Positions 1 to 64,000 of a DNA stretch of 64,000 nt are shown here, in pieces. Each line of letters starts with the position of its first letter. Within the stretch, counting starts at the first letter, position 1. Location of the stretch: NCBI GenBank assembly GCA_017450065.1, contig JAFSYI010000022.1:1-64000 (forward strand), given 5' to 3'. The stretch is from Lachnospiraceae bacterium. GTDB taxonomy: Bacteria > Bacillota > Clostridia > Lachnospirales > Lachnospiraceae. Both the position numbers and the translations under genes were made by a program. The notes below the pieces were generated by a model. That model made no database searches, was not told the DNA's origin, and saw nothing but the letters and a program-made list of their open reading frames with translations.

Positions 1-1
1 A

Positions 2-154
2 ACACCACAAGCTTGCTTGATGGTGGGGACAAGGATTTATGACCCGCCCCAACATGAGCAAGAAGTGGGGCTTAGCACCACGGAATTGCGAATGGTGGGT
101 AGGATTGTGGGAGTGCGAAGCACGGAACAATCCGTTAATCAAAAAAAAGTATAG
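2..154 (+). other. Open frame running in from the left edge; repeat-derived or gene 3' end
   Basis: A plus-strand frame is open from base 2 to a TAG at 152-154 (50 codons) with no start inside the window. Its last codons read EQSVNQKKV, nearly the same as the last codons of the GT87-like gene ending at 19237 (EQSVNQKV). This could be the 3' end of a gene cut by the window edge, or a dispersed repeat that happens to be open. No domain is recognisable. The stretch contains several short hairpins, which favours a repeat. Confidence 0.25.
102..133. repeat. Nested hairpin GGATTGT...ACAATCC
   Basis: GGATTGT (102-108) pairs with ACAATCC (127-133), and inside it GTGC (113-116) pairs with GCAC (120-123) around a GAA loop. 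A second possible hairpin, CACCA plus CAAG against CTTG plus TGGTG, lies at about 3-25. The cluster has the look of a small intergenic repeat. It sits just before the inverted copy shared with 19221-19268. Confidence 0.4.
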
Positions 155-168
155 TTTTGACCCCTAAA
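120..168 (+). repeat. Inverted copy of the sequence at 19221-19268
   Basis: Bases 120-168 match the reverse complement of 19221-19268 almost exactly: CGGAACAATCCGTTAATCAA, then an A-run three bases longer here, then AAAGTATAGTTTTGAC, then a diverging tail. In both copies the frame EQSVNQ(K)KV-stop is kept. The two copies point towards each other and enclose about 19 kb of glycan genes. Confidence 0.6.
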
Positions 169-215
169 TCATTTTATGGGTTACACAGAATTTAAAAATG
201 ACAGATTTACGGCTC

Positions 216-1619
216 TCAGAACTGGGCATATATGAACACATTATTACCGAAATAACCGTAGATCACAACCATCATAACAGCAAACAGGAACAGCACACGG
301 TATCCGAAGCGTTCCATATCCGCATTGACATAGAAGCCGTGTCCGTTATTCCTGATCATGGCGACTGCATATGCCACAGCAACAAATATGAAATAGATAA
401 AGAAATAAACGTAATAGTATCCTACGCCCTGTGCCCCTGTAAATATCCGTTCAAATATGGTAAATGCGTCTTTCGCGGATTCAGCCCTGAATATAATGGT
501 TCCCGCAAGGAAATACAGATATGTCGCCAGTGTGCTCATGACTGTATACACTCTTGTGTCCTTACCCGGCTTCTTTAAATATTCAACATATGTTTTATGT
601 ACACACAGGCCGATACCGCATTGTAAACCCCACAATATATAGGTCCATGCGGCTCCGTGCCACAGCCCGCCCACGATCATGGTTAATATCAGATTAAGGT
701 ACTGCCTTGCCTTACCTTTTCTGTTGCCGCCAAGTGAAATATATACGTATTCCTGAAGCCACGATGACAGACTTATATGCCAGCGTTTCCATGTCTCGGT
801 CGGATTCTTTGCAATATAGGGAAGGTCGAAATTCCTTGCGAGCCTGAAGCCCATCATTGTCGCTACGCCTGCGGCCATATCGGTATAACCGGAGAAGTCA
901 CAGTATAACTGTATTGTGTAGCATACGGTTCCCAGGAATATCGAAAGGCCCGAATACATGGAAGGATTTGAATACACAGCATTGGAACAGACCGCCAGCC
1001 TGTCTGCTATAAGGACCTTCTTGAGCGCCCCGGTAAGAAAGATCTGCATTCCGCTGTATACACCGGCTTTCGTGATCGGATGAAGCTCTCCGAACTGTCC
1101 CATAAGCTCTCTTGCCTTGGTGATGGGACCCGACATTATCTGCGGGAAGAACGAAACATACAGAGCTACCGAAAGGAAGTCCTCACAAGCTTCCATCCTG
1201 CCTCTGTATACATCCACAACATAGCTTATCACCATAAGTGTATAGAACGAAATACCTATGGGCTGTATATCCGCAAGGCTTCTGTACCTTTCGGCAAACC
1301 CTTCACCAAACAGGGCCGATCCGATAAACAGCAGATATTTGCACAGGATAAGTACCGCAACCGCTGCCAGGACCATAAGAGCCGTATACCCTTTTCCCGT
1401 CCTTCCGGATGCCTTCTCATTACGGATCTTCAAAGCGGCAAAGTAGCAGGCTGCGCTCTCGGCTATAAGAAGCGGCACCGATCTTAAGTCGCCTATACTG
1501 TAAAAAACAAGATTGGCAGTAAGCAGCAGCACGTTACGCATCTTAACTTTTTTTTGTATTGCCAGGAGCGGTATAAGAATTATATAAAACACCGCAAACC
1601 CAAGAGTCAGAAAATTCAT
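216..1619 (-). CDS. MBOAT family O-acyltransferase (AlgI/DltB type), copy 1
   Basis: A polytopic membrane protein of 467 residues in the membrane-bound O-acyltransferase family, which moves acyl groups across the membrane to extracellular glycans or alcohols. The family core is clear: WKRWHISLSSW, then GGLWHGAAWTYILWG with the invariant histidine at about residue 321, and a C-terminal FIYAQF. A GAGGT ribosome site precedes the ATG by 8 bases. It lies 104 bases downstream of a hexapeptide acetyltransferase on the same strand. Unlike the other five MBOATs here, it has no SGNH partner next to it and is the most divergent of the set. The acyl substrate cannot be read from sequence. Confidence 0.93.
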   Translation of the reverse strand: MNFLTLGFAVFYIILIPLLAIQKKVKMRNVLLLTANLVFYSIGDLRSVPLLIAESAACYFAALKIRNEKASGRTGKGYTALMVLAAVAVLILCKYLLFIGSALFGEGFAERYRSLADIQPIGISFYTLMVISYVVDVYRGRMEACEDFLSVALYVSFFPQIMSGPITKARELMGQFGELHPITKAGVYSGMQIFLTGALKKVLIADRLAVCSNAVYSNPSMYSGLSIFLGTVCYTIQLYCDFSGYTDMAAGVATMMGFRLARNFDLPYIAKNPTETWKRWHISLSSWLQEYVYISLGGNRKGKARQYLNLILTMIVGGLWHGAAWTYILWGLQCGIGLCVHKTYVEYLKKPGKDTRVYTVMSTLATYLYFLAGTIIFRAESAKDAFTIFERIFTGAQGVGYYYVYFFIYFIFVAVAYAVAMIRNNGHGFYVNADMERFGYRVLFLFAVMMVVIYGYFGNNVFIYAQF

Positions 1620-1641
1620 CCTGTATATACCTCAACACAAA

Positions 1642-1673
1642 GAATAGTGAATTTCATCATAAATTCGGTATTC
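1642..1673. repeat. Dispersed hairpin repeat, copy 1
   Basis: GAATA GT GAATTT CATCAT AAATTC GG TATTC folds into a two-part stem with a 2x2 internal loop. A near-identical sequence lies at 6347-6378, where the outer stem is GAATAG/CTATTC. Both copies sit in short gaps between same-strand glycan genes. Confidence 0.6.
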
Positions 1674-1723
1674 CTTACTCATACGTGAATTACCGGAATT
1701 AACGGTCACCGGCCATTTGGTCA

Positions 1724-2269
1724 TCAGTCGTCAAAACCTATGGTGCCGTCTGCCAGCTCTTCTTTTATCCTGCTTATTTCCCCGGGAGTCTTCCGGTCCC
1801 ATGGCGTGTTATATACAGGTGAATGTTCCATCTTCTTCCGGTTCTTCTCTATATATTCATCATAGGTACATACGACTGTCGCAGGATTCCCGACCGCTAC
1901 CGAATTGCCCGGGATATTTCCCTTGACCACACTGCCCGCTCCGATCACAACCCTGTCTCCGATCGTTGTTCCCGGAAGTATTATGGAGCCGTGTCCGATA
2001 AATACATCATTCCCTATCTTTACCCTTCCTATCTTGGAATATCCCAGCTCCGTCTTGGTACTGGCGTCATGCGTAAGTATCGTTACATGCGCGAACTTGG
2101 AATTATCTCCGATCTCTATAAGATATCCGTGTCCGTAATCCAGAATGCAGTCAACAAGACCCGGATTCTTTCCGATCTTAACGCCCCTCCTTCGGTAGTC
2201 CTCTGCTGTTTCGGGGCCTATATTAAAGCATTTCTTTGCTATTCTTTTCAGTATGGTCTTCACTCCCAT
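1724..2269 (-). CDS. Hexapeptide-repeat (left-handed beta-helix) acyltransferase
   Basis: A soluble 181-residue protein with hexapeptide repeats from about residue 45 to 135 (IGDNSKFAHVTIL, IGNDVFIGHGSIILPGTTIG, VVIGAGSVVKG), ending in the usual NSVAVGNPATVV segment of CatB/maltose-type O-acetyltransferases. Such enzymes use acetyl-CoA in the cytoplasm to acetylate sugars or sugar nucleotides. The ATG at 2269 is preferred over a GTG at 2284 because GGAG lies 9 bases before it. It is transcribed towards the MBOAT at 216-1619 and away from the hydrolase-like gene at 2414, from a promoter with a perfect TATAAT. The acceptor is unknown. Confidence 0.88.
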   Translation of the reverse strand: MGVKTILKRIAKKCFNIGPETAEDYRRRGVKIGKNPGLVDCILDYGHGYLIEIGDNSKFAHVTILTHDASTKTELGYSKIGRVKIGNDVFIGHGSIILPGTTIGDRVVIGAGSVVKGNIPGNSVAVGNPATVVCTYDEYIEKNRKKMEHSPVYNTPWDRKTPGEISRIKEELADGTIGFDD

Positions 2270-2316
2270 TGCTCTTCTCTCCACCTGCCGATCTATGAAA
2301 CATACGTAACTATGTA

Positions 2317-2344
2317 ATTATACATTAACCAAATAAATAAACAA
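2317..2344 (-). promoter_or_regulatory. Promoter of the hexapeptide acetyltransferase
   Basis: On the minus strand, TTGTTT (2339-2344), 16 bases, then TATAAT (2317-2322). It is back to back with the plus-strand promoter at 2354-2382, with 9 bases between the two -35 boxes. Confidence 0.6.
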
Positions 2345-2353
2345 GTCCAAACA

Positions 2354-2382
2354 TTGTCTTTGCACGGCTCAGGATGTATAAT
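2354..2382 (+). promoter_or_regulatory. Promoter of the hydrolase-like gene
   Basis: TTGTCT (2354-2359), 17 bases, TATAAT (2377-2382). The predicted transcript starts near 2389, after the first in-frame start at 2354, which supports the ATG at 2414 as the true start. Confidence 0.65.
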
Positions 2383-2413
2383 CTATAGAAAATATATAGC
2401 TCAGAGGAAAGAT

Positions 2414-3292
2414 ATGAACAGTATAAATGATTTTCCCTGGAACAGGACCGAACTGATCGAGAAACAGTATGATGAACCCAATTACAGGATAGTAAACGGC
2501 AGATCCGATAAGAAAAAAGCTCTCGTGTTTTTCTCAAGCAACGGAATATATTATCCCAATACCGAAAAAGAATTCACCGGGAAAATTATCACCCTCGATT
2601 ACTATGACTGGCTCAACATAGGAAAACACAGGCTTATCAGGTCTTATTTCTCCAGGATCGTTTACGTAAGGGATATCTACAAGCAGTGGTATGTAACCGG
2701 TATCAACAGGAAAACAGACACACGGGCCAAGCTCTGTGATTTCCTCCGGGACGAGCTTAAGGGATATGATATCACTACCTGCGGTTCCTCTTCGGGCGGA
2801 TATATGGCTGCTCTTGTCGGATCGCTGCTGAACGCCGAAAGAATTATTGACTCATCGGGTCAGTTTGATCTGTCAACCAATCTGGGGAACGAACCCTTCC
2901 TGGATTTTATGGCTGACGATCCCGTGATAAAGGAACAGCTATCCCTGAAAGACATAATATCCGGACATACCGGCTCTCTCTACTATTTCTATCCGGCGCA
3001 TAACCAAGGTGATATCGTACAGAACGAACATATCTCGGATCTTAATGTGAAGCGTTTTGCAATGGACAGCGACAGGCATAACCGGACCATTCGCCCCGTA
3101 TGCTTTCCTTATGTACTGACAATGCCCAAAGACAGGCTTGACGGGCTGCAGGAGAAATATAACGGCAGGATAATAGGCGAAGCAGAATTTTATAAGGATA
3201 CCTTATCTGTACTCAACCGCATCACAGACCCTGTCCTTTACAACATATCAAGGGTTTATTCATATGCTCGTAAGCGTATCTGCGGAAGGTAG
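2414..3292 (+). CDS. Alpha/beta-hydrolase-like protein of surface-glycan loci
   Basis: A predicted soluble protein of 292 residues without a signal peptide. A nucleophile-elbow motif, GSSSGG at residues 124-129 (Ser126), follows the segment ALVFFSSNGIYYPNT, giving the look of an alpha/beta-hydrolase fold. I recognise the type from polysaccharide clusters but know no established function. An acyl-esterase or acyltransferase role is plausible given the acyltransferase-rich surroundings. The start at 2414 has AGAGGA 5 bases upstream and lies after the promoter. The 3' end overlaps that of the opposing fucosyltransferase gene by 33 bases, so the last 11 codons are read on both strands. Confidence 0.7.
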   Translation: MNSINDFPWNRTELIEKQYDEPNYRIVNGRSDKKKALVFFSSNGIYYPNTEKEFTGKIITLDYYDWLNIGKHRLIRSYFSRIVYVRDIYKQWYVTGINRKTDTRAKLCDFLRDELKGYDITTCGSSSGGYMAALVGSLLNAERIIDSSGQFDLSTNLGNEPFLDFMADDPVIKEQLSLKDIISGHTGSLYYFYPAHNQGDIVQNEHISDLNVKRFAMDSDRHNRTIRPVCFPYVLTMPKDRLDGLQEKYNGRIIGEAEFYKDTLSVLNRITDPVLYNISRVYSYARKRICGR

Positions 3293-4204
3293 CACGCCCT
3301 GCGTAATGTTAAGCCCCTTAATATCTGCGGTGTACCAGCCCTTTTCGTCAGGAATAAGCGCATCGGACAATACATCCGGTCTGATCACTGTCTTATCTTC
3401 GTTCCTGTTGAGTACAGCTCCCCACAGACTGAAGGTGGAATTGCATATGATATTGTTCCTGCATGCACTCATGAGCAGCATGTCGTAATGACTGTCCTCA
3501 CCCTTGTTCCAGTCAACGATCTCATATCTGTACGGGATGTTCCCGTACTCACTGCGCACATATCCGGGATCATCCGAAAAGAAAAAGAAAACCGGATCGT
3601 TTAATCTGGTGCTCATATATTTCATAACATTAAGATAATAATCCTTTTTAAGCTTATCAAGCGCCCCTCCGACATAATCTCCCCTTCTTATGTGTACGCT
3701 GACCGATTCACATTCCTTCATACGGCCGGCCGCCTCCAGATTGGCACCTTCAAGCGGGAGCTTATACTCGAAATCACTTATCGCAGGCTCATATATCCAG
3801 TTCCATGAATTATCTATCCAGCAATTATACTCATCAATTGAGTCTTTATGTTCCTTACAGAAGGCTTTCCAGTCGGACTGGTGCATCCTGACCGTTTTAT
3901 TTCCCTTAAGCCTGTATCCTATATGATTGTGATATTTCTTTTTCAAAACATCGAACGGACCGGCATTTTTCCTCTGATACTCACCTCCGCAGGCCAGTAT
4001 TTCCTGCGTGGTTGCAACATCTTCAAGCTCTATCCCAAATACCCTTTTTAGTTCATAGCCGTGATGAGGGACATACTTCTTATATATCCATCTGTCCATG
4101 TCTGCCTTGATAACACATCCGGGAAGCTCATCCTTAAGCTGCTTGTAAAAACAATATTCCAGCATCTGGTTTCCCATGCCTGCATCTATCTTAACAATTA
4201 TCAT
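3260..4204 (-). CDS. Alpha-1,2-fucosyltransferase, GT11 family
   Basis: A 314-residue enzyme with the GT11 layout: N-terminal IIVKIDAGMGNQMLEY, then the signature HIRRGDY at residues 171-177, then FFFFSDDP, and a C-terminal MSACRNNIICNSTFSLWGA block. The family moves L-fucose from GDP-fucose to a terminal galactose or similar sugar, which predicts a fucose-capped surface glycan. The ATG at 4204 is chosen because GGAAGGA lies 6 bases before it and GT11 homology begins there; an upstream in-frame start at 4252 has no such site. It is the last gene of the minus-strand run that begins at 10312. No GDP-fucose synthesis genes are visible. Confidence 0.92.
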   Translation of the reverse strand: MIIVKIDAGMGNQMLEYCFYKQLKDELPGCVIKADMDRWIYKKYVPHHGYELKRVFGIELEDVATTQEILACGGEYQRKNAGPFDVLKKKYHNHIGYRLKGNKTVRMHQSDWKAFCKEHKDSIDEYNCWIDNSWNWIYEPAISDFEYKLPLEGANLEAAGRMKECESVSVHIRRGDYVGGALDKLKKDYYLNVMKYMSTRLNDPVFFFFSDDPGYVRSEYGNIPYRYEIVDWNKGEDSHYDMLLMSACRNNIICNSTFSLWGAVLNRNEDKTVIRPDVLSDALIPDEKGWYTADIKGLNITQGVLPSADTLTSI

Positions 4205-4256
4205 CCATAATCCTTCCCGATGCTTCTTTATGCAGAATACATCTTCCGACACCCGG

Positions 4257-5189
4257 TCAAACCTTCAGAATTTCCCTTACCTTATCCCGTATCCTTATAT
4301 ACATGCTCAGATGATGTCTTCTGTAGAAGTCACGGATAAGCTCTCTGTTTGGCATGACTCCCGCATCAGCCCACTGTTTCCTGTCTTTTTCCGTCTCACC
4401 AAAGGTCAGTGCATTACTCTCATCATCCTTACAGTTGGTTCCGCTGCCGTCAAGTCCGTTATTGATTACAAGACTTTTTATGGGAGCCACGGACATCATG
4501 TCATGCCTTGACTGGGAAAGGCACCATCTTACAGCCCACGAATCTATCTTCCCCTTCTTATATGCCCTGAGCATGCTCGGAAGATCATTTCCGCCTCTCA
4601 TAAACCTTATGTTGGCCACCGGATCCAGTCTGAATGTACTGTAGTCCTTCACCTCCCAATCAGCCATATCCCATCTGTCTCTCCATGTTCCCCAGCCCCA
4701 GGAGGATGCCCTGTATGTAAGATATATATTGCTGCCATAGCCTGCCGGTCTGGCGGGATTATGGGAATAGCCGTCTATTGACCATATTCTTTTATCTTCC
4801 ACGAAGCACTCAAGACATTCATTCATATAATCAAGGAAGTACTCCGATAACACCAGGTCATCTTCCAGGACAATGACCCTGTCATACTCTTTAAGAATAC
4901 CTGTGATCCCGTCGATCACAGAGCGCGCAAGTCCCTTATTGCTTTCCGCCATATGCAGATTAACGCTCTTAAACCAGTCCTTTGACCCAAGAGACCGCAC
5001 ATACTCCCTGACCTCTTTAACTCCGGCTTCAGCCTTGGGGTTTTTAGCCGCATCGGAGAATACATGCACATCACTTTTTTCAGCCGGCTCATTACGTCTT
5101 AACGATTCAAATAAAGCCCGGGTTTTTTCCGGCCGGCTGTATACAAAAACAGCTACCGGAGCATATTTTGCACTTACCATGTCACTCAT
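4257..5189 (-). CDS. GT-A fold glycosyltransferase (GT2-like)
   Basis: A 310-residue cytoplasmic glycosyltransferase. It begins with a Rossmann-type strand (PVAVFVYSRPEKTRAL), has SNKGLARSVIDGI, and a metal/nucleotide-binding DxD-type motif in VIVLEDDLVLS at residues 109-111. The segment SSWGWGTWRDRWDMADW matches a GT2-like group often mislabelled as hemolysin-activation protein. The sugar donor is unknown. Its start has GGTGAT 5 bases upstream, and it begins 12 bases after the preceding glycosyltransferase gene ends, so the two are probably co-translated in the operon 10312 to 3260. Confidence 0.8.
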   Translation of the reverse strand: MSDMVSAKYAPVAVFVYSRPEKTRALFESLRRNEPAEKSDVHVFSDAAKNPKAEAGVKEVREYVRSLGSKDWFKSVNLHMAESNKGLARSVIDGITGILKEYDRVIVLEDDLVLSEYFLDYMNECLECFVEDKRIWSIDGYSHNPARPAGYGSNIYLTYRASSWGWGTWRDRWDMADWEVKDYSTFRLDPVANIRFMRGGNDLPSMLRAYKKGKIDSWAVRWCLSQSRHDMMSVAPIKSLVINNGLDGSGTNCKDDESNALTFGETEKDRKQWADAGVMPNRELIRDFYRRHHLSMYIRIRDKVREILKV

Positions 5190-5201
5190 ACAACATCACC
5201 A

Positions 5202-6332
5202 TCAGGCAGTAGTCCTGTCAACATCACTTCTGAACCTGTTCAGTTCCTTACAGTGAATGTGAAGATCATATATCTTATACTTCTTTTCATTATAATACAT
5301 AAATGGCATGAAGCCTCTCTTATCCTTTTCCCAGCGGATATCAAGCCCTGAAATATCGACATAGCTTTGGACATTTTCATAACCCGCATTATCCTTAACT
5401 CCTCTCGGCTTCTGATCCGTGCCGCCCAGATACTGGCCTATCGGCGCAGGATCGAATATACCGCCGAACTCATCCGTAAGAAGGCTGTATTCCTCAATAT
5501 GATCCCCGGGAGGACGGTCGCCTTTTTTATTTATAAGTCCCTTCTCAGACACATATTCCCTGTTGATTATCGGAAGCGGCGTCAGCCCCTTCTCCCGCAG
5601 ATATCCTGCCAGCATGATCATGTCATTGGTTCCCTTATCCAGAACATGCTCAAGCACATAATCAAGAAACCCATCCAGCGAATCAGCATCCGGAATGTAC
5701 ATGACCGCAGCCATGCAGTACCGCTCAGCCATTCTCGGGACCGTGATATCATTAAAAAGACCGGCCATTTTCTCAATAAGCACTCCGGCGTCCTCATAAA
5801 GCAGGATATCATTCTCCATATGGATGACCTTCTTAAGATCCAGGCTCCTTATTACTTCATTCAGTATAAAGAATCTTTCCGATGTATGCTGGAAGAAATT
5901 ATCATACTGCGACCTGAGGGAAGACAGCTTCCTGTAGAACTTAAGATGCATCGCCGACACCGGAACGTCTTCGATACGGACCACACAGGCATTATCGGCG
6001 ATCCTCTCAGGTACCTCCTTATCCCTGTTGCACACAAAATATACCGGGATATCGCTGAACAGTCTTATCTGTTCTATGCAGTCCGCCACGTAACCCGGTA
6101 TCGGTCTTACCCCCGAATGAGTCAGTACGATACAGCCTTCGGTTCCTGCAGGTATCCCGGATACTCTGAGGCTGTCCCTCACCCGCGGCTCTCTTATGTA
6201 ACTTCGCATATTTCTTATACGGTTCATGATCCGAAAGACCGTGAGTCTTACACTGAACTTCGTTATGGCTCCCCACCGGTCCGAGAGATCATCAAACACC
6301 TCTTTTATCTTTCTTCCGATTTCCACTTTCAT
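5202..6332 (-). CDS. Putative glycosyltransferase of unknown specificity
   Basis: A 376-residue soluble protein. After a basic N-terminal region there is a nucleotide-sugar-like core: EGCIVLTHSGVRPIPGYV, a strand ending in IPVYFVCNRD, and KKVIHMENDILLYED, where END could act as a DxD-type motif. No family can be named with certainty. The ATG has GGAG only one base before it, and a GTG two codons later is better spaced, so the start may be 6326. It lies between an ABC exporter and a GT2-like enzyme in the same operon, which supports a role in building the exported glycan. Confidence 0.55.
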   Translation of the reverse strand: MKVEIGRKIKEVFDDLSDRWGAITKFSVRLTVFRIMNRIRNMRSYIREPRVRDSLRVSGIPAGTEGCIVLTHSGVRPIPGYVADCIEQIRLFSDIPVYFVCNRDKEVPERIADNACVVRIEDVPVSAMHLKFYRKLSSLRSQYDNFFQHTSERFFILNEVIRSLDLKKVIHMENDILLYEDAGVLIEKMAGLFNDITVPRMAERYCMAAVMYIPDADSLDGFLDYVLEHVLDKGTNDMIMLAGYLREKGLTPLPIINREYVSEKGLINKKGDRPPGDHIEEYSLLTDEFGGIFDPAPIGQYLGGTDQKPRGVKDNAGYENVQSYVDISGLDIRWEKDKRGFMPFMYYNEKKYKIYDLHIHCKELNRFRSDVDRTTA

Positions 6333-6346
6333 TCTCCGATATCATG

Positions 6347-6378
6347 GAATAGTGAATTTCATCAGAAATCCGCTATTC
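6347..6378. repeat. Dispersed hairpin repeat, copy 2
   Basis: GAATAG (6347-6352) pairs with CTATTC (6373-6378), with an inner GAATTT/AAATCC stem carrying one mismatch. It shares most bases with 1642-1673. The base changes between copies keep the outer stem or strengthen it, which suggests selection on the fold. It sits in the 72-base gap between a glycosyltransferase gene and the ABC exporter gene. Confidence 0.6.
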
Positions 6379-6404
6379 GTAATGAAACAGCCGAAGCTGT
6401 ACCT

Positions 6405-8207
6405 TTACCTGTCCATGGATGTTAATATCCCGTCAACAAGCTTCTTCTCTGTAAGCGCCCCGTCCCTGACCTCATAGATATGATTGCATTTACTTATGGT
6501 CGACAGCCTGTGGGCTACTATTATAAGCGTTTTCTCACCCTTAAGGATATCTATTGCTTCCATGACCGCCTTCTCCGTATCATTATCAAGCGCCGACGTT
6601 GCTTCATCAAGAATAAGTATTTCCGGATTAAAATACAATGCCCTTGCTATGGCTATCCTCTGCTTCTGGCCGCCGGATATTTTGGCTCCGCTTTCTCCGA
6701 TCTGTGTTTCAAGGCCATCCGGAAGTGAGTCTATGAAGTCGTTAAGCTGTGCTTTCTTTATCACGTCCTTAAGCTTTTCATTATCGATCTCATCCTGACC
6801 GCATCCGAAGGCTATATTATTTTTTATCGTATCATCCAGCATGAAAATGTTCTGCGACACATAACCTATAAGTCCGCCCCACGATCTTTCACCGAGGTCG
6901 ATCTCCTTACCGTCAACCGCTATTCTCCCGCCTGTGATACGGTTAAGACCAAGGATCACATCGGCAAGCGTGGTCTTACCGGCTCCGGAGGGACCTACGA
7001 GAGCAACCGAATCACCCTTCTCCACCTTAAGATCAATACCGTCAAGTACATTGGGAAGCTCCGGCGAATACGCAAAGGACAAACCGGATAAAACAAGCTC
7101 ACGGTTAAACCCGTCTATCCTCTCCCCCGCAATACAGTCATCATCCTCTGCTTTTATCATCTCCCCGTTGCTGATCGTACTCTTAAGATTATTAAGCGCT
7201 GCCGTTACGGGTTCATATGAAAACATAAGTATATTAAGACAGCCCGACAGCTGCGACACGAAAGGGAGCATCCTGAAGCTTGCCACTGCAAATATGGAGA
7301 GATTGGCAACAAAGGTTCCGTCTACCTTCCCCATATACGAGAGCACACCTACCGCCATAATAAGGCCTCCGATAAAGACCGTCTCAATTATACGTTCAGG
7401 CAGCGGTGACAGCGTTGTATATCCGACGTCAATGGAACACCTCTTTTTTACGGTTTCGCCGTAATGCTTAACAAAGTAATCCCTCCTGCCCAGGATCTTG
7501 ATCTCCTTCATGCCGGTGACTATCTGGGTGATATCCTTAAGCATGTTCCCCTCGGCGTTCCTTCTAAGGGCTCCCATTGTCCTCATCTTACGCTTAAGGA
7601 TACCTGTTATGATGACCACCGAAACAAGTCCGAGTCCGACCACAATGAGCGTAAGCACAATATCCGTACAGAACAGCCATACGCATATAAGGAATACATT
7701 TATCAGCCTTACGCCGATGTTAAAATAATTCTGCAGTGTATTAAGATACGCATCTATATCACTCGTCAGTCCCCTCAGTATAACCGAGCTGTTTTCATTT
7801 ACAAAAAAAGCATAGTCATTACGGATATAAGCGCGCAGTGATTTCTCCGAAAGTGTATATCGCGTATCCGCAACAAGCCTTGCCTGCATATATGTCGACA
7901 GCGTAAGATACACGTTCTTGACAAGATAAAGCAGCACTACCGAAACCGACAGTCCCAGTATTACCTCCCTGTTGCCGTTAAGGCCTGTGAGACGGACAAA
8001 CCAGCTGTAGAGCATATCGTCCCCGGCTTTATCGGGAGTCATTATGATCTTAACGACCGGGAGAACCGCCGATACACCCAATAGTTCCAGGAATCCTCCC
8101 ACGACTATCATGACAAATACGACAGTACAGTTCCGTCTCTGTTTTTTATTTAGGACCTTCATCATATCCCGAAGAAGGCCTATAAACAGTCCCGCTTTTT
8201 TCAGCAT
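6405..8207 (-). CDS. ABC exporter, fused permease and ATPase (MsbA/PglK type)
   Basis: A 600-residue half-transporter: about six membrane segments in residues 20-320, then a nucleotide-binding domain with Walker A GPSGAGKTT (405-413), signature ISGGQKQRIAIARAL, Walker B ILILDEATSALD (catalytic Glu at about 535) and the H-loop IIVAHRLSTI. Proteins of this build export or flip lipids and lipid-linked oligosaccharides as homodimers. In this operon, between acyltransferases and glycosyltransferases, flipping a lipid-linked glycan is the likeliest role. The ATG at 8207 has GAGGTA at good spacing and sits 5 bases after the upstream gene; the longer start at 8246 would overlap it. Confidence 0.9.
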   Translation of the reverse strand: MLKKAGLFIGLLRDMMKVLNKKQRRNCTVVFVMIVVGGFLELLGVSAVLPVVKIIMTPDKAGDDMLYSWFVRLTGLNGNREVILGLSVSVVLLYLVKNVYLTLSTYMQARLVADTRYTLSEKSLRAYIRNDYAFFVNENSSVILRGLTSDIDAYLNTLQNYFNIGVRLINVFLICVWLFCTDIVLTLIVVGLGLVSVVIITGILKRKMRTMGALRRNAEGNMLKDITQIVTGMKEIKILGRRDYFVKHYGETVKKRCSIDVGYTTLSPLPERIIETVFIGGLIMAVGVLSYMGKVDGTFVANLSIFAVASFRMLPFVSQLSGCLNILMFSYEPVTAALNNLKSTISNGEMIKAEDDDCIAGERIDGFNRELVLSGLSFAYSPELPNVLDGIDLKVEKGDSVALVGPSGAGKTTLADVILGLNRITGGRIAVDGKEIDLGERSWGGLIGYVSQNIFMLDDTIKNNIAFGCGQDEIDNEKLKDVIKKAQLNDFIDSLPDGLETQIGESGAKISGGQKQRIAIARALYFNPEILILDEATSALDNDTEKAVMEAIDILKGEKTLIIVAHRLSTISKCNHIYEVRDGALTEKKLVDGILTSMDR

Positions 8208-8212
8208 TGTAA

Positions 8213-9334
8213 TTACCTCGTAAGCCTCACTTCCGTCTCTGACCATATACGGTCATATGATCTTTTAAGAGGCTTTAACACATATTTATTGAAAATATAA
8301 CCCAGGATCCACAGGGATATCGTCATTATGATATACATCACCGCGCAGAACAGTGTATTGTTTCTTCCCGGAAGGGATGTATGCCGGAATATCCGGTACA
8401 CTATCCTCATAAGTGAACACATCAGGAAGAAATGTATAAGATAGCAGGAATAACTGTTTGATGACAGGAAATCTATGATCTTATATTTCTTTCCTTCTTC
8501 TGCTTTGCTCATACAGTATACGGTCAGCAGAAGCAGTACAAAAAGCAGTGTAGCCGGACCGTATATCTGCGGACTGTCATAATTTTCCCTAATGACCATC
8601 GACATGCCCGATGACAGCATTATCATAAACAGTATATTTAAAAATACATTCCCGAATATCTTCCTTAACCGTTTCTCATACTCTCCTTCGCACAGCTCAC
8701 CGGCAAGCATTCCCATGAAGACCATAAAAGTATATTCCGAATTAAACAGCAGATATATAAGGGCCGGAAAATAAGCTGCCAGCCTTATTCTCCGGTCCTT
8801 CCGGAAAACGTATAAAAAAATATAACCGGAAATATAACCCGTGAAAATGAAATGCTGGAACCACAGCGGATATGCATAATGTATATGTTTATCACCCTGA
8901 ATTCCGACCGTAAGCTTAAAAAGATCGAGAAAATAATCCCGTATACTGAATATATCAGCCATGCCTGCGATCTTAAGCGGCAGAGCTATAAGTGCCGTTG
9001 CGGTTATCACAAGGAAGGACGGAATAATGATGTTCATACATTTATATGCGCACTTCTTTCCGTATTCAAGAGGCCGGAGGGATTCCGTCCGCGTATTGTA
9101 TGACATAAAGAAACCCGCAATAACAAAGAAGGCGATAACTGCATATTCCGCACCGAAAACGCCGAGCAGATATCTGAACAGCGAAGAGCTTCTGAAGGCA
9201 TTAAAGCCGTCCATGGCAGGCTCCAGTTCCATCCTCAGATAGTGATGGGTATATACGCTTACACAGGCCAGTATCCTTATTATATCTATGCCATATATCT
9301 TACCTCTTTTTTTGATCGCGGAATCTCTATCCAT
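8213..9334 (-). CDS. Acyl_transf_3 (OafA/NodX-type) membrane acyltransferase, copy 1
   Basis: A 373-residue integral membrane protein with about ten hydrophobic segments. The N-terminus has the family signature, GIDIIRILACVSVYTHHYLRM with the conserved histidine, followed by FFVIAGFFMSYN. Members move acetyl, succinyl or similar groups from the cytoplasm to extracytoplasmic sugars. It has no fused SGNH domain. GGAG lies 7 bases before the ATG. It is the second gene of the operon 10312 to 3260, directly after a shorter relative. Confidence 0.9.
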   Translation of the reverse strand: MDRDSAIKKRGKIYGIDIIRILACVSVYTHHYLRMELEPAMDGFNAFRSSSLFRYLLGVFGAEYAVIAFFVIAGFFMSYNTRTESLRPLEYGKKCAYKCMNIIIPSFLVITATALIALPLKIAGMADIFSIRDYFLDLFKLTVGIQGDKHIHYAYPLWFQHFIFTGYISGYIFLYVFRKDRRIRLAAYFPALIYLLFNSEYTFMVFMGMLAGELCEGEYEKRLRKIFGNVFLNILFMIMLSSGMSMVIRENYDSPQIYGPATLLFVLLLLTVYCMSKAEEGKKYKIIDFLSSNSYSCYLIHFFLMCSLMRIVYRIFRHTSLPGRNNTLFCAVMYIIMTISLWILGYIFNKYVLKPLKRSYDRIWSETEVRLTR

Positions 9335-9355
9335 ACGTATTCTCCGGGCATTTCG

Positions 9356-10312
9356 TCATGAAATATAGGCCGATATTCTTTTGCATTTCCTTATTAACAG
9401 ACTGACGGCAAAGCTTAATATCAGGGTAAAGAAGAACTTACCCAGATCATAAACGGCCGAATGCTCTCTTCCGAATATCCGCACATATATTATATTGAAA
9501 ATATCATGTATAAGATAAACTGCAAAAACAGCATCCGCAAGGGCAGCGATAACCTTTTTTACCCTGCTGTTCTTCGGATCGATCAGATACCTGGCGGCAA
9601 CAAATAAAGCGATCACCACTACCGCCTCAAAAATATTGAAAAAGGCAGTATTGGGAAATGCAATATACGGGATCAGAAAGACAGCGCCCGCAATGTATAT
9701 GATCTTCCGGAAAGCAGGTGACAGATCATAAGTCACAAGATAGTATCCCAAAACAAAATAAAAGGAGAACCGCAGGCCGCCAAGACCGATACTCCCTGTC
9801 GGCGTGGCTGTCCATTTAAGAATGTCAATGTTCTGAAACGAAGGAATAAATATCGAGAAAACAAAAGCAACAAGGCAATAATACAGACCCAGATTCTTAT
9901 CCCTGTCAATAACGGCTTTAAAGCATGGCGCAAGGATAAACAGACCTGTTATCATATAGCAGTACCATAAATGGTACTGTCCTTCCACAAAGCTTGTTAT
10001 GATAAGCTTAATGTTTACGGTATTACCATCCAAAAGAGGAAACAGAAGATTCTGCAGGAGCGAATATACGGCAGACCAGAAAGCAAAAGCCGTGACGATC
10101 CGGCAGATATTATGTGTATATAACCTTCCTATATCCAGATTATCCCTGCCAAGCATCATCGCGCCGCTTATTGCGGTAAATATAAGAACGCTCCAGTACA
10201 TGTAATATACATACTCGAGATGGGCATGCGCCAGTATGACCGCTGTGACGGAGACTATCCTTAAAACATCTATATAATAAAGATGATCTCTTTTGCCGCC
10301 TTTCATGATCAT
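9356..10312 (-). CDS. Acyl_transf_3 membrane acyltransferase, copy 2
   Basis: A 318-residue polytopic protein of the same family as its downstream neighbour: YIDVLRIVSVTAVILAHAHLEY near the N-terminus, then about nine membrane spans and a C-terminal VYLIHDIFNIIYVRIFG block, also typical of the family. AGAGGA lies 8 bases before the ATG at 10312. It is the first gene of a six-gene minus-strand run and is divergent from a third Acyl_transf_3 gene at 10502, separated by a palindrome-rich control region. Confidence 0.88.
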   Translation of the reverse strand: MIMKGGKRDHLYYIDVLRIVSVTAVILAHAHLEYVYYMYWSVLIFTAISGAMMLGRDNLDIGRLYTHNICRIVTAFAFWSAVYSLLQNLLFPLLDGNTVNIKLIITSFVEGQYHLWYCYMITGLFILAPCFKAVIDRDKNLGLYYCLVAFVFSIFIPSFQNIDILKWTATPTGSIGLGGLRFSFYFVLGYYLVTYDLSPAFRKIIYIAGAVFLIPYIAFPNTAFFNIFEAVVVIALFVAARYLIDPKNSRVKKVIAALADAVFAVYLIHDIFNIIYVRIFGREHSAVYDLGKFFFTLILSFAVSLLIRKCKRISAYIS

Positions 10313-10346
10313 TATCCGCTTCCTCTGCCCTTAATGTTTTCCGTTA

Positions 10347-10375
10347 AGTTTATCATATATCGTACTTATAATCAA
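10347..10375 (-). promoter_or_regulatory. Promoter of the minus-strand operon starting at 10312
   Basis: On the minus strand, TTGATT (10370-10375), 17 bases, TAAACT (10347-10352). The -35 box lies inside the left arm of the large palindrome at 10367-10413. Confidence 0.45.
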
Positions 10376-10413
10376 ATAAAGCGATAAATATCATCTTGTT
10401 TTATTTGATTATA
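10367..10413. promoter_or_regulatory. 14-bp inverted repeat in a divergent control region
   Basis: TATAATCAAATAAA (10367-10380) is a perfect inverted repeat of TTTATTTGATTATA (10400-10413), with 19 bases between. The left arm covers the -35 box of the leftward promoter, and the right arm lies against that of the rightward promoter, so one dimeric regulator could control both genes. Confidence 0.6.
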
Positions 10414-10424
10414 CATGATACAAT
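10396..10424 (+). promoter_or_regulatory. Promoter of the Acyl_transf_3 gene at 10502
   Basis: TTGTTT (10396-10401), 17 bases, TACAAT (10419-10424). The predicted leader of about 70 bases carries the AT-rich hairpin at 10449-10475. Confidence 0.55.
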
Positions 10425-10448
10425 CCTTTGTGGGAGTATGTTTGTCAG

Positions 10449-10475
10449 AATACAATAATTTGTAATTATTGTATT
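10449..10475 (+). promoter_or_regulatory. 12-bp perfect inverted repeat in the leader of the 10502 gene
   Basis: AATACAATAATT (10449-10460), loop TGT, AATTATTGTATT (10464-10475). It lies between the predicted transcription start and the GAGGGA ribosome site. It could be an operator or a leader hairpin; it has no U-tract and is too AT-rich for a normal terminator. Confidence 0.6.
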
Positions 10476-10501
10476 ATACTGGCGCACAATGAGGGAATTG
10501 T

Positions 10502-11626
10502 GTGAATAATAAGGGGAAAAGAAACTGTAATCTGGACATAGTGAAGGCTATTTGTGCATTTATGGTTGTTACCATACATTGCCCAAGTGTTTTATTGCCT
10601 CCGTATATTGAAGCATCGACGCGTATTGCCGTTCCGATGTTTTTTTGCATATCAGGATATTTCTATAACAAGCCTGTCTTTTCAGTTACCTTCAGGAAAA
10701 TTTCAAAAATGCTGCTGATGTTGGCCGTCAGTGAGCTGTTCTATGCCTGTATGTATATAATAGGCGGTCAGGCGGATAAGGTTAAAGCTGCCATCGATAA
10801 CGGTCCGGTAAATATTCTGATGGGAAGATTCATACTCTGGGGGCCGGGCTGGTTCCTGTTGGTTTCCTCCTATACATATGTCATGGCCTATATCCTGGTC
10901 AGGACCGGTATAAAAGAAAAGGCTATGATGGTTCTTACGGTATTGCTGCTGGTCGTTCAATGGCTCAATCCTCTGGGAATAAACAGCGTAACGTTATTCC
11001 TGCGGGGACTGCCTTACTTTATTATGGGAATGCTTATCAGAAGATACGAAGCAAGACTTAGAAAAATCCCGTTTAAAGCCTATGCCGTTTCAGCCGTGGT
11101 ATGCGAGATCATGGTACTGGCCGAAAAATATCTCTGCTTACACAGAGATCTGCCGACAGGATATCCGATACTTGCAGGCACCATTCCGCTTGTAATTTCC
11201 ATATTCTGTATATGTCTGTTTCATGAGACCTTTAACGCGCCGTTTCTTATTTACACAGGCAGAAACCTGAGCATGTATATATATTGCCTGCATGTTGCGG
11301 TCATGTCGGTATTAAGCAGATTTGGCATCGAATATGAATCGCTTTGGCTGTGTGTTATGTGCATTCCGGCTACATTTGTAGTTTATCATGCTCTTAATAC
11401 CGCAAAGAATGTTCTTAAGCATTTTGCCGATCTTCCGGGACAGCTTGAATCACTCTATGGACTGGAGGCAGCCAATCCTGTTCCCGATGCGGTATTACCG
11501 GTTTATCGTGAAGGCGGATATAATGTTCGTCCCGCCTTTAATCCCATCTATTCCGAAGCGGCATACAGAGACGATACCGGGGTATCTGAACCCTTATATG
11601 ACGAACGTGAATATAAGGCAAGTTAA
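10502..11626 (+). CDS. Acyl_transf_3 membrane acyltransferase with a Tyr-rich C-terminal tail
   Basis: A 374-residue protein. Residues 8-305 are a family membrane domain (NLDIVKAICAFMVVTIHCP with the conserved His, then PMFFCISGYF, about ten spans). Residues 306-374 form a polar cytoplasmic-type tail not usual for the family. The tail carries three copies of P-[VIL]-Y-x-E-x-x-Y: PVYREGGY (333-340), PIYSEAAY (348-355) and PLYDEREY (364-371). Translation starts at a GTG with GAGGGA just upstream. It is divergent from the acyltransferase at 10312 and its stop overlaps the opposing GT8 gene by 4 bases. The tail may be a kinase target or docking site; that is inference. Confidence 0.88.
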   Translation: MNNKGKRNCNLDIVKAICAFMVVTIHCPSVLLPPYIEASTRIAVPMFFCISGYFYNKPVFSVTFRKISKMLLMLAVSELFYACMYIIGGQADKVKAAIDNGPVNILMGRFILWGPGWFLLVSSYTYVMAYILVRTGIKEKAMMVLTVLLLVVQWLNPLGINSVTLFLRGLPYFIMGMLIRRYEARLRKIPFKAYAVSAVVCEIMVLAEKYLCLHRDLPTGYPILAGTIPLVISIFCICLFHETFNAPFLIYTGRNLSMYIYCLHVAVMSVLSRFGIEYESLWLCVMCIPATFVVYHALNTAKNVLKHFADLPGQLESLYGLEAANPVPDAVLPVYREGGYNVRPAFNPIYSEAAYRDDTGVSEPLYDEREYKAS

Positions 11627-12615
11627 TGATTTTGATTGCTCTTTCTTATCATCCTGTCATGGACTATATAGAAGATCCGCAGGAACAGGGCTTTGGGAAG
11701 AAGCCTGTACATTGATTTCTCTATTTTAAATACTCCGCCTTTACCGGAAGGCTTCTTTACCATATCATGCCATGGTGATATCTTAAGATATTTATCGAAA
11801 TACGGTGTTGCGGGATGGACATTCCCCTCATGCCATGGCGATTCACCGATATATCTCAGGAAATGTATGATCCCCGGATCCTTCAGTGCTTCTTTAATTT
11901 CTTCACTGCCGTAATATGGTTCTTTGTGTTTATATACACGGCTGTACTGCCTGTATGAATAATCCATATGCACGGGCTGAAGATTATAACGTACCGGAAG
12001 CGTTGATATCTCATCATGCAGTTCCACGTTAAGCACATCCTGATCGACCGTTCCGTAAGTCCTTATGTCACGTATATGTTTATAAATCCTGTCAGAACAG
12101 TTGATTTCCTTCCATCTCTTAAGATCTATAAGAATGACCCCTGAATTGTAATATCTTTCCGTATCATCCATTCCTACGCTTGTCTTAACCGATGAGACCA
12201 AAGAGTCCTGCACCATGCCGATGGCTCTGCCCTTTAAGTCTATGCTTTCAAGCCCTGTTATGTCGCCTTCCACCACGGTGTCGCAGTCTATATAGATGAT
12301 CCTTTCATTCAGATCGGGAAGCAGTCTGTCGATGAACATTTTAAAATATGAATGAGTGTTTTTCCGGAATTGGGTATACTCAAATGTTTTAACAAGATCT
12401 GCATCTTCAAGAAGTATGTCCCCGGTCAGATATGATATCTTAGCCGGGTACTTAAGGCTCAGCGAATTGATCTTTTCTTTATTATCCCCGTTTATACCGT
12501 CATCTATGATATAAATATTTATACTGCCGGCTTCTTTATTGTTTTCCAGGAGAGAGCAGATTGAAACACCCATATACGGGGCATAGTTATTATCGGATTG
12601 ATACAGTATGTTCAT
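11623..12615 (-). CDS. GT8 family glycosyltransferase
   Basis: A 330-residue retaining glycosyltransferase of family 8: N-terminal MNILYQSDNNYAPYMGVSI, then IIYIDCDTVVEGDI with the metal-binding DxD at residues 110-112, YYNSGVILIDLKRW, and VDQDVLNVELHD. Relatives add glucose or galactose from UDP-sugars to surface polysaccharides. AAGGA lies 7 bases upstream of the ATG. The promoter (TTGAAA-N17-TACAAT) shares its -35 region with that of the opposite CapK-like gene at 12750. Confidence 0.9.
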   Translation of the reverse strand: MNILYQSDNNYAPYMGVSICSLLENNKEAGSINIYIIDDGINGDNKEKINSLSLKYPAKISYLTGDILLEDADLVKTFEYTQFRKNTHSYFKMFIDRLLPDLNERIIYIDCDTVVEGDITGLESIDLKGRAIGMVQDSLVSSVKTSVGMDDTERYYNSGVILIDLKRWKEINCSDRIYKHIRDIRTYGTVDQDVLNVELHDEISTLPVRYNLQPVHMDYSYRQYSRVYKHKEPYYGSEEIKEALKDPGIIHFLRYIGESPWHEGNVHPATPYFDKYLKISPWHDMVKKPSGKGGVFKIEKSMYRLLPKALFLRIFYIVHDRMIRKSNQNH

Positions 12616-12668
12616 TTGGGATTCCTTCCTGGTATTATGATGTCGGGCATATATTTATAACCGACAGA

Positions 12669-12697
12669 ATTGTATCATGCATATATATTCTTTTCAA
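12669..12697 (-). promoter_or_regulatory. Promoter of the GT8 gene
   Basis: On the minus strand, TTGAAA (12692-12697), 17 bases, TACAAT (12669-12674). Five bases of its -35 box are also the -35 box of the plus-strand promoter at 12691-12719. Confidence 0.65.
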
Positions 12698-12719
12698 GGC
12701 GGGGATTTTCAGATATAAT
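12691..12719 (+). promoter_or_regulatory. Promoter of the CapK-like gene
   Basis: TTTTCA (12691-12696), 17 bases, TATAAT (12714-12719). It overlaps the leftward promoter at the -35 box, so the two promoters cannot be occupied by polymerase at once. Confidence 0.6.
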
Positions 12720-12749
12720 TAATCCATCATTATTGAAAGCAGACAAACC

Positions 12750-14054
12750 ATGAATATCAAAGACCTGACATCTTCAGAGAGAAAAGCATATAATCGCAGA
12801 CTGCGGATCCGGCTGATGAAGGAATATATAAATATCCGCCTGTTTTCCGAAACCTCACTGCCGCAAAAAAGGCTTGAGCATTTCCTTGATTACGCGGTTA
12901 CGCACTGCAGATATTATAAAAACCTTGGTCTTCGCGGAAAACCCCTGACTTCATTTCCCCTGCTTACCAAGGATATAATACGGGAATCTTACACAGACCT
13001 TATTTCAGATGAAGCAGACAGAATCATATACAGGGAATCATATACCGGAGGATCAACCGGCGAACCGCTTCATTTCATAAATCAGATGGAGTTCGACCCC
13101 GTTTATCAGGTCGTTCTGTGGCAGCGTATGGGATACAGACCGGGAGATATAATCCTTGCAATGGACGGCACCAAGGTGCCGGATGAATCGGTAAGAGCAA
13201 ACATCTTCTGGGGAAAAAAGAATAACAGAAGTCTTCCGTACGGAGGTTATTTTCTTTCCTCACTTTATCTGAATGATGATAATATGCAAAGCTTTACGGA
13301 TTACATCAAAGAGCTTAAGCCGGACTTTATCAGAGGATATCCGATATTTATATATACTATCGCCAAATACATGAAGGATAATGGTATTTCCGTCTCTCAC
13401 AGGATCAAGGGCATCCAGCTGACAAGTGAGAGCAGTCTGCCTTACCAGCATGCGCTTATAGAGGAAGTCTTTAATACCACCGTGTATATGCAGTACGGTC
13501 ATACGGAAAGCTGCGCCTTTGCCTACACTGCGGACAAGAGCCGTATCTACCACACAGAACCGCTGTATGGCTTTATGGAAATACTCAATGAGGCAGGTGA
13601 GCATGTTAAGACAGGAGAAACAGGCGAGATAGTGGTCACCTCATATTTCAATAAGGTAATGCCTCTTATCAGATACAGGACCGGAGATCTCGCGGAGTTC
13701 GGCGGATATGACGGGAACTCCCTGATACTCAACAGGATCGATGGCAGAACTCAGGATTACGTTGTTGACAGCACCGGCCGTAAGGTCATGATAACAGCAC
13801 TTATCATGGCCCAGCATTGCGCAGCCCTCGGTCACATAAGAAAGTGGCAGATAGAGCAGACCGAAAAAGGAACCGTTAATATGAGGATAATCAGAGGCAG
13901 CGATTATACGGAGGACAGCGAGAAAGAACTGTCCCGTCTTTTCATGGACAATGCGGGGATCAATGTCGTTTTCGAATACGTTACTTCTCTGCCGATAACC
14001 GGCCGTGGCAAATCAAAACTGGTAATACAGCACCTGAACAACGGTTACCAATAG
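12750..14054 (+). CDS. CapK/PaaK-like adenylate-forming enzyme
   Basis: A 434-residue member of the phenylacetate-CoA-ligase-like group that includes CapK. The nucleotide-binding loop YTGGSTGEP lies at residues 98-106, QYGHTESC further on, IRYRTGDLAEF at about 307-317, and a C-terminal lobe follows. These enzymes activate a carboxylate as its adenylate; in capsule loci the acid and acceptor are usually unknown. Here it could activate an acyl or amino-acid-like group for attachment to the glycan. It is alone on the plus strand with its own promoter. Only a weak ribosome site (GAAAG) precedes the ATG. Its last 10 bases overlap the opposing gene. Confidence 0.82.
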   Translation: MNIKDLTSSERKAYNRRLRIRLMKEYINIRLFSETSLPQKRLEHFLDYAVTHCRYYKNLGLRGKPLTSFPLLTKDIIRESYTDLISDEADRIIYRESYTGGSTGEPLHFINQMEFDPVYQVVLWQRMGYRPGDIILAMDGTKVPDESVRANIFWGKKNNRSLPYGGYFLSSLYLNDDNMQSFTDYIKELKPDFIRGYPIFIYTIAKYMKDNGISVSHRIKGIQLTSESSLPYQHALIEEVFNTTVYMQYGHTESCAFAYTADKSRIYHTEPLYGFMEILNEAGEHVKTGETGEIVVTSYFNKVMPLIRYRTGDLAEFGGYDGNSLILNRIDGRTQDYVVDSTGRKVMITALIMAQHCAALGHIRKWQIEQTEKGTVNMRIIRGSDYTEDSEKELSRLFMDNAGINVVFEYVTSLPITGRGKSKLVIQHLNNGYQ

Positions 14055-14995
14055 CATCCATCATCGAGATTTCTGTCATCAACAGGTTTTAGATTTTCAT
14101 CCGGCCTGATCCAGTATTCATTAAAATACTTACTGATTGTAGGATGATTCTCCCAACGTTTTCCTTTAATGCCAAACAGCAGCTGTGTCGCTCCCCCCAT
14201 ATGGATTGCCTGTCGTCCGGCTTCTTTGATCTTCGCAGCCAGAGCGAATCCGAAATAACCGCATCCAAGGATCGCAACATCGAAATCATGCGACATTATC
14301 GCACTGTATAAATAGTCGAAGGCTTCGAACCAGTCTCCGAACCGTTCATCCCGTTTACCTGCATAAAACCATATGGCATCCTCTGTTTCCAGCTCGAACC
14401 CGGGAAGTACGTTTTTATTCTCCCATAACAGTTCCCTTCTTGAATATTGATGCTTTATTGCTTCGGAAAAAGGTGATACAACAAGTACTTTTTTTCCTTT
14501 AAGCTTCTCGCTCCACGGGTTTTCATGACGAAACGGTTCCAGGCATTCCGATCTTGAGATATATACGTCAGGCCCGGTATCACAGATATCAAGAAGCGCA
14601 TCGCCCATATGAAGATTACGCCAGATGCCTATCATATCGGCTTGCTTATAGGAATCCATCATTAAGTCTCTGTACCTCGCAGCTCCCTCCGATGCGCTTT
14701 CACCCTGCTTACAGAAAATGTCCAGCCAGTCAAAGTAACGGGTTACCGGGATATGAAAATATTGTTCGGTTATGGACCGTCTTACTATTTCCATCTCGGT
14801 ATAACTGTATCTTAAGAAAGCAAACGGGGTATCACTGCTTAGATATTCCCGTATTTCATCATTTCCTTCCTTAGCGGTATGCACTTTTTTCCCGGCATAT
14901 ACATCCTCGTTATAAATATACTTACCGGTTATTATATGTACCGCTCCGATCATAAGCCATTTTATTTCCTGCATTGCCCATTTGAACTTCTTCAT
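14045..14995 (-). CDS. Polysaccharide-locus protein with GGATQ motif
   Basis: A 316-residue protein of a type seen in capsule clusters and usually annotated as hypothetical; a GT-D-like glycosyltransferase fold has been suggested for similar proteins, but I cannot confirm it here. Visible features are FAFLRYSYTEMEIVRR near the N-terminus, KVLVVSPFSEAIKHQY in the middle, DVAILGCGYFGFALAAKIKEAG, and the C-terminal GGATQLLFGIKGKRW. The ATG at 14995 has AGAGGG 8 bases before it, whereas one at 15022 has none. It is the last gene of the minus-strand run SGNH to here and overlaps the CapK-like gene by 10 bases. Confidence 0.7.
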   Translation of the reverse strand: MKKFKWAMQEIKWLMIGAVHIITGKYIYNEDVYAGKKVHTAKEGNDEIREYLSSDTPFAFLRYSYTEMEIVRRSITEQYFHIPVTRYFDWLDIFCKQGESASEGAARYRDLMMDSYKQADMIGIWRNLHMGDALLDICDTGPDVYISRSECLEPFRHENPWSEKLKGKKVLVVSPFSEAIKHQYSRRELLWENKNVLPGFELETEDAIWFYAGKRDERFGDWFEAFDYLYSAIMSHDFDVAILGCGYFGFALAAKIKEAGRQAIHMGGATQLLFGIKGKRWENHPTISKYFNEYWIRPDENLKPVDDRNLDDGCYW

Positions 14996-15114
14996 CCGGT
15001 CAACCCTCTTAAACTCAACCATAAATCAAATAATTATTATCTTCTTTTGCTACGAAGCGATTTAACTGATCAATAATTTCGTCAGGAATATTCAGATATG
15101 CTTCCTGTACTATT

Positions 15115-15909
15115 TCATTTTTTACGGATAAATACCAGTTCATATGCCTTGTGCAGCAGCTTGGAACTGAGCTTTCCCTTTCTTATTGACCTTATGACCA
15201 CATAGATCGGATAGCCCAGAGGGTAATATCGCTTAAGTATAAGATCAAGCTCACTAAGATGCTCGTCAAAGTGAGCAAGGGTAAATGAAGTACCCCCGAA
15301 CGAAAACCTGCATGTGATCCTGTTCATGGCCTTGAATTTTTTGTTTGTGCTGCACTGATATGATATCCAGTCCCTGTAACAGTTAACCTTGTAGGTCTCC
15401 AGATCGAACTCTCTTTCAGCATAATTATGCCTTTTGGCAAACATGCTCTGGTGGTTTATACAGTCACCAAGGAGCTGATAGAGCTTCGTTGAACAATACC
15501 ATGGATACTTGCGTACTCCTTCACTGCCGTTTTCGTATATGTACAAAACATCTCCGTATATAAAATCAACATCCGGATTATCCTCTATAACCCGGCTTAC
15601 ATCCTTAAGTACATCGGGATCGGCCAGGCAGTCACCTGCATTCATGAAATTAAGATAACTACCCTTTGACAGACGTATCCCTTTATTCATTGCATCATAC
15701 AGCCCCTTGTCCGGCTCTGAAATATGGACAAGCCTGGGATCCGAAAGATATTTTTTGATTATTTCATTTGTTCCGTCAGTAGAGGCACCGTCAACTATTA
15801 TATATTCAAAATCCGTAAAGCTCTGATCGAGAACGGATCTGATCGTAGCCTCGATCACTGATTCTGCCTGATAGCATACTGTTATTATCGTAAACAACGG
15901 TGATTTCAT
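15115..15909 (-). CDS. GT2 family glycosyltransferase
   Basis: A 264-residue inverting glycosyltransferase: LFTIITVCYQAESVIEATI, then FEYIIVDGASTDGT, YDAMNKGIRLSKGSYLNFMNAGD with the usual family metal site, and YGDVLYIY. No membrane anchor is seen, so it acts at the inner face on lipid-linked sugars. The ATG at 15909 has AGAGG 7 bases upstream; a TTG two codons earlier is less likely. It follows the ATP-grasp gene by 23 bases in the same operon. Confidence 0.9.
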   Translation of the reverse strand: MKSPLFTIITVCYQAESVIEATIRSVLDQSFTDFEYIIVDGASTDGTNEIIKKYLSDPRLVHISEPDKGLYDAMNKGIRLSKGSYLNFMNAGDCLADPDVLKDVSRVIEDNPDVDFIYGDVLYIYENGSEGVRKYPWYCSTKLYQLLGDCINHQSMFAKRHNYAEREFDLETYKVNCYRDWISYQCSTNKKFKAMNRITCRFSFGGTSFTLAHFDEHLSELDLILKRYYPLGYPIYVVIRSIRKGKLSSKLLHKAYELVFIRKK

Positions 15910-15932
15910 AAACAAACCTCTTTTGCTGTATT

Positions 15933-16778
15933 TCAGTTAAGATCGATCATCTGTCCTATCTTAAGATCGTATTCTTCGGGAACAAACTTCATGAATCCGC
16001 CGTTTGGTATGACCGTATACTCCGAAAAATACACCTGATCCTCATACTCGTAAAGATCTATCCTGATGAACTTATGACCCTTGGAAAGAGTTGCGGCTAT
16101 TTCAGTCATTTCATCAAGATGCTCAGGCTTCTTTGGCAATTTATCAAACCCCTTGTAATCTATCCTCTGAAACGGAGCGAATTGCCAATCCAGAGTAAGG
16201 AAGCTTATAAGGGCTGTCGTGTGATCGTCAAGACCCACCGAAACATAAATGAATTCAGGCTTGCCGTTAAAACAGTAGAATTTATAATCCGTCATGCCAT
16301 GTTCGCCGCCAACCAGATATTTCTCCGCCAGGACCCTGGGCTTAATATTTCTATAAACCTTCTCTCTGCTGTGCCAGTAATAATTGTAATCCAGACATCC
16401 CTGTATTTTCCGGCGTGCCGCATTCATATCCATTAAAGACTTATCAGGAACCAAATATAATCCTCCCGAGTCGTGATTGCACTTAAGCGCGAAGCTTTCG
16501 GGAAGTGAATCAAAATCAATCTCATCAAAGCTGTCCCAGACCCCGTATGTCGGCACGATGTATTTTTCGCCTATCCTGTCTGCAACATATTGTTTGACCC
16601 TGTACTTATCCACAAGTGTATCATATATGGGATCTGTATTGTACAGCTTCAGCCACTGCAGCTTTTCGTTGAAGGTTTTCGGCGACTTAAGATCCAGCGG
16701 ATAGCCCATGATATATCTGAATTTCAGTTTTGTGAAGGCTTCATCCGAAAGCCATTTTAAGTACCTTGCGTAGTCCAT
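15933..16778 (-). CDS. TupA-like ATP-grasp protein
   Basis: A 281-residue protein of the TupA-like ATP-grasp family: TFNEKLQWLKLYNTDPIY, DKYRVKQYVADRIGEKYIVPTYGVW, ALKCNHDSGG, ITYKFYC-like MTDYKFYCFNGKPEFIYV, then the metal-binding region FIRIDLYEYEDQVYFSEYT. TupA takes part in making teichuronopeptide in Bacillus; ATP-grasp enzymes join a carboxylate to an amine. It sits beside a CapA homologue, so a peptidyl or amino-acid decoration of the glycan is plausible. GGAG lies 5 bases before the ATG. The nearest neighbours are within 45 bases on the same strand. Confidence 0.88.
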   Translation of the reverse strand: MDYARYLKWLSDEAFTKLKFRYIMGYPLDLKSPKTFNEKLQWLKLYNTDPIYDTLVDKYRVKQYVADRIGEKYIVPTYGVWDSFDEIDFDSLPESFALKCNHDSGGLYLVPDKSLMDMNAARRKIQGCLDYNYYWHSREKVYRNIKPRVLAEKYLVGGEHGMTDYKFYCFNGKPEFIYVSVGLDDHTTALISFLTLDWQFAPFQRIDYKGFDKLPKKPEHLDEMTEIAATLSKGHKFIRIDLYEYEDQVYFSEYTVIPNGGFMKFVPEEYDLKIGQMIDLN

Positions 16779-16820
16779 ATTCTCTCCGTTTTTCTCTCCT
16801 GTTAAGGTCAGGTATTTGCT

Positions 16821-17900
16821 TTAGCGGTGCCGCGGGATTACCGTCCGGAATGCTTTTTTAAGGGAATAAACAGTATACAGCGCCTTTATCTTTACTGCAT
16901 TTTTCTTCTCATCCGCCGTCAATACCGGTGTGGAGTTATTCCTTGATCTGCGAACTGTCTTTAAGTATTCCCTTTCTTCAAGCTCCGGTAAAACATGCAG
17001 TATTTCTTCCTTCCCGTCATCGCTTAATCCTGAAACCTTTTCATCTCTTGAATATACGATAAGTCTGGTATCGGTCATCCCGGATCCGGGTTCATATATT
17101 ACCAGGATACCGTAATCCGGCTGGTTTGTGATCCTTTCCGGAAATACCTTTGTAAACATGTCTCTCTTACTTCCGAAATAGAAGTTCCCCAGCGAGTAAA
17201 AGATTGTTTTTCCATGGTATTCTTCATAAGGCTGCACGCAGTGAGGATGATTGCCTATGATAAGGTCTGCGCCGGCATCGATCGTGGCATGGGCAAGATC
17301 TGTGTCATAAGGCATCGGGTATCTGTTGAATTCAAATCCCCAGTGCATACACACAACGACACGGTCATACATTTTCTTTGCGGCCCGGACTTCCCTTAAG
17401 ATCACATCCTTATCTCTCGGGGCGCAACCGGCACTGTGACCTGATGCATACCGGGTTTCTTCAACATCCCAGCCGAATGACAGGAACGCTGTTTTGACCG
17501 TCCCCGTATCTATCACAAAGGGTTTCAGTGCTTCTTCAAGCGTAACTCCGGCACCCGTATGCTTTATTCCCTTATCGTCAAGAATTGAGAGCGTGCTTTT
17601 CAGACCGTATTCACCATAATCCATCATATGGTTATTGGCAAGCGTTACTCCGGCTGTGTTGAGTTCTTCAAGGATCAGGGCCGCTGTCCCCGAGGCAGCA
17701 AGATTAGGCCCCCTCTTTTTTTCAGCATGTTCCTTTGCAGGTACGGCTAAAGGTCCTTCAAGATTTACAACCGTCAGATAACCGTTATCGCGTATCCATT
17801 TCCCGATCTTACTAATATCATCTCGGGGCTCATCATAATCAAAGAAGAAATCCCCGGTAAACAGTATCTTTTTATCCATAGCCACCACTATTCTCCGCAT
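16821..17900 (-). CDS. CapA family protein (PGA_cap metallophosphatase-like)
   Basis: A 359-residue member of the CapA/PgsA family: ILFTGDFFFDY, VVNLEGPLA, VTLANNHMMDYGEYG, VVVCMHWGFEFNRYP and IIGNHPHCVQPYE supply the metal-binding residues of the calcineurin-like fold. CapA proteins are required for poly-gamma-glutamate and some capsules. No signal peptide is clear. The ATG at 17900 overlaps the stop of the GT4 gene as TAATG, a sign of translational coupling; an ATG at 17879 begins the conserved domain and may be the real start. Proximity to the TupA-like gene suggests a joint role. Confidence 0.88.
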   Translation of the reverse strand: MRRIVVAMDKKILFTGDFFFDYDEPRDDISKIGKWIRDNGYLTVVNLEGPLAVPAKEHAEKKRGPNLAASGTAALILEELNTAGVTLANNHMMDYGEYGLKSTLSILDDKGIKHTGAGVTLEEALKPFVIDTGTVKTAFLSFGWDVEETRYASGHSAGCAPRDKDVILREVRAAKKMYDRVVVCMHWGFEFNRYPMPYDTDLAHATIDAGADLIIGNHPHCVQPYEEYHGKTIFYSLGNFYFGSKRDMFTKVFPERITNQPDYGILVIYEPGSGMTDTRLIVYSRDEKVSGLSDDGKEEILHVLPELEEREYLKTVRRSRNNSTPVLTADEKKNAVKIKALYTVYSLKKAFRTVIPRHR

Positions 17901-19117
17901 TAAAGCAGCGAATCTATAAGCTCTTTGTATTTCCTGCCTATGACCTCTGCCGTGTTTTTTTCGACTCTTGTTTTCCGGGCCTTTTCCGACATTGTACCTT
18001 TATTTGCTGCGCAGTACAGTATTCCCTTAAGAAGATCCGGAACATCTCCCCGTCCGGCCAGATATCCCGTTTCCATGTGCTCTATGATCTCCGGCATGCC
18101 GCCTATGTCAAACGCTGCGACCGGAGTTCCGCATGATAAAGCCTCAAGCACAACACCTGAGTAATTCTCCTGTTTCGATGGCGCAACAACCGCATCCGCA
18201 GCACTGTATATACCTGCAAGAAGCGTCCTGTCTTTTACAAACCCCGCATACCTGACCTTTACCCTGCCTATACTCTTTATATTGCCCTCTTCCTTATCCC
18301 CGCATATCAGCAGGCTGAAGTTGTCTTCTTCTATTTTTTCAAGAGCCTCTTTAAGGTATCCGAATCCCTTATTCATGTTATGGGTAGCATTGAAGGCACT
18401 GAACATGATAAGCTTATCTTCTGCCGGGATCTTATACTTCTCCCTGACAGACTTTTTAATACTGTCGGGATAAGGCCTGAATGTTTCCGTATCGACAGGG
18501 TTGTTTATCACATATTTTCTGTATGGTGCCGTAATCCCTGAGCTGTCTGCCAACCCTGCAAGCCATTTACTTGGCGTTACTATGACAGGCTCAGCATATA
18601 CAAGAGCCTCCTTTTTCTTAAGGAACGAATCCTCTGCAAGATATTTACGGTAGCGGTTTCCGGCATATGGGCAGTCAATACATCCCTTTTCATAGCCCGA
18701 GCAGTAATTATCGTAATGACAGCCGCCTGTCATAAACCACATATCGTGCATGACACAGACCACGGGTTTACCGAGCCTGGCGAGTTCTCTTACCGACCTG
18801 TATGACAGAAATGAGTTCGTCCAGTGCAGGAATATTATATCCGCTTCCTTTATTTCCTTTTCACTGACTATACTCTCACCCAGATAGTCGGTCTGGATCC
18901 TTCCAAAGGAGAGCTGAAGATTCAGATAGTTCCTGATCATTGAGACAAGGCGCCTGTAACCTGTACACACACCTCTTCCCACGCTCTTTTCATCTCTTTT
19001 GTTTCGTAACAGCACAGAAGAACCGACGCCCTCATTTTCCAGGCATCCGCTGATGCGTACCATTGCTCCGTAAGCACCGCCCTCATCTGTTGTTCCGACA
19101 TGAACTACCCTGATCAT
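17900..19117 (-). CDS. GT4 family glycosyltransferase
   Basis: A 405-residue GT-B fold enzyme. The N-terminal half has RVVHVGTTDEGGAYGAMVRIS and a cysteine cluster in the segment TGGCHYDNYC...GCIDCP (about residues 138-157) seen in a subgroup of the family. The C-terminal half has the EX7E donor-site motif in QENYSGVVLEAL and VAAFDIGGMPEI. It uses nucleotide sugars at the cytoplasmic face. It is coupled to CapA downstream by a TAATG overlap. A 119-base gap with a palindromic element separates it from the upstream GT87-like gene. Confidence 0.92.
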   Translation of the reverse strand: MIRVVHVGTTDEGGAYGAMVRISGCLENEGVGSSVLLRNKRDEKSVGRGVCTGYRRLVSMIRNYLNLQLSFGRIQTDYLGESIVSEKEIKEADIIFLHWTNSFLSYRSVRELARLGKPVVCVMHDMWFMTGGCHYDNYCSGYEKGCIDCPYAGNRYRKYLAEDSFLKKKEALVYAEPVIVTPSKWLAGLADSSGITAPYRKYVINNPVDTETFRPYPDSIKKSVREKYKIPAEDKLIMFSAFNATHNMNKGFGYLKEALEKIEEDNFSLLICGDKEEGNIKSIGRVKVRYAGFVKDRTLLAGIYSAADAVVAPSKQENYSGVVLEALSCGTPVAAFDIGGMPEIIEHMETGYLAGRGDVPDLLKGILYCAANKGTMSEKARKTRVEKNTAEVIGRKYKELIDSLL

Positions 19118-19167
19118 CCTGTGTTCAAGCCTCCGTTGTATATTTAAACGTCCGGTTCATCATATCT

Positions 19168-19179
19168 CAAACAGTTAAC
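19168..19179 (-). repeat. Partial GTAAC-type element
   Basis: Minus-strand GTTAACTGTTTG is a half copy of the dispersed element best seen at 20543-20559 and 40418-40434. Confidence 0.35.
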
Positions 19180-19220
19180 AGTACACAGTCACCGGATAAA
19201 TTATTAAGTATCAATACTAT

Positions 19221-19268
19221 GTTTCAGGAGTCAAAACTATACTTTTTGATTAACGGATTGTTCCGCGC
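19221..19268 (-). repeat. Inverted copy of the sequence at 120-168
   Basis: This is the counterpart of the left-edge repeat. Here it supplies the last nine codons and the stop of the GT87-like gene plus about 15 bases downstream. Confidence 0.6.
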
Positions 19269-20490
19269 TCTGCAGTCCGGGAGATTCTGTATCATTCTCC
19301 GATGACTTTATCACATCTGCCAGCAGAATAAAGATAAACAGATACACGAAGAAATAATTGGTAATAAATGTTGCCGTCGGCCAGTCAATCCTTATAAAAG
19401 GATAGGTGGTAAATATCAGTGCAAACAATACCGCGTATACATAGTCAAGTTTATTGTGGTCAGTCCGTGTTTCCCTGGCAAATGCTGTCAGGGGAAGCAG
19501 GAAATACTGCAGTGTATACGGATAGCTGAGATTAACAAATATGATCATAAGGCTTGATATAAGGCACAGTGTCTTCCATGAATACTTCCTTCTGAAGAAC
19601 AGATACAGGCATACGGCCAGATAACCGAAACAGATGATCCGTCCGACCTTAAGTCCCATCTCTTCTCCAAGTCCCAATACCGAAAACAGTTCGATTATGA
19701 CCCCTCCTATTGTTTCGGGTCTTGGAATAGCGGCAGATGATACCTGCCCGGTAATGGTCAAGAAATTTTTAAGACCTTCAATCCCTCCAAACATGGCAAA
19801 CGGGGCAAAGAAAAAGATAATTCCATATACAACCAGCCTTACAGCCTCCTTATAACGTTTCTCCTTTATATAAAGAAATCCGAATATTGCCGGAGCAACC
19901 TTGAAACCTGCCGCAGCTGCTATCAAAATAAGGGCTGTTTCCCTGCCTATACGGCTGTCACTGTCCTTAAGATATAACGCCATCACGAGCAGAGTCAGTA
20001 CATATACCGCCGAGTTGGCCGCCTTAACCTCTGCCAAGGCAAAAGTATGCGATAAGATAAATATCAACATAAATACAAGCGTGAAAGAATAGGATCGCTC
20101 CAACATTCTTGAAACAGTCTCACATATACATACAACACATACGCATAGGATTATTACCATATACATATTGTACCAGTCAGAGACGTTGCTGTTCTTTATC
20201 TGCTCCGGAATTATACATGAAAGAAAGTAATAGAACATATACGCAAATGCAGGAAACCTGGCATCCCAGTCCTCCACAACATAGGGATTTCTGCCGCCTC
20301 TTACCCTTGCAATATGTGACTTGAAATCCGCAAACAGATTATTCCTGGCATCCCAGACAACCTCACTCAAGAACTGTCCGCGGGTATATACCAGTGCTGT
20401 TATAAGTATAATAATATTGACTGCCGCAAATATCATAAAAACACCGGCCGGAGTTATACCTGCATTTTTCTTTTCTGTACCTGTACTCAT
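19237..20490 (-). CDS. GT87-like polytopic glycosyltransferase (GT-C)
   Basis: A 417-residue membrane protein with about ten spans. The first extracytoplasmic loop holds acidic residues (VVWDARNNLFADF) followed by GGRNPYVVEDWDARFPAF, as in DUF2029/GT87 polyprenyl-phosphate-mannose-dependent transferases, which glycosylate outside the membrane. The ATG at 20490 has AGGAG 5 bases before it and follows the conserved family start better than the upstream start at 20565. The last codons come from a dispersed repeat (see 19221-19268), so the C-terminus may have been extended. It follows an MBOAT gene in the same operon. Confidence 0.82.
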   Translation of the reverse strand: MSTGTEKKNAGITPAGVFMIFAAVNIIILITALVYTRGQFLSEVVWDARNNLFADFKSHIARVRGGRNPYVVEDWDARFPAFAYMFYYFLSCIIPEQIKNSNVSDWYNMYMVIILCVCVVCICETVSRMLERSYSFTLVFMLIFILSHTFALAEVKAANSAVYVLTLLVMALYLKDSDSRIGRETALILIAAAAGFKVAPAIFGFLYIKEKRYKEAVRLVVYGIIFFFAPFAMFGGIEGLKNFLTITGQVSSAAIPRPETIGGVIIELFSVLGLGEEMGLKVGRIICFGYLAVCLYLFFRRKYSWKTLCLISSLMIIFVNLSYPYTLQYFLLPLTAFARETRTDHNKLDYVYAVLFALIFTTYPFIRIDWPTATFITNYFFVYLFIFILLADVIKSSENDTESPGLQSAEQSVNQKV

Positions 20491-20536
20491 TCTTTCTCCT
20501 GTCTTTCCGAAAAGAAGCTGACGTTTGGATATCATA

Positions 20537-20565
20537 AATATACTGTTCCAAACAGTTACGACCAA
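20537..20565 (-). promoter_or_regulatory. Possible promoter of the GT87-like gene with a palindromic spacer
   Basis: On the minus strand, TTGGTC (20560-20565) and TATATT (20537-20542) flank exactly the 17-bp element GTAACTGTTTGGAACAG. If used, the element is the promoter spacer and could be an operator. Confidence 0.4.
20543..20559 (-). repeat. GTAAC-type palindromic element
   Basis: Minus-strand GTAACTGTTTGGAACAG; the core AACTGTT/AACAGT is an inverted repeat. It lies 12 bases after the MBOAT stop codon. One of about ten related sites in the window. Confidence 0.55.
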
Positions 20566-20571
20566 ATAAAG

Positions 20572-22074
20572 TCAGAACTGGAAATATACAAACGGCTGTG
20601 TATATACATCCTCTCCATACTGCCCGAACAGCAGTATAAAGAACAGTAAAAACATCATTACAGCTACCCGTACCGGATAATTCTTCCCAGTCAGATACTC
20701 GTCTATCATCTTACCCTTGTTCTTTCTTATTACTCCCACCACAAGCAGGATAAATATTGCGATCAGGTTGATAATCATATCCCTGTCGGAAGCCAGTGCC
20801 CTGTACGTTCTTTCGGTAATGAACTGACGGTAATCGGGTCTGGTAAATATATGTAACGCATATTCTACAGCCAGCTTAAGGGAATTGGCTCTGAACACTA
20901 TGAGCGTCAGCGTAAAGGTGATAAAGCTTATTATCATTTCAAGATATTTTACAGGACCATTCTCTTTGATTCGCAATGATGAAAGCAGACGCTTCCAATA
21001 GGGCTGCCATATCCTGTTTACTATCTGAAGTATTCCGTTAAGCGCGCCCCATACGATATACTTCGCCGCAGCTCCGTGCCACAGTCCGCTTGCCAGGAAG
21101 GTAATGAACAGATTAAAATAGTATCTTTTTTTGGAACACCTGCTTCCTCCCAGAGGAAAATAGAGATAATCCCTGAACCACGAGCTCATGGATATATGCC
21201 ATCTGTTCCAGAAGTCCTTGACATTACGGGCCAGGAAGGGTGTATTGAAGTTCTCCATAAGGTTCAGTCCCATAACCCGTGCGGCACCTATGGCTATGGT
21301 GGAATATCCCGCAAAATCGCAGTATATCTGGATAGCAAAACATGATATTGCCAATATCCTCATTGATGCCCCGTAAGCTGCCTGATCGTTAAAGACAGGA
21401 TCCGTTATCGCACTCAGCCTGTCCGCGATGACCACCTTCATAAAGAAGCCCCACAGCATAAGCATCAGCCCACGGATAATTCCCTCATAATCCCACAGAC
21501 GTTTTTTACCGATATTCCTTACCTGTACCAGGAGATTCCTGGATCTTTCGATAGGGCCTGCCACAAGCTGGGGAAAGAAGGATACAAACAGCGCGTATGT
21601 AAGGATATTATGTTCGGCGTCCACTTCACCGCGGTACACATCTATCGTATAGCTCAGTGCCTGAAAGGTGAAGAAGGAAATACCGACAGGAAGCACTATG
21701 TCGGGAACGACTCCTCCCATCAGAGGTTCTGTATATATTATCCCTGTCAGGAAACGGTTAAGTATTTCAAATGCAAAACCGGTATATTTATAGTACGCAA
21801 GCATTCCGAGATTTATAACGACACTTGCAGCCACAGTCATCTTCCTGTACTTAGCCTGTACTCCTGACTTAACCTGTTTATCCAGAACTATTCCCGACAT
21901 ATATGTTACAAACGTCGAAAACATCAGGAGCAATATATATATGGGATTCCATGCCATATAGAAACAGTAGCTGCATGCCAACAGCCATATACTCTTAAGC
22001 TTCTTCGGAAGAATAAAATATACTATTACAGCACATGGGAAAAACAAAAGGAACTTCCCTGAATTAAATGCCAC
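20572..22074 (-). CDS. MBOAT family O-acyltransferase, copy 2
   Basis: A 500-residue MBOAT protein with about eleven spans. The motifs are PVGISFFTFQALSYTIDVYRG, FVSFFPQLVAGPIERSRNLL, FWNRWHISMSSWFRDYLY, and ASGLWHGAAAKYIVWG with the invariant His at about residue 333; the C-terminus is FVYFQF. It begins with a GTG after GAGGT. It follows the SGNH gene at 22158-23261 by 83 bases on the same strand, and the two are likely an acyl-transfer pair like AlgI/AlgJ or DltB/DltD. Confidence 0.95.
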   Translation of the reverse strand: MAFNSGKFLLFFPCAVIVYFILPKKLKSIWLLACSYCFYMAWNPIYILLLMFSTFVTYMSGIVLDKQVKSGVQAKYRKMTVAASVVINLGMLAYYKYTGFAFEILNRFLTGIIYTEPLMGGVVPDIVLPVGISFFTFQALSYTIDVYRGEVDAEHNILTYALFVSFFPQLVAGPIERSRNLLVQVRNIGKKRLWDYEGIIRGLMLMLWGFFMKVVIADRLSAITDPVFNDQAAYGASMRILAISCFAIQIYCDFAGYSTIAIGAARVMGLNLMENFNTPFLARNVKDFWNRWHISMSSWFRDYLYFPLGGSRCSKKRYYFNLFITFLASGLWHGAAAKYIVWGALNGILQIVNRIWQPYWKRLLSSLRIKENGPVKYLEMIISFITFTLTLIVFRANSLKLAVEYALHIFTRPDYRQFITERTYRALASDRDMIINLIAIFILLVVGVIRKNKGKMIDEYLTGKNYPVRVAVMMFLLFFILLFGQYGEDVYTQPFVYFQF

Positions 22075-22157
22075 AGTCTTACCTCATCACATATATTATA
22101 TACAGTCATTCTGAAATATCGCCATTTCGAATTATTATCAAAGCAGATACAGATTTA

Positions 22158-23261
22158 TCATTTACTTTTCTCTTCCTGTCTGTCAATATATTCCTGTCTT
22201 ACTCTCTTAGTCCATTCGATATTCTCAGGCAATATCTTCTCATTCCATTCTTTATATTCCCGATGCCATTTTTCATACCCTTCCTCATTACGTCTGTCGG
22301 GAATATCATAATTTCTCGAAATATAATCGCCGAGATATCTGGTATTCTTGACTGCACCGGTTATCGTAAAATGGTTATAATCCATCGAATAGTCTTCGGA
22401 ACCCTTCATTCCGATCTCGTCAAGATGCTCATGAAGATCCAGAAATGCATATCCTCTGTCGGTCAGATACGACTTAAGATACTCTGCCTTCCCTATCGCT
22501 TCCTTTCTGTCATCCACCGGCCAATACGGGCCGACAATAAACAGCACCTGTGCATTGTGCCGTTCTATCTCATTAAGGAGCTCATCAAGTATCTTCATTT
22601 CCCCTTCCGATACGGTACATGGTTCTGTTTTTATCTCTTCATATGTGTCCGGAAACATAACATCCACCTGAAGGTTGGAATAGCCCTTATACGCCGATGG
22701 CATGTTCCAGTTCCAGTTCTTTAGCTCAGGCTCCGGATTAGAATGATAAAACATAAGATCAAAATAGTAATTAAGCCTTTTCTTTCTGTTTAACACCACT
22801 TCATTTATCAGGTCGAAACGGTTCTTTGAAAGCCTGAGCCCGTCGGTATTATACCGCAGTACCTGTACATCTCCCGACGTTTGCTCATCCATGGTATCAA
22901 CGATACCGTATCCGTTCATGAAGGGCGCGATATCTATTATAAAAAGCCGCGGAGACTGCGTCTTCAGTATCTCCCTTATCGCATATCTCATTGTATTCTC
23001 AAGCATGACATTGGTACAGAAATTATACGCGGCTATACCATGATCCTCCCATAACTGCATGGGAGCTATTGCGGAAAAGGTACAGCTTGTTCCTATAACG
23101 GCCACGTCAACCGTATTCTTCTTCTCGCTGTAAAATCCCATAAGATGCTCTCTGGTATGGGACAGCGGCTCTCTGAATACATATGTGAAATGTACAAACA
23201 GATAAGAAAATATTATTATGAAGATCAAAACACGCGATGTGCGTTTAACGTAAATATTCAT
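22158..23261 (-). CDS. SGNH-like partner of the MBOAT (short form)
   Basis: A 367-residue protein with one N-terminal membrane anchor (residues 11-29) and an extracytoplasmic SGNH-type domain. Block I is AVIGTSCTF with the likely nucleophile Ser59; block V is DYNHFTITGA near residue 300, giving the Asp-x-x-His pair. Such proteins (AlgJ/AlgX, DltD-like) take acyl groups from the MBOAT and pass them to the polymer. The C-terminal 55 residues are highly charged. It starts the run towards 14045 from the promoter at 23315-23343. Confidence 0.85.
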   Translation of the reverse strand: MNIYVKRTSRVLIFIIIFSYLFVHFTYVFREPLSHTREHLMGFYSEKKNTVDVAVIGTSCTFSAIAPMQLWEDHGIAAYNFCTNVMLENTMRYAIREILKTQSPRLFIIDIAPFMNGYGIVDTMDEQTSGDVQVLRYNTDGLRLSKNRFDLINEVVLNRKKRLNYYFDLMFYHSNPEPELKNWNWNMPSAYKGYSNLQVDVMFPDTYEEIKTEPCTVSEGEMKILDELLNEIERHNAQVLFIVGPYWPVDDRKEAIGKAEYLKSYLTDRGYAFLDLHEHLDEIGMKGSEDYSMDYNHFTITGAVKNTRYLGDYISRNYDIPDRRNEEGYEKWHREYKEWNEKILPENIEWTKRVRQEYIDRQEEKSK

Positions 23262-23314
23262 TGGAAGGATCCCTGCCCGAAGCAGCCTGTGTCAACGGTA
23301 AAACAATTCTATAT

Positions 23315-23343
23315 ATTGTATCATTGTTGAAATAAAAACACAA
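23315..23343 (-). promoter_or_regulatory. Promoter of the SGNH-MBOAT-GT operon
   Basis: On the minus strand, TTGTGT (23338-23343), 17 bases, TACAAT (23315-23320). It interleaves with the plus-strand promoter at 23327-23355: each -35 box lies within the other promoter. Confidence 0.65.
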
Positions 23344-23355
23344 GTATTGTATAAT
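23327..23355 (+). promoter_or_regulatory. Promoter of the MBOAT copy 3 cassette
   Basis: TTGAAA (23327-23332), 17 bases, TATAAT (23350-23355). The predicted transcript start near 23362 excludes the longer in-frame start at 23347 and supports the ATG at 23419. Confidence 0.75.
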
Positions 23356-23418
23356 TATGCGGTATGTCGTAACACACGGAACAACACGATCTGGGTTTGT
23401 CGTCAACGGAGCGGATGC

Positions 23419-24879
23419 ATGTTATTTAATTCCTTTGAATTTATGATCTTTTTCCCATTGGTGGTCATTCTCTTTCTTATAATACCGAAGAGACTAAGAT
23501 CCATATGGTTACTGATAGCCAGCTACTATTTCTACATGAGCTGGAATCCCCGCTATGCCGTTCTTATCATCTTTTCAACTCTGATCACCTATCTGTCAGG
23601 GATCCTGATCGAAAGATTCCCGGAAGAAAGGAAACGGAAATGGGTTGTTGCAGGCTCTTTTATCTGCAATCTTGCCATTCTCGGCATATTTAAATATGCC
23701 AACTTTGCATTGGATTCTTTAAACGCACTGTTTAGTATAGTGGGAATAAGCTTTACCGACAGGAGACTTGACCTTCTTCTGCCGGTGGGCATTTCTTTCT
23801 ATACATTTCAGGCGCTCGGATATACGGTCGACGTATACAGAGGAACAATAAAGGCGGAGAAGAGCCTTATCAACTACGCCTTATTTGTATCCTTTTTTCC
23901 GCAGCTTGTTGCAGGTCCCATCGAACGCTCCGGCAATCTTCTTAAGCAGATACAGAATATAAAAGAGCTTCATATATTTAACTATACCCAGATGCGCGAC
24001 GGACTTATGCTTATGTTCTGGGGACTGTTTCAGAAGCTGGTCATTGCGGACCGTGCTTCTATCTGTGTGAACAATATTTACAACAGCTACAGCGATTACA
24101 GTATCACGGAACTGTCTGTTGCCACTGCACTGTTCGCATTTCAGATTTATTGTGATTTTGCGGGATATACCAATATAGCCCGCGGTGCGGCGAAGGTAAT
24201 GGGCTTTACCCTTATGGATAATTTCAGGCAGCCCTACCTGTCCACAAGCATAGGCGAATACTGGCGCAGATGGCACATATCCATGACAACCTGGTTCAGG
24301 GATTATCTGTACTTTCCTCTCGGAGGAAGCAGAAAAGGGACCCTGCGCAAATATATAAATATAACCATAGTATTCCTCGTGAGCGGATTATGGCACGGAG
24401 CCAGCTGGCATTATGTGGCATGGGGAATGGTGAACGCCCTGTTTCAGATAATCGAGGATATAAGAGACCGTATGATCAGGCGTTTTACAAAAGCCAAATC
24501 TTCTGTATCACTCCCCGGCAGATGTATAAGAGTATGTATTAATTTTATCTTCATATGCTTTACGCTGATCTTCTTTGCCTCAGGCAGTACGCATATGGCA
24601 GTGGATATAATACGGCGTATGATCACACAGCCTGCCACCTTCGCGATGAGCGGTTTCGGGATTGATACGGCCGACTGGATCACACTCATTGCAGCACTCA
24701 TACTGCTTATCGCTGTCGATATAATCCATGAATGCGGGATCTCCATAACGTCCTTTATAAACAGTAAACGTTTATGGTTCAGATTTATAATTTATGCCGG
24801 AGCAATATGGTCCATAATACTGTTTGGTATCTATGGTACCGGTTATGATACGGGACAGTTCATCTATTTCCAGTTTTAA
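23419..24879 (+). CDS. MBOAT family O-acyltransferase, copy 3
   Basis: A 486-residue MBOAT protein: MLFNSFEFMIFFP, PVGISFYTFQALGYTVDVYRG, FFPQLVAGPIERSGNLL, YWRRWHISMTTWFRDYLY, VSGLWHGASWHYVAWG with the invariant His at residue 326, and C-terminal FIYFQF. The ATG has GGAG 7 bases upstream. It forms a two-gene plus-strand cassette with the long SGNH protein at 24973, an arrangement repeated at 49419-52319. Confidence 0.95.
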   Translation: MLFNSFEFMIFFPLVVILFLIIPKRLRSIWLLIASYYFYMSWNPRYAVLIIFSTLITYLSGILIERFPEERKRKWVVAGSFICNLAILGIFKYANFALDSLNALFSIVGISFTDRRLDLLLPVGISFYTFQALGYTVDVYRGTIKAEKSLINYALFVSFFPQLVAGPIERSGNLLKQIQNIKELHIFNYTQMRDGLMLMFWGLFQKLVIADRASICVNNIYNSYSDYSITELSVATALFAFQIYCDFAGYTNIARGAAKVMGFTLMDNFRQPYLSTSIGEYWRRWHISMTTWFRDYLYFPLGGSRKGTLRKYINITIVFLVSGLWHGASWHYVAWGMVNALFQIIEDIRDRMIRRFTKAKSSVSLPGRCIRVCINFIFICFTLIFFASGSTHMAVDIIRRMITQPATFAMSGFGIDTADWITLIAALILLIAVDIIHECGISITSFINSKRLWFRFIIYAGAIWSIILFGIYGTGYDTGQFIYFQF

Positions 24880-24972
24880 CTATGAACAGACTGCATTACC
24901 AACTGACTGAATCTCTTTCCTTTTCGTCCTGAACGGGTCTGGAATAAAGACATAAATATCAAGGATTACGAT

Positions 24973-26295
24973 ATGAAATATAATGTGTTTAAATACATGC
25001 TTACCATACTTCTGTTTATTACCTTCCTTTTCATCATCGGGAAGGCGCTTCGTTATATATTAAATGATGATACGGAATCCTATACCAGAATAACCTATCA
25101 CGAAATGTATGAGCAGGATAATATAGATGTTCTGTTCCTCGGACCGTCCCACTGTATGCACAGCTTTGATCCTTCGCAGCTTGATAATAAGCTGAATATG
25201 AATACCTTCAACGCAGCTTCCTCCTCCCAGGCATTGGACGGATCCCTGCTGATCCTTAAAGAAGCATGTAAGTACAATGATATCAAACATGTTTATCTTG
25301 ATCTTTTCTATAATAACTCATATGACATCCACAAAGAGCGGACACAGATGACCAACGCATACATAATCAGTGATTATCTTAAACCGTCTGCAGATAAATA
25401 TGTATACCTCTTAAACGCTTCCGGAAGCGAGCATTATGCCAACAGCTTTATCGTGGCCAGACGCTGCTGGAAGAAGATGTTTGAACCCGGATATATACCC
25501 GGACTTCTTAAGAAAAAGAATACGGAAGCATACAGAAATTATGAATATGTAAAGCATGAAAATGCGGAATATGCCGGCAAGGGCTATATAAAGAATCTTC
25601 CTTCCGTTAAGGACTGGGATTTCTTCGATACCTGGGGCTGGGTTCCGGCAGCACCCGAAACCTTTTCCGGAGATTATAAGAATGATCTGAAGAACATAAT
25701 AGATTACTGCAAAGAGCATAATATTAAGCTTACTCTTATAAGTGCCCCTACCTCCAATTTCTGCCTTACGGCTATCGGTGATTATGATGACTACATTGCC
25801 TGGGTCCGTTCTGTAGCGAAAGAAAACGGAATAGAATACTATGACTTTAATCTGTGCAAAGAGCAGTATTTTCCTTCCACCTCGGAATATTTCATTGATC
25901 CTGTTCACCTCAATTACAAAGGGGCAGATAAGCTGGCCGATACATTTTCCGAGCTTGTGAACGGTAAAGTATCGTATGATGATATGTTCTATGACAGCTA
26001 CGGTGAAAAGCTTAAAAGCTTAGAACCTACTGTCTTTGGCGTAACCTTTATGAACGAATATGCAGATAACGGCGAAATAATAAAGAACTGCCGGATAGTC
26101 AGCAGCTCACCCGAAACATTGGAATACAGAATATCCGTCTCACCGGATAACTCTGATGAATACCTGCTTCGCGACTACTCGTCCGACCCATCATTTATCA
26201 TGGATCCTGATGTGACCGGAACTGTTACGGTTGAATACCGTAGTTCTGATGGCAGCGGTAAAATAAACAAAGCCACAATCCTTACAGTAAAATAG
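24973..26295 (+). CDS. SGNH-like partner of the MBOAT (long form)
   Basis: A 440-residue protein with one N-terminal anchor (residues 8-30). Block I is DVLFLGPSHCMHS with Ser59 as likely nucleophile, and block V is DPVHLNYKGAD. After the SGNH domain comes a further region of about 110 residues, predicted extracellular and beta-rich by its alternating pattern, also present in the paralogue at 50907. AAGGAT precedes the ATG. It is 93 bases downstream of its MBOAT. It is likely to deliver acyl groups to a surface glycan. Confidence 0.85.
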   Translation: MKYNVFKYMLTILLFITFLFIIGKALRYILNDDTESYTRITYHEMYEQDNIDVLFLGPSHCMHSFDPSQLDNKLNMNTFNAASSSQALDGSLLILKEACKYNDIKHVYLDLFYNNSYDIHKERTQMTNAYIISDYLKPSADKYVYLLNASGSEHYANSFIVARRCWKKMFEPGYIPGLLKKKNTEAYRNYEYVKHENAEYAGKGYIKNLPSVKDWDFFDTWGWVPAAPETFSGDYKNDLKNIIDYCKEHNIKLTLISAPTSNFCLTAIGDYDDYIAWVRSVAKENGIEYYDFNLCKEQYFPSTSEYFIDPVHLNYKGADKLADTFSELVNGKVSYDDMFYDSYGEKLKSLEPTVFGVTFMNEYADNGEIIKNCRIVSSSPETLEYRISVSPDNSDEYLLRDYSSDPSFIMDPDVTGTVTVEYRSSDGSGKINKATILTVK

Positions 26296-26352
26296 CTTAC
26301 CGTGTCTCCATAGACTTTGGCATACTGTTATTGATGACTTTGGCGTATTTTG

Positions 26353-27939
26353 TTACCTCAGTCTATATATCACGACTCCGCAATAATCAGCAATCTTCTC
26401 CGCACCGCGTTCGGCAAATCTTAATTCCGTATCCGATCCCGAGGCGGCTGCAAGATATTTTGATGAAAGGTTTTCATATTCATCGAACCATGTATCCCTA
26501 AATACCAGATTAAAGGCATATCCCGACGGAACCGCATACAGCGCTCTCCAGGGAACAATGACCTTCTCTCCGTCAACGGTATCTTCGTAAACCCACAGCA
26601 CCGTATTATCCCATGACAGACCGTCTGACTCATTGAGCGGCATTTCCTTCGCAAGCGTTTCCTTTGCCTCTTCCACCTGTACGATGAAATCTTCACTCAC
26701 ATATTCACGCTCTCTGTTAGGGACCATTATCACGGAAAAGATGAGTCCTGCTTCGACCAGCACTGCCAGCCATTTATTATTCTTATCTTCACCTGCCTCC
26801 ATTGCAGTTACTACTATTCCCATTACAACGAATTCGGCAAGATGTCTGTCTGCGGCCCAGCCCGTGAAATACAGTGCCACGGCAATGATCATAAGGAAGT
26901 AATAAACCAGCCAGAACGCCCTTCTTATGAACCTGTCGGTTTCCGACTTCCTGTCTGTCCGGATGACCAGAACAAATAAGAGCAGAAACAGATAGAAAAA
27001 CATGAAATAATTCCGTCCCCATACTCTAGTTGTAAAGAAGACCACCAGCTGCTGGAACATGGAGTACAGTCCTTTTGCAAGCCTTAACATGAACTGTCCT
27101 ATACCTGACAGCAGAGCCACGGTATACTGACTGCACAGATAGTAATTGTCTTTATTATGTATCACCTTAACAATGAATTTCGAAAAGCTTCCGCTCATCG
27201 GATTACCTGCGCAGAAATTCTCTCCTATAAAGAAGAAGGCATAGAAAGTTGCCAGCGAAACCGGCACCGAACAAAACAGGCTTTTCTTCCCGGATCTCTT
27301 ATACAGAAAATACGCTGCGGGTATCAGAAGACCGGCATAATACGGCCGCATAAGCGTCAGAAGAACTGCTGTCACAAACATGAGCACTATCTTATATGAT
27401 CTGTTATCCTTAAGGCACGAGTATATAAGCCCCACTGTGACTATGGCATACGAATAGCAGGTTATCTCCGGGACTATTGATAAAACGCCGTACATAAGGA
27501 AGGTGTAAGAGGCAAGAAAAACCGCCAGCAGTATTGTCTGCTTTCTGTTCGGACGTGCGAACACACCGAACAGGAACACAGCAAGAATAAGCATAAACGC
27601 GTTATAAAATACCGCCCTGGTAAGTGACCATCCAAACAGCTTTCCCAGAATGCAGAAATTGATCAGAAGAACAGGCGACCATGCGCCGAAAGGACCTGTA
27701 CGGGCGGTGATCTCAGTATAACCGAAGAAGCCCCGCGGGAGTCCGTGGTCGACTACTCCCGCAGTCTCATAGTAGTAGATCAGCTCATCATTCTCGGCGG
27801 AAGAGATCTCCAGATTACGTAAGGTTATCCCCTCAAACTTAAAGGTCAGCAGAAAGCATATAAGTACCGTTAACCCAAGGAACAAACCTGCTGTAAGGCC
27901 CTGATGCTTCTCAGTAAATTTATTGATCTTTTCGCCCAT
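26353..27939 (-). CDS. GT-C-like polytopic membrane protein
   Basis: A 528-residue protein with about eleven spans and a C-terminal extracytoplasmic region. The first loop contains SAENDELIYYYETAG, an acidic pair placed like the catalytic aspartates of GT-C enzymes. I do not recognise an exact family. The ATG at 27939 has GGAG 8 bases before it and overlaps the upstream gene by 20 bases, so the two are probably co-translated. It is the last gene of the operon starting with the GNAT gene at 34429. It may add a sugar outside the membrane from a polyprenyl-phosphate donor; that is inference. Confidence 0.65.
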   Translation of the reverse strand: MGEKINKFTEKHQGLTAGLFLGLTVLICFLLTFKFEGITLRNLEISSAENDELIYYYETAGVVDHGLPRGFFGYTEITARTGPFGAWSPVLLINFCILGKLFGWSLTRAVFYNAFMLILAVFLFGVFARPNRKQTILLAVFLASYTFLMYGVLSIVPEITCYSYAIVTVGLIYSCLKDNRSYKIVLMFVTAVLLTLMRPYYAGLLIPAAYFLYKRSGKKSLFCSVPVSLATFYAFFFIGENFCAGNPMSGSFSKFIVKVIHNKDNYYLCSQYTVALLSGIGQFMLRLAKGLYSMFQQLVVFFTTRVWGRNYFMFFYLFLLLFVLVIRTDRKSETDRFIRRAFWLVYYFLMIIAVALYFTGWAADRHLAEFVVMGIVVTAMEAGEDKNNKWLAVLVEAGLIFSVIMVPNREREYVSEDFIVQVEEAKETLAKEMPLNESDGLSWDNTVLWVYEDTVDGEKVIVPWRALYAVPSGYAFNLVFRDTWFDEYENLSSKYLAAASGSDTELRFAERGAEKIADYCGVVIYRLR

Positions 27940-29854
27940 CTGTCTTTCTCCAAATCTCAAAAAGTTCATTTTCGTGTGACTTTACATAACCGTTAACTTC
28001 GATAAGCTCGTTAATAAGGCTTGTTTTCTCCGGATTCTCCGCTATCCCGCTTGTTTCAAGAAGATGGCCCATTATAACGACGGGATACTCCCTCTCTCCC
28101 TTTCCTGCCTCAGTCTCTATGCGGTCCATGTCCTTCTTCATATCACTATAGCTATACGAAGCCAGATCCGGCCAGGAACTTATCACTGTCGGCATATCCA
28201 GATAATACGCTATTGCAGGAACGAAACCGTATACTATTGTCTCATGACCCGTAAGCCCGTTTTCATTAATATAGTCCGTCATATCCTGAAGAAGTTCTGC
28301 TCTTTCGGATGACATCCGTATCCCTTTTAACACCTTATTATTGCTGACAAAAGAGTCTCTTACACCTGTATTATTTCCCTCCTGATATACATATGTGAAG
28401 CCGAACATGATGCTCTGCAATACGAAAGCAAATATTGCGATATATACAATGGTCACAGGAGCAAGCATTCTCTCTTTTCCGTTTTCCCTCACGGCATTAA
28501 AAAGAGTATACAGCTTCCATATAAGATATGGTGCCGACAGATACATACAGTTCATGGTAACCGATATCCCCGTATTGGAACCTACCGATGTCAGAATTAT
28601 CTGAAGCAGTACTACAAGTGACAGCAGCCTGTCCCCGGAAGCTGCCTTACCGGATATCACGGTTAACACAGCAATGATTATTATTATATCAAGAAGGAAA
28701 GCAGCCGTATTATATACTACCGCATAGTGATGGAAGCCAAACTGCAGCAGGCTCCTGTATACAAGAACAGCCACAAGGATCAGACCGAAAACCACCGCAG
28801 GAACTATGTCTGTCCGTCTGTGTCCGGACTTATCATCCGGATCCGCCAATGACCCTGAGGATCGTTTCCGCGATGCGAAAACAGTCTGCAGTACATATGC
28901 CGCAGATGCAAACACAGCAACATAAACTGCCCTGTGTATTCCTTTAAGATACGATCTTATCATATCCTTAAACATATAGGAAAAGGTATAATACTCAGCG
29001 TCCTGATCCATATTGAACAGACCGGCTATTCCTTCGAAATAGTTACTGCATCCGTACAGTGCATTTATTATAAACAGCATTATAAGAACGGCGGCAGCAT
29101 ACCCTGCCATGCAGATAAGGGTGTAGCGGACGCAGTCCCGCAATACAGTTCCCTTCTCCCTCTCATTCTCATTCATTTTTTTCTTATCCGTTCTCCCCCT
29201 GTTTTTTTCTTTCCCATCACTTATCACCACATACATCCATACTGCCAGAATAAGCGCAGCCTGAGTCAGATTGGAGAACCTTACGAAAATATTTATACCA
29301 AGGACAGATCCGGCTATCGCAAGCAGATAAGGCTTACTGTCTGTAAGACCTGTGTAAACACATATCACAGCTGCCGTGAAAAGCACATTCGAAAGATGAT
29401 TATATACAATGGGTGTCGGACTGTAGCATAAGCTCATCATAAGAAGAAGGCCTGCTGCCGTTATCCATTTCCCGATACCTATCTTCCTCGTACAGAAGAA
29501 ATACGACATGAGAACTCCCGCAGATATGATAAGACCGGTATAAATATTGATCCCCATACAGGTCCTGCCACCGGGAAGAAGCGTAAACAGATGTCCCAGA
29601 CAGGTAGATAAGAATGTGGAGAAATACCACACCGAGCTCATGTGCTCCGTTCCGGGATTTACAAAGTTACCGCAGTTATAGCCGGCATCCCACAGATCCA
29701 GTCCCATAGCCGCATGCCTGAGAGGGTAGACCGCCAGACATAGCAGCAGAAGGATTTCCGTATATCTGCCACATGTCAAACGCCTTACGGTTCCCTTATT
29801 ATCATTTGAACCATATATATTGTTTTTATCAGTTATATTGTCTGTACCATTCAT
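27920..29854 (-). CDS. GT-C-like polytopic membrane protein
   Basis: A 644-residue protein with about twelve spans. The first loop carries MGLDLWDAGYNCGNF, again an acidic motif fitting the GT-C pattern. A charged cytoplasmic loop rich in Lys, Glu and Arg lies at about residues 215-238. The ATG overlaps the stop of the upstream SGNH gene as ATGA (29851-29854). It shares the operon with the SGNH/MBOAT cassette. The function is probably extracytoplasmic glycosylation, but the donor is unknown. Confidence 0.65.
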   Translation of the reverse strand: MNGTDNITDKNNIYGSNDNKGTVRRLTCGRYTEILLLLCLAVYPLRHAAMGLDLWDAGYNCGNFVNPGTEHMSSVWYFSTFLSTCLGHLFTLLPGGRTCMGINIYTGLIISAGVLMSYFFCTRKIGIGKWITAAGLLLMMSLCYSPTPIVYNHLSNVLFTAAVICVYTGLTDSKPYLLAIAGSVLGINIFVRFSNLTQAALILAVWMYVVISDGKEKNRGRTDKKKMNENEREKGTVLRDCVRYTLICMAGYAAAVLIMLFIINALYGCSNYFEGIAGLFNMDQDAEYYTFSYMFKDMIRSYLKGIHRAVYVAVFASAAYVLQTVFASRKRSSGSLADPDDKSGHRRTDIVPAVVFGLILVAVLVYRSLLQFGFHHYAVVYNTAAFLLDIIIIIAVLTVISGKAASGDRLLSLVVLLQIILTSVGSNTGISVTMNCMYLSAPYLIWKLYTLFNAVRENGKERMLAPVTIVYIAIFAFVLQSIMFGFTYVYQEGNNTGVRDSFVSNNKVLKGIRMSSERAELLQDMTDYINENGLTGHETIVYGFVPAIAYYLDMPTVISSWPDLASYSYSDMKKDMDRIETEAGKGEREYPVVIMGHLLETSGIAENPEKTSLINELIEVNGYVKSHENELFEIWRKTDGRKDQ

Positions 29855-31272
29855 CTTATCAGCTTGTTTCCGGCATCCGTATCAACGCCAATATCCGAAA
29901 TCACCGTATCCGTAATCTTATTGTATACCGTTATATTCATCCCGCCTGATCTGTTATTATACTCATCACGTCCTATAAATACCCGGTTCGCTAATCTGTC
30001 CGTATCATACCGGTACTCCCTCGAAAGCCTTACCTCATGCCCGTACATTTCAAACTCCGATTTATCTTCACCCGTTATATACAGGACATCATCACCGGAC
30101 ATATCTCTGTACCATATTCCTTCTTCCGCATCATCTGCCGGTGTAATACCAAACATCTCAAACAGATCTCTGTGCTCCTTCGCCCTTTCCGGGCATGATA
30201 TTATGATGCAGTCATCTTCATTAAGCAAAGCTGTATAATCCTCAAGTCTTTCCGCATTCATAAGCTTCATTTCCTTAAGCTTTGCGTCTGTATATCCGGC
30301 ATTGTTTTCCCATGAACCGTATCCGGATGAGTTCCTTCGGTCAGGAAGCTCGTAATTATCCTTCAGATAATCTGCAAAAGCATTCGTGAATTTCTCACTG
30401 CCAAGATAATTCAAGTGTCCTTCATCGGATACGTCATTTTTGTAATCTATGCCGATCTCCCTGTACAGCTTATTGTAATTAATAAATGATGCTCCATATT
30501 CGGATGCTATTTCCTCTGCACGTTCATACTTCATCATGTCCTGTGACGTTACTCCCGCATAAGGCGTCAGGACAACAAGGACCGGTATATCATTATCCTT
30601 TGCAAGCTCCAGTATTTTTCTGTAATATGTCTCGGATTTCCCATGTATGGATGCCGCCTCATACTCCGTCACGATCTCCGGATCACCGAACGGTTCCACA
30701 TACAGATTGGCCATGAAGCCCTTCCAGTCCCTGTACATGGCATTGCCTGCCTCTTTATCGAAATCCGCTTCACTGATTTCTTTGTATCTGTTGTGATACT
30801 GGGTATATTCCATTAAATACTCCAATTCGGTCTCCTTGGGAACGCTTACCGTTACTGCCCTGATCTTATCCGGTGACAGTCTCATTCCGAAGGTATTCTT
30901 GATGGTGGAACCATAGAAAATATAATCGTCATCATGAGTGACCATATAGGCTTCCAGCACCACAAGCCCGGGTTTCTGCGTTTTCAGCGCCTCTTTAAAA
31001 TAGTAATATGTATTCCACAAAGGCTGCATGGAACCGCACAGATCATATGCCGCTATGCCCTCCTTCTCCCACAGCACGCCCGTATTGAAGGCGGAAAACG
31101 CGTGTGAGCTTCCAAGGATCAGGAGATCGACCGAATCCTTATCCTGCTCATAGAACTTGGTCAGACTGTAGATCCCGTCATCATACTTGAACTTAAACAC
31201 TCTGTTTATCGCAGATAAAACCAGTATAAGAATTGTCAGGAAGCATACGATCCTGAATATTGAACTCTTCAT
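29851..31272 (-). CDS. SGNH-like partner of the MBOAT (long form)
   Basis: A 473-residue protein with one N-terminal membrane segment (residues 6-25). Block I is LLILGSSHAFSAF with Ser56 likely catalytic, and block V is DEGHLNYLGSEKF. The C-terminal 130 residues form an additional domain, as in the long SGNH proteins at 24973 and 50907, though with different sequence. The ATG at 31272 is preferred because AGGATGG precedes it. It is directly downstream of the MBOAT at 31302 and overlaps the next gene by ATGA. Confidence 0.85.
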   Translation of the reverse strand: MKSSIFRIVCFLTILILVLSAINRVFKFKYDDGIYSLTKFYEQDKDSVDLLILGSSHAFSAFNTGVLWEKEGIAAYDLCGSMQPLWNTYYYFKEALKTQKPGLVVLEAYMVTHDDDYIFYGSTIKNTFGMRLSPDKIRAVTVSVPKETELEYLMEYTQYHNRYKEISEADFDKEAGNAMYRDWKGFMANLYVEPFGDPEIVTEYEAASIHGKSETYYRKILELAKDNDIPVLVVLTPYAGVTSQDMMKYERAEEIASEYGASFINYNKLYREIGIDYKNDVSDEGHLNYLGSEKFTNAFADYLKDNYELPDRRNSSGYGSWENNAGYTDAKLKEMKLMNAERLEDYTALLNEDDCIIISCPERAKEHRDLFEMFGITPADDAEEGIWYRDMSGDDVLYITGEDKSEFEMYGHEVRLSREYRYDTDRLANRVFIGRDEYNNRSGGMNITVYNKITDTVISDIGVDTDAGNKLIR

Positions 31273-31301
31273 AGTATTCCATCCTGTCATCTGTGCAGAA
31301 T

Positions 31302-32801
31302 CTAAAAGCGGAAATAAATAAACTGCTTTGCGTCAAAAGCAGGTCCGTATTCACCGAATATAAATATGGACGTTATAAGCGCAATAACAACTGTCCATTC
31401 AAACCAGATATTCTGCTCAAAAAGGAACTCATCAGGCTTCTGCTCCCTGAATCTGCGGATAAGGCTTACGAGAAGCAGGACAAGCCCCGCACATACAGCG
31501 ATATTCATCTCCACTCTGTCAAGGCCGAGCTCATATATTCCCCCGTTAAACAGTATCCACGGATTCCACGCGGTAAATATCCTCTTTACAATGAATAAAG
31601 CCGATGAAACCGATTCAGCCCTGAAAAAGATCCATGCAAAAACAGTAAGTGAAAAAGTAAACAGCACTTTTATGAAATGATAGCTCATGCAGTCGGTTTT
31701 TATCCTGAATACACTTACGATCCTGCTTCTCAAGCTCCCGCTTAACTCTTCCAACACACGGTATATCCCATGTATAAGCCCCCATACTATAAATGTAAGG
31801 TTCGCACCATGCCAGATACCGCTCACCAGAAAGACTGCCATAAGGTTAAAGAGCTTGCGAAGCCTGCCCTTCCGGCTTCCGCCGAGCGGAATATACAGAT
31901 AATCCTTAAACCATGTGCTTAACGAAATATGCCATCTGCTCCAGAATTCCTTTATGCTTTCGGCAAAATACGGAGTATTGAAGTTCTCCATAAGCTCAAT
32001 GCCCAGCACTCTTGCCGAGCCTGCCGCGATCACGGAATAGCTGGAGAAATCGCAGTATATCTGTATCGCAAAAGCTATCGACGCTATAAGAAGTTCGGTC
32101 CCTCCGTACAGCCTGTAATCACCATATACCCTGTCAACAAGGATGGATATCCTGTCCGCCAGAACCATCTTCAGGAACAGGCCCCATATCATAAGGATCG
32201 CCCCGGAGGCTATCCGTCTTGCATTCCATACCCTGAACTCATCTATCCTGTCTATCTGCCCCATAAGGTTCTTAGATCTTTCGATCGGCCCTGCTACAAG
32301 CTGGGGAAAGAATGACACAAACAGCGCGTATTTTACTATGTTCTTTTCAGCTCTGATATCTCCTCTGTATACATCGATCGTATAACCGAGTGCCTGAAAT
32401 GTATAAAAAGATATTCCTACGGGAAGCAGAAAGCCAAAGCGGTATCCTATCTGTGATATGCCGGCTGTTCCAAGAAGATCATTTATTATTTCGATCACAA
32501 AATTACCGTATTTAAACAGGGCAAGTATGAGAAGATTGAACGTTATGCAAAGAAGCATTACCGTTTTTCTTTTAGTCAGGTTCTTCCCGGTTCCTTCATT
32601 CATCCGCTCTATCAGGAGCGCGCTGAGATAGGTTATGAGAGTGGATGCGGCTATCAGCAGAATGTATAAAGCATTCCACCTCATATAGAAAAAATAGCTT
32701 GATATCAGCAGCCAGACGATCCTGAACCTCTTCGGGATCAGAAAATATACTGCAAGGACAGCCGGATAGAAAAACATAAAATCAGTTGAATTAAACTGCA
32801 T
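31302..32801 (-). CDS. MBOAT family O-acyltransferase, copy 4
   Basis: A 499-residue MBOAT protein: MQFNSTDFMFFYPAV, PVGISFYTFQALGYTIDVYRG, FFPQLVAGPIERSKNLM, FWSRWHISLSTWFKDYLY, and VSGIWHGANLTFIVWG with the invariant His at about residue 331; C-terminus FIYFRF. GGGAAGG precedes the ATG. It is flanked on both sides by SGNH-like genes, short (32820) upstream and long (29851) downstream, so one MBOAT may serve two transferases. Confidence 0.95.
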   Translation of the reverse strand: MQFNSTDFMFFYPAVLAVYFLIPKRFRIVWLLISSYFFYMRWNALYILLIAASTLITYLSALLIERMNEGTGKNLTKRKTVMLLCITFNLLILALFKYGNFVIEIINDLLGTAGISQIGYRFGFLLPVGISFYTFQALGYTIDVYRGDIRAEKNIVKYALFVSFFPQLVAGPIERSKNLMGQIDRIDEFRVWNARRIASGAILMIWGLFLKMVLADRISILVDRVYGDYRLYGGTELLIASIAFAIQIYCDFSSYSVIAAGSARVLGIELMENFNTPYFAESIKEFWSRWHISLSTWFKDYLYIPLGGSRKGRLRKLFNLMAVFLVSGIWHGANLTFIVWGLIHGIYRVLEELSGSLRSRIVSVFRIKTDCMSYHFIKVLFTFSLTVFAWIFFRAESVSSALFIVKRIFTAWNPWILFNGGIYELGLDRVEMNIAVCAGLVLLLVSLIRRFREQKPDEFLFEQNIWFEWTVVIALITSIFIFGEYGPAFDAKQFIYFRF

Positions 32802-32819
32802 ATCGGTGCCTTCCCTTCA

Positions 32820-33893
32820 CTAACGGTTCCCTGTAGTATCGATCCCGGCTTCATTAAGAACCTTAAAAAGCCGGTTTCCAATAAGCTCATGACCTGTTCT
32901 GTTGAGATGACCTGTACCCACGGAAGTATTCATGAATCCATGCGGAAGCCGGTTGCTTTCAAGGTATTTCTCTACGAACTCATCCGACATATCGGTAAAC
33001 AGGATATCATTGGCTTCACAGGTCTCCGCAAAGATCCTTACAGTCTCGTCGTTATCATAACCAGGTACGGCTTTACCTTCCTTATCAACATTTACCGGCG
33101 GATGATATACTATGATGACCGGTTTATCGTACAGGCTTCGCATAAGCTTCATGGTATCGTTAAGAGCCTGCCTGTACTCCTGTTCACTTCCCGTGTCCTT
33201 TTCCTTCACCTCAGACTTCAGCGCCTTAAGCTTCTGCTTTAACAGTATTCTGTACGGAAGCCATGTCTGAAGCTCAGCTTTAAGCCGGGAAGGATTCCCT
33301 GCATTGTTTACGATCATCCTGCCTGTACGGGCCTCATCATACTCTCTCTGCAAAAGAGAGTCTCTTAAGTCCTCTATACCGAATTCCGTCATACTTGTTT
33401 CAATAATAATGGCAGACGGATCGGGGAACTGTCTGAGAGCCGCCTCAAAGCCCTTTATTATATCCGGATACAGATGTCCGTCCATTGCCATGTTATAAAC
33501 CGGGATCCCATACTCTTCATTAATGATATCGCAGTATCTGTATCCACGGGGTACCTCCTTGCCCATGGTATGAGACGAACCCATGAGCAGCACATCCCCG
33601 GGTTCGTAATCCTTTCCGGTAAGCTTGCCTGAATCTTTCCCGTTATCTTTGATCATACTGCCATAGTTCAGATAACCGTTTTCGTCAAACCTTCCGTAAC
33701 TGTAACCTTCCTGTGTGGTAAAGAAAACACTCCCGGGATAATATATCTCATTTGTGGCATTTACCTCCAAAGGTATTCCGGGAGTATAATGATAGTAGGG
33801 AATAAGAGCAATATTGGCAAGCAGGTATGCCGCTGCCAGTGCAGCCGCCCATTTAAACATATCCTTTATAATATATGAAGATCTGTTAAACAT
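32820..33893 (-). CDS. SGNH-like protein lacking the usual catalytic Asp
   Basis: A 357-residue protein with one anchor (residues 15-33) and an SGNH-type domain that begins late: block I is VLLMGSSHTMGKE with Ser107, after an extra stretch of about 50 residues. Block V reads SVGTGHLNRTGHELIG: the His is there but the Asp three residues before it is replaced by Gly. It may use another acid or serve a non-catalytic role. The ATG overlaps the GNAT stop as TAATG and has GAGGAG next to it. It is the second gene of the operon starting at 34429. Confidence 0.75.
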   Translation of the reverse strand: MFNRSSYIIKDMFKWAAALAAAYLLANIALIPYYHYTPGIPLEVNATNEIYYPGSVFFTTQEGYSYGRFDENGYLNYGSMIKDNGKDSGKLTGKDYEPGDVLLMGSSHTMGKEVPRGYRYCDIINEEYGIPVYNMAMDGHLYPDIIKGFEAALRQFPDPSAIIIETSMTEFGIEDLRDSLLQREYDEARTGRMIVNNAGNPSRLKAELQTWLPYRILLKQKLKALKSEVKEKDTGSEQEYRQALNDTMKLMRSLYDKPVIIVYHPPVNVDKEGKAVPGYDNDETVRIFAETCEANDILFTDMSDEFVEKYLESNRLPHGFMNTSVGTGHLNRTGHELIGNRLFKVLNEAGIDTTGNR

Positions 33894-34429
33894 TACTCCT
33901 CACCGTTCCTGTTTATTTCCATGAAGATGATTTCTTCCGGTCCGCTCTCCGATTGTCCTGCAATATCATCCTTTGCCGTATCCGTCTGTCTGAAGCCGGC
34001 CCTTTCATAGCTTTTTATCGCCGGTATGTTATTCTTAAGCACACGCAGAAGCAGTCTGTCATATCCAAGGGTATTAAAAAAATAGTCCACCATGGCCGCA
34101 GCCGTCTCATTACCGTATCCTTTGCCTCTTGCGGACTCCTCTCCTATAAATATACCGTATTCCGCGGTTCTGCTGTCTGTATCCATGTCACGGAAATAAA
34201 CGCTTCCTATCGGCTTATGCGTGAATTTCTCCTCGATAACAAACTGTATGACCCGGCCTGTATATACTCTGGTCTTTAACCAGTTAAGATGCTCCTCGCG
34301 TGAAATATACTCCCTGTACAGAAAATGGTCCCTGACATATCTGCTGTTACGCCAGCCAAGAACCATGTCTGTATCTTCTTCCCGTATCGGACGATATTTT
34401 AGTCTCTCGCTTTCTATGCACCCGTCCAT
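33893..34429 (-). CDS. GNAT family N-acetyltransferase
   Basis: A 178-residue acetyltransferase of the RimJ/RimL-like GNAT group: ESERLKYRPIREEDTDMVLGW at the N-terminus, IGEESARGKGYGNETAAAMVDYFF with the acetyl-CoA loop (ARGKGYG), and LRVLKNNIPAIKSYERAGF. Similar enzymes acetylate amino-sugar nucleotides in glycan loci. The ATG at 34429 has AGGAG 5 bases upstream. It leads an operon of GNAT, SGNH, MBOAT, SGNH and two GT-C-like genes, with promoter at 34514-34542. Confidence 0.88.
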   Translation of the reverse strand: MDGCIESERLKYRPIREEDTDMVLGWRNSRYVRDHFLYREYISREEHLNWLKTRVYTGRVIQFVIEEKFTHKPIGSVYFRDMDTDSRTAEYGIFIGEESARGKGYGNETAAAMVDYFFNTLGYDRLLLRVLKNNIPAIKSYERAGFRQTDTAKDDIAGQSESGPEEIIFMEINRNGEE

Positions 34430-34493
34430 AGCTGCTCCTTTATTTCTGTATATAACCGCTCCGGTTCCTTTCCATACCATGCCTGCCCCGCCG

Positions 34494-34510
34494 CTGTCCA
34501 AACAGTTAAC
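34494..34510 (-). repeat. GTAAC-type palindromic element
   Basis: Minus-strand GTTAACTGTTTGGACAG, at the predicted transcription start of the GNAT operon. Confidence 0.45.
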
Positions 34511-34513
34511 AAG

Positions 34514-34542
34514 ATTCTATCAAAATACACCTTTACTGACAA
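34514..34542 (-). promoter_or_regulatory. Promoter of the GNAT-SGNH-MBOAT operon
   Basis: On the minus strand, TTGTCA (34537-34542), 17 bases, TAGAAT (34514-34519). Confidence 0.7.
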
Positions 34543-34574
34543 GTATGTTGTTTTCTGTACGCCTTTGTTTCAGG

Positions 34575-34603
34575 TTTACATAATCATAAAAATGTGTTAG
34601 TAT
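34575..34603 (+). promoter_or_regulatory. Promoter of the CotH-like gene
   Basis: TTTACA (34575-34580), 17 bases, TAGTAT (34598-34603). The start point expected 6-9 bases downstream falls at or beside the ATG at 34612, so the mRNA may be leaderless. Confidence 0.45.
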
Positions 34604-34611
34604 ACTATACT

Positions 34612-36216
34612 ATGAAGTCCGTAAGAATGCAAACTATCATATTAGCCGCATTAATTATTCTGTGTCTCGCCGCAGGTGTCTTTTTCGAACACGAAAAACA
34701 GCTTCGGCGCAGATTTTCCACGCCTGTTCTGTCACCGGATGAGTTAGATGCAATGAGTGACATCCTGTTTTTCTTCCCGGCCGATGAGAATCCGTCACTG
34801 CCTTCCGATATATATACAACGGTTTTTGAAGAAGACCAGCTCCGACAGTATCTTATCGTCCCCCGCGATTTCAATATCAGGAAAGCCGTATGTTATGCGG
34901 CAGATCCCACCGATCAGTATTTAAGCCGGTATGTGATCAGCTTCTCAGACAGCGATGAATATGCCATAGGCTTAAGAAGTATTATTCTTACCTATACAGG
35001 TCTTCCGATACTCTCTGTTGAAATATCTCCGGATTCTCCTACGATTGAGGAGCTGAATGCTTCCGATAAAACAGTTGAATGCAGGGCCGATATTGTTCTT
35101 TCATACGATAAGGAAACAGCTTCTGAAAACAATTGGCCTCATGAGATCCGAAGCCGCGACGAAAACACGGCGCCCGGGACTGTAGGGCTCACGGGGCGCG
35201 GTAACGTCAGCTGGTATCATTCGCAAAAGAAGTCCTACTCTCTTTCCTTTAGCGAACCTACCTATCTGCCCGGGCTCGGGCAAAACAGAAAATGGAATCT
35301 TATCAGCAATTCACAGGATAAGAGCCTGCTGAATAATGAAGTATTCTACAGGATGGCGACCGTTACAGGAGTTGAATATGAACCTTCATATATGCAGGTT
35401 TCGGTATATTTAAACGGCCGGTATCACGGAGTATATATGATAACCTCCAAGATGACTGTCGATCCGGACCGTATTGCTCTTAAGGGAGGGGATTTCCTTA
35501 TGAATTTCGGAGACCCCGATGCTTCAAATGCCATTTATTATGAAACAAAGCTGTGGATGGATGACGAGGCCACGGTTAAGCCATATGCAAATATTAAATG
35601 GCCCAAGGATCATTCAAAAGAAACAATAGCGGAACAGACGGGGATAATACAGCGTTTTATAAGTTCCATAGAGGATCCTGCCGATTACCTCTACACGGAT
35701 TATATGGATCTTGACAGTATGGTACGGTATTACTGGATCCAGGAGATCAGCATGAATTATGATGCCGATTACCGCTCTGCCTACGCATATTACAGACGGT
35801 CAACGGACAAAATATATATGGGGCCTGTCTGGGATCTTGATATTGCGATGGGGTGGAATGCAGATAAGTTCGGCACCGACTTTACCACTCCCGGTGGCTG
35901 GAAGGTCCGGAACATGAGCTTCTATGCCTGTCTCTTTGAGCATGAGGATTTTGCCCGGGCTGTCTTCGATATGTACTGGAATGGCGGAGTAAGAGAAGCT
36001 ATGTACGACGCTCTTGAAAGATATAAGCTTCGTTACGGCGAAATGGCAGAGGACGGACGTCTTAACTACCGCAGATGGCAGGCGGACTGGCCTGCTCTCG
36101 CTCTTCGCATGGGCGAAAACTATGATGACGAATGCGCGGGCAGGATTGCGTTTTTCACAGATCGTGTTAACTGGATAGATGAAGAAATGAGCAGCCTGCT
36201 TCCCGGAACGGAATGA
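34612..36216 (+). CDS. CotH-like kinase domain protein, membrane anchored
   Basis: A 534-residue protein with an N-terminal anchor or signal (residues 5-22) and an extracytoplasmic CotH-type atypical kinase domain: GRGNVSW, KKSYSLSF, NRKWNLISNSQDKSLLNNEVF, YEPSYMQVSVYLNGRYHGVYMI, and GPVWDLDIAMGWNAD with the metal-binding aspartates. CotH kinases phosphorylate spore-coat proteins; relatives outside sporulation are poorly known. No ribosome site precedes the ATG at 34612, and an ATG at 34627 is an alternative. It lies in a glycan locus and stops one base from the opposing membrane-protein gene. The substrate could be a surface protein or glycan. Confidence 0.85.
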   Translation: MKSVRMQTIILAALIILCLAAGVFFEHEKQLRRRFSTPVLSPDELDAMSDILFFFPADENPSLPSDIYTTVFEEDQLRQYLIVPRDFNIRKAVCYAADPTDQYLSRYVISFSDSDEYAIGLRSIILTYTGLPILSVEISPDSPTIEELNASDKTVECRADIVLSYDKETASENNWPHEIRSRDENTAPGTVGLTGRGNVSWYHSQKKSYSLSFSEPTYLPGLGQNRKWNLISNSQDKSLLNNEVFYRMATVTGVEYEPSYMQVSVYLNGRYHGVYMITSKMTVDPDRIALKGGDFLMNFGDPDASNAIYYETKLWMDDEATVKPYANIKWPKDHSKETIAEQTGIIQRFISSIEDPADYLYTDYMDLDSMVRYYWIQEISMNYDADYRSAYAYYRRSTDKIYMGPVWDLDIAMGWNADKFGTDFTTPGGWKVRNMSFYACLFEHEDFARAVFDMYWNGGVREAMYDALERYKLRYGEMAEDGRLNYRRWQADWPALALRMGENYDDECAGRIAFFTDRVNWIDEEMSSLLPGTE

Positions 36217-36217
36217 A

Positions 36218-38410
36218 TCACCTGATCACACGGGGACTTTTCCACACCCTGTATATAAAATTCGCTATATTCATCATAAGCCAGAGGGTACCGGTTACAA
36301 GTGAGAACATAAAACAGTTTCTGTATGATTTCTTTACTTCAAATCCAAGATGAAGCTCCTGCGGTTCCTCCGACTTTGTAAGATATACTCTTACTCTGTT
36401 ATGTCCTCCCTGCTCCACCGGAAGCTCCTTCCTATCCTGATCGTATGCTTTATATCCCTCATAATAAAACAGAGGGAATTCCATATACTGACCATCGGTC
36501 AGGGAGATATATGTACAGTCTATATGCGTATTCATCTTATTGTATGAATATGCTGCCACCGTATCATAATCGGAGAACTCTCCCGTGTCATTATCATACC
36601 ATTCCGTAAGGGTTCCTCCCGGAAGATAATCCTCCATAAGCGTATTTATCTCTCCCGCGAGCGGATCATGAAACAGCTTGTCCACCTTGAAATATCCGTA
36701 ATAATTTATCATCACTCCTACAGCCAGCACACCTGTTATGGCATAAAGTATATGTCTGCGCTTCCTTGTTCTTGAATCCATATTGCTGCAGACCGCCTCA
36801 GCTGCCACAAAGGCAACATACGGAACCGCAAGGAAATGAAAGCGCCTCGGATACTGCATCATTGAAAGGAAGGTATCCACGAAGCCTATATTCTTAAACA
36901 GAAACCACGGAAATACAGACAGAGCCATGATCACGGATGCGAATCCTATTGCAAATATTCCCCTGCCGAATTTGGTAAGATTACCTGTTTTGCGTATTGC
37001 AAGATATGATACCGCTATTACTGCAAGTGCTATATAATTCTGACTCTCTCTGGTCCAGTCTGTAGGGAAATGATAGAAATCCGTCCATGCAAGCGCCGTT
37101 CTGTTCCAGTCAGTGAAATAATATCCGGCAAACGGAAGCAGAACACCGACCGATAAAACGCAGAACATAAAAGCTGCCTTAACAAGTGCGATAAACACGT
37201 CCTTCTCAAACAGTCTCTTAAGATGGAGCAGTATATATACAAGCAGTGCTATCGCAGACAGGGCAAAGCCCATAACATGGGAGCATGCCATGCCCCAGAG
37301 TCCCACTGCGATATATTTCCATCTGAATCCGCCTCTGTTCATGGTTTCATGCATTCCTATAATCAGAAACGGCAGGAATACAAGCGCAGTCCCCATTCCG
37401 GCTCCTGCTCCCAGTCCCAGCATAACGAACAGCCGGAACGGCTCGACAAGATAGAACACAGCCGCAATGATCGCCCATCTAATCGTCATGAACAGTCTCT
37501 CCGCACATACAAAGGCTGCAATTGCCGTCGCTATATTTACCATTATCATATACAGATTATAGGCAAGCGGGATAGAGACATTAAACAGACGCATTATTGC
37601 CGGAATATACAGAAACAGTCCGGGCTGAAGGGCAACGAGCTCACCATACTGATTGGCATAATTAGGTCCTATTATCACCGGGAACTGACCGTCTCTTAAG
37701 CCCTGCGCTATCGCCTCTATCCTCTTCATATGAGCCTGCGTATCTATTTCATAATATGTTCCCTTTATCATGAATGGGACATTAACCGCCACAAGAGCTA
37801 TTGCAAAGAGACCTACATAAGACCAGCCTGTCCTTGTCAGGTTAAACCTGTTAAACATTATGATAAAAAAGATAAGTCCCGCAGAAAGTATGAAGGCCAT
37901 AATAATATATACATAATAGTCCCTGTATATATGTTTATATGAATTTATCCTGATCTCGCTTATATCGACAGCTCCTTCACCTGCCTGGTAGAACTTAAGC
38001 CTGCCTCTGTCGGTACCTCCCGGCAGTATCATCCGTTCATCCGTTATAGTCTGCAGTGTACCGCCTGTTACCGGAAGCCATATATCAAACACACAGTCAT
38101 TGTTTGCCTGTGCCAGTATGCTCCCTTCCGCCGTCGAAGCATAGCTTATGCTGAGCGTATAACCGCCGGCGGGAAGAATGAAAGGTTTTGTTGCAAAAGC
38201 ATAGTCTTCCCCTGCCTCTTCCGAATGTATTATCCCGTCTTCTATCGTTACCGTCTTAAGCTCCAGACCTGTGGGCACAAACACATATTCATAGGTTTCT
38301 TTTTGTTTCCTGAGACACCATATCGCTGCACATACAAAAAACAGACATACCGCAAGTATGCCTATCTGCTGCTGTTTTTTCGTTAATCTGTATACAACGT
38401 CTTCCTTCAT
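36218..38410 (-). CDS. Large polytopic membrane protein (GT-C/PTPS-related type)
   Basis: A 730-residue protein. One span (about 17-34) is followed by an extracytoplasmic beta-rich domain (about 40-165), then about twelve spans, and a C-terminal extracytoplasmic domain of about 130 residues. The loop GTYYEIDTQAHMKRIEAIAQGLRDGQFP fits the acidic first loop of the GT-C superfamily and of the 6-pyruvoyl-tetrahydropterin-synthase-related membrane family. Such proteins often take part in surface glycosylation. It lies downstream of the DUF5672 gene and ends one base before the CotH-like gene on the other strand. Confidence 0.7.
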   Translation of the reverse strand: MKEDVVYRLTKKQQQIGILAVCLFFVCAAIWCLRKQKETYEYVFVPTGLELKTVTIEDGIIHSEEAGEDYAFATKPFILPAGGYTLSISYASTAEGSILAQANNDCVFDIWLPVTGGTLQTITDERMILPGGTDRGRLKFYQAGEGAVDISEIRINSYKHIYRDYYVYIIMAFILSAGLIFFIIMFNRFNLTRTGWSYVGLFAIALVAVNVPFMIKGTYYEIDTQAHMKRIEAIAQGLRDGQFPVIIGPNYANQYGELVALQPGLFLYIPAIMRLFNVSIPLAYNLYMIMVNIATAIAAFVCAERLFMTIRWAIIAAVFYLVEPFRLFVMLGLGAGAGMGTALVFLPFLIIGMHETMNRGGFRWKYIAVGLWGMACSHVMGFALSAIALLVYILLHLKRLFEKDVFIALVKAAFMFCVLSVGVLLPFAGYYFTDWNRTALAWTDFYHFPTDWTRESQNYIALAVIAVSYLAIRKTGNLTKFGRGIFAIGFASVIMALSVFPWFLFKNIGFVDTFLSMMQYPRRFHFLAVPYVAFVAAEAVCSNMDSRTRKRRHILYAITGVLAVGVMINYYGYFKVDKLFHDPLAGEINTLMEDYLPGGTLTEWYDNDTGEFSDYDTVAAYSYNKMNTHIDCTYISLTDGQYMEFPLFYYEGYKAYDQDRKELPVEQGGHNRVRVYLTKSEEPQELHLGFEVKKSYRNCFMFSLVTGTLWLMMNIANFIYRVWKSPRVIR

Positions 38411-38487
38411 GCCTGTATCCCGGGCTCCTCTTCAGCACAGTATTGGTCAGTGTCTGCTTTGCAGGCTTATCATCAGTTCAATACTTC

Positions 38488-38502
38488 ATTCCAAACAGTT
38501 AC
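38488..38502 (-). repeat. GTAAC-type element, partial
   Basis: Minus-strand GTAACTGTTTGGAAT, six bases after the stop codon of the DUF5672 gene. A 7-bp inverted repeat, AGTATTG/CAATACT (38439-38445 and 38479-38485), lies beside it. Confidence 0.45.
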
Positions 38503-38508
38503 CTTAAC

Positions 38509-39306
38509 TTATATTCCCAGCTCTTCATCCGTACAGTATTTTCTCCATGCATGTACAGCATACGGAATATTCCCACGTGCGATCTCTTCCCTCATATTGG
38601 TTTCGAGAGCAAAGCATGATGCTTCTTCATAAGATGCCGCTTTGTATCCGGAGGAAGGATCCAGCGCAAACCATGAGAAAAACATATCCTCATTAAACCT
38701 CCAGTAGAAATCAATAAGATTATGCTTTCTGATCACCAGATTACAGGTATTGGAAACATGGCGCAGTGAAAACCCTCCGTTACCTACCCTGACCTTCTCC
38801 GGGTGTTTTACGACCGCCAGCTTCAGCCTGTCCTTTAATGTATATGGTTTACCAAAGGGTCCATTCACCCATGGAGCACCCCAGTAATCATATGCTTTCT
38901 CCCTGGATATGGAAATGAATTCATCAAGTGTGTGCTCTGTATTCAGTATATAAGTATCGGTCTGGGCTATGAGCATGTACTCATATTCAAGAAACTGTCT
39001 GTAGAATCCGTCAGACAGAAGAAGCCGGCTGTAGGACTTGTTGGACTTAAAGTACTTCTTCGCGAACGGTTTGAAGTGCACACGGTCGTTGAAAAGTCCG
39101 GAGACCGGCTGACCCGTCCGGTTCTTCACATCATTTTCAAAAACGCTCATGATGATCTCTTCGTAAGCGGATGTATCCATAAGAAAGGGATGTATAAAGA
39201 ATATATCATAATTCTTAAGGACGGTCAGATTCCTGCTTATGGATATGATCTCACTGTCCGTTGGCTCTATATTGTAGATGGGGATAACTATACAGCAGTC
39301 CTTCAT
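38509..39306 (-). CDS. DUF5672 family protein, probable glycosyltransferase
   Basis: A 265-residue soluble protein. It has the DUF5672 pattern: CCIVIPIYNIEPTDSE at the N-terminus, YEYMLIAQTDTYIL with a DxD-like site, YDYWGAPWVNGPFG, VGNGGFSLRHV and NEDMFFSWFA. The fold is predicted to be GT-A-like and the family is common in capsule and LPS loci, but its activity has not, to my knowledge, been shown. The ATG at 39306 has GAGGGA 7 bases before it; a GTG at 39327 is less likely. It lies after the SGNH gene at 39403 on the same strand. Confidence 0.85.
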   Translation of the reverse strand: MKDCCIVIPIYNIEPTDSEIISISRNLTVLKNYDIFFIHPFLMDTSAYEEIIMSVFENDVKNRTGQPVSGLFNDRVHFKPFAKKYFKSNKSYSRLLLSDGFYRQFLEYEYMLIAQTDTYILNTEHTLDEFISISREKAYDYWGAPWVNGPFGKPYTLKDRLKLAVVKHPEKVRVGNGGFSLRHVSNTCNLVIRKHNLIDFYWRFNEDMFFSWFALDPSSGYKAASYEEASCFALETNMREEIARGNIPYAVHAWRKYCTDEELGI

Positions 39307-39402
39307 GATCGGATCCCTCACTGTCACTTTCTGCCGGTTTCTGTTTCAGCTGCTTAATGTTTCCGGCACATATTTCTGTCAGCTTTTATTCTGCCGTCTG
39401 TT

Positions 39403-40353
39403 TTACGGTCTTCCTGCCCGCCAGTTCTCTATATCCTTAATAAGCTGACGGGTCCTCACCTTCGCGCCTTCTTCATCAAGGTGGAATTTGGTATCATAGA
39501 ACAGATCGTACGGTATGAAATAATCCGTAAAGTGTGATATCACATCACAGTCCATTCTTTCCCTGAGTGTCTTTTCGAATTCATCATATAAGGATGCTTC
39601 GGGAGTAAACTCTCCGTACCCGATCGGATAACCTGCAATAAGCAGCGTGGCACCACAGCCTTCAATATATTCGTTCAGTCCGTTTATTCTGTTTACACAG
39701 GTATCGTTAACTGACGGAACCTCCACACTTCCCGGATAGAACATGAACGTGTCATCACCCTCAAGCCTTCGCACATTATCACCGTATATGTTGAATGCGC
39801 TTCTTGAATAGCAGGTGGTTTCCTCGGGTGTGTTGTCATCCTCTTTCGTACATTTATACATTACGCAGTCCTTGAAATAATCCGGATATGCTTTGGCAAT
39901 ACCGTACAGGTCCTTTAAACGTATAAGCTTCCACAGATCTCTGTGCTTCTCTACGGTTATAAGAGCAAGCGACGGATCCTCTATGGCATCATCATCCGCA
40001 TACGTATGCAGGCTGAGTATGACTATATCTCCCTCATTAAGCTTTCCCAGTCTGACCATATTTTCATTAAAGGCACTTCCCAGGCCGCCATGCAGGCCCA
40101 TGTTCACGACTTCCATGCCCGTTGCTTCCGACAGCATTTCCGAATCCATACCGAATGCAAGGTTCGAATTACCTATAAGCACGATCTTGGGACCGGTCAA
40201 CGATCTGAATCTTTCGGTCTTGTCAAGTATCGACGCCTGGTAATTTCCGAGGTGCTGGTTACCTATCATGAAATAATCGGCAAGAACAATGACCGTTGCG
40301 GTCAATATAAATAATCCCAAAAAGATAAAAATATTTCTGATAAACTTCTTCAT
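39403..40353 (-). CDS. SGNH-like partner of the MBOAT (short form)
   Basis: A 316-residue protein with an N-terminal anchor (residues 5-25). Block I is KIVLIGNSNLAFGMD with likely nucleophile Ser63; block V is DTKFHLDEEGAKV, in which the Asp stands four residues before the His instead of three. It is downstream of the MBOAT at 40600 on the same strand but separated from it by 246 bases that hold a complex inverted repeat. The ATG at 40353 has AAGGGG 6-8 bases upstream. Confidence 0.82.
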   Translation of the reverse strand: MKKFIRNIFIFLGLFILTATVIVLADYFMIGNQHLGNYQASILDKTERFRSLTGPKIVLIGNSNLAFGMDSEMLSEATGMEVVNMGLHGGLGSAFNENMVRLGKLNEGDIVILSLHTYADDDAIEDPSLALITVEKHRDLWKLIRLKDLYGIAKAYPDYFKDCVMYKCTKEDDNTPEETTCYSRSAFNIYGDNVRRLEGDDTFMFYPGSVEVPSVNDTCVNRINGLNEYIEGCGATLLIAGYPIGYGEFTPEASLYDEFEKTLRERMDCDVISHFTDYFIPYDLFYDTKFHLDEEGAKVRTRQLIKDIENWRAGRP

Positions 40354-40417
40354 AATAATGCCCCTTACAAGCCCTAAAGGACCGGCTTCGCGTCGCAAGC
40401 CTGATGGTTCATATTTT

Positions 40418-40561
40418 GTAACTATTCAGAACAGCACATAAATTTATAAAATACAGGGCGTCAAGCTAGCTTGTAAGAACTGTATTTTATAAATTTATGT
40501 ATTGGATGAATCCAAAACAGCGAAAAATACGAAGTATTTTGAGCCTGTTCTGAATAGTTAC
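40418..40561. repeat. Nested inverted repeat built from GTAAC-type elements
   Basis: The outer arms GTAACTATTCAGAACAG (40418-40434) and its exact reverse complement (40545-40561) enclose inner arms of 20 bp, 40437-40456 and 40480-40499, which are also perfect inverted repeats. A third hairpin, AAAATAC-GAA-GTATTTT, lies at 40524-40540. There is no open frame of note inside. This looks like a small palindromic element (MITE or REP type) between an MBOAT gene and its SGNH partner. Confidence 0.75.
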
Positions 40562-40563
40562 CC

Positions 40564-40577
40564 ATATTTTAAAATAT
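40564..40577. repeat. 14-bp AT palindrome
   Basis: ATATTTTAAAATAT is its own reverse complement and separates two GTAAC-type elements. Confidence 0.5.
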
Positions 40578-40582
40578 ATGTG

Positions 40583-40599
40583 CTGTCCTGAATAGTTAC
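40583..40599 (-). repeat. GTAAC-type element abutting the MBOAT stop codon
   Basis: Minus-strand GTAACTATTCAGGACAG begins at the base directly after the stop codon of the MBOAT gene (40600-40602). It is a direct repeat of the copy at 40545-40561. Confidence 0.6.
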
Positions 40600-42024
40600 C
40601 TAAAATTGAAAATATACAAATTCCGATGTATTTACGGGAGGCATGAAGGCAAGTATCACCCATATCGTCAGCAGATAAACCGCCCATCTTACCACCGGCT
40701 TTCTTGCGGATATCCACTTAATGACATCAGTCTTAAGGGAAGCATGATCAAATATCAATAATATTATGATAAAGAAAATACAGTAAAAGCTTTCCGGTTT
40801 GTCAAATCCCAGTGCTGTCTGTTTGAACTGCGAAGGATATCTTAAACACATAACAAATTTCTTTATATACAGGAGCGCAGCGGAAACCGTATCCGCCCTG
40901 AAGAATACCAGAGAAAAATTCCAGAACGCAAACACGCATAAACATGATACGATCCGTCCAAGCCCTTTATACTCTTTCTTTCCAAACAGCTTCTCCTCTA
41001 TGATCTGTCCTGCTCCGTTTATTCCGCCCCATAATACATAGGTCCATGCTGCCCCGTGCCACAGTCCGCTCAGCAGGAATGTGACCACCAGATTTATATT
41101 TCTTCTAAGCTTCGAACACCTGCTTCCGCCAAGGGGAATATAGACATAATCCCTGAACCATGTAGACAGCGATATGTGCCATCTTGTCCATACCTCTCTT
41201 ATTGAATGCGAAAAATACGGACTGTTGAAATTACGCATCAGCTTTATGCCAAGCAGCCTCGCGCTTCCTATGGCTATATCCGAATATCCCGAAAAATCAC
41301 AATAGATCTGAAATGAGAAAAAGATTATCGAAAGGAAAAGATCCAGTCCCGTACAGCCTTCTATGGAAGCAAAAGCCTGATCCACATAACCTGCCGTGAC
41401 ATCGGCGATGACAAGCTTTTTAAAGAATCCCCACGCCATAAGCTTAAGGCCGTAGGCTGCCTCGTCATAATCAAAGCTCTTCTCACTTGTTATCTGCGGG
41501 AGAAGATTATCCGTTCTCTCAATGGGTCCTGCGACCAGCTGCGGGAAGAAGGAAATGAAGGCCGCATATACTCCGAAATTCCTGCATGCCTTTGTCTTAC
41601 CCTTATACACATCAATAACATAGCTTAAGGTCTGAAACGTATAGAAAGATATTCCGACCGGAAGTATAAGCTTAAGCGTCACCGGATGAAGCTGAATGGA
41701 GCACTTTTTAAGCACCTCAATAACAGTGGTTGAAAAGAAATTAAAGTATTTAAAAACAAACAGTATCCCGAGGCATATGATCAAAGCTGATGTCAAAACG
41801 GTTTTCTTCCTTCTAAGAGATCCGGTTCCCTCGATCAGTATTGCAGCCAGATATGAAATCCCCGTGGTAAGAAGTATCAGAACAACATATTTGGGATTCC
41901 AGCTCATATAAAAATAATAGCTGGAAACCAGCAGCAGTATCCATCTGTACTTATTGGGGATCATCCAGTATATAATAAAGACAACCGGCAGGAAAATACC
42001 ATAGGCCAATGAATTAAAGAGCAT
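40600..42024 (-). CDS. MBOAT family O-acyltransferase, copy 5
   Basis: A 474-residue MBOAT protein: MLFNSLAYGIFLPVVF, PVGISFYTFQTLSYVIDVYKG, FFPQLVAGPIERTDNLL, VWTRWHISLSTWFRDYVYIPLGG (in part), and LSGLWHGAAWTYVLWGG with the invariant His at about residue 323; C-terminus FVYFQF. The ATG at 42024 matches the common MLFNS start of its paralogues and has AGGA about 9 bases before it. The promoter is TTGCCA-N17-TACAAT. Its probable partner is the SGNH protein at 39403. Confidence 0.95.
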   Translation of the reverse strand: MLFNSLAYGIFLPVVFIIYWMIPNKYRWILLLVSSYYFYMSWNPKYVVLILLTTGISYLAAILIEGTGSLRRKKTVLTSALIICLGILFVFKYFNFFSTTVIEVLKKCSIQLHPVTLKLILPVGISFYTFQTLSYVIDVYKGKTKACRNFGVYAAFISFFPQLVAGPIERTDNLLPQITSEKSFDYDEAAYGLKLMAWGFFKKLVIADVTAGYVDQAFASIEGCTGLDLFLSIIFFSFQIYCDFSGYSDIAIGSARLLGIKLMRNFNSPYFSHSIREVWTRWHISLSTWFRDYVYIPLGGSRCSKLRRNINLVVTFLLSGLWHGAAWTYVLWGGINGAGQIIEEKLFGKKEYKGLGRIVSCLCVFAFWNFSLVFFRADTVSAALLYIKKFVMCLRYPSQFKQTALGFDKPESFYCIFFIIILLIFDHASLKTDVIKWISARKPVVRWAVYLLTIWVILAFMPPVNTSEFVYFQF

Positions 42025-42056
42025 TTTATCTTGTCCTTTCAACCTGACTAATGCTG

Positions 42057-42085
42057 ATTGTAGCAAATCCTTTGGGTTATGGCAA
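42057..42085 (-). promoter_or_regulatory. Promoter of the MBOAT copy 5 gene
   Basis: On the minus strand, TTGCCA (42080-42085), 17 bases, TACAAT (42057-42062). The tandem array at 42095-42276 lies directly upstream. Confidence 0.65.
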
Positions 42086-42094
42086 GGGGACGCC

Positions 42095-42276
42095 GGGCTT
42101 ATTCGCTACACTCATATCCGGCTGTCATCGCCAGGCTTATTCGCTACGCTTCGCTTCGCTCATATCCGGCTGTCGCCGTCAGGCTTATTCGCTACGCTTC
42201 GCTTCGCTCATATCCGGCTGTCGCCGCCGGGCTTATTCGCTACGCTTCGCTTCGCTCATATCCGGCTGTCGCCGGA
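42095..42276. repeat. 48-bp tandem repeat, four copies
   Basis: Copies at 42095-42132 (38 bp, one internal deletion), 42133-42180, 42181-42228 and 42229-42276 share GGCTTATTCGCTACG, CTTCGCTTCGCTCATATCC and GGCTGTCGCC. The period is a multiple of three and two plus-strand frames stay open through it, but there is no ribosome site or start that would suggest a gene. There are no unique spacers, so it is not CRISPR. Together with the hairpin at 42278-42341 it fills the only gap above 300 bases in the window. Confidence 0.85.
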
Positions 42277-42277
42277 T

Positions 42278-42341
42278 TAAATAAGAGAAACACCCCGTAT
42301 CTTGCGTGCAAGCACGCGATACGGGGTGTTTCTCTTATTTA
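42278..42341 (-). terminator. Long intrinsic terminator of groES-groEL
   Basis: A perfect 24-bp outer stem (42278-42301 with 42318-42341, containing AACACCCCGTATC/GATACGGGGTGTT) continues through a two-base bulge into GCGTGC-AA-GCACGC (42304-42317). In the groEL direction the right side of the stem ends in TCTTATTTAA. It begins 20 bases after the groEL stop and can also stop transcription from the other strand. Confidence 0.88.
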
Positions 42342-42360
42342 GCCTGGCTCGTAGCTACGC

Positions 42361-43995
<1,635 letters not shown>

Positions 43996-44071
43996 CTAAA
44001 ATACTTTTATCCTTTACCTGTGTTCTCCTGCCGTCATAAGGAATCCGCTGCTTCGCGGTACCTTAATGACA

Positions 44072-44356
44072 TTATTCAACTACAGCAAGTATATCAGACT
44101 GCTTAACTATGATGAACTCCTCGTCATCCAGCTTAACATCGGTTCCCGAATACTTGGAATAGATAACCTGCTGGCCTACCTTAACTTCCATCTTGATCTC
44201 CTTGCCGTCAACCACTCCTCCGGGTCCTACCGCAATAACTTCAGCCTGCTGTGGCTTCTCCTTATTCTGTCCGGGTAAAACGATTCCCGACTTTGTTGTT
44301 TCCTCAGCTTCAAGCTGCTTAAGAACTACTCTGTCACCTAATGGTACTAACTTCAT
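44072..44356 (-). CDS. groES: Co-chaperonin GroES (10 kDa)
   Basis: A 94-residue protein of normal length: MKLVPLGDRVVLKQLEAEETTKSGIVLP, the mobile loop EETTKSGIVLP, then EVIAVGPGGVVDG and GQQVIYSKYSGTDVK. It caps GroEL rings. AGGAGG at 44366-44371 is followed by the ATG. A perfect CIRCE at 44414-44440 lies between promoter and gene, so HrcA should repress it. Confidence 0.99.
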   Translation of the reverse strand: MKLVPLGDRVVLKQLEAEETTKSGIVLPGQNKEKPQQAEVIAVGPGGVVDGKEIKMEVKVGQQVIYSKYSGTDVKLDDEEFIIVKQSDILAVVE

Positions 44357-44413
44357 GATGCTTCGCCTCCTATTAAATTAAAATGGTAATATATTTGTTT
44401 TTTTTTGGTTTTG

Positions 44414-44440
44414 TTAGCACTCTTTTCGTTTGAGTGCTAA
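44414..44440 (-). promoter_or_regulatory. CIRCE operator (HrcA site)
   Basis: TTAGCACTC (44414-44422), nine bases, GAGTGCTAA (44432-44440): the exact consensus. It lies downstream of the -10 box of the groES promoter, the normal place for HrcA repression of chaperonin operons. Confidence 0.98.
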
Positions 44441-44450
44441 CACAAGTATT

Positions 44451-44479
44451 ATAATATCCCTTCATTTAAGTGTTGTCAA
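44451..44479 (-). promoter_or_regulatory. groES-groEL promoter
   Basis: On the minus strand, TTGACA (44474-44479), 17 bases, TATTAT (44451-44456). The -35 box lies 20 bases from the stop of the upstream GT2 gene and no terminator is visible between them, so read-through from the sugar operon is possible. Confidence 0.85.
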
Positions 44480-44499
44480 CACTTAATTTTATAAATATC

Positions 44500-45321
44500 C
44501 TATCTCTGATTTCCTTTACCGTCCGTGGCTTTGGGGGCATAAGCTCCCGCAGCATTCCTGAACAGGATCTTAAGCAGTTCCCAGTTCCCTTTGAAAAAGC
44601 TTATTTTGGTCGGTGTTTTTCCGGATGCCGGATATGCCCTCGTAACGGGTATCTCGCACGCCTTCATATCAAGCTGCGTTGCCCGTACGGACAGATATGC
44701 CAGAAGCTCATATGTAACAAAAATATCCCTTAACGGCTGAACCCGTTCATCTGTAAGATATCTTCTTGAATATGCCCTGTATGCATTCGTTGTATCGGTA
44801 AATCTCCGGTGTGCAGTCAATGATATCACCGGAGCGTGCAGAAGCCTCACGGAAACAGTCCTTATAAAAGGAGTATTTACCGCATGTCCCCCCTTTATAA
44901 ATCTCGAACCCTGGATCAGGTCGTAGCCCTGCTTAAGCTTATCTATGAAGTGCGGAACATCCTCAATGCTGTCCTTGTCATTTCCGTCTATGGTTATGAT
45001 CCCTTCATATCCGCGCTCAAGCGCCCACCATATACCCATTCTGAGCTGTGCACCCTGTTTTCCCTCACTCCGCTTTACAAGCAGCGTGTTTACATCAAGC
45101 GCTTTAAGCTTTTCTTCATCGGTGCAGCCGTCCGTTGATCCGCCGTCGCAGATCACTATATCCGCATATGAAGATATCCCGGCTTTTTTTGCTCTTCTCA
45201 GTTCATTATGTATCCTTCCGCCCTCATTTATAATGGGTATAAGGACCACATAATCACTGTTTCTTTCTCTGTACTCCGTACAATCAAATTCCGGGACTCC
45301 CGGTTTCTTTTCATATAACAT
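44500..45321 (-). CDS. GT2 glycosyltransferase, DPM1-like
   Basis: A 273-residue GT2 enzyme: YVVLIPIINEGGRIHNEL, DIVICDGGSTDGC, GKQGAQLRMGIWWALERGYEGIITIDGND with the metal-binding region, and a C-terminal SGKTPTKISFFKGNWELL as in dolichyl-phosphate-mannose-synthase-like proteins. It has no membrane span. It may make a polyprenyl-phosphate sugar or transfer a sugar directly. It is the last gene of a five-gene minus-strand module beginning at 49231 and starts 3 bases after its neighbour ends. Confidence 0.88.
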   Translation of the reverse strand: MLYEKKPGVPEFDCTEYRERNSDYVVLIPIINEGGRIHNELRRAKKAGISSYADIVICDGGSTDGCTDEEKLKALDVNTLLVKRSEGKQGAQLRMGIWWALERGYEGIITIDGNDKDSIEDVPHFIDKLKQGYDLIQGSRFIKGGHAVNTPFIRTVSVRLLHAPVISLTAHRRFTDTTNAYRAYSRRYLTDERVQPLRDIFVTYELLAYLSVRATQLDMKACEIPVTRAYPASGKTPTKISFFKGNWELLKILFRNAAGAYAPKATDGKGNQR

Positions 45322-45324
45322 ATC

Positions 45325-46122
45325 TTATCCCAACTCAAATGTTTCCTTTATATATTCCATGGTCTCTCTGACCGCAGAGACATTTTCCTGCTTTCCCATT
45401 TCTATGGAAACATATTTATCATAACCGGATTCTTTAAGGAATACCGCAAGCTCTCTGTGAAGCTCCCTTTTCTCTATCATCTTAAGTCCCGGCTCACTTA
45501 TATGGACATGGTTGATAAGATGCTCATTGCCTTTAAGTACCGACAGATCTTCACCGTTTGCGATCATTGTGCCCAGATCAAGATTCAGCATGAAGCCTTT
45601 GGAGCCGACCTCTTTTACAAGCTCTGTCGCAGACCGTGTATCATTTATGTAATTTGTATTGTACACAGGCGGATTGGCCTCCATGGCTATCACCGTATTA
45701 TTCGCAGCTGCATGGTCACCGGTTTCCCTAAAGAACCGTAATGCAATGTCCCTGTCCGCTCCGTCCGGCATATTACGGTTCCTCGGGCATCCGAATACCA
45801 GATTGGCACAGCCCGTAACGGATGCGAAACCAACAGCCTTTTTTGTATAATCCGTCAGTGTTTTCCGCTCCTCTTCCGTGCCAAACAGCTTCTCATTCCT
45901 TCCGTACCATATCGACTGCATCGAGGATATCCTTATCCCGTATGAACTGTACATATTATCGGACCATTTCTTCGCTTCGTCCAAACGGTCGTAGGGAGCT
46001 TCGGGAAATATTCTCGTCGGCGCTATTTCAAGTCCTGTATAACCGAGTTCCTTCATGAAACCATATACTGTTTCATCATCATCGGCCGCCCATGCTATAT
46101 TGGATATTGATAACCCGGTCAT
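45325..46122 (-). CDS. Sugar phosphate isomerase/epimerase family TIM barrel
   Basis: A 265-residue protein of the AP-endonuclease-2-like TIM barrel group: LSISNIAWAADDDETVYGFMKELGYTGLEIAP, NLVFGCPRNRNMPDG, VIAMEANPPVYNTNYI, FMLNLDLGTMIANG, HVHISEPGL, and VSIEMGKQ; the Glu, Asp and His of these segments form the typical metal site. Members isomerise or epimerise sugars and inositols. The ATG at 46122 has AGGTGA 5 bases upstream. In context, with a NAD-dependent epimerase and a FAD oxidoreductase, it probably helps make an unusual sugar. Confidence 0.85.
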   Translation of the reverse strand: MTGLSISNIAWAADDDETVYGFMKELGYTGLEIAPTRIFPEAPYDRLDEAKKWSDNMYSSYGIRISSMQSIWYGRNEKLFGTEEERKTLTDYTKKAVGFASVTGCANLVFGCPRNRNMPDGADRDIALRFFRETGDHAAANNTVIAMEANPPVYNTNYINDTRSATELVKEVGSKGFMLNLDLGTMIANGEDLSVLKGNEHLINHVHISEPGLKMIEKRELHRELAVFLKESGYDKYVSIEMGKQENVSAVRETMEYIKETFELG

Positions 46123-46127
46123 CACGG

Positions 46128-47057
46128 TCACCTGCCTTCCCCGTTATCCGTAAATGCTTTTATCTCCCTGAGGATTTCTTCTTTAGTACATATATATCCG
46201 TTATCGCCGCCGAAGATCCTGTCATATACGGTTCTGTAATCATAAAATGCGGGCCTGCCGGACAGCTCATTGACGAATTCTTCTCCCGTAAGATATCTGT
46301 ATATCTCAGCCGCCGATACAGGCTCGGTCGCGGGATGCCACAGCTTTATGTCATTATCCAGTGCCGTGCGGATATCATCCCACAGTCCTGACAGATTATA
46401 GAACTGATATACGCTCCTGCTGTCCGTGAAATTAAGCGCCGAGAACTTAAGTCTTCTGAATTTTTCCTTAAGCTTCTCCCTGTCCTCCGGCTTAACCTCT
46501 GCCCTGTAAAAGCCGTTATCCTGTTTACTGTAATAAAGCGGAAGTTCACTGTCCCTTTCTGCCAGCTCTTTAAATTTGTCTTCTTTAAGCATAGACGGGA
46601 TCAGATTTATAAGATCATATATGAAATTCTTCTTTATATTCCTCCCGAACAGTCCCGGCAGACGTATTATAAGAGCATCGGGACAGTTCTCCCTTACCCA
46701 CTCCTCAAGCCTGTATCTGTTTAAGCCGTAAGCATGCAGCCCCTCCGTATTGACCGGATCTTTCTCACAGACACCCACCGGATCCGGGAATACATCAATC
46801 GTGGATATAAGAACAAGCTTACGCGGATTTATCTTTGAAATATTGCTCTCCGCCTGTCTTATCAGATCCATATCCTTATCGGGCGCATTGTTCGCCAGAT
46901 ACTTCTCGGCTCTGAGGCCGGCGTAAATAAGCAGATCCGGATCTGTTCCAAAGGCTTCTTCTATGTTTTTTGAATTATATACCGCATCTATCTCTTTACC
47001 TGCGCGGCTGTAAATATTGCTGCCCACAAACCCTGTATATCCAACCAGTGCCTTCAT
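46128..47057 (-). CDS. NAD-dependent epimerase/dehydratase (extended SDR)
   Basis: A 309-residue protein with a Rossmann start, KALVGYTGFVGSN (Gly6, Gly9, Gly12), VLISTIDVFPDP, and a catalytic-like YGLNRYRLEEW in which Arg replaces the usual Lys of YxxxK. LIIRLPGLFG follows. The SDR family converts nucleotide sugars; the altered motif means the reaction may differ. AGAGGTGAT precedes the ATG at 47057. It is separated by 5 bases from the TIM-barrel gene downstream. Confidence 0.85.
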   Translation of the reverse strand: MKALVGYTGFVGSNIYSRAGKEIDAVYNSKNIEEAFGTDPDLLIYAGLRAEKYLANNAPDKDMDLIRQAESNISKINPRKLVLISTIDVFPDPVGVCEKDPVNTEGLHAYGLNRYRLEEWVRENCPDALIIRLPGLFGRNIKKNFIYDLINLIPSMLKEDKFKELAERDSELPLYYSKQDNGFYRAEVKPEDREKLKEKFRRLKFSALNFTDSRSVYQFYNLSGLWDDIRTALDNDIKLWHPATEPVSAAEIYRYLTGEEFVNELSGRPAFYDYRTVYDRIFGGDNGYICTKEEILREIKAFTDNGEGR

Positions 47058-47148
47058 ATGGTATATCACCTCTGTCTGTCATCTTTTATCACTACCGTTT
47101 ATGCGTTACTTATTCTACAGGAAACGTATCAGTGCATTTACCGTATCC

Positions 47149-48108
47149 TTAATGTCCTGTAAGCTTTTCTATACTTTCAAAGCTGTAATTCTTGCGCTTG
47201 AATACAAGGTTTACAAGCAGCTGGAGATATTTAATGATTATTGTCAGGATACCGAACAGTCCCAGGAATGAGACTGATAAAAACAGTATCGTGGTGGTCC
47301 ATCCCGCGACCGGATGCTTAAGGAGATAAATAACGACTGAGTAAACAAGCATGAACACAGACATAAACATCATAAACAGTGTCATTGCTTTCCCGAATCT
47401 GTATCCCATATCTGTAAACAGTATAAGCACATCCATTGCCAGTCCGGATCTGTATTTGGCTTCCTTTCTGTCTCTTCTGTACCCGGAGCCCCCGACAATA
47501 TCATACCTGATATTATCTGTTTTAAGCCCGCAGTTCGCATACACTGCCTTCCTGTATGGAACCGACTTATTCATCGACCGTATCCTGTTTATCACCCGTC
47601 TGCTGAGTATCCTGAAGCTCTCGGTCGTCATATCGTAGGAAACATCGGAGAACCTGTCAAAGACTGCATAAAACATTCTCGAAGTGAATCTGTCGTTCCT
47701 GTCCGGCGATGCGCTGACTATGTCATAACCCTCAAGACACCGCCTGTATACCTTCATGATCATATCCTCGGAAAAGTCCGGAACCGTTCTGTCAAACTCA
47801 AAAACGAAATCACCTATGGTAAGATCCATACCCGCATTCATGGCTGCTTCCAGTCCGTGAAAATAGCTCAGGTTCACCACGGTTATGCTGGTCTTTTCAG
47901 CCGTTTCTGCGCATTTCTTTATTTCCCCGACGCTTCCGTCATCCGAATGATCGTTAACGCAGATTATCTCGGAATATTCGAAATTATCCTCCATTACCGA
48001 TATTACGGTTTTCAGAAAGCTTCCTATCCACTGCTGTGAATTATGTACATACAGTACTGCGGACGCGAAATTCTTTTCTCTGTTGAAGCTTTTATCATTA
48101 TTGGTCAC
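47149..48108 (-). CDS. GtrB/ArnC-like polyprenyl-phosphate glycosyltransferase
   Basis: A 319-residue protein: a GT2 domain (ASAVLYVHNSQQWIGSFL, SEIICVNDHSDDGSV, DFVFEFDRTVPDFSEDM) and two C-terminal membrane spans (about 235-255 and 265-290), the build of GtrB/ArnC-type enzymes that charge undecaprenyl phosphate with a sugar. The most likely start is a GTG at 48108 with GAGGT about 8 bases before it, overlapping the FAD gene by 11 bases; ATG codons further upstream lack a ribosome site. It would supply the GT-C-like enzymes of the locus. Confidence 0.82.
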   Translation of the reverse strand: MTNNDKSFNREKNFASAVLYVHNSQQWIGSFLKTVISVMEDNFEYSEIICVNDHSDDGSVGEIKKCAETAEKTSITVVNLSYFHGLEAAMNAGMDLTIGDFVFEFDRTVPDFSEDMIMKVYRRCLEGYDIVSASPDRNDRFTSRMFYAVFDRFSDVSYDMTTESFRILSRRVINRIRSMNKSVPYRKAVYANCGLKTDNIRYDIVGGSGYRRDRKEAKYRSGLAMDVLILFTDMGYRFGKAMTLFMMFMSVFMLVYSVVIYLLKHPVAGWTTTILFLSVSFLGLFGILTIIIKYLQLLVNLVFKRKNYSFESIEKLTGH

Positions 48109-49231
48109 TGTCAAGTACCTCATCCAAATCATATACAGTATTGATCTTGCCCGAAAGAACGCTGACAAAGGTCGGAGACTCCGATAAAACCCTGATGACC
48201 GTCGGGCGTGAATCATCTATCTCCGAGCTCAGAAGAATAGGCTTCATCGAAAACAGCGAGCCCCTGTATGTGAACCGGTAGTCATCCAGAAGATACTTGC
48301 CGGCAAGGGATGACATATACGGGAAGGCTGTTTCGGGCTTTGCCGGACAGTCATTGCAGTTCCCCAGTCTTTCACGGGTGCAGAAGCCGCCGCTTCCGTT
48401 CTGGCAGTCAAAGACCGGGAGCCGCTCATAGCTTGTGCTGTGCGGCGTAAAGGTTACCGATGTAAGCGAATGGTAACCGGTTTTTCCAAAAGGCATGATC
48501 GAGAAGAAAGGACCGTCCATGACCGTAAACCCTGTGTCTTTTAATACATCATTCACTTCACACAATATGATCTCGCACAGCTCGTATTTGATATCAAACC
48601 CGTCCGCTCCCGCAAGCTTAAGCACCTGATTTATTCCTGCGTAAGAGGCATTGAGCACAAAGGAAGAACTGTACTCACTACCGTCACTCTCTCTTATGAT
48701 ATAGCTGTCGTCACTGCGGTCCGTTCCCGTGATGACCGCTCCGTATTTGACTTTGAAGGAACCGTCGTATTCTTTCAGCTTATCAAGGAAATAATCCTTT
48801 AATATCCCGGCATCATAGGTGTACTCTCTTGTAAGAAAGGCTCCGTCACACATACCGGGCTTGAAATAATTCCCCGGAGACAGCTCTTTACATGGTATAC
48901 CCGCAGCTTTACAGAACTCTCTGAACTGCTCTCCGTCTGTCCAGGAATACTGCGATGATGTGGCATATATCTGTTCGAATTCCCTGTTGATGCAGAAATC
49001 GTAATCCCTGTTGAAACGTTCAAAATATCCCGCCGATCTTATCGCCGTGGATAATGATCTCGGATAATGATATCCCTGATGTACTCTTGCCTGATTAATG
49101 TAAGTGGCCCGTTTGAACGGTCCGCTGTCACTCTCAAGCAGCAGAACGTTCAGTCCTTTTTTCAGGCTGTATAATGCCGAATACAGGCCGTACAGGCCTG
49201 CGCCTATTATTATCCTGTCGAATCTTTCCAT
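48098..49231 (-). CDS. FAD-dependent oxidoreductase (DAO-like)
   Basis: A 377-residue flavoprotein: FDRIIIGAGLYGLYSALYSL (GxGxxG dinucleotide site) and VLLLESDSGPF, then INQARVHQGYHYPRS and AFLTREYTYDAGILKDYF. A cysteine group in FCTRERLGNCNDCPAKPET may bind metal. It has the build of D-amino-acid-oxidase-like proteins found in some glycan clusters; the substrate is unknown but may be a sugar intermediate. The ATG at 49231 begins the FAD fold, but its GGAG is 14 bases upstream, so the start is not certain. First gene of the module. Confidence 0.8.
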   Translation of the reverse strand: MERFDRIIIGAGLYGLYSALYSLKKGLNVLLLESDSGPFKRATYINQARVHQGYHYPRSLSTAIRSAGYFERFNRDYDFCINREFEQIYATSSQYSWTDGEQFREFCKAAGIPCKELSPGNYFKPGMCDGAFLTREYTYDAGILKDYFLDKLKEYDGSFKVKYGAVITGTDRSDDSYIIRESDGSEYSSSFVLNASYAGINQVLKLAGADGFDIKYELCEIILCEVNDVLKDTGFTVMDGPFFSIMPFGKTGYHSLTSVTFTPHSTSYERLPVFDCQNGSGGFCTRERLGNCNDCPAKPETAFPYMSSLAGKYLLDDYRFTYRGSLFSMKPILLSSEIDDSRPTVIRVLSESPTFVSVLSGKINTVYDLDEVLDSDQ

Positions 49232-49277
49232 GATCTGAAGCTGTTCTCCGCCCGTGTTTCCCGATAAATACGAATCT

Positions 49278-49306
49278 AAAATACCACAGTTTACGACTAT
49301 TATCAA
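49278..49306 (-). promoter_or_regulatory. Promoter of the FAD oxidoreductase module
   Basis: On the minus strand, TTGATA (49301-49306), 17 bases, TATTTT (49278-49283). Confidence 0.5.
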
Positions 49307-49352
49307 ATCAAACCTGTAGTGCTACCCAAACACCTTTATTTATGGTATTATG

Positions 49353-49366
49353 GTAACTATTCAGAG
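49353..49366 (+). repeat. GTAAC-type element, plus orientation
   Basis: GTAACTATTCAGAG, followed by TCATGCACATA, matches the start of the repeat at 40418 over a longer stretch (GTAACTATTCAGA...GCACATA). It lies upstream of the MBOAT copy 6 gene. Confidence 0.5.
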
Positions 49367-49418
49367 TCATGCACATAGAATACGGCTCATGTTTACATGA
49401 AAGATTGGAGACTCAGTT

Positions 49419-50897
49419 TTGCTTTTTAATTCCTTAGAATTCCTGATCTTCTTTCCGGTCGTGGCAGTAATTTATTACCTTATTCCGGATAAGATCAAAT
49501 ATATCTGGCTTCTTGCGGCAAGCTACTATTTCTATATGCAGTGGAACCCTGTATATGTTTTTCTGCTGCTTACTTCAACCGTGGTCACATACACAGGCGC
49601 GCTTATACTGGAGCGTACCGTCAGTACACGCGGCAGGAAGATATGTCTTTTCCTTGGACTTTTCATCAATCTGTCGATACTCGGATATTTCAAATATGCC
49701 TCGTTCATCATGCTGTATCTGGGCAAAGCTCTGTCAGTCATCGGCATACATACCGCTCCCTTTGAAAAAGATATACTGCTTCCGGTCGGTATTTCCTTCT
49801 TTACGCTGCAGGCACTGGGATATCTCATAGATGTATACAGGAAGGATATCTATGCCGAACGGAATTTCCTTAAATACGCGCTGTTCATCTCCTTCTTTCC
49901 CCAGCTTGTTGCGGGTCCCATCGAGCGCTCAAAGAACCTTCTTAAGCAGCTTTCGGAGCCTCACCGCTTCTCGTTTGACAATCTGCGGGAAGGGATGCTC
50001 ATTATGCTCTACGGCTTCTTCCTGAAGATTGTCATTGCTGACAGGGTGGCTGTTATCGTTGATGCGGTCTACAATGAATCGTACGGCCGTCCCGGCTTCT
50101 ATATCATCTTTGCGACGATACTGTTTTCACTTCAGATCTACTGTGATTTCTACGGGTATTCTACCATAGCCAAGGGAGCTGCCCTTACCATCGGCGTACG
50201 TCTGATGGATAATTTCAACGCACCTTATTATTCAAAAAGTATCAAGGAATTCTGGAGGAGATGGCATATTTCACTGTCGACCTGGTTCAGGGATTATCTC
50301 TACATTCCCCTTGGCGGAAACCGGAAAGGAAGGCTCAGGAAATATATAAACATCATCATCGTATTTGCCGTCAGCGGACTGTGGCACGGCGCCTCCGTAT
50401 CATTTATCGTATGGGGTCTGCTCCATGGTCTGTATCAGGTTATCGAAGATGTTATTTCATCCGTAAAGTCCTTCATAACGGCCCGGAGAAAGCTTTCCCC
50501 GGGCAGTGAGCTGTTCTCGGACAGGCTTGCAAAGCTGGCAGTGACTCTTTTTCTTACCGCCTTTGCATGGCTGTTCTTCAGAGCAGGCAGCATGAGCAGT
50601 GCCCGGGTGCTTCTTGAGGGTATTGCATCGGATCTTAACTGGACTGTCCTGTTTAACAAGTCGGTTTATTCTCTCGGAGTTTCCGAGGATTATTTCCATG
50701 TATTGCTTATATCGGTCGCCCTGCTTGCCTTTATCGACCGTCTTAAATACAGGGGGATCAATGTTACTGCCGCTTTCTTCAGGCAGCGCTGGTGGTTCAG
50801 GGCTTTGGCCGAGGCCGGTCTGCTGCTCTTCATAATACTCTTCGGATGCTACGGAAGCGCTTATGATGTACAGCAGTTTATATATTTTCAGTTTTAG
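49419..50897 (+). CDS. MBOAT family O-acyltransferase, copy 6
   Basis: A 492-residue MBOAT protein: LLFNSLEFLIFFPVV at the start (first codon TTG), PVGISFFTLQALGYLIDVYRK, FFPQLVAGPIERSKNLL, FWRRWHISLSTWFRDYLY, VSGLWHGASVSFIVWG with the invariant His at about residue 323, and C-terminal FIYFQF. TTG is the start because GGAG lies upstream at good spacing and the paralogues start at the same residue. It pairs with the long SGNH protein 9 bases downstream. Confidence 0.95.
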   Translation: MLFNSLEFLIFFPVVAVIYYLIPDKIKYIWLLAASYYFYMQWNPVYVFLLLTSTVVTYTGALILERTVSTRGRKICLFLGLFINLSILGYFKYASFIMLYLGKALSVIGIHTAPFEKDILLPVGISFFTLQALGYLIDVYRKDIYAERNFLKYALFISFFPQLVAGPIERSKNLLKQLSEPHRFSFDNLREGMLIMLYGFFLKIVIADRVAVIVDAVYNESYGRPGFYIIFATILFSLQIYCDFYGYSTIAKGAALTIGVRLMDNFNAPYYSKSIKEFWRRWHISLSTWFRDYLYIPLGGNRKGRLRKYINIIIVFAVSGLWHGASVSFIVWGLLHGLYQVIEDVISSVKSFITARRKLSPGSELFSDRLAKLAVTLFLTAFAWLFFRAGSMSSARVLLEGIASDLNWTVLFNKSVYSLGVSEDYFHVLLISVALLAFIDRLKYRGINVTAAFFRQRWWFRALAEAGLLLFIILFGCYGSAYDVQQFIYFQF

Positions 50898-50906
50898 GAA
50901 CCGATC

Positions 50907-52319
50907 ATGAAAAAGAACGTAAGAAACCTCGCACAACTTATACCGGTGATCCTTATCTTCCTCGCAGGCTGCAGACTCCTCGATCTTCTGTATGTTCCCG
51001 AGGACGAGTGGCACAGGATACTCTTCCATTCCTACTATACACAGGAGAGGAATATCGATCAGGCCTTCATCGGCTCTTCTCATATATTATGTGATGTGGA
51101 ACCTCTCCTTCTTGATGAGATCAACGGATATAATAACTTCAACATGTCGTCACCCCAGCAGCGCTTTGATGCAAGCTACTATCTTCTTAAGGAGATGGCC
51201 GGGGATCATAAGCTTAAGCATGTCTATCTTGAATGCTATTATCTGTGTGTGACCGATCACGAAATATATGATAAGAACTCTGACAGCGTACGTGTATCCG
51301 ATTATATCGGAGATCCCGATCATTTCGCTTCCTCATGGCAGATCAGCTATGCGATGAAGCCGTCTCTTAATTCCGTTGCGATACAGCTCCATGCATCAGA
51401 CAGGGATCATATGATCGAGAATCTTATTCCGTTTGTAAGATATCGCGAGAAGCTGTTTGACTGGGAGCATATATCGGATAATCTGTCTAATTTCAGGCCT
51501 TCATCGGAAAGAGGCTACAGCTTTCATATAGATTATGAGGAGCCGGACGGTTCGCCCTGGTACCAGGAATATCATATCAAGGGAGACAACAGCTCAAACG
51601 GTCGTGTTTTTGACAGCGAAAAAATATTTCCAAAAGACAGGGATCTGACCAGATTCGGAATAGGCGCCAAGAGCCGCAGCTATCTGTGCAAAAGCATTGA
51701 GTTCTGCCAAAAAAACAATATCCCCGTTACCCTGTTCGTATCTCCCGTTCTTGATTTTCAGTTATTGAGTACAGGAGACTATGACAGGTATGTAACGGAG
51801 CTTAAGAGTCTTGCTGACGGATACGGTATCGAATGCTATGACATGAACCTTATAAAGAGGGAATATCTTGATATAAAGCGCGGTGAGTACTATATGGATC
51901 CGGAGCATCTTAATACTGCCGGAGCAGAGGTATACACAGAGGCATTATGGAATGTACTCAGTGATTCCGCGGATAATAATATGTCCAAATTCTATACCAC
52001 ATATTCAGAAAAGCTTGCAGCAGAGGAGCCTGAGATATACGGGCTGTACCGGATGCCTGTTTCGGGAGATCTCACACACAGGGATGACGGCAATCCGGAG
52101 ATCGACATGCAGTATACAATAGCCTCCAACCGGGATGATATGGAATACACGGTAACCAATATCGTAGGCGATCCCGCTTCTCCCTCAGGCAGAACGGAGT
52201 ATATCATACAGGAACGCAATAAGAACAATACCATCGTCCTTCCTTCGGATTCGCATGGCACCCTGCGTATCGAAAGCGAATATGAAGGAGCAGATCTTAT
52301 GCTTGAAGTCGGATACTGA
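50907..52319 (+). CDS. SGNH-like partner of the MBOAT (long form), possible lipoprotein
   Basis: A 470-residue protein. Its N-terminal hydrophobic segment ends in FLAGC (Cys22), which fits a lipobox, so it may be a lipoprotein rather than a simple membrane-anchored protein. Block I is QAFIGSSHILCDV with Ser58, block V DPEHLNTAGAEVY, and a C-terminal domain of about 110 residues resembles that of the 24973 protein. It starts 9 bases after its MBOAT with AGGA in front. It is likely to accept acyl groups from that MBOAT. Confidence 0.85.
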   Translation: MKKNVRNLAQLIPVILIFLAGCRLLDLLYVPEDEWHRILFHSYYTQERNIDQAFIGSSHILCDVEPLLLDEINGYNNFNMSSPQQRFDASYYLLKEMAGDHKLKHVYLECYYLCVTDHEIYDKNSDSVRVSDYIGDPDHFASSWQISYAMKPSLNSVAIQLHASDRDHMIENLIPFVRYREKLFDWEHISDNLSNFRPSSERGYSFHIDYEEPDGSPWYQEYHIKGDNSSNGRVFDSEKIFPKDRDLTRFGIGAKSRSYLCKSIEFCQKNNIPVTLFVSPVLDFQLLSTGDYDRYVTELKSLADGYGIECYDMNLIKREYLDIKRGEYYMDPEHLNTAGAEVYTEALWNVLSDSADNNMSKFYTTYSEKLAAEEPEIYGLYRMPVSGDLTHRDDGNPEIDMQYTIASNRDDMEYTVTNIVGDPASPSGRTEYIIQERNKNNTIVLPSDSHGTLRIESEYEGADLMLEVGY

Positions 52320-52386
52320 GTACCCATATTTCAGGCGTTTCCGCAAAATGATACGGACCGTTAAGGATATGCACTCTGATGAATGA

Positions 52387-53964
52387 TCACACATAGAACA
52401 CAAACAGCGTAACAAGCACGATCAGATTGGCAGCACACATACATACGGCCGGTGCTGTCATGATATCCGGGTGTGCAGTCCCTTCTTTGCCTGTCTCTGC
52501 CCTGCCGTACTTCTTCTTGAGAAGATAAACAGTCTGGAAAGTGAGCGGTATGAAATACCTTCCCTGCAGTCCAAGCACGCTCTCTGCCCTGTACGGTGTC
52601 CATTCAATATACAGACTCAGAAATGTAAAAACAATACTCAGCACTGTCGCAGCTCCCAGTATCACGGTCGGCCTCTTCCATATACTCAGTACCGTCTCAT
52701 CCTCATATTTTAACAGCCTTTCAAAACAGCAGGCATATATCAGGCTTCCGGCCGAGATGAACAGCACCTGGATACCGCAGTCAACATTAAAGTAACTAAG
52801 CGACAGCCCGAAGTAAGTCTTGACCAGCCATTCCCCTTCCTGTATGAGCGTATAGAACATAACCTGCACAAAGCTCCACGGATGTGTTATCACGTAAACT
52901 GTCTGAGCGGAAGCGGATACACCCTCCATATACTCAAGAAGATATCTGGATCCTATGAGTAAAGGCCATCCTACTGCAAGAAGCACTATCATTATCCCTG
53001 CGCAGATGATATGAATGAAGTACTGTTTTTTGCCTCCGAATCTTTCCGGCGGTATAACGAATGCCATTAAAACAAACGGAGCGTAAACGATCTTACAGGA
53101 GGCAACAAGTGCAAGCAGGAAATACATCTTTACGATCTCCTTATTGTTCATTACTTCCTTTTTCTCATATCTGAGCCATAACGAATAAGCTATTATAAGC
53201 AGTGTCACCGCATATGCCATGCCGTCACCGCTCAGGGAGGCACATTCGTATATATTCATGGGAAGAAGACTTAATAATAGCAGTATGTTCTTTCCAAAGG
53301 GCATCAGCTTTATCGCATAATATATAAGTATTCCGGATGCAACAAGCTCACAAAGCCTTCCAACGTACGCTATTATGTATGGTCTGTCGCATATCAGGCG
53401 CGTTATCAGCATACCGGCAGCCTGGGGAAGATACGTCAGTGGCGAATAAAAAGCAGTATTGGAATAGGTCTGGAACGTCTTCTCCCCGCTTGACCTCATC
53501 CACAGGTTATCCGACATGTATTTAAGGCGTACACCGCTCCGGTCCCACAGATAAGTGAGATTTGCGGGACAGTAGCTTCCGCCCTCCCCCTGCTCATTTA
53601 CCGGTGGAATGAAGTCTCCTGTCGTTATCCCATAAGTTCTCAGCATATGCTCGGTTTCATCCGGTATGGCAGACAAAGGCGATACCGTCATATAAGCTAA
53701 CCCCAATACAAGATAGAGTACGATAAATATCTGTTCATGTCTCAGTCTGTCCGCCGCCTTTATTATAAAAAAAGACAGAGCGATAAACCCTGCACAGCCG
53801 ATCAGATATGAAACCGCCTGGACAGTGGTGCGGGATATCCAGTCATATTCCGCTTTTCTTGAAAGAAGCCATCTTACGGAATAAAAAATGACGATCAGAA
53901 GCGAGGCCAGACCGATCCCTGTCCGGTAATCTGTTTTTTTTGCAGTTCCTTTGTTCTTACTCAT
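52387..53964 (-). CDS. DUF2142-like polytopic membrane protein (GT-C type)
   Basis: A 525-residue protein with about twelve spans. The loop after the second or third span reads LSAIPDETEHMLRTYGITTGDFIPPV, which matches the PDE-H motif of DUF2142 and the acidic loop of GT-C enzymes. Relatives are found in teichoic-acid and capsule loci. The ATG at 53964 has GGAG 7 bases upstream. It follows an acyltransferase gene by 20 bases and so belongs to the dgt operon. Confidence 0.8.
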   Translation of the reverse strand: MSKNKGTAKKTDYRTGIGLASLLIVIFYSVRWLLSRKAEYDWISRTTVQAVSYLIGCAGFIALSFFIIKAADRLRHEQIFIVLYLVLGLAYMTVSPLSAIPDETEHMLRTYGITTGDFIPPVNEQGEGGSYCPANLTYLWDRSGVRLKYMSDNLWMRSSGEKTFQTYSNTAFYSPLTYLPQAAGMLITRLICDRPYIIAYVGRLCELVASGILIYYAIKLMPFGKNILLLLSLLPMNIYECASLSGDGMAYAVTLLIIAYSLWLRYEKKEVMNNKEIVKMYFLLALVASCKIVYAPFVLMAFVIPPERFGGKKQYFIHIICAGIMIVLLAVGWPLLIGSRYLLEYMEGVSASAQTVYVITHPWSFVQVMFYTLIQEGEWLVKTYFGLSLSYFNVDCGIQVLFISAGSLIYACCFERLLKYEDETVLSIWKRPTVILGAATVLSIVFTFLSLYIEWTPYRAESVLGLQGRYFIPLTFQTVYLLKKKYGRAETGKEGTAHPDIMTAPAVCMCAANLIVLVTLFVFYV

Positions 53965-53984
53965 TAAATTCTCCACCGTTTATC

Positions 53985-55178
53985 CTACTTTTTCTTTGAT
54001 CCGGGCCATCTTACTATAAATGGCAGAAACCTGTTAACAAACATAACTATGGGAATTTCCGCGATCAGCACAAGCAGAAGTATTATTATATCGTCTCCAT
54101 ACCTGCCGATGCCGGGAACATATTTTTTGTATAACTCATATATCGTTCCAAGTACGGGCAGCGGATTATGCGTCGCCATCATCGTAAGAGAGTTCTTGCC
54201 GAAATACTCAAGAGGGCGGCTCTTTATATTAAGTACCTCTCCCAGGTACAATATTGCGAAGGAAGTCAGTATTCCGGTCAGATACTGGAGCGGAAGGCTT
54301 ACTATCCTTACAAACGAATAATCCACGAAATGATTCGGCTGTGCGATCGGGAAGTCAATAATAAGCCAGATTATGCATGCAGTGATCATTGCCTTATGAT
54401 TTATCTTAAGGATCCTGTCTTTATATTCAAAATAGAAATAACCTGCGTAAATAAATACTGCCGACATGAGTATTCTTGTGAACTTGACGAAGGTGAACCA
54501 TCCGTCGGCATATTCCTCTATGATTCCGTAATGGAGCACGCAGTAGCATATAAGGCTCAGTACCGTCACGGCTGCAAATCCTGCCCATTCCTTCCTTACT
54601 CCTCTTCTGTACGCAGCACTGCCGGGCCCGGGCTCAGTCTTATCTGCATCTTTTATTTCAGCTCCGTCTTTTGTACCGGCTCCGTCTTTTATACCGGTTT
54701 CATCTTTCTTCCCTGCTTCATCCATTCCCGGGCAGTTCCCCCGTCCGAAATATCTCAGAAGCAGCACACATATGACTTCCGCAAAGAACAGCGTGGGCAT
54801 GAACCATAAGGCATCATAGCCCGAGAGAGTCAGTGTACTCTTGACGATCTCAGCTATATTCGAAAAGCTGCCTTCCTTAAATACCACTCTCATAAATGTA
54901 TAATAAAGGATTATCAGGGCACTGAAAGAAAAATAAGGATACAGTACACCCTTCAGACGTTTTACGATTATCCGGGCAAAGCTCTCGTTTCTCCATCTGT
55001 CAAGATAATGAAGAAGGGCACCGGATACAAAGAAAAAAATAGCCATACAGAACGATCCGATCCATGAGCACATCGGATTGTCTCCTGTATCCACGTGTGC
55101 AAGTATGACTACAATGATTCCGATACCTCTTGCAATATCAAGATAATTCAGCTGCTTTTTTTTCCTGTTTTCCTGCAT
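53985..55178 (-). CDS. Acyl_transf_3 membrane acyltransferase with a repeat-bearing loop
   Basis: A 397-residue protein with about ten spans: QLNYLDIARGIGIIVVILAHVDTG with the conserved His, then FCMAIFFFVSGALL. The loop at about residues 150-190 has a degenerate six-residue repeat (GIKDGA, GTKDGA, EIKDAD), encoded by an 18-bp tandem repeat. The ATG directly follows the dgt stop (TAAATG), with GGAG just upstream, which suggests translational coupling. Confidence 0.88.
   Translation of the reverse strand: MQENRKKKQLNYLDIARGIGIIVVILAHVDTGDNPMCSWIGSFCMAIFFFVSGALLHYLDRWRNESFARIIVKRLKGVLYPYFSFSALIILYYTFMRVVFKEGSFSNIAEIVKSTLTLSGYDALWFMPTLFFAEVICVLLLRYFGRGNCPGMDEAGKKDETGIKDGAGTKDGAEIKDADKTEPGPGSAAYRRGVRKEWAGFAAVTVLSLICYCVLHYGIIEEYADGWFTFVKFTRILMSAVFIYAGYFYFEYKDRILKINHKAMITACIIWLIIDFPIAQPNHFVDYSFVRIVSLPLQYLTGILTSFAILYLGEVLNIKSRPLEYFGKNSLTMMATHNPLPVLGTIYELYKKYVPGIGRYGDDIIILLLVLIAEIPIVMFVNRFLPFIVRWPGSKKK
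54643..54714. repeat. 18-bp in-frame tandem repeat
   Basis: Four units of 18 bp; 54661-54678 and 54679-54696 are almost identical (GCTCCGTCTTTT-GTACCG), the outer two degenerate. It codes for the charged loop of the acyltransferase. Confidence 0.7.
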
Positions 55179-56609
55179 TTATATCACTCCGTTAAGTTCC
55201 TGATACATCCTCTTGGCATAGCTGTCCGTCATCCCGCAGATATAATCCGTCACCATCAGGAGCCTTAAGTACAGCTTTTCCTCTTCACTCTTACCTTCTG
55301 AATATTTATGATATATCCTGAGATAGTTTTCGGACATAAGCATTGTTAACTTATCCCTGAGCGCGGTCCTGTTCTCTTTCCAGTATGGTGTATCATAATA
55401 CAGGAACGCATCCGTGTACCGCTCCAAAAGAAAGTCAAATATTGCCGAAGCAGCCACCTCAAGCTTAAGAATAGGCTTGCTTATAAAAACATATCTGTAT
55501 GCGGCATCGGACAGTGCTTTTACGATATATTCACCGTTTGACGCACCTATAAGATCTTTCTTAAACCTGCCGGACATTATCTCGTCATAATCATTTATAA
55601 ATGTATCGGTTGCGCAGTTTATTAGCACTCCCTGTACTCTTACTATCCAGTTCTGTACGGCATACAGATCGGGATTATCATATCCGTTTTCAAGTGCCCT
55701 GTTATAATAACGGTCAAGTCTGCCGGCTGTTTCCGTAAACGTCTCCGCTTTGGGACCTTGGGGTATTTTTTTACTCCACTTATCCAGCTCATCACGCAGT
55801 ATTCTGTAATTCAGGTTCCCTTTTTTAACGGCATCCTCTATATCCGCAGTGTTATAGGCTATATCATCGGCCGCTTCCAGAAGGAATGCAAGCGGATGCC
55901 TGCTGCCGTTAAGGCCGCATGATGACTGTATATCGTCAAAGCTGTCCTTATCGGCATAGAAATACCCCATCTTCTTAAGCTTTATATCCCCGCATTCCTT
56001 ATTGCTTTCCAATGATGAACAGGGATACTTGATTATCGTCGCAAGCAGGGCTTTCGTAAGATTCATTCCATGCTCATCGACCAGAAAATGCAGCCTGGTA
56101 ACCACTCTCAAAGCCTGTGTGTTACCCTCAAACCTGAAGAAGTCCTTCTGCATCTGCTCCGTAAGGATGTCTGTGAGCTTACGGCCGTTATATTCAAGAA
56201 GTCCGAGGTTTTTCTTGAACCAGTCCTGTATCGCGCTTTCCCCGAAGTGACCAAACGCGGGATTACCTATATCATGTATCAGGCCCGCACACTGCAGTAC
56301 ATCACAGATGCCGGACCTTACCGATTCATCGAAGTCATCTGCGAGCTTCTCATTTATGATTCTGGCTCCCACGCTCTGTCCAAGGGACTTGGCGAAGGAA
56401 GACACCTCCAATGAATGCGTTAGTCTCGTACGTATGAAATCACTCTTATCCAGTGGAAATACCTGGGTCTTGTCCTGAAGACGCCTGAAGGACGGGCTTG
56501 ATATTATCCTGTGATAATCCTTCTCGAACTCGCTGCGAAGATCACCGGATGTACCGGGTTTGGTATATTGTCTTAATCGTTCCGAGCACATTAACTGCGT
56601 CCAGTTCAT
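55179..56609 (-). CDS. dgt: dGTP triphosphohydrolase-like HD protein
   Basis: A 476-residue HD-domain protein: FRRLQDKTQVFPLDKSDFIRTRLTHSLEV, and CAGLIHDIGNPAFGHFGE with the metal-binding H112-D113, preceded by His65; further on, FLLEAADDIAYNTADIED. These match dGTPase-type triphosphohydrolases, which cleave dGTP to deoxyguanosine and triphosphate. GGGAG is 9 bases before the ATG. It is followed without gap by an acyltransferase and a DUF2142 gene, an odd operon for a nucleotide enzyme. Confidence 0.92.
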   Translation of the reverse strand: MNWTQLMCSERLRQYTKPGTSGDLRSEFEKDYHRIISSPSFRRLQDKTQVFPLDKSDFIRTRLTHSLEVSSFAKSLGQSVGARIINEKLADDFDESVRSGICDVLQCAGLIHDIGNPAFGHFGESAIQDWFKKNLGLLEYNGRKLTDILTEQMQKDFFRFEGNTQALRVVTRLHFLVDEHGMNLTKALLATIIKYPCSSLESNKECGDIKLKKMGYFYADKDSFDDIQSSCGLNGSRHPLAFLLEAADDIAYNTADIEDAVKKGNLNYRILRDELDKWSKKIPQGPKAETFTETAGRLDRYYNRALENGYDNPDLYAVQNWIVRVQGVLINCATDTFINDYDEIMSGRFKKDLIGASNGEYIVKALSDAAYRYVFISKPILKLEVAASAIFDFLLERYTDAFLYYDTPYWKENRTALRDKLTMLMSENYLRIYHKYSEGKSEEEKLYLRLLMVTDYICGMTDSYAKRMYQELNGVI

Positions 56610-56691
56610 AATCCATACTCCCTGATGCCCAATTCTGATTCATTATCAGCTTTACACTATCTCTTATATACATGATGATCCGCATAAGCCA

Positions 56692-56708
56692 CTGTTCCGG
56701 ACAGTTAC
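56692..56708 (-). repeat. GTAAC-type palindromic element
   Basis: Minus-strand GTAACTGTCCGGAACAG, about 85 bases upstream of dgt and just beyond the terminator at 56732-56755. Confidence 0.5.
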
Positions 56709-56731
56709 CTGCAGAATCCGTTTTCAGAAAA

Positions 56732-56755
56732 GAAATCCGCCGCAAGGCGGATTTC
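56732..56755 (-). terminator. Intrinsic terminator of the GT2 gene at 56782
   Basis: GAAATCCGCC (56732-56741), loop GCAA, GGCGGATTTC (56746-56755): a perfect 10-bp stem. On the minus strand it is followed by TTTTCTG. Confidence 0.85.
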
Positions 56756-56781
56756 GAAATTATCATATCCGGCATACATTC

Positions 56782-57519
56782 CTAACCCTTATATCCCGGA
56801 TCAAAAAGATTATATTTGAGAATGCAGTAGATGGCCCTGAAGCCGTCCCTGACACCTATCTTTTTACCCTCATCATAGCTCCTTGGATAATATGAGATAG
56901 GCACCTCATATACCTTGCACCGTTTCTTTGCGATCTTTGCGGTTATTTCAGGCTCGAAACCGAAACGGTTCTCAACAATGGGGATACTCTGGATCACCTC
57001 ACGCCTGAACATCTTATAGCATGTTTCCATATCGGTAAGTGCAAGGTCCGAAAACAGATTGGACATGAACGTAAGAAATTTATTACCTGCGCTGTGATAA
57101 AATCTCTTGATCATATATTTTTCGCTTCTGGCGTAGCGGCTTCCGTATACAACATCCGCATCACCCCTGCCCGAAACAAAGGGTTCGATCAGCACGTTAT
57201 AATCCTTGGGATCATATTCGCTGTCTGCATCCTGAACCACCACCAGATCTCCGGTAGCAGCCTGGAATCCATGCCTGAGAGCAGCTCCCTTTCCCATATT
57301 TTTCTTATGGTACAGAACCTTGTCCACCTTCTTCCCGACCTCTGTCTGCAGCATTTCACGGGTTCCGTCCGTGGAAAAGTCATCAACTATTATAATCTCA
57401 AGGTTCTTAATTCCGCTGTTCTTAACTTCGGCGATGATCTTCTCAATAGTATTCTTCTCGTTATAACATGGGATTATCACTGACAGAGTCAGACTGTCCT
57501 TATCCATTTTTGTGCCCAA
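56782..57519 (-). CDS. GT2 polyprenyl-phosphate sugar synthase (DPM1-like)
   Basis: A 245-residue GT2 enzyme: LSVIIPCYNEKNTIEKII, LEIIIVDDFSTDGT, GKGAALRHGFQAATGDLVVVQDADSEYDP, DMETCYKMFRREV and RFGFEPEITAKIAK are the pattern of dolichyl/undecaprenyl-phosphate hexose synthases. It would supply a lipid-linked sugar for extracytoplasmic glycosylation. The start may be the TTG at 57519, which has AGGAG 9 bases before it, or the ATG at 57507. It follows the GMP-repeat membrane gene by 51 bases and is ended by the hairpin at 56732-56755. Confidence 0.92.
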   Translation of the reverse strand: MGTKMDKDSLTLSVIIPCYNEKNTIEKIIAEVKNSGIKNLEIIIVDDFSTDGTREMLQTEVGKKVDKVLYHKKNMGKGAALRHGFQAATGDLVVVQDADSEYDPKDYNVLIEPFVSGRGDADVVYGSRYARSEKYMIKRFYHSAGNKFLTFMSNLFSDLALTDMETCYKMFRREVIQSIPIVENRFGFEPEITAKIAKKRCKVYEVPISYYPRSYDEGKKIGVRDGFRAIYCILKYNLFDPGYKG

Positions 57520-57570
57520 ATCCCTGTGCTCCTTTCATATGCAGTAAGCAATTCCTTCCGTTCGTTTAGG

Positions 57571-58890
57571 TTACGGCTTGATATTTATTGCTATTGTCGA
57601 TTCGTTAACATTGGCCTCTATATCTCTTGTTACCACCTCAGACCATTCGGGATTGTTTATTGTCAGAGTATACATACAGGGAAGCAGCGGTGCGATATTC
57701 GCACTCTGTCCCGCATTTACCACCTGATCGGAAAATCCCGGCAGGGATATGGTAGTATTATCGTATCCCATGTTCACGACAAATTTGATATACGGAAACT
57801 TAACTATAAAAGCGCTTCCGTTCTGTGCAGAGTACTTGTCATTGGCAAGCTCCGTCAGCAGCGCTGTTCTTTTGTCCGAATTGGTAGACATATATGTAAC
57901 GAAATGATCTACCACCGATTGGGGATATCCTTTGATATTTCCGTCCTCATCCTCATAAGCCAGCTTGGTCCCGACAAAAGCCGTATCTCCGGAAGCTATC
58001 GCCGTTTCAAGCTGTGAAAGAAGTTCCTTATAGGATTCGGCCTGCTTATATCCGTCCGTACCCGATCCGCTGTCCACCACAAGTGCGGCACCTGATGTCG
58101 TACCGTCAGAGCTGTCTGCGGATGCCCCGTTTCCGGATGATGCATCTGTTCCGGCATTCTGTCCTCCCATACCGGGGGCCGTTTCCTCTCCTATGGCCGT
58201 AGGAGCAGCCGGAATCTCCGTACCGTCCTCATCATACATGGGAGCGGCCGGTTTATCACTCAGTCCTCCGGTGATCGCCTTTTCATAAATATCCTTAAAC
58301 AGACCGTTATAGGTCAGCATATCGGTCGGTATGTTATATGTCTTACCCGATGCCTTATGTGTGGTTCCGTACGCTATCAGAGCGATCATAAGGCAGATAC
58401 ACAATATTGCTGCGTATACTATTCCCGATACGTTTGCAAGACCGTCGATAAATCCCTGCGGTACGGCACCGCCGATTCCTGCACCGGACCTTCCGGGTCT
58501 TGACCGTTTCATGTCGTCATCACCGTCGAACAGCCTGTTTCCTCTGCCCTTCTGCGGTCCGTCACCGGACTCCGGAGGAAGCGGATTCCTGCTTCTCATG
58601 CGGGGCTGCGCATCCATTGGTTTGCCCGTTCCTTCGGAAGTACCCCTGTACGGCATACCCTGTCCCCGGGACATTTCCCGGTTCCTCGGCATTCCCTGTC
58701 CCTGCGGTGCATTCTGCCCCTGCGGCATTCCCTGATTCATCGGCATTCCCTGATTCATCGGCATGCCCTGTCTCGGTGGCATTCCCTGTCCCTGCGGCAT
58801 TCCCTGGTTCATTGGCATTCCCCGGTTTATTCCTTCGTTCCCACTGTTATAATCCATAGCCTGCATCTCCCCCATGCCCCTCTGTACCAT
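57571..58890 (-). CDS. Single-span membrane protein with GMP-repeat N-terminus
   Basis: A 439-residue protein of unknown function. Residues 22-80 are a low-complexity Gly-Met-Pro-Gln region with GMPMNQ and GMPQGQ units; 80-150 are polar and partly basic; one span lies at about 157-174. The rest (175-439) is extracytoplasmic, with a Ser/Thr/Gly-rich stretch at about 235-290 and a folded-looking part with alternating beta pattern at its end (YTLTINNPEWSEVVTR). The build recalls TcaA/YvbJ-type proteins, but this is a weak likeness. AGGA precedes the ATG by 8 bases; internal ATG codons are possible starts. Confidence 0.7.
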   Translation of the reverse strand: MVQRGMGEMQAMDYNSGNEGINRGMPMNQGMPQGQGMPPRQGMPMNQGMPMNQGMPQGQNAPQGQGMPRNREMSRGQGMPYRGTSEGTGKPMDAQPRMRSRNPLPPESGDGPQKGRGNRLFDGDDDMKRSRPGRSGAGIGGAVPQGFIDGLANVSGIVYAAILCICLMIALIAYGTTHKASGKTYNIPTDMLTYNGLFKDIYEKAITGGLSDKPAAPMYDEDGTEIPAAPTAIGEETAPGMGGQNAGTDASSGNGASADSSDGTTSGAALVVDSGSGTDGYKQAESYKELLSQLETAIASGDTAFVGTKLAYEDEDGNIKGYPQSVVDHFVTYMSTNSDKRTALLTELANDKYSAQNGSAFIVKFPYIKFVVNMGYDNTTISLPGFSDQVVNAGQSANIAPLLPCMYTLTINNPEWSEVVTRDIEANVNESTIAINIKP

Positions 58891-59057
58891 ACTGTCTGTT
58901 CCTTAAGCCGGACGATCTCCCGATCTCCCGGCATGCGCATAATGCATAATATAGTACGTATAGCTGTTATGAATGAATACAAACATTCCACAATATAATA
59001 ACACAAACTCTCACAAAATAACATATTTTTATGAATTTTCTTATGTCATATACACGT

Positions 59058-61001
59058 CTATTTGTCTATTTTAAGTCTGAATCCGTCCCGTATGCTGTTC
59101 CCCCTTCGTTCTATACCGTCAAGATTCCCTTCGTAAAGTATAGCCGGGAAAGCATGATACCATATCTGCTCCCCTTCAATAACCGGATAATATATATGTA
59201 TACCCTGCCATTCTTTCGATCCCGCATCGGCCTCGGGGTAATCCTTCTGTCTGACCGGGAATGCACCTGTTCCCGTTTCATTAAGATAATGTCTGTCATC
59301 ACTTGCAAACATATACAAGCCCTTCAGCATGTTGAAACAGATAATGAACGTTACCGCCGCTGCAGGCAGGATTCTCCGTACCAAAGCCGCGGATATTCTG
59401 CGGGCGTCATACCGGCCGTCATCCCTTGTCAGTCCGGCAGGCTCAGACCTTCGGATCATAAGCGGCAGAACATTCACCGACACATCACCGGCCGCGAACA
59501 GAGGGATCAGCAGTATATAACCGTATCCGAATCTGTTGGATGGTGCCGAGATCATAAAAAAGGCATAGCTGATAAGCAGGATAATGCCAAAATAAACATA
59601 ATGTGCATGTTCTTTTACTCCGGGAGCTGTCGCAATAAGCCTGCCCTTCCTTCCGTTTATCCACAGATATGTACCATAAATCAGACTTATCATTATCCGT
59701 ACCGCCAGCACTGCCGCTCCCGCAAAAGCAGAGACCGACGCATACCGGTTGGCTGCTCCCTGTTCGCTCCACCACACGGGAAACCATTCCCGGAAGCTTT
59801 GGTCAATAAGAGCCACATCCTTGGTATATCTTGCCCATACGACTATCTCGTCCGCTTCATATTTCACGCCCTCTGCCGGTATCTTCCAGTCCACATTGAA
59901 AAGATCGACCGCCGGAAACGGATAAACCAGCCAGCCGGTTATCAGGATGTTACGGATAAAATACGGCAGAATAAGCAGAATCCCGGCAAGAATATATTTA
60001 ACCGCTTCGACAGTTCTCTTTTCGCGGACCAGCAGATAAGCAGGTCTTATAACAAGCAGTGCCAGCACTCCGACGCTCAGCTTTACGGATACAAGAAATA
60101 CCGCCAATACACACAGCAGGGAATATCCTGTCAGGCTGTCTGTACGTTTATTCACCCGCATACCGTTATCCCCCGCAGAGGATGCGCTGTCTTCCTCAAT
60201 AAGCTCGAGCCATCTTATGCACAGCCAGATGATGAGCCAGATAACACCGTGATCCGTGGAAGGAGAGATCGTCTCGATCGCGGTAACGGTAAAATATGCG
60301 AAAGGGACCGCATACACAAAGTCACTGACTCTGAGCACCGGCTCCTTCCGGTATACGGCACCGTATAAGTGCCTGTACCATCCCGCCAGAGAATACAGCA
60401 TCGTAAATACAGCAAGAAATCCGGACAGAACATGCATCGACTGTCCCAGAAAGTGCATGCTGTACAATGCGCACAGGCAGAAATATGAACTGTTAAACCC
60501 AAGTCTTGTCTGCATATACGCAAGGCCTTTCACGACTCCGAAGCTCTCTATCCAGTGAATGCTCTGGGCATGATAAGTCCCTGTGTCATAGGCAAACCGT
60601 CCTGCGGCAGTATAATATAAACAGACAAAGATAACAGCAGCAGCCGCAATACACATAAATACCTTAAGGAGCTTAGGCTCCGAAGCTCCGGCTGTTCCGG
60701 TACCATGCTCCTTCCTACTGCCTGTCAGCTTACATATTAATTCCTTATATTTCTTACGTTCCCGGACTATAATGCAGGCACACGCCACGAGCATAACGAT
60801 ATTTGCGGCAAGGCCCACACCCGTGAACAGACTGAAATACCCGGCATAAGCCGTAAGCACACAGAGGCCGCATACAATGCAGCCCCCGGGATCAGTCATT
60901 TCAGTATCGTTATAATTGCGGGAAATCCTTCGAAGCGCAAAAGAACCTGTTATAAAGCATGTGAGCGCTATATAGATCCAGCCGAGTAATGTTAACAGCA
61001 T
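59058..61001 (-). CDS. LIC_10190-like polytopic membrane protein
   Basis: A 647-residue protein with about fifteen hydrophobic segments. A central motif, FAYDTGTYHAQSIHWIES, followed by RLGFNSSYFCLCALYSMHF, resembles the LIC_10190 family of membrane proteins in glycan loci, itself GT-C-like. The function is not known. AGAGGA lies before the ATG, which follows the stop of the preceding gene directly (TAAATG). A long antisense open frame (59031-60368) is a shadow of this gene. Confidence 0.75.
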   Translation of the reverse strand: MLLTLLGWIYIALTCFITGSFALRRISRNYNDTEMTDPGGCIVCGLCVLTAYAGYFSLFTGVGLAANIVMLVACACIIVRERKKYKELICKLTGSRKEHGTGTAGASEPKLLKVFMCIAAAAVIFVCLYYTAAGRFAYDTGTYHAQSIHWIESFGVVKGLAYMQTRLGFNSSYFCLCALYSMHFLGQSMHVLSGFLAVFTMLYSLAGWYRHLYGAVYRKEPVLRVSDFVYAVPFAYFTVTAIETISPSTDHGVIWLIIWLCIRWLELIEEDSASSAGDNGMRVNKRTDSLTGYSLLCVLAVFLVSVKLSVGVLALLVIRPAYLLVREKRTVEAVKYILAGILLILPYFIRNILITGWLVYPFPAVDLFNVDWKIPAEGVKYEADEIVVWARYTKDVALIDQSFREWFPVWWSEQGAANRYASVSAFAGAAVLAVRIMISLIYGTYLWINGRKGRLIATAPGVKEHAHYVYFGIILLISYAFFMISAPSNRFGYGYILLIPLFAAGDVSVNVLPLMIRRSEPAGLTRDDGRYDARRISAALVRRILPAAAVTFIICFNMLKGLYMFASDDRHYLNETGTGAFPVRQKDYPEADAGSKEWQGIHIYYPVIEGEQIWYHAFPAILYEGNLDGIERRGNSIRDGFRLKIDK

Positions 61002-61583
61002 TTATTTCCTCTCATAAAGGTAATCGTTTTTCGCATCTATTGCCTCCTGTCTCTTTCCGTACAGACGGTTGGCAAGAAGAAGTACGGGAAGAACTATGCA
61101 CAGTTCTATTGCCAGGGTTAATGCGCAGTTCATAACTCCGTCGTTCAAAGTGATTCTAAGATCTGTCTTTTGGAAATAGAAGCTGCACAGCGGCTGTACG
61201 CAGACCCATACGATCACGGCAAGAAAAGCTTCCACGACCGCATAATCGGCAAGGCTCATCCCCTTGAACCTGCCCCCACGTATCTTAAACCTTGAGGCAA
61301 AATGTCCCGTGCCCAGACCGAAGAATACCAAAAAAAGCAGCCAGGGAAGAGTCCCGTCTCTCGGATTGGAAACATAGACTGCAATATATGATGCAAGCGG
61401 TATGAGTATTCCGGCAGCAGATCCGTAGATAGCCGCCAATACCGTGATAATGGCAACGCATATCTGAATCTCGACATAACCGGGTACAGTCGTTTCCATA
61501 GCCAGATACATATATATCATTATCATAAATACCGTACCCGCGATTATGGCTACGGTTTTTTCGATGTCAAGCCTGTTTTCCAT
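61002..61583 (-). CDS. Small polytopic membrane protein, ECF-S-like
   Basis: A 193-residue protein with five or six spans. VEIQICVAIITVLAAIYGSAAGILIPLASYIAVY and PWLLFLVFFGLGTGHFASRF have the pattern of substrate-binding (S) components of ECF transporters, which bind vitamins or similar small molecules and use shared EcfA and EcfT subunits. The substrate cannot be told. The ATG at 61583 has AGGTGG 9 bases before it; the in-frame start at 61685 would overlap addA. It lies between addA and a glycan membrane protein. Confidence 0.65.
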   Translation of the reverse strand: MENRLDIEKTVAIIAGTVFMIMIYMYLAMETTVPGYVEIQICVAIITVLAAIYGSAAGILIPLASYIAVYVSNPRDGTLPWLLFLVFFGLGTGHFASRFKIRGGRFKGMSLADYAVVEAFLAVIVWVCVQPLCSFYFQKTDLRITLNDGVMNCALTLAIELCIVLPVLLLANRLYGKRQEAIDAKNDYLYERK

Positions 61584-61625
61584 GACTGTATCCCACCTTT
61601 CCTCCGGCTGATGCCTGTTTGGGTT

Positions 61626-61646
61626 GTAACCGTTCGTAACAGTTAT
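61626..61646 (-). repeat. GTAAC-type palindromic element, degenerate
   Basis: Plus-strand GTAACCGTTCGTAACAGTTAT, an imperfect palindrome two bases after the addA stop (minus strand). Confidence 0.35.
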
Positions 61647-61648
61647 TC

Positions 61649-64000
61649 TCAGTTTACCACAGGATATGGTATATTGACAGTACATTTATGCCTCGTGGAA
61701 TAGATGATCAGTTCCGATATCTCTCTGCCTGTCATCGCCGATAACGCTTTGGCGTAATATTCAAGCTGCACATGATATCTGCCGGCAAGCTCCCGGGGAT
61801 CCGAAACCGCATCTGTTTTGTAATCCACTATAACGATCCTGTCATCCTCAATGAAATACGCGTCTATTATACCCTGGATCATAATGCCTTCAAAGCCGAA
61901 CATAAACGGCTGTTCCCTGAACAGAAGCCCGTTAAGACAAGCCTTCTTCATCCTCATTGCCAGCCCGCTGTTAACAAAGCCGCTTACCTCTTCAGGCTTC
62001 ACGCAGTTTACAAGATCATCCTCCATAAGCCCTTCCCTCTTTATGTATTCAAAGAAGTCCCTTATGTCATCATCCGAGGTTCCTCTTGTATAATCCCATA
62101 TTTCGAATACCCTGTGCACTGCCGTACCGTGAAGGGTTGCCGGTATCTCTTTTTCCTGTTCCCTTATAAAGTCAGGAATAAAGGGCGTTATATCCTTTAT
62201 ATCCGTTTTAGCCGCCTGCAGGGTTTTACCCGTTCCGGGAAGCTCTGATTCCTCTACCGGGATACTGTCCTCCGGAAGCTCTTTATCCTCCGTCATTTCC
62301 GCATGCATGCTTCTTCTCTTAAGCTCGGTTACCGATACCTTTTCAAACTGTCTGCGTTCATTCTCATACGGATACCTGAATGCAAACCTTTCAAGAAGCA
62401 GTCCGGTCCCTGATACGGCTGCGTCTGGATTATCTGCGGATCCCTTTCTTATTCCCGACAGTCTTTTCAGCTCCTCCTTACGGGTCTCATAACCCACAGA
62501 CTCTTCAATGGCGGTATCGATGATCTGTTCTGCCGTCATGGTGTTTACCATAACGGATGGCAGACCGGCATTATTAATACCATACAGAACAAGATCCAGA
62601 AAGCTTGCGCATCTCACCGGTCCCTTGTCAGACTGCATGGCTTTCTCTATATCGTTTACCATCCCCGTCATTATCAGTTTTTCACGCGCTCTGGTCATCG
62701 CAACATACAGGATACGTTCTTCCTCTGCCAGTATTTCATACATCTTCTTTTTGGAAACAGCGCGTTTGACCGCAGTGGAAAGCTTTATCCTCCTGACGGG
62801 ATCCGAAAGATCCATACCAAGACCTATATCGATATCGGGAATAACCGATCCTTTTATGTCCGTAAAATTGTACTTTTTATGCATTCCCGCAATTATGCAT
62901 ACCGGGAATTCAAGACCCTTGCTCTTATGGATAGTCATTATCCTGACTGTATCATCATGCTCATCCAATATGCCGGCTTCTCCGTAATCAACCTCATATT
63001 TTCTGAGCAACTCTATATATCTTACAAAATGAAACAGTCCCTTATAGCTGGTCTTACCGTAATCCTCTGCCTTCTTAAGAAGCATGTTAAGGTTGGCTTT
63101 TCTTCTTTTGCCATCCGGCATTGAGTTTACGCAGTCTCCGTATTCCCCATCGACAAGCTCAAGCAGGATCTCATAAACGGGAAGATATGCTGACTTTGCT
63201 CTTAATTCGTTGTATTTACGCAGGAATTCCGATGCCTTACGTCTTATTGCCGTTTCCGCTTTGCCGTCCGGATCCTCCCCGCATGCGCAGTCTTGCGCTG
63301 CCAGAGACATAACGGATTCATACAGATACTCTTCCGGATGTTTTATTCTTAATACCGCGAGATCCTCATCGCTGAATCTTCCGATCACTGACTTAAGCAC
63401 CGCCGCCATCGGTATATCCTGCAGGGGATTATCAAGCACCCTGAGATAATCAAGGATCACGGATATCTCTGTCGCGCTGAAATAACCTGTCTGACTCATC
63501 GTATGAACAGGTATACCTTCTGCAGACAGTACTTTCTCAAAGGTCTCATCCCATCCCTTCGCGCTTCTTAACAGTATTGAAATATCAGAATATCTTACAG
63601 GTCTTGTTCTGTCAGGATCTTCATCGGAGGGCTCTGATATCCTCTGCTCCTTCATGAGTCTCTTGATCCTCGACGCAACAGTCTTCGCTTCCATTTCCCT
63701 GTCCGGAATCCCCTGAGCAGTGCTGACCAGTATAAGCTCTGTCTTCTCCCGGAGATCATCTGTCTCCGGATAATAAGCTCCGGGATGCAGGGATGCAGCC
63801 TCATCATAGACTATACCCCCCAGATCCTTGTTCATCACCTGTGCAAACAGTTCGTTTACGCTTTTTAGTACCGACTCACGGCTTCTGAAATTATAAGACA
63901 GGTCGATGCGTTTAAGCCGGCTGCCTTCCTCTGATGCTTTTTGAAGCTTATCCATAAACAGCTGCGGTCTGGCCAGGCGGAAGCTGTATATACTCTGCTT
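61649..64000 (-). CDS. addA: ATP-dependent helicase/nuclease subunit A (3' part)
   Basis: The gene enters from the right edge: its 5' end is missing and 783 codons are present. The first residues in the window are KQSIYSFRLARPQLFMDKL, a well-conserved AddA segment. Then follow RIDLSYNFRSRESVL (helicase motif IV), IMTIHKSKGLEFPVCIIAG (motif V), LYVAMTRAREKLIMTG (motif VI), and the RecB-type nuclease motif IVIVDYKTDAV with GRYHVQLEYYAKAL. AddAB processes double-strand breaks for recombination. addB would be expected just upstream, outside the window. Confidence 0.95.
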   Translation of the reverse strand, partial: KQSIYSFRLARPQLFMDKLQKASEEGSRLKRIDLSYNFRSRESVLKSVNELFAQVMNKDLGGIVYDEAASLHPGAYYPETDDLREKTELILVSTAQGIPDREMEAKTVASRIKRLMKEQRISEPSDEDPDRTRPVRYSDISILLRSAKGWDETFEKVLSAEGIPVHTMSQTGYFSATEISVILDYLRVLDNPLQDIPMAAVLKSVIGRFSDEDLAVLRIKHPEEYLYESVMSLAAQDCACGEDPDGKAETAIRRKASEFLRKYNELRAKSAYLPVYEILLELVDGEYGDCVNSMPDGKRRKANLNMLLKKAEDYGKTSYKGLFHFVRYIELLRKYEVDYGEAGILDEHDDTVRIMTIHKSKGLEFPVCIIAGMHKKYNFTDIKGSVIPDIDIGLGMDLSDPVRRIKLSTAVKRAVSKKKMYEILAEEERILYVAMTRAREKLIMTGMVNDIEKAMQSDKGPVRCASFLDLVLYGINNAGLPSVMVNTMTAEQIIDTAIEESVGYETRKEELKRLSGIRKGSADNPDAAVSGTGLLLERFAFRYPYENERRQFEKVSVTELKRRSMHAEMTEDKELPEDSIPVEESELPGTGKTLQAAKTDIKDITPFIPDFIREQEKEIPATLHGTAVHRVFEIWDYTRGTSDDDIRDFFEYIKREGLMEDDLVNCVKPEEVSGFVNSGLAMRMKKACLNGLLFREQPFMFGFEGIMIQGIIDAYFIEDDRIVIVDYKTDAVSDPRELAGRYHVQLEYYAKALSAMTGREISELIIYSTRHKCTVNIPYPVVN

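Follow-up and report, generated by a model that had tools for sequence, protein, structure and literature searches.

Gene content of the locus

The window, which is the whole 64,000-nucleotide stretch analyzed and whose first base is the start of the contig, contains eighteen acyl-transfer components: six MBOAT proteins, six SGNH-like proteins, four Acyl_transf_3 (AT3) proteins, one hexapeptide-repeat acyltransferase and one GNAT enzyme. This inventory had been drawn up in an earlier note on the DNA, and its positions were confirmed by Pfam, the SGNH calls being weaker. The eighteen pieces represent three mechanistic classes, namely the MBOAT/SGNH shuttle, the single-domain AT3 proteins and the soluble hexapeptide and GNAT enzymes. 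All six MBOATs pass the PF03062 cut-off (E 1.3e-27 to 4.2e-32) and possess the invariant His, and the cassettes are spread over six transcription units, judged by strand.

MB1 (216–1619, reverse strand; E 1.3e-27) ends in FIYAQF, and no SGNH partner of it is seen in the window, which begins at the contig start. It is followed on the same strand by the hexapeptide-repeat acyltransferase of the soluble type (1724–2284; Hexapep, E 5.2e-13) and by a segment encoding a GT11-like glycosyltransferase, two more putative transferases and an ABC exporter (3260–8246, reverse), where the frame at 5202–6332 has no Pfam family. The AT3 proteins AT3a and AT3b, starting at 8213 and 9356 (8213–10312, reverse), match PF01757 with E-values of 6e-21 and 6e-25, and AT3c (10502–11626, forward) with 2.7e-25. 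Pfam further identifies GT8, an AMP-binding ligase (12750, forward), GT-D-like, GT2, TupA-like ATP-grasp, PGA_cap and GT4 genes (11623–19117).

A GT87-like polytopic glycosyltransferase (19237–20565, reverse; E 2.3e-9) adjoins MB2 (20572–22074, reverse; E 8.5e-30; ending FVYFQF), whose partner SG2 (22158–23261, reverse; GTSC ... DYNH) was recognized by motif alignment and profile and has one N-terminal hydrophobic segment. MB3 (23419–24879, forward, with a possible TTG start at 23347; E 8.5e-32; ending FIYFQF) is paired with SG3 (24973–26295, forward; GPSH ... DPVH), which matches GDSL_2 (4.9e-5) and DltD (1.5e-4), both below cut-offs. Two large polytopic proteins of 538 and 644 residues (26353–29854, reverse), with 8 and 9 hydrophobic segments, are GT-C-like by topology only and have no credible Pfam family. 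MB4 (31302–32801, reverse; E 1.7e-30; ending FIYFRF) is flanked by two SGNH-like proteins, SG4 (29851–31290, reverse; GSSH ... DEGH), called from motifs, a profile and a DUF1574 match below cut-off (1.8e-4), and SG4b (32820–33893, reverse; GSSH ... GTGH). The soluble GNAT acetyltransferase (33893–34501, reverse; Acetyltransf_3, E 2e-23) and a CotH-like protein (34594–36216, forward; E 1.7e-23) follow.

A 730-residue polytopic protein with 10 hydrophobic segments and a DUF5672 protein (36218–39327, reverse; E 4.2e-36 for DUF5672) adjoin SG5 (39403–40398, reverse; GNSN ... DTKFH) and MB5 (40600–42066, reverse; E 5.9e-30; ending FVYFQF). Beyond MB5 is the chaperonin operon on the reverse strand, groEL (42361–43983) and groES (44072–44356), with a CIRCE-like operator of its own at 44414–44440; this is the sole GroEL of the genome, and the operon separates MB5 from MB6. 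A block of GT2b, TIM-barrel, RmlD-like, GT2c and FAD oxidoreductase genes (44500–49306, reverse; Pfam) adjoins MB6 (49419–50897, forward; E 4.2e-32; ending FIYFQF), whose partner SG6 (50907–52319, forward; GSSH ... DPEH) was assigned by motifs and profile. A DUF2142 membrane protein (52387–53976, reverse; E 1.8e-41), which is 91% identical in the congener G019, precedes AT3d (53985–55178, reverse; E 4.9e-23). The flanking backbone (55179–63955, reverse) comprises an HD-domain (dGTPase-like) gene, GT2d, u57571, u59058, ECF and AddA, and the HD-domain block is the edge of the locus, lying outside rather than within it.

A general module consisting of a polytopic protein beside an MBOAT was considered and rejected, the arrangement occurring at 19 of 98 MBOATs and at 16 of 144 background positions, with no clear enrichment.

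The shuttle motif and the partner proteins

The six MBOATs of the window all contain WHGA and the C-terminus F-[IV]-Y-x-[QR]-F, so that, judged from the His and the Tyr hexapeptide, they appear to be active, as had been proposed, and to belong with the enzymes that acylate surface polymers. This C-terminus corresponds to the acyl-shuttle hexapeptide described in the available text of PMC12148441. The shuttle motif and the His were found in 98/98 MBOATs of a first sample. The laxer pattern [FYWLI]xYxx[FYWLM] is present at the C-terminus in 161/161 full-length MBOATs from 57 genomes (16 from the own genome), a set from which six of 167 frames, 400 residues or shorter, were excluded. It includes 117 full-length MBOATs of the genus (16 own, 101 other) among the matches listed of 363, mostly the stronger ones.

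Five of the six MBOATs of the window, MB2 to MB6, have an adjacent SGNH-like protein with the block-I Ser and block-V His. Beyond the window, 111 of the 161 MBOATs have a same-strand partner within two genes according to the SGNH rule, as opposed to 29 of 1182 background ORFs. The co-divergence of partners, raised in the earlier note, holds across the genus and family (r 0.841, 110 pairs) but is not seen when the 12 pairs of this genome are taken by themselves (r 0.104, P 0.30). Within-genome shuffles gave 0.026 ± 0.032 and none of 500 reached the observed value; among distant MBOATs (similarity below 0.45) the correlation is 0.484. The 110 pairs were defined by a written rule with no hand filtering (111 partners, one shared partner removed) and include at least one partner, L008, dropped from an earlier hand-filtered set. 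That set had been reduced from 74 pairs to 64: eight partners, including one HMM hit, were judged by eye not to be SGNH proteins, and two were each shared between two MBOATs.

None of the six SGNH-like proteins passes a Pfam cut-off. A profile of SG2, SG3, SG4 and SG6 with 11 relatives matched six PDB entries at E 1 or better. The best of them is identified by name only, as CgnD (2.4e-4), the next four (4.7e-4 to 0.44) are named GDSL or acylhydrolase, and the sixth is unrelated by name. Profiles of SG4b and SG5 matched no structure in the PDB. SG4b covers the entire Lipase_GDSL_2 model with an E-value of 0.0026, while SG5 is SGNH-like only by motif (G-N-S-N, D-x-x-x-H), position and one N-terminal hydrophobic segment. 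Both deviate from the classical DxxH, the Asp being absent in SG4b and the spacing in SG5 being D-x-x-x-H.

Similarity to known acylation systems

For a given polymer, a single MBOAT-SGNH system is what is usually described. The window resembles PatA/PatB and the general MBOAT-SGNH acyl-shuttle model, as set out in the available text of PMC12148441, in having MBOATs with a catalytic His and a fused C-terminal FxYxxF, adjacent SGNH-like proteins with one N-terminal hydrophobic segment, and no recognizable carrier protein among its small intergenic frames, where groES was the only protein recognized by eye. Unlike PatA/PatB, it holds five neighboring pairs whose partners have diverged strongly, in a Lachnospiraceae host.

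The Dlt system (DltB/DltD/DltX) is similar in that the MBOAT profile matches DltB structures (E 2e-40) and SG3 falls just below the cut-off of the DltD model. However, the shuttle peptide is fused to the window MBOATs instead of being a DltX, and DltA and DltC were not recognized in the window. Identity with Dlt was rejected, the six MBOATs scoring 150–181 bits, far under the cut-off of 375 for the DltB equivalog TIGR04091.

In the AlgI/AlgJ/AlgX alginate and CcsHI/WssHI cellulose acetylation systems, an MBOAT and SGNH-like partners are located in an exopolysaccharide cluster (PMC12148441, available text). The window differs by its several cassettes, and no alginate or cellulose synthase is found among its Pfam matches. 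Its four PF01757 proteins resemble AT3 surface acyltransferases; they differ in being single-domain proteins of 318–397 residues, and Pfam finds the AT3 domain only, without the fused SGNH domain of the OatA type.

These comparisons bear on the acceptor. Since the same machine acetylates peptidoglycan in PatAB and D-alanylates LTA in Dlt (PMC12148441, available text), some of the pairs might acylate peptidoglycan, teichoic acid, lipids or proteins rather than a polysaccharide. With all six MBOATs so far from the DltB equivalog and the neighbors being largely glycan genes, this is considered a rather unlikely reading, if not a negligible one.

MBOAT numbers and inheritance of blocks

The genome encodes 16 MBOATs. 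Within the genus the number is 5–20 per genome with a median of 9 (363 genus matches), as compared with 0–9 and a median of 3 in 59 other genera of the family, and the number of MBOATs is thus exceptional, as had been proposed. No description of multi-MBOAT loci in Lachnospiraceae was met in the open-access literature, judged by titles; the high MBOAT count of the genus is a new observation. When the 16 MBOATs were placed uniformly 20,000 times, at least six fell within 51 kb only once (P 5e-5), and the packing of six in the window is beyond chance. In the groEL loci of 26 congeners, MBOATs are near groEL in seven, nine being found versus 1.54 expected, and the other 19 have none. Relatives of u57571 are upstream of groEL in 19 of the 26.

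The cassettes are patchily distributed among the congeners, whose genomes are drafts, 59–99% complete. SG2 and SG3 have orthologs above 60% identity only in G023 (69% and 67%) and SG6 only in G019 (93%), while SG4 has none, its best identity being 39%. G023 contains blocks 2+3 and 5, with no SG4 or SG6 ortholog, and G019 contains blocks 5+6, with no ortholog of SG2, SG3 or SG4. In G023, the contigs with MB2/SG2 (C147) and MB3/SG3 (C116) have ends sharing 30 nt exactly, which indicates that 2+3 are adjacent there too and form one block. G019 keeps the order of the window, 5, groESL, 6, with 141 nt common to the contig ends. Within the fetched loci, SG5 orthologs adjoin MB5 orthologs in G019, G023 and G035; block 5 is located downstream of groEL in G019, whereas in G023 it sits midway along a 118-kb contig that lacks groEL, and in G035 it is on the opposite side of groEL, some 21 kb away.

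Orthologs of GT8, the ligase, GT2 and TupA (67–79%) adjoin MB2/SG2 on C147, the 730-residue polytopic and DUF5672 proteins have relatives at 57–64% and 70–88% identity, the block adjoining MB6/SG6 is 85–94% identical in G019, and AT3d has orthologs (72–76%) in G003, G008, G035 and G023. That 2+3 and 5+6 are each co-inherited in one relative points to inheritance in small blocks, as opposed to six cassettes that are entirely free of one another. Plasmid and phage collections were searched for mobile copies of MB6, and every match was below 60% identity.

This distribution does not support the view of the earlier note that the locus is one system for one glycan, in which all cassettes and AT3 enzymes would decorate a single surface polysaccharide built by the locus. 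The many glycosyltransferases, the ABC exporter and the polytopic proteins interspersed among the cassettes, the non-random packing and the adjacency of 2+3 in G023 and 5+6 in G019 are in line with it. However, it is less likely because the relatives keep only parts of the locus and groESL, with its own operator, sits inside; the six transcription units also speak against it, and the one-glycan reading is judged unlikely.

Local tandem duplication of a single cassette would place related MBOATs side by side, and MB2 to MB6 are indeed 41–48% identical, with MB2, MB3 and MB4 falling in one weakly supported clade of eight (0.47). Proteins from three other genera fall in that clade too, and in the tree MB3 and MB4 are closer to MBOATs from other genera than to those beside them in the window. 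MB2, MB3, MB5 and MB6 all resemble some protein of another species more than they do their neighbors, and the SGNH partners are just 12–28% identical to each other, making such an origin very improbable.

Acylation variants switched by phase variation or recombination inside one strain, also proposed in the earlier note, are hardly credible: the MBOAT genes do share stretches of 60–84% DNA identity in both orientations, among them 77 nt at 84% shared by MB2 and MB3, which lie in opposite orientations on either side of SG2, and the tail of the Clostridiales-1 RNA is matched at the GT87 end by a 36-nt pair at 89%, but no recombinase or integrase was found in the 50 reading frames scanned with Pfam (frames under 100 residues were read by eye only), no near-perfect invertible repeat of at least 24 nt was reported except a 31-nt hairpin beside groEL, and the identity is probably too low for homologous exchange.

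A probable variable surface-glycan region around groESL

The window is probably best described as a variable surface-glycan region around groESL, in which five MBOAT-SGNH cassettes, an MBOAT with no visible partner and four AT3 proteins belong to at least four separately inherited blocks. By analogy with PatA/PatB and Dlt chemistry, each MBOAT would draw its acyl group from a thioester donor in the cytoplasm, acyl-CoA being the probable one, and load it onto the Tyr in the FxYxxF hexapeptide at its own C-terminus. The membrane-anchored SGNH neighbor would then accept the group on its block-I Ser and pass it to a polymer outside the cytoplasm. In this view the MBOAT is the conserved loader, and the SGNH partner, which is far more divergent, probably sets the acceptor. 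The blocks appear to be gained and lost between species, and the acylation repertoire would consequently differ from genome to genome.

More tentatively, and with some doubt, the genus may diversify its surface by collecting interchangeable cassettes of a loader plus an acceptor-specific transferase, many of them beside groESL. A conserved MBOAT would drive SGNH transferases that diverge rapidly, and each species would then have a set of ester marks nearly its own, an acylation barcode put together by horizontal transfer and selected by phages or the host. The genus would in this way link O-acylation with differences in the cell surface between species of gut and rumen Lachnospiraceae. Since it has up to 20 MBOATs per genome (median 9), and most of those sampled are paired with an SGNH-like protein, it lends itself to the questions of which partner recognizes the acceptor and which acyl group is carried. 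Among the cassettes of the window, MB4, having two SGNH-like neighbors, is reminiscent of AlgI and its partners AlgJ and AlgX.

Acyl-transfer proteins of the window

The window covers the initial 64 kb of contig C82, which has 112,947 bases and belongs to a genome of 3.22 Mb in 100 contigs. In a search whose collection may lack the genome's own record, the closest named groEL sequences were those of the Lachnospiraceae MAGs RUI387 and UBA4316, with 91% identity, and the host belongs to an uncultured genus of this family. Pfam finds six MBOAT proteins (MB1 to MB6), four Acyl_transf_3 proteins, one hexapeptide protein and one GNAT protein in the window, which confirms the earlier note's inventory. 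The claimed concentration of acyl-transfer machines is real and unusual, since six MBOATs in 51 kb were reached in 1 of 20,000 uniform placements; the machines are of known kinds. All six MBOATs contain WHGA and the C-terminal F-[IV]-Y-x-[QR]-F, motifs that the earlier note rightly took to indicate active proteins.

None of the six SGNH-like proteins of the window passes the Pfam cut-offs; each has a block-I G-x-S motif, a late His and a single N-terminal hydrophobic segment. Four of them, named after their MBOAT neighbours (SG2, SG3, SG4 and SG6), align with 18 invariant columns, among them the block-I Ser and the D-x-x-H pair, and in this alignment SG3, SG4 and SG6 are 19–28% identical to SG2 (SG4, 28%). 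A profile of these four and 11 relatives has six matches in the PDB up to an E of 1, the top one being CgnD and those ranked 2–5 GDSL proteins or acylhydrolases by name. SG5 and SG4b, the second partner of MB4, are weaker SGNH-like cases than the rest. A 312-aa frame at 2354–3292 (+), on the strand opposite to its neighbours, contains a GSSSGG nucleophile-elbow-like motif and has no Pfam match at E 0.001.

The C-terminal MBOAT hexapeptide was demonstrated to be an acyl shuttle for PatA/PatB, and the same paper extends this to Dlt; the MBOAT His aids loading of the hexapeptide Tyr, from which the acyl group passes to the SGNH Ser and then to the polymer (PMC12148441). All 16 MBOATs of the genome have this hexapeptide, as do 98 of 98 full-length MBOATs of a first sample and all 161 full-length MBOATs sampled from 57 genomes (44 proteins from other genera). 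Inspection by eye of the window's small reading frames revealed neither a DltX nor a carrier protein, as is expected of fused-shuttle systems.

MBOAT numbers in the genus

Compared with the 16 MBOATs of this genome, all 37 genomes of the genus have 5–20 (median 9), versus 0–9 (median 3) in 59 genomes of other genera (Mann-Whitney P 1e-14, nominal because related genomes are not independent). The other-genus genomes are all at least 90% complete and those of the genus from 59%, a bias that runs against the observed difference.

Shortly beyond addB and a glutamine synthetase gene there is a seventh MBOAT (fetched locus L001:7287-17609, ~71.3–81.6 kb of C82 in G000, the genome itself). Its cassette includes an SGNH-like gene, a HAD protein, a TPP enzyme, an HMGL-like enzyme, a GT2, a methyltransferase and an aminotransferase and, speculatively, might make its own acyl or sugar precursor. 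A recurrent arrangement at other loci of the genus (e.g., L121, L138, L174, L187), in which an MBOAT accompanies proteins of 253 aa (FIPGGSD), ~506 aa (DVTHWNDRG) and ~650 aa, represents another type of cassette, whose large partner differs. MBOAT homologs also occur in phage records, e.g., Pseudomonas phage Y5 (OQ572407.1:74548-75561; 41% identity over 70% of MB6), and many further ones in short unannotated faecal “phage” records, possibly bacterial.

Pairing of MBOATs with SGNH-like neighbours

By a written SGNH motif rule, applied on the same strand within two genes of the MBOAT, a partner was found for 111 of the 161 full-length MBOATs versus 29 of 1182 background ORFs, directly downstream in 87 of the 111 paired cases. 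MBOAT similarity and neighbour similarity are correlated (r 0.841; 110 pairs, 48 genomes), also among MBOATs whose similarity is below 0.45 (r 0.484), while within-genome partner shuffles gave a mean r of 0.146 and 0.026, respectively, with 0 of 500 reaching the observed values. In an earlier test, 64 pairs filtered by hand correlated with r 0.896 versus 0.195. The 12 pairs of the genome itself show no correlation (r 0.104, P 0.30); the partner co-divergence that the earlier note proposed as a check is borne out across genomes and not within this one. MB2 to MB6 are 41–48% identical to each other and their partners 12–27% (with SG4b as the MB4 partner). A conserved loader coupled to diverged transferases that read the acceptor could account for this pattern, and saturation of the SGNH comparison would be an equally simple cause.

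Inheritance of the cassettes

The single 18-component system proposed in the earlier note is not upheld, as groESL lies between MB5 and MB6 and congeners carry only parts of the locus (2+3 and 5 in G023, 5 and 6 in G019; cassettes are numbered by MBOAT). The better reading is of several acylation blocks, varying horizontally, within a surface-glycan region that surrounds groESL.

Among 36 congeners searched for orthologs above 60% identity, SG2 (69%) and SG3 (67%) have one in G023 alone, SG6 (93%) in G019 alone, and SG4 in none (best 39%). Among the fetched loci, MB5/SG5 orthologs above 60% were found in G019, G023 and G035, and cassette 5 occurs without cassette 6. The MB2/SG2 contig of G023 (with GT8, AMP-binding ligase, GT2 and TupA) and its MB3/SG3 contig have identical 30-nt ends and are oriented as in the window, and 2+3 is therefore a single block there too. 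The MB5/SG5 contig and the groEL contig end of G019 have 141 nt in common, which gives the order MB6-groESL-MB5, as in the window. The MB5/SG5 pair is at ~48–51 kb of a 118-kb contig in G023, with groEL on another contig; in G035 the pair is on the other side of groEL, ~21 kb away. The distribution and the contig ends thus indicate at least four units (1, 2+3, 4 and 5/6) with different histories.

The groESL region

The groEL gene, the sole copy found in the genome, and groES are at 42361–44356. They are accompanied by a promoter-like sequence and by the CIRCE-like operator TTAGCACTC-N9-GAGTGCTAA at 44440–44414; a heat-shock operon therefore parts MB5 from MB6.

The flank beyond AT3d, an Acyl_transf_3 protein (53985–55178, −), contains an HD-domain gene, GT2d, u57571 and AddA (within 55179–63955, −), and 19 of 26 congener loci have a relative of u57571 upstream of groEL. 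Eight congeners have a groEL at least 96% identical, with the upstream flank visible in seven: the MB6/SG6 block is present in G019 and absent within 8.7–9.6 kb in five, and G008, whose flank is visible for 3.4 kb, has other genes next to groES.

The 26 congener groEL loci contain nine MBOATs, in seven loci, versus 1.54 expected from genome-wide density, the region having been picked because of the window itself; apart from the MB6 ortholog of G019 and a relative with 52% identity to MB5, they are of other types. The remaining 19 of the 26 loci have none.

A 48-bp tandem repeat lies directly downstream of groEL (42102–42274). The contigs of several congeners end less than 0.5 kb from groEL, and the shared contig end of G019 enters the same kind of repeat; since contig ends coincide with a repeat there, the breaks may be assembly effects.

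A probable dispersed repeat

A Clostridiales-1 RNA (RF01699) is located at the contig start (17–142, +), and the genome has 22 matches, several at contig ends. Five copies (window, C42, C46, C10 and C100) are nearly identical at their 3′ ends and are flanked by sequence like GTATAGTTTTGAC. Such flank sequence (19278–19197, −) also makes up the final codons of the GT87-like gene (19237–20565, −) and the region before GT4. The RNA with its flank has the look of a dispersed repeat and in many cases directly follows the stop codon of a gene.
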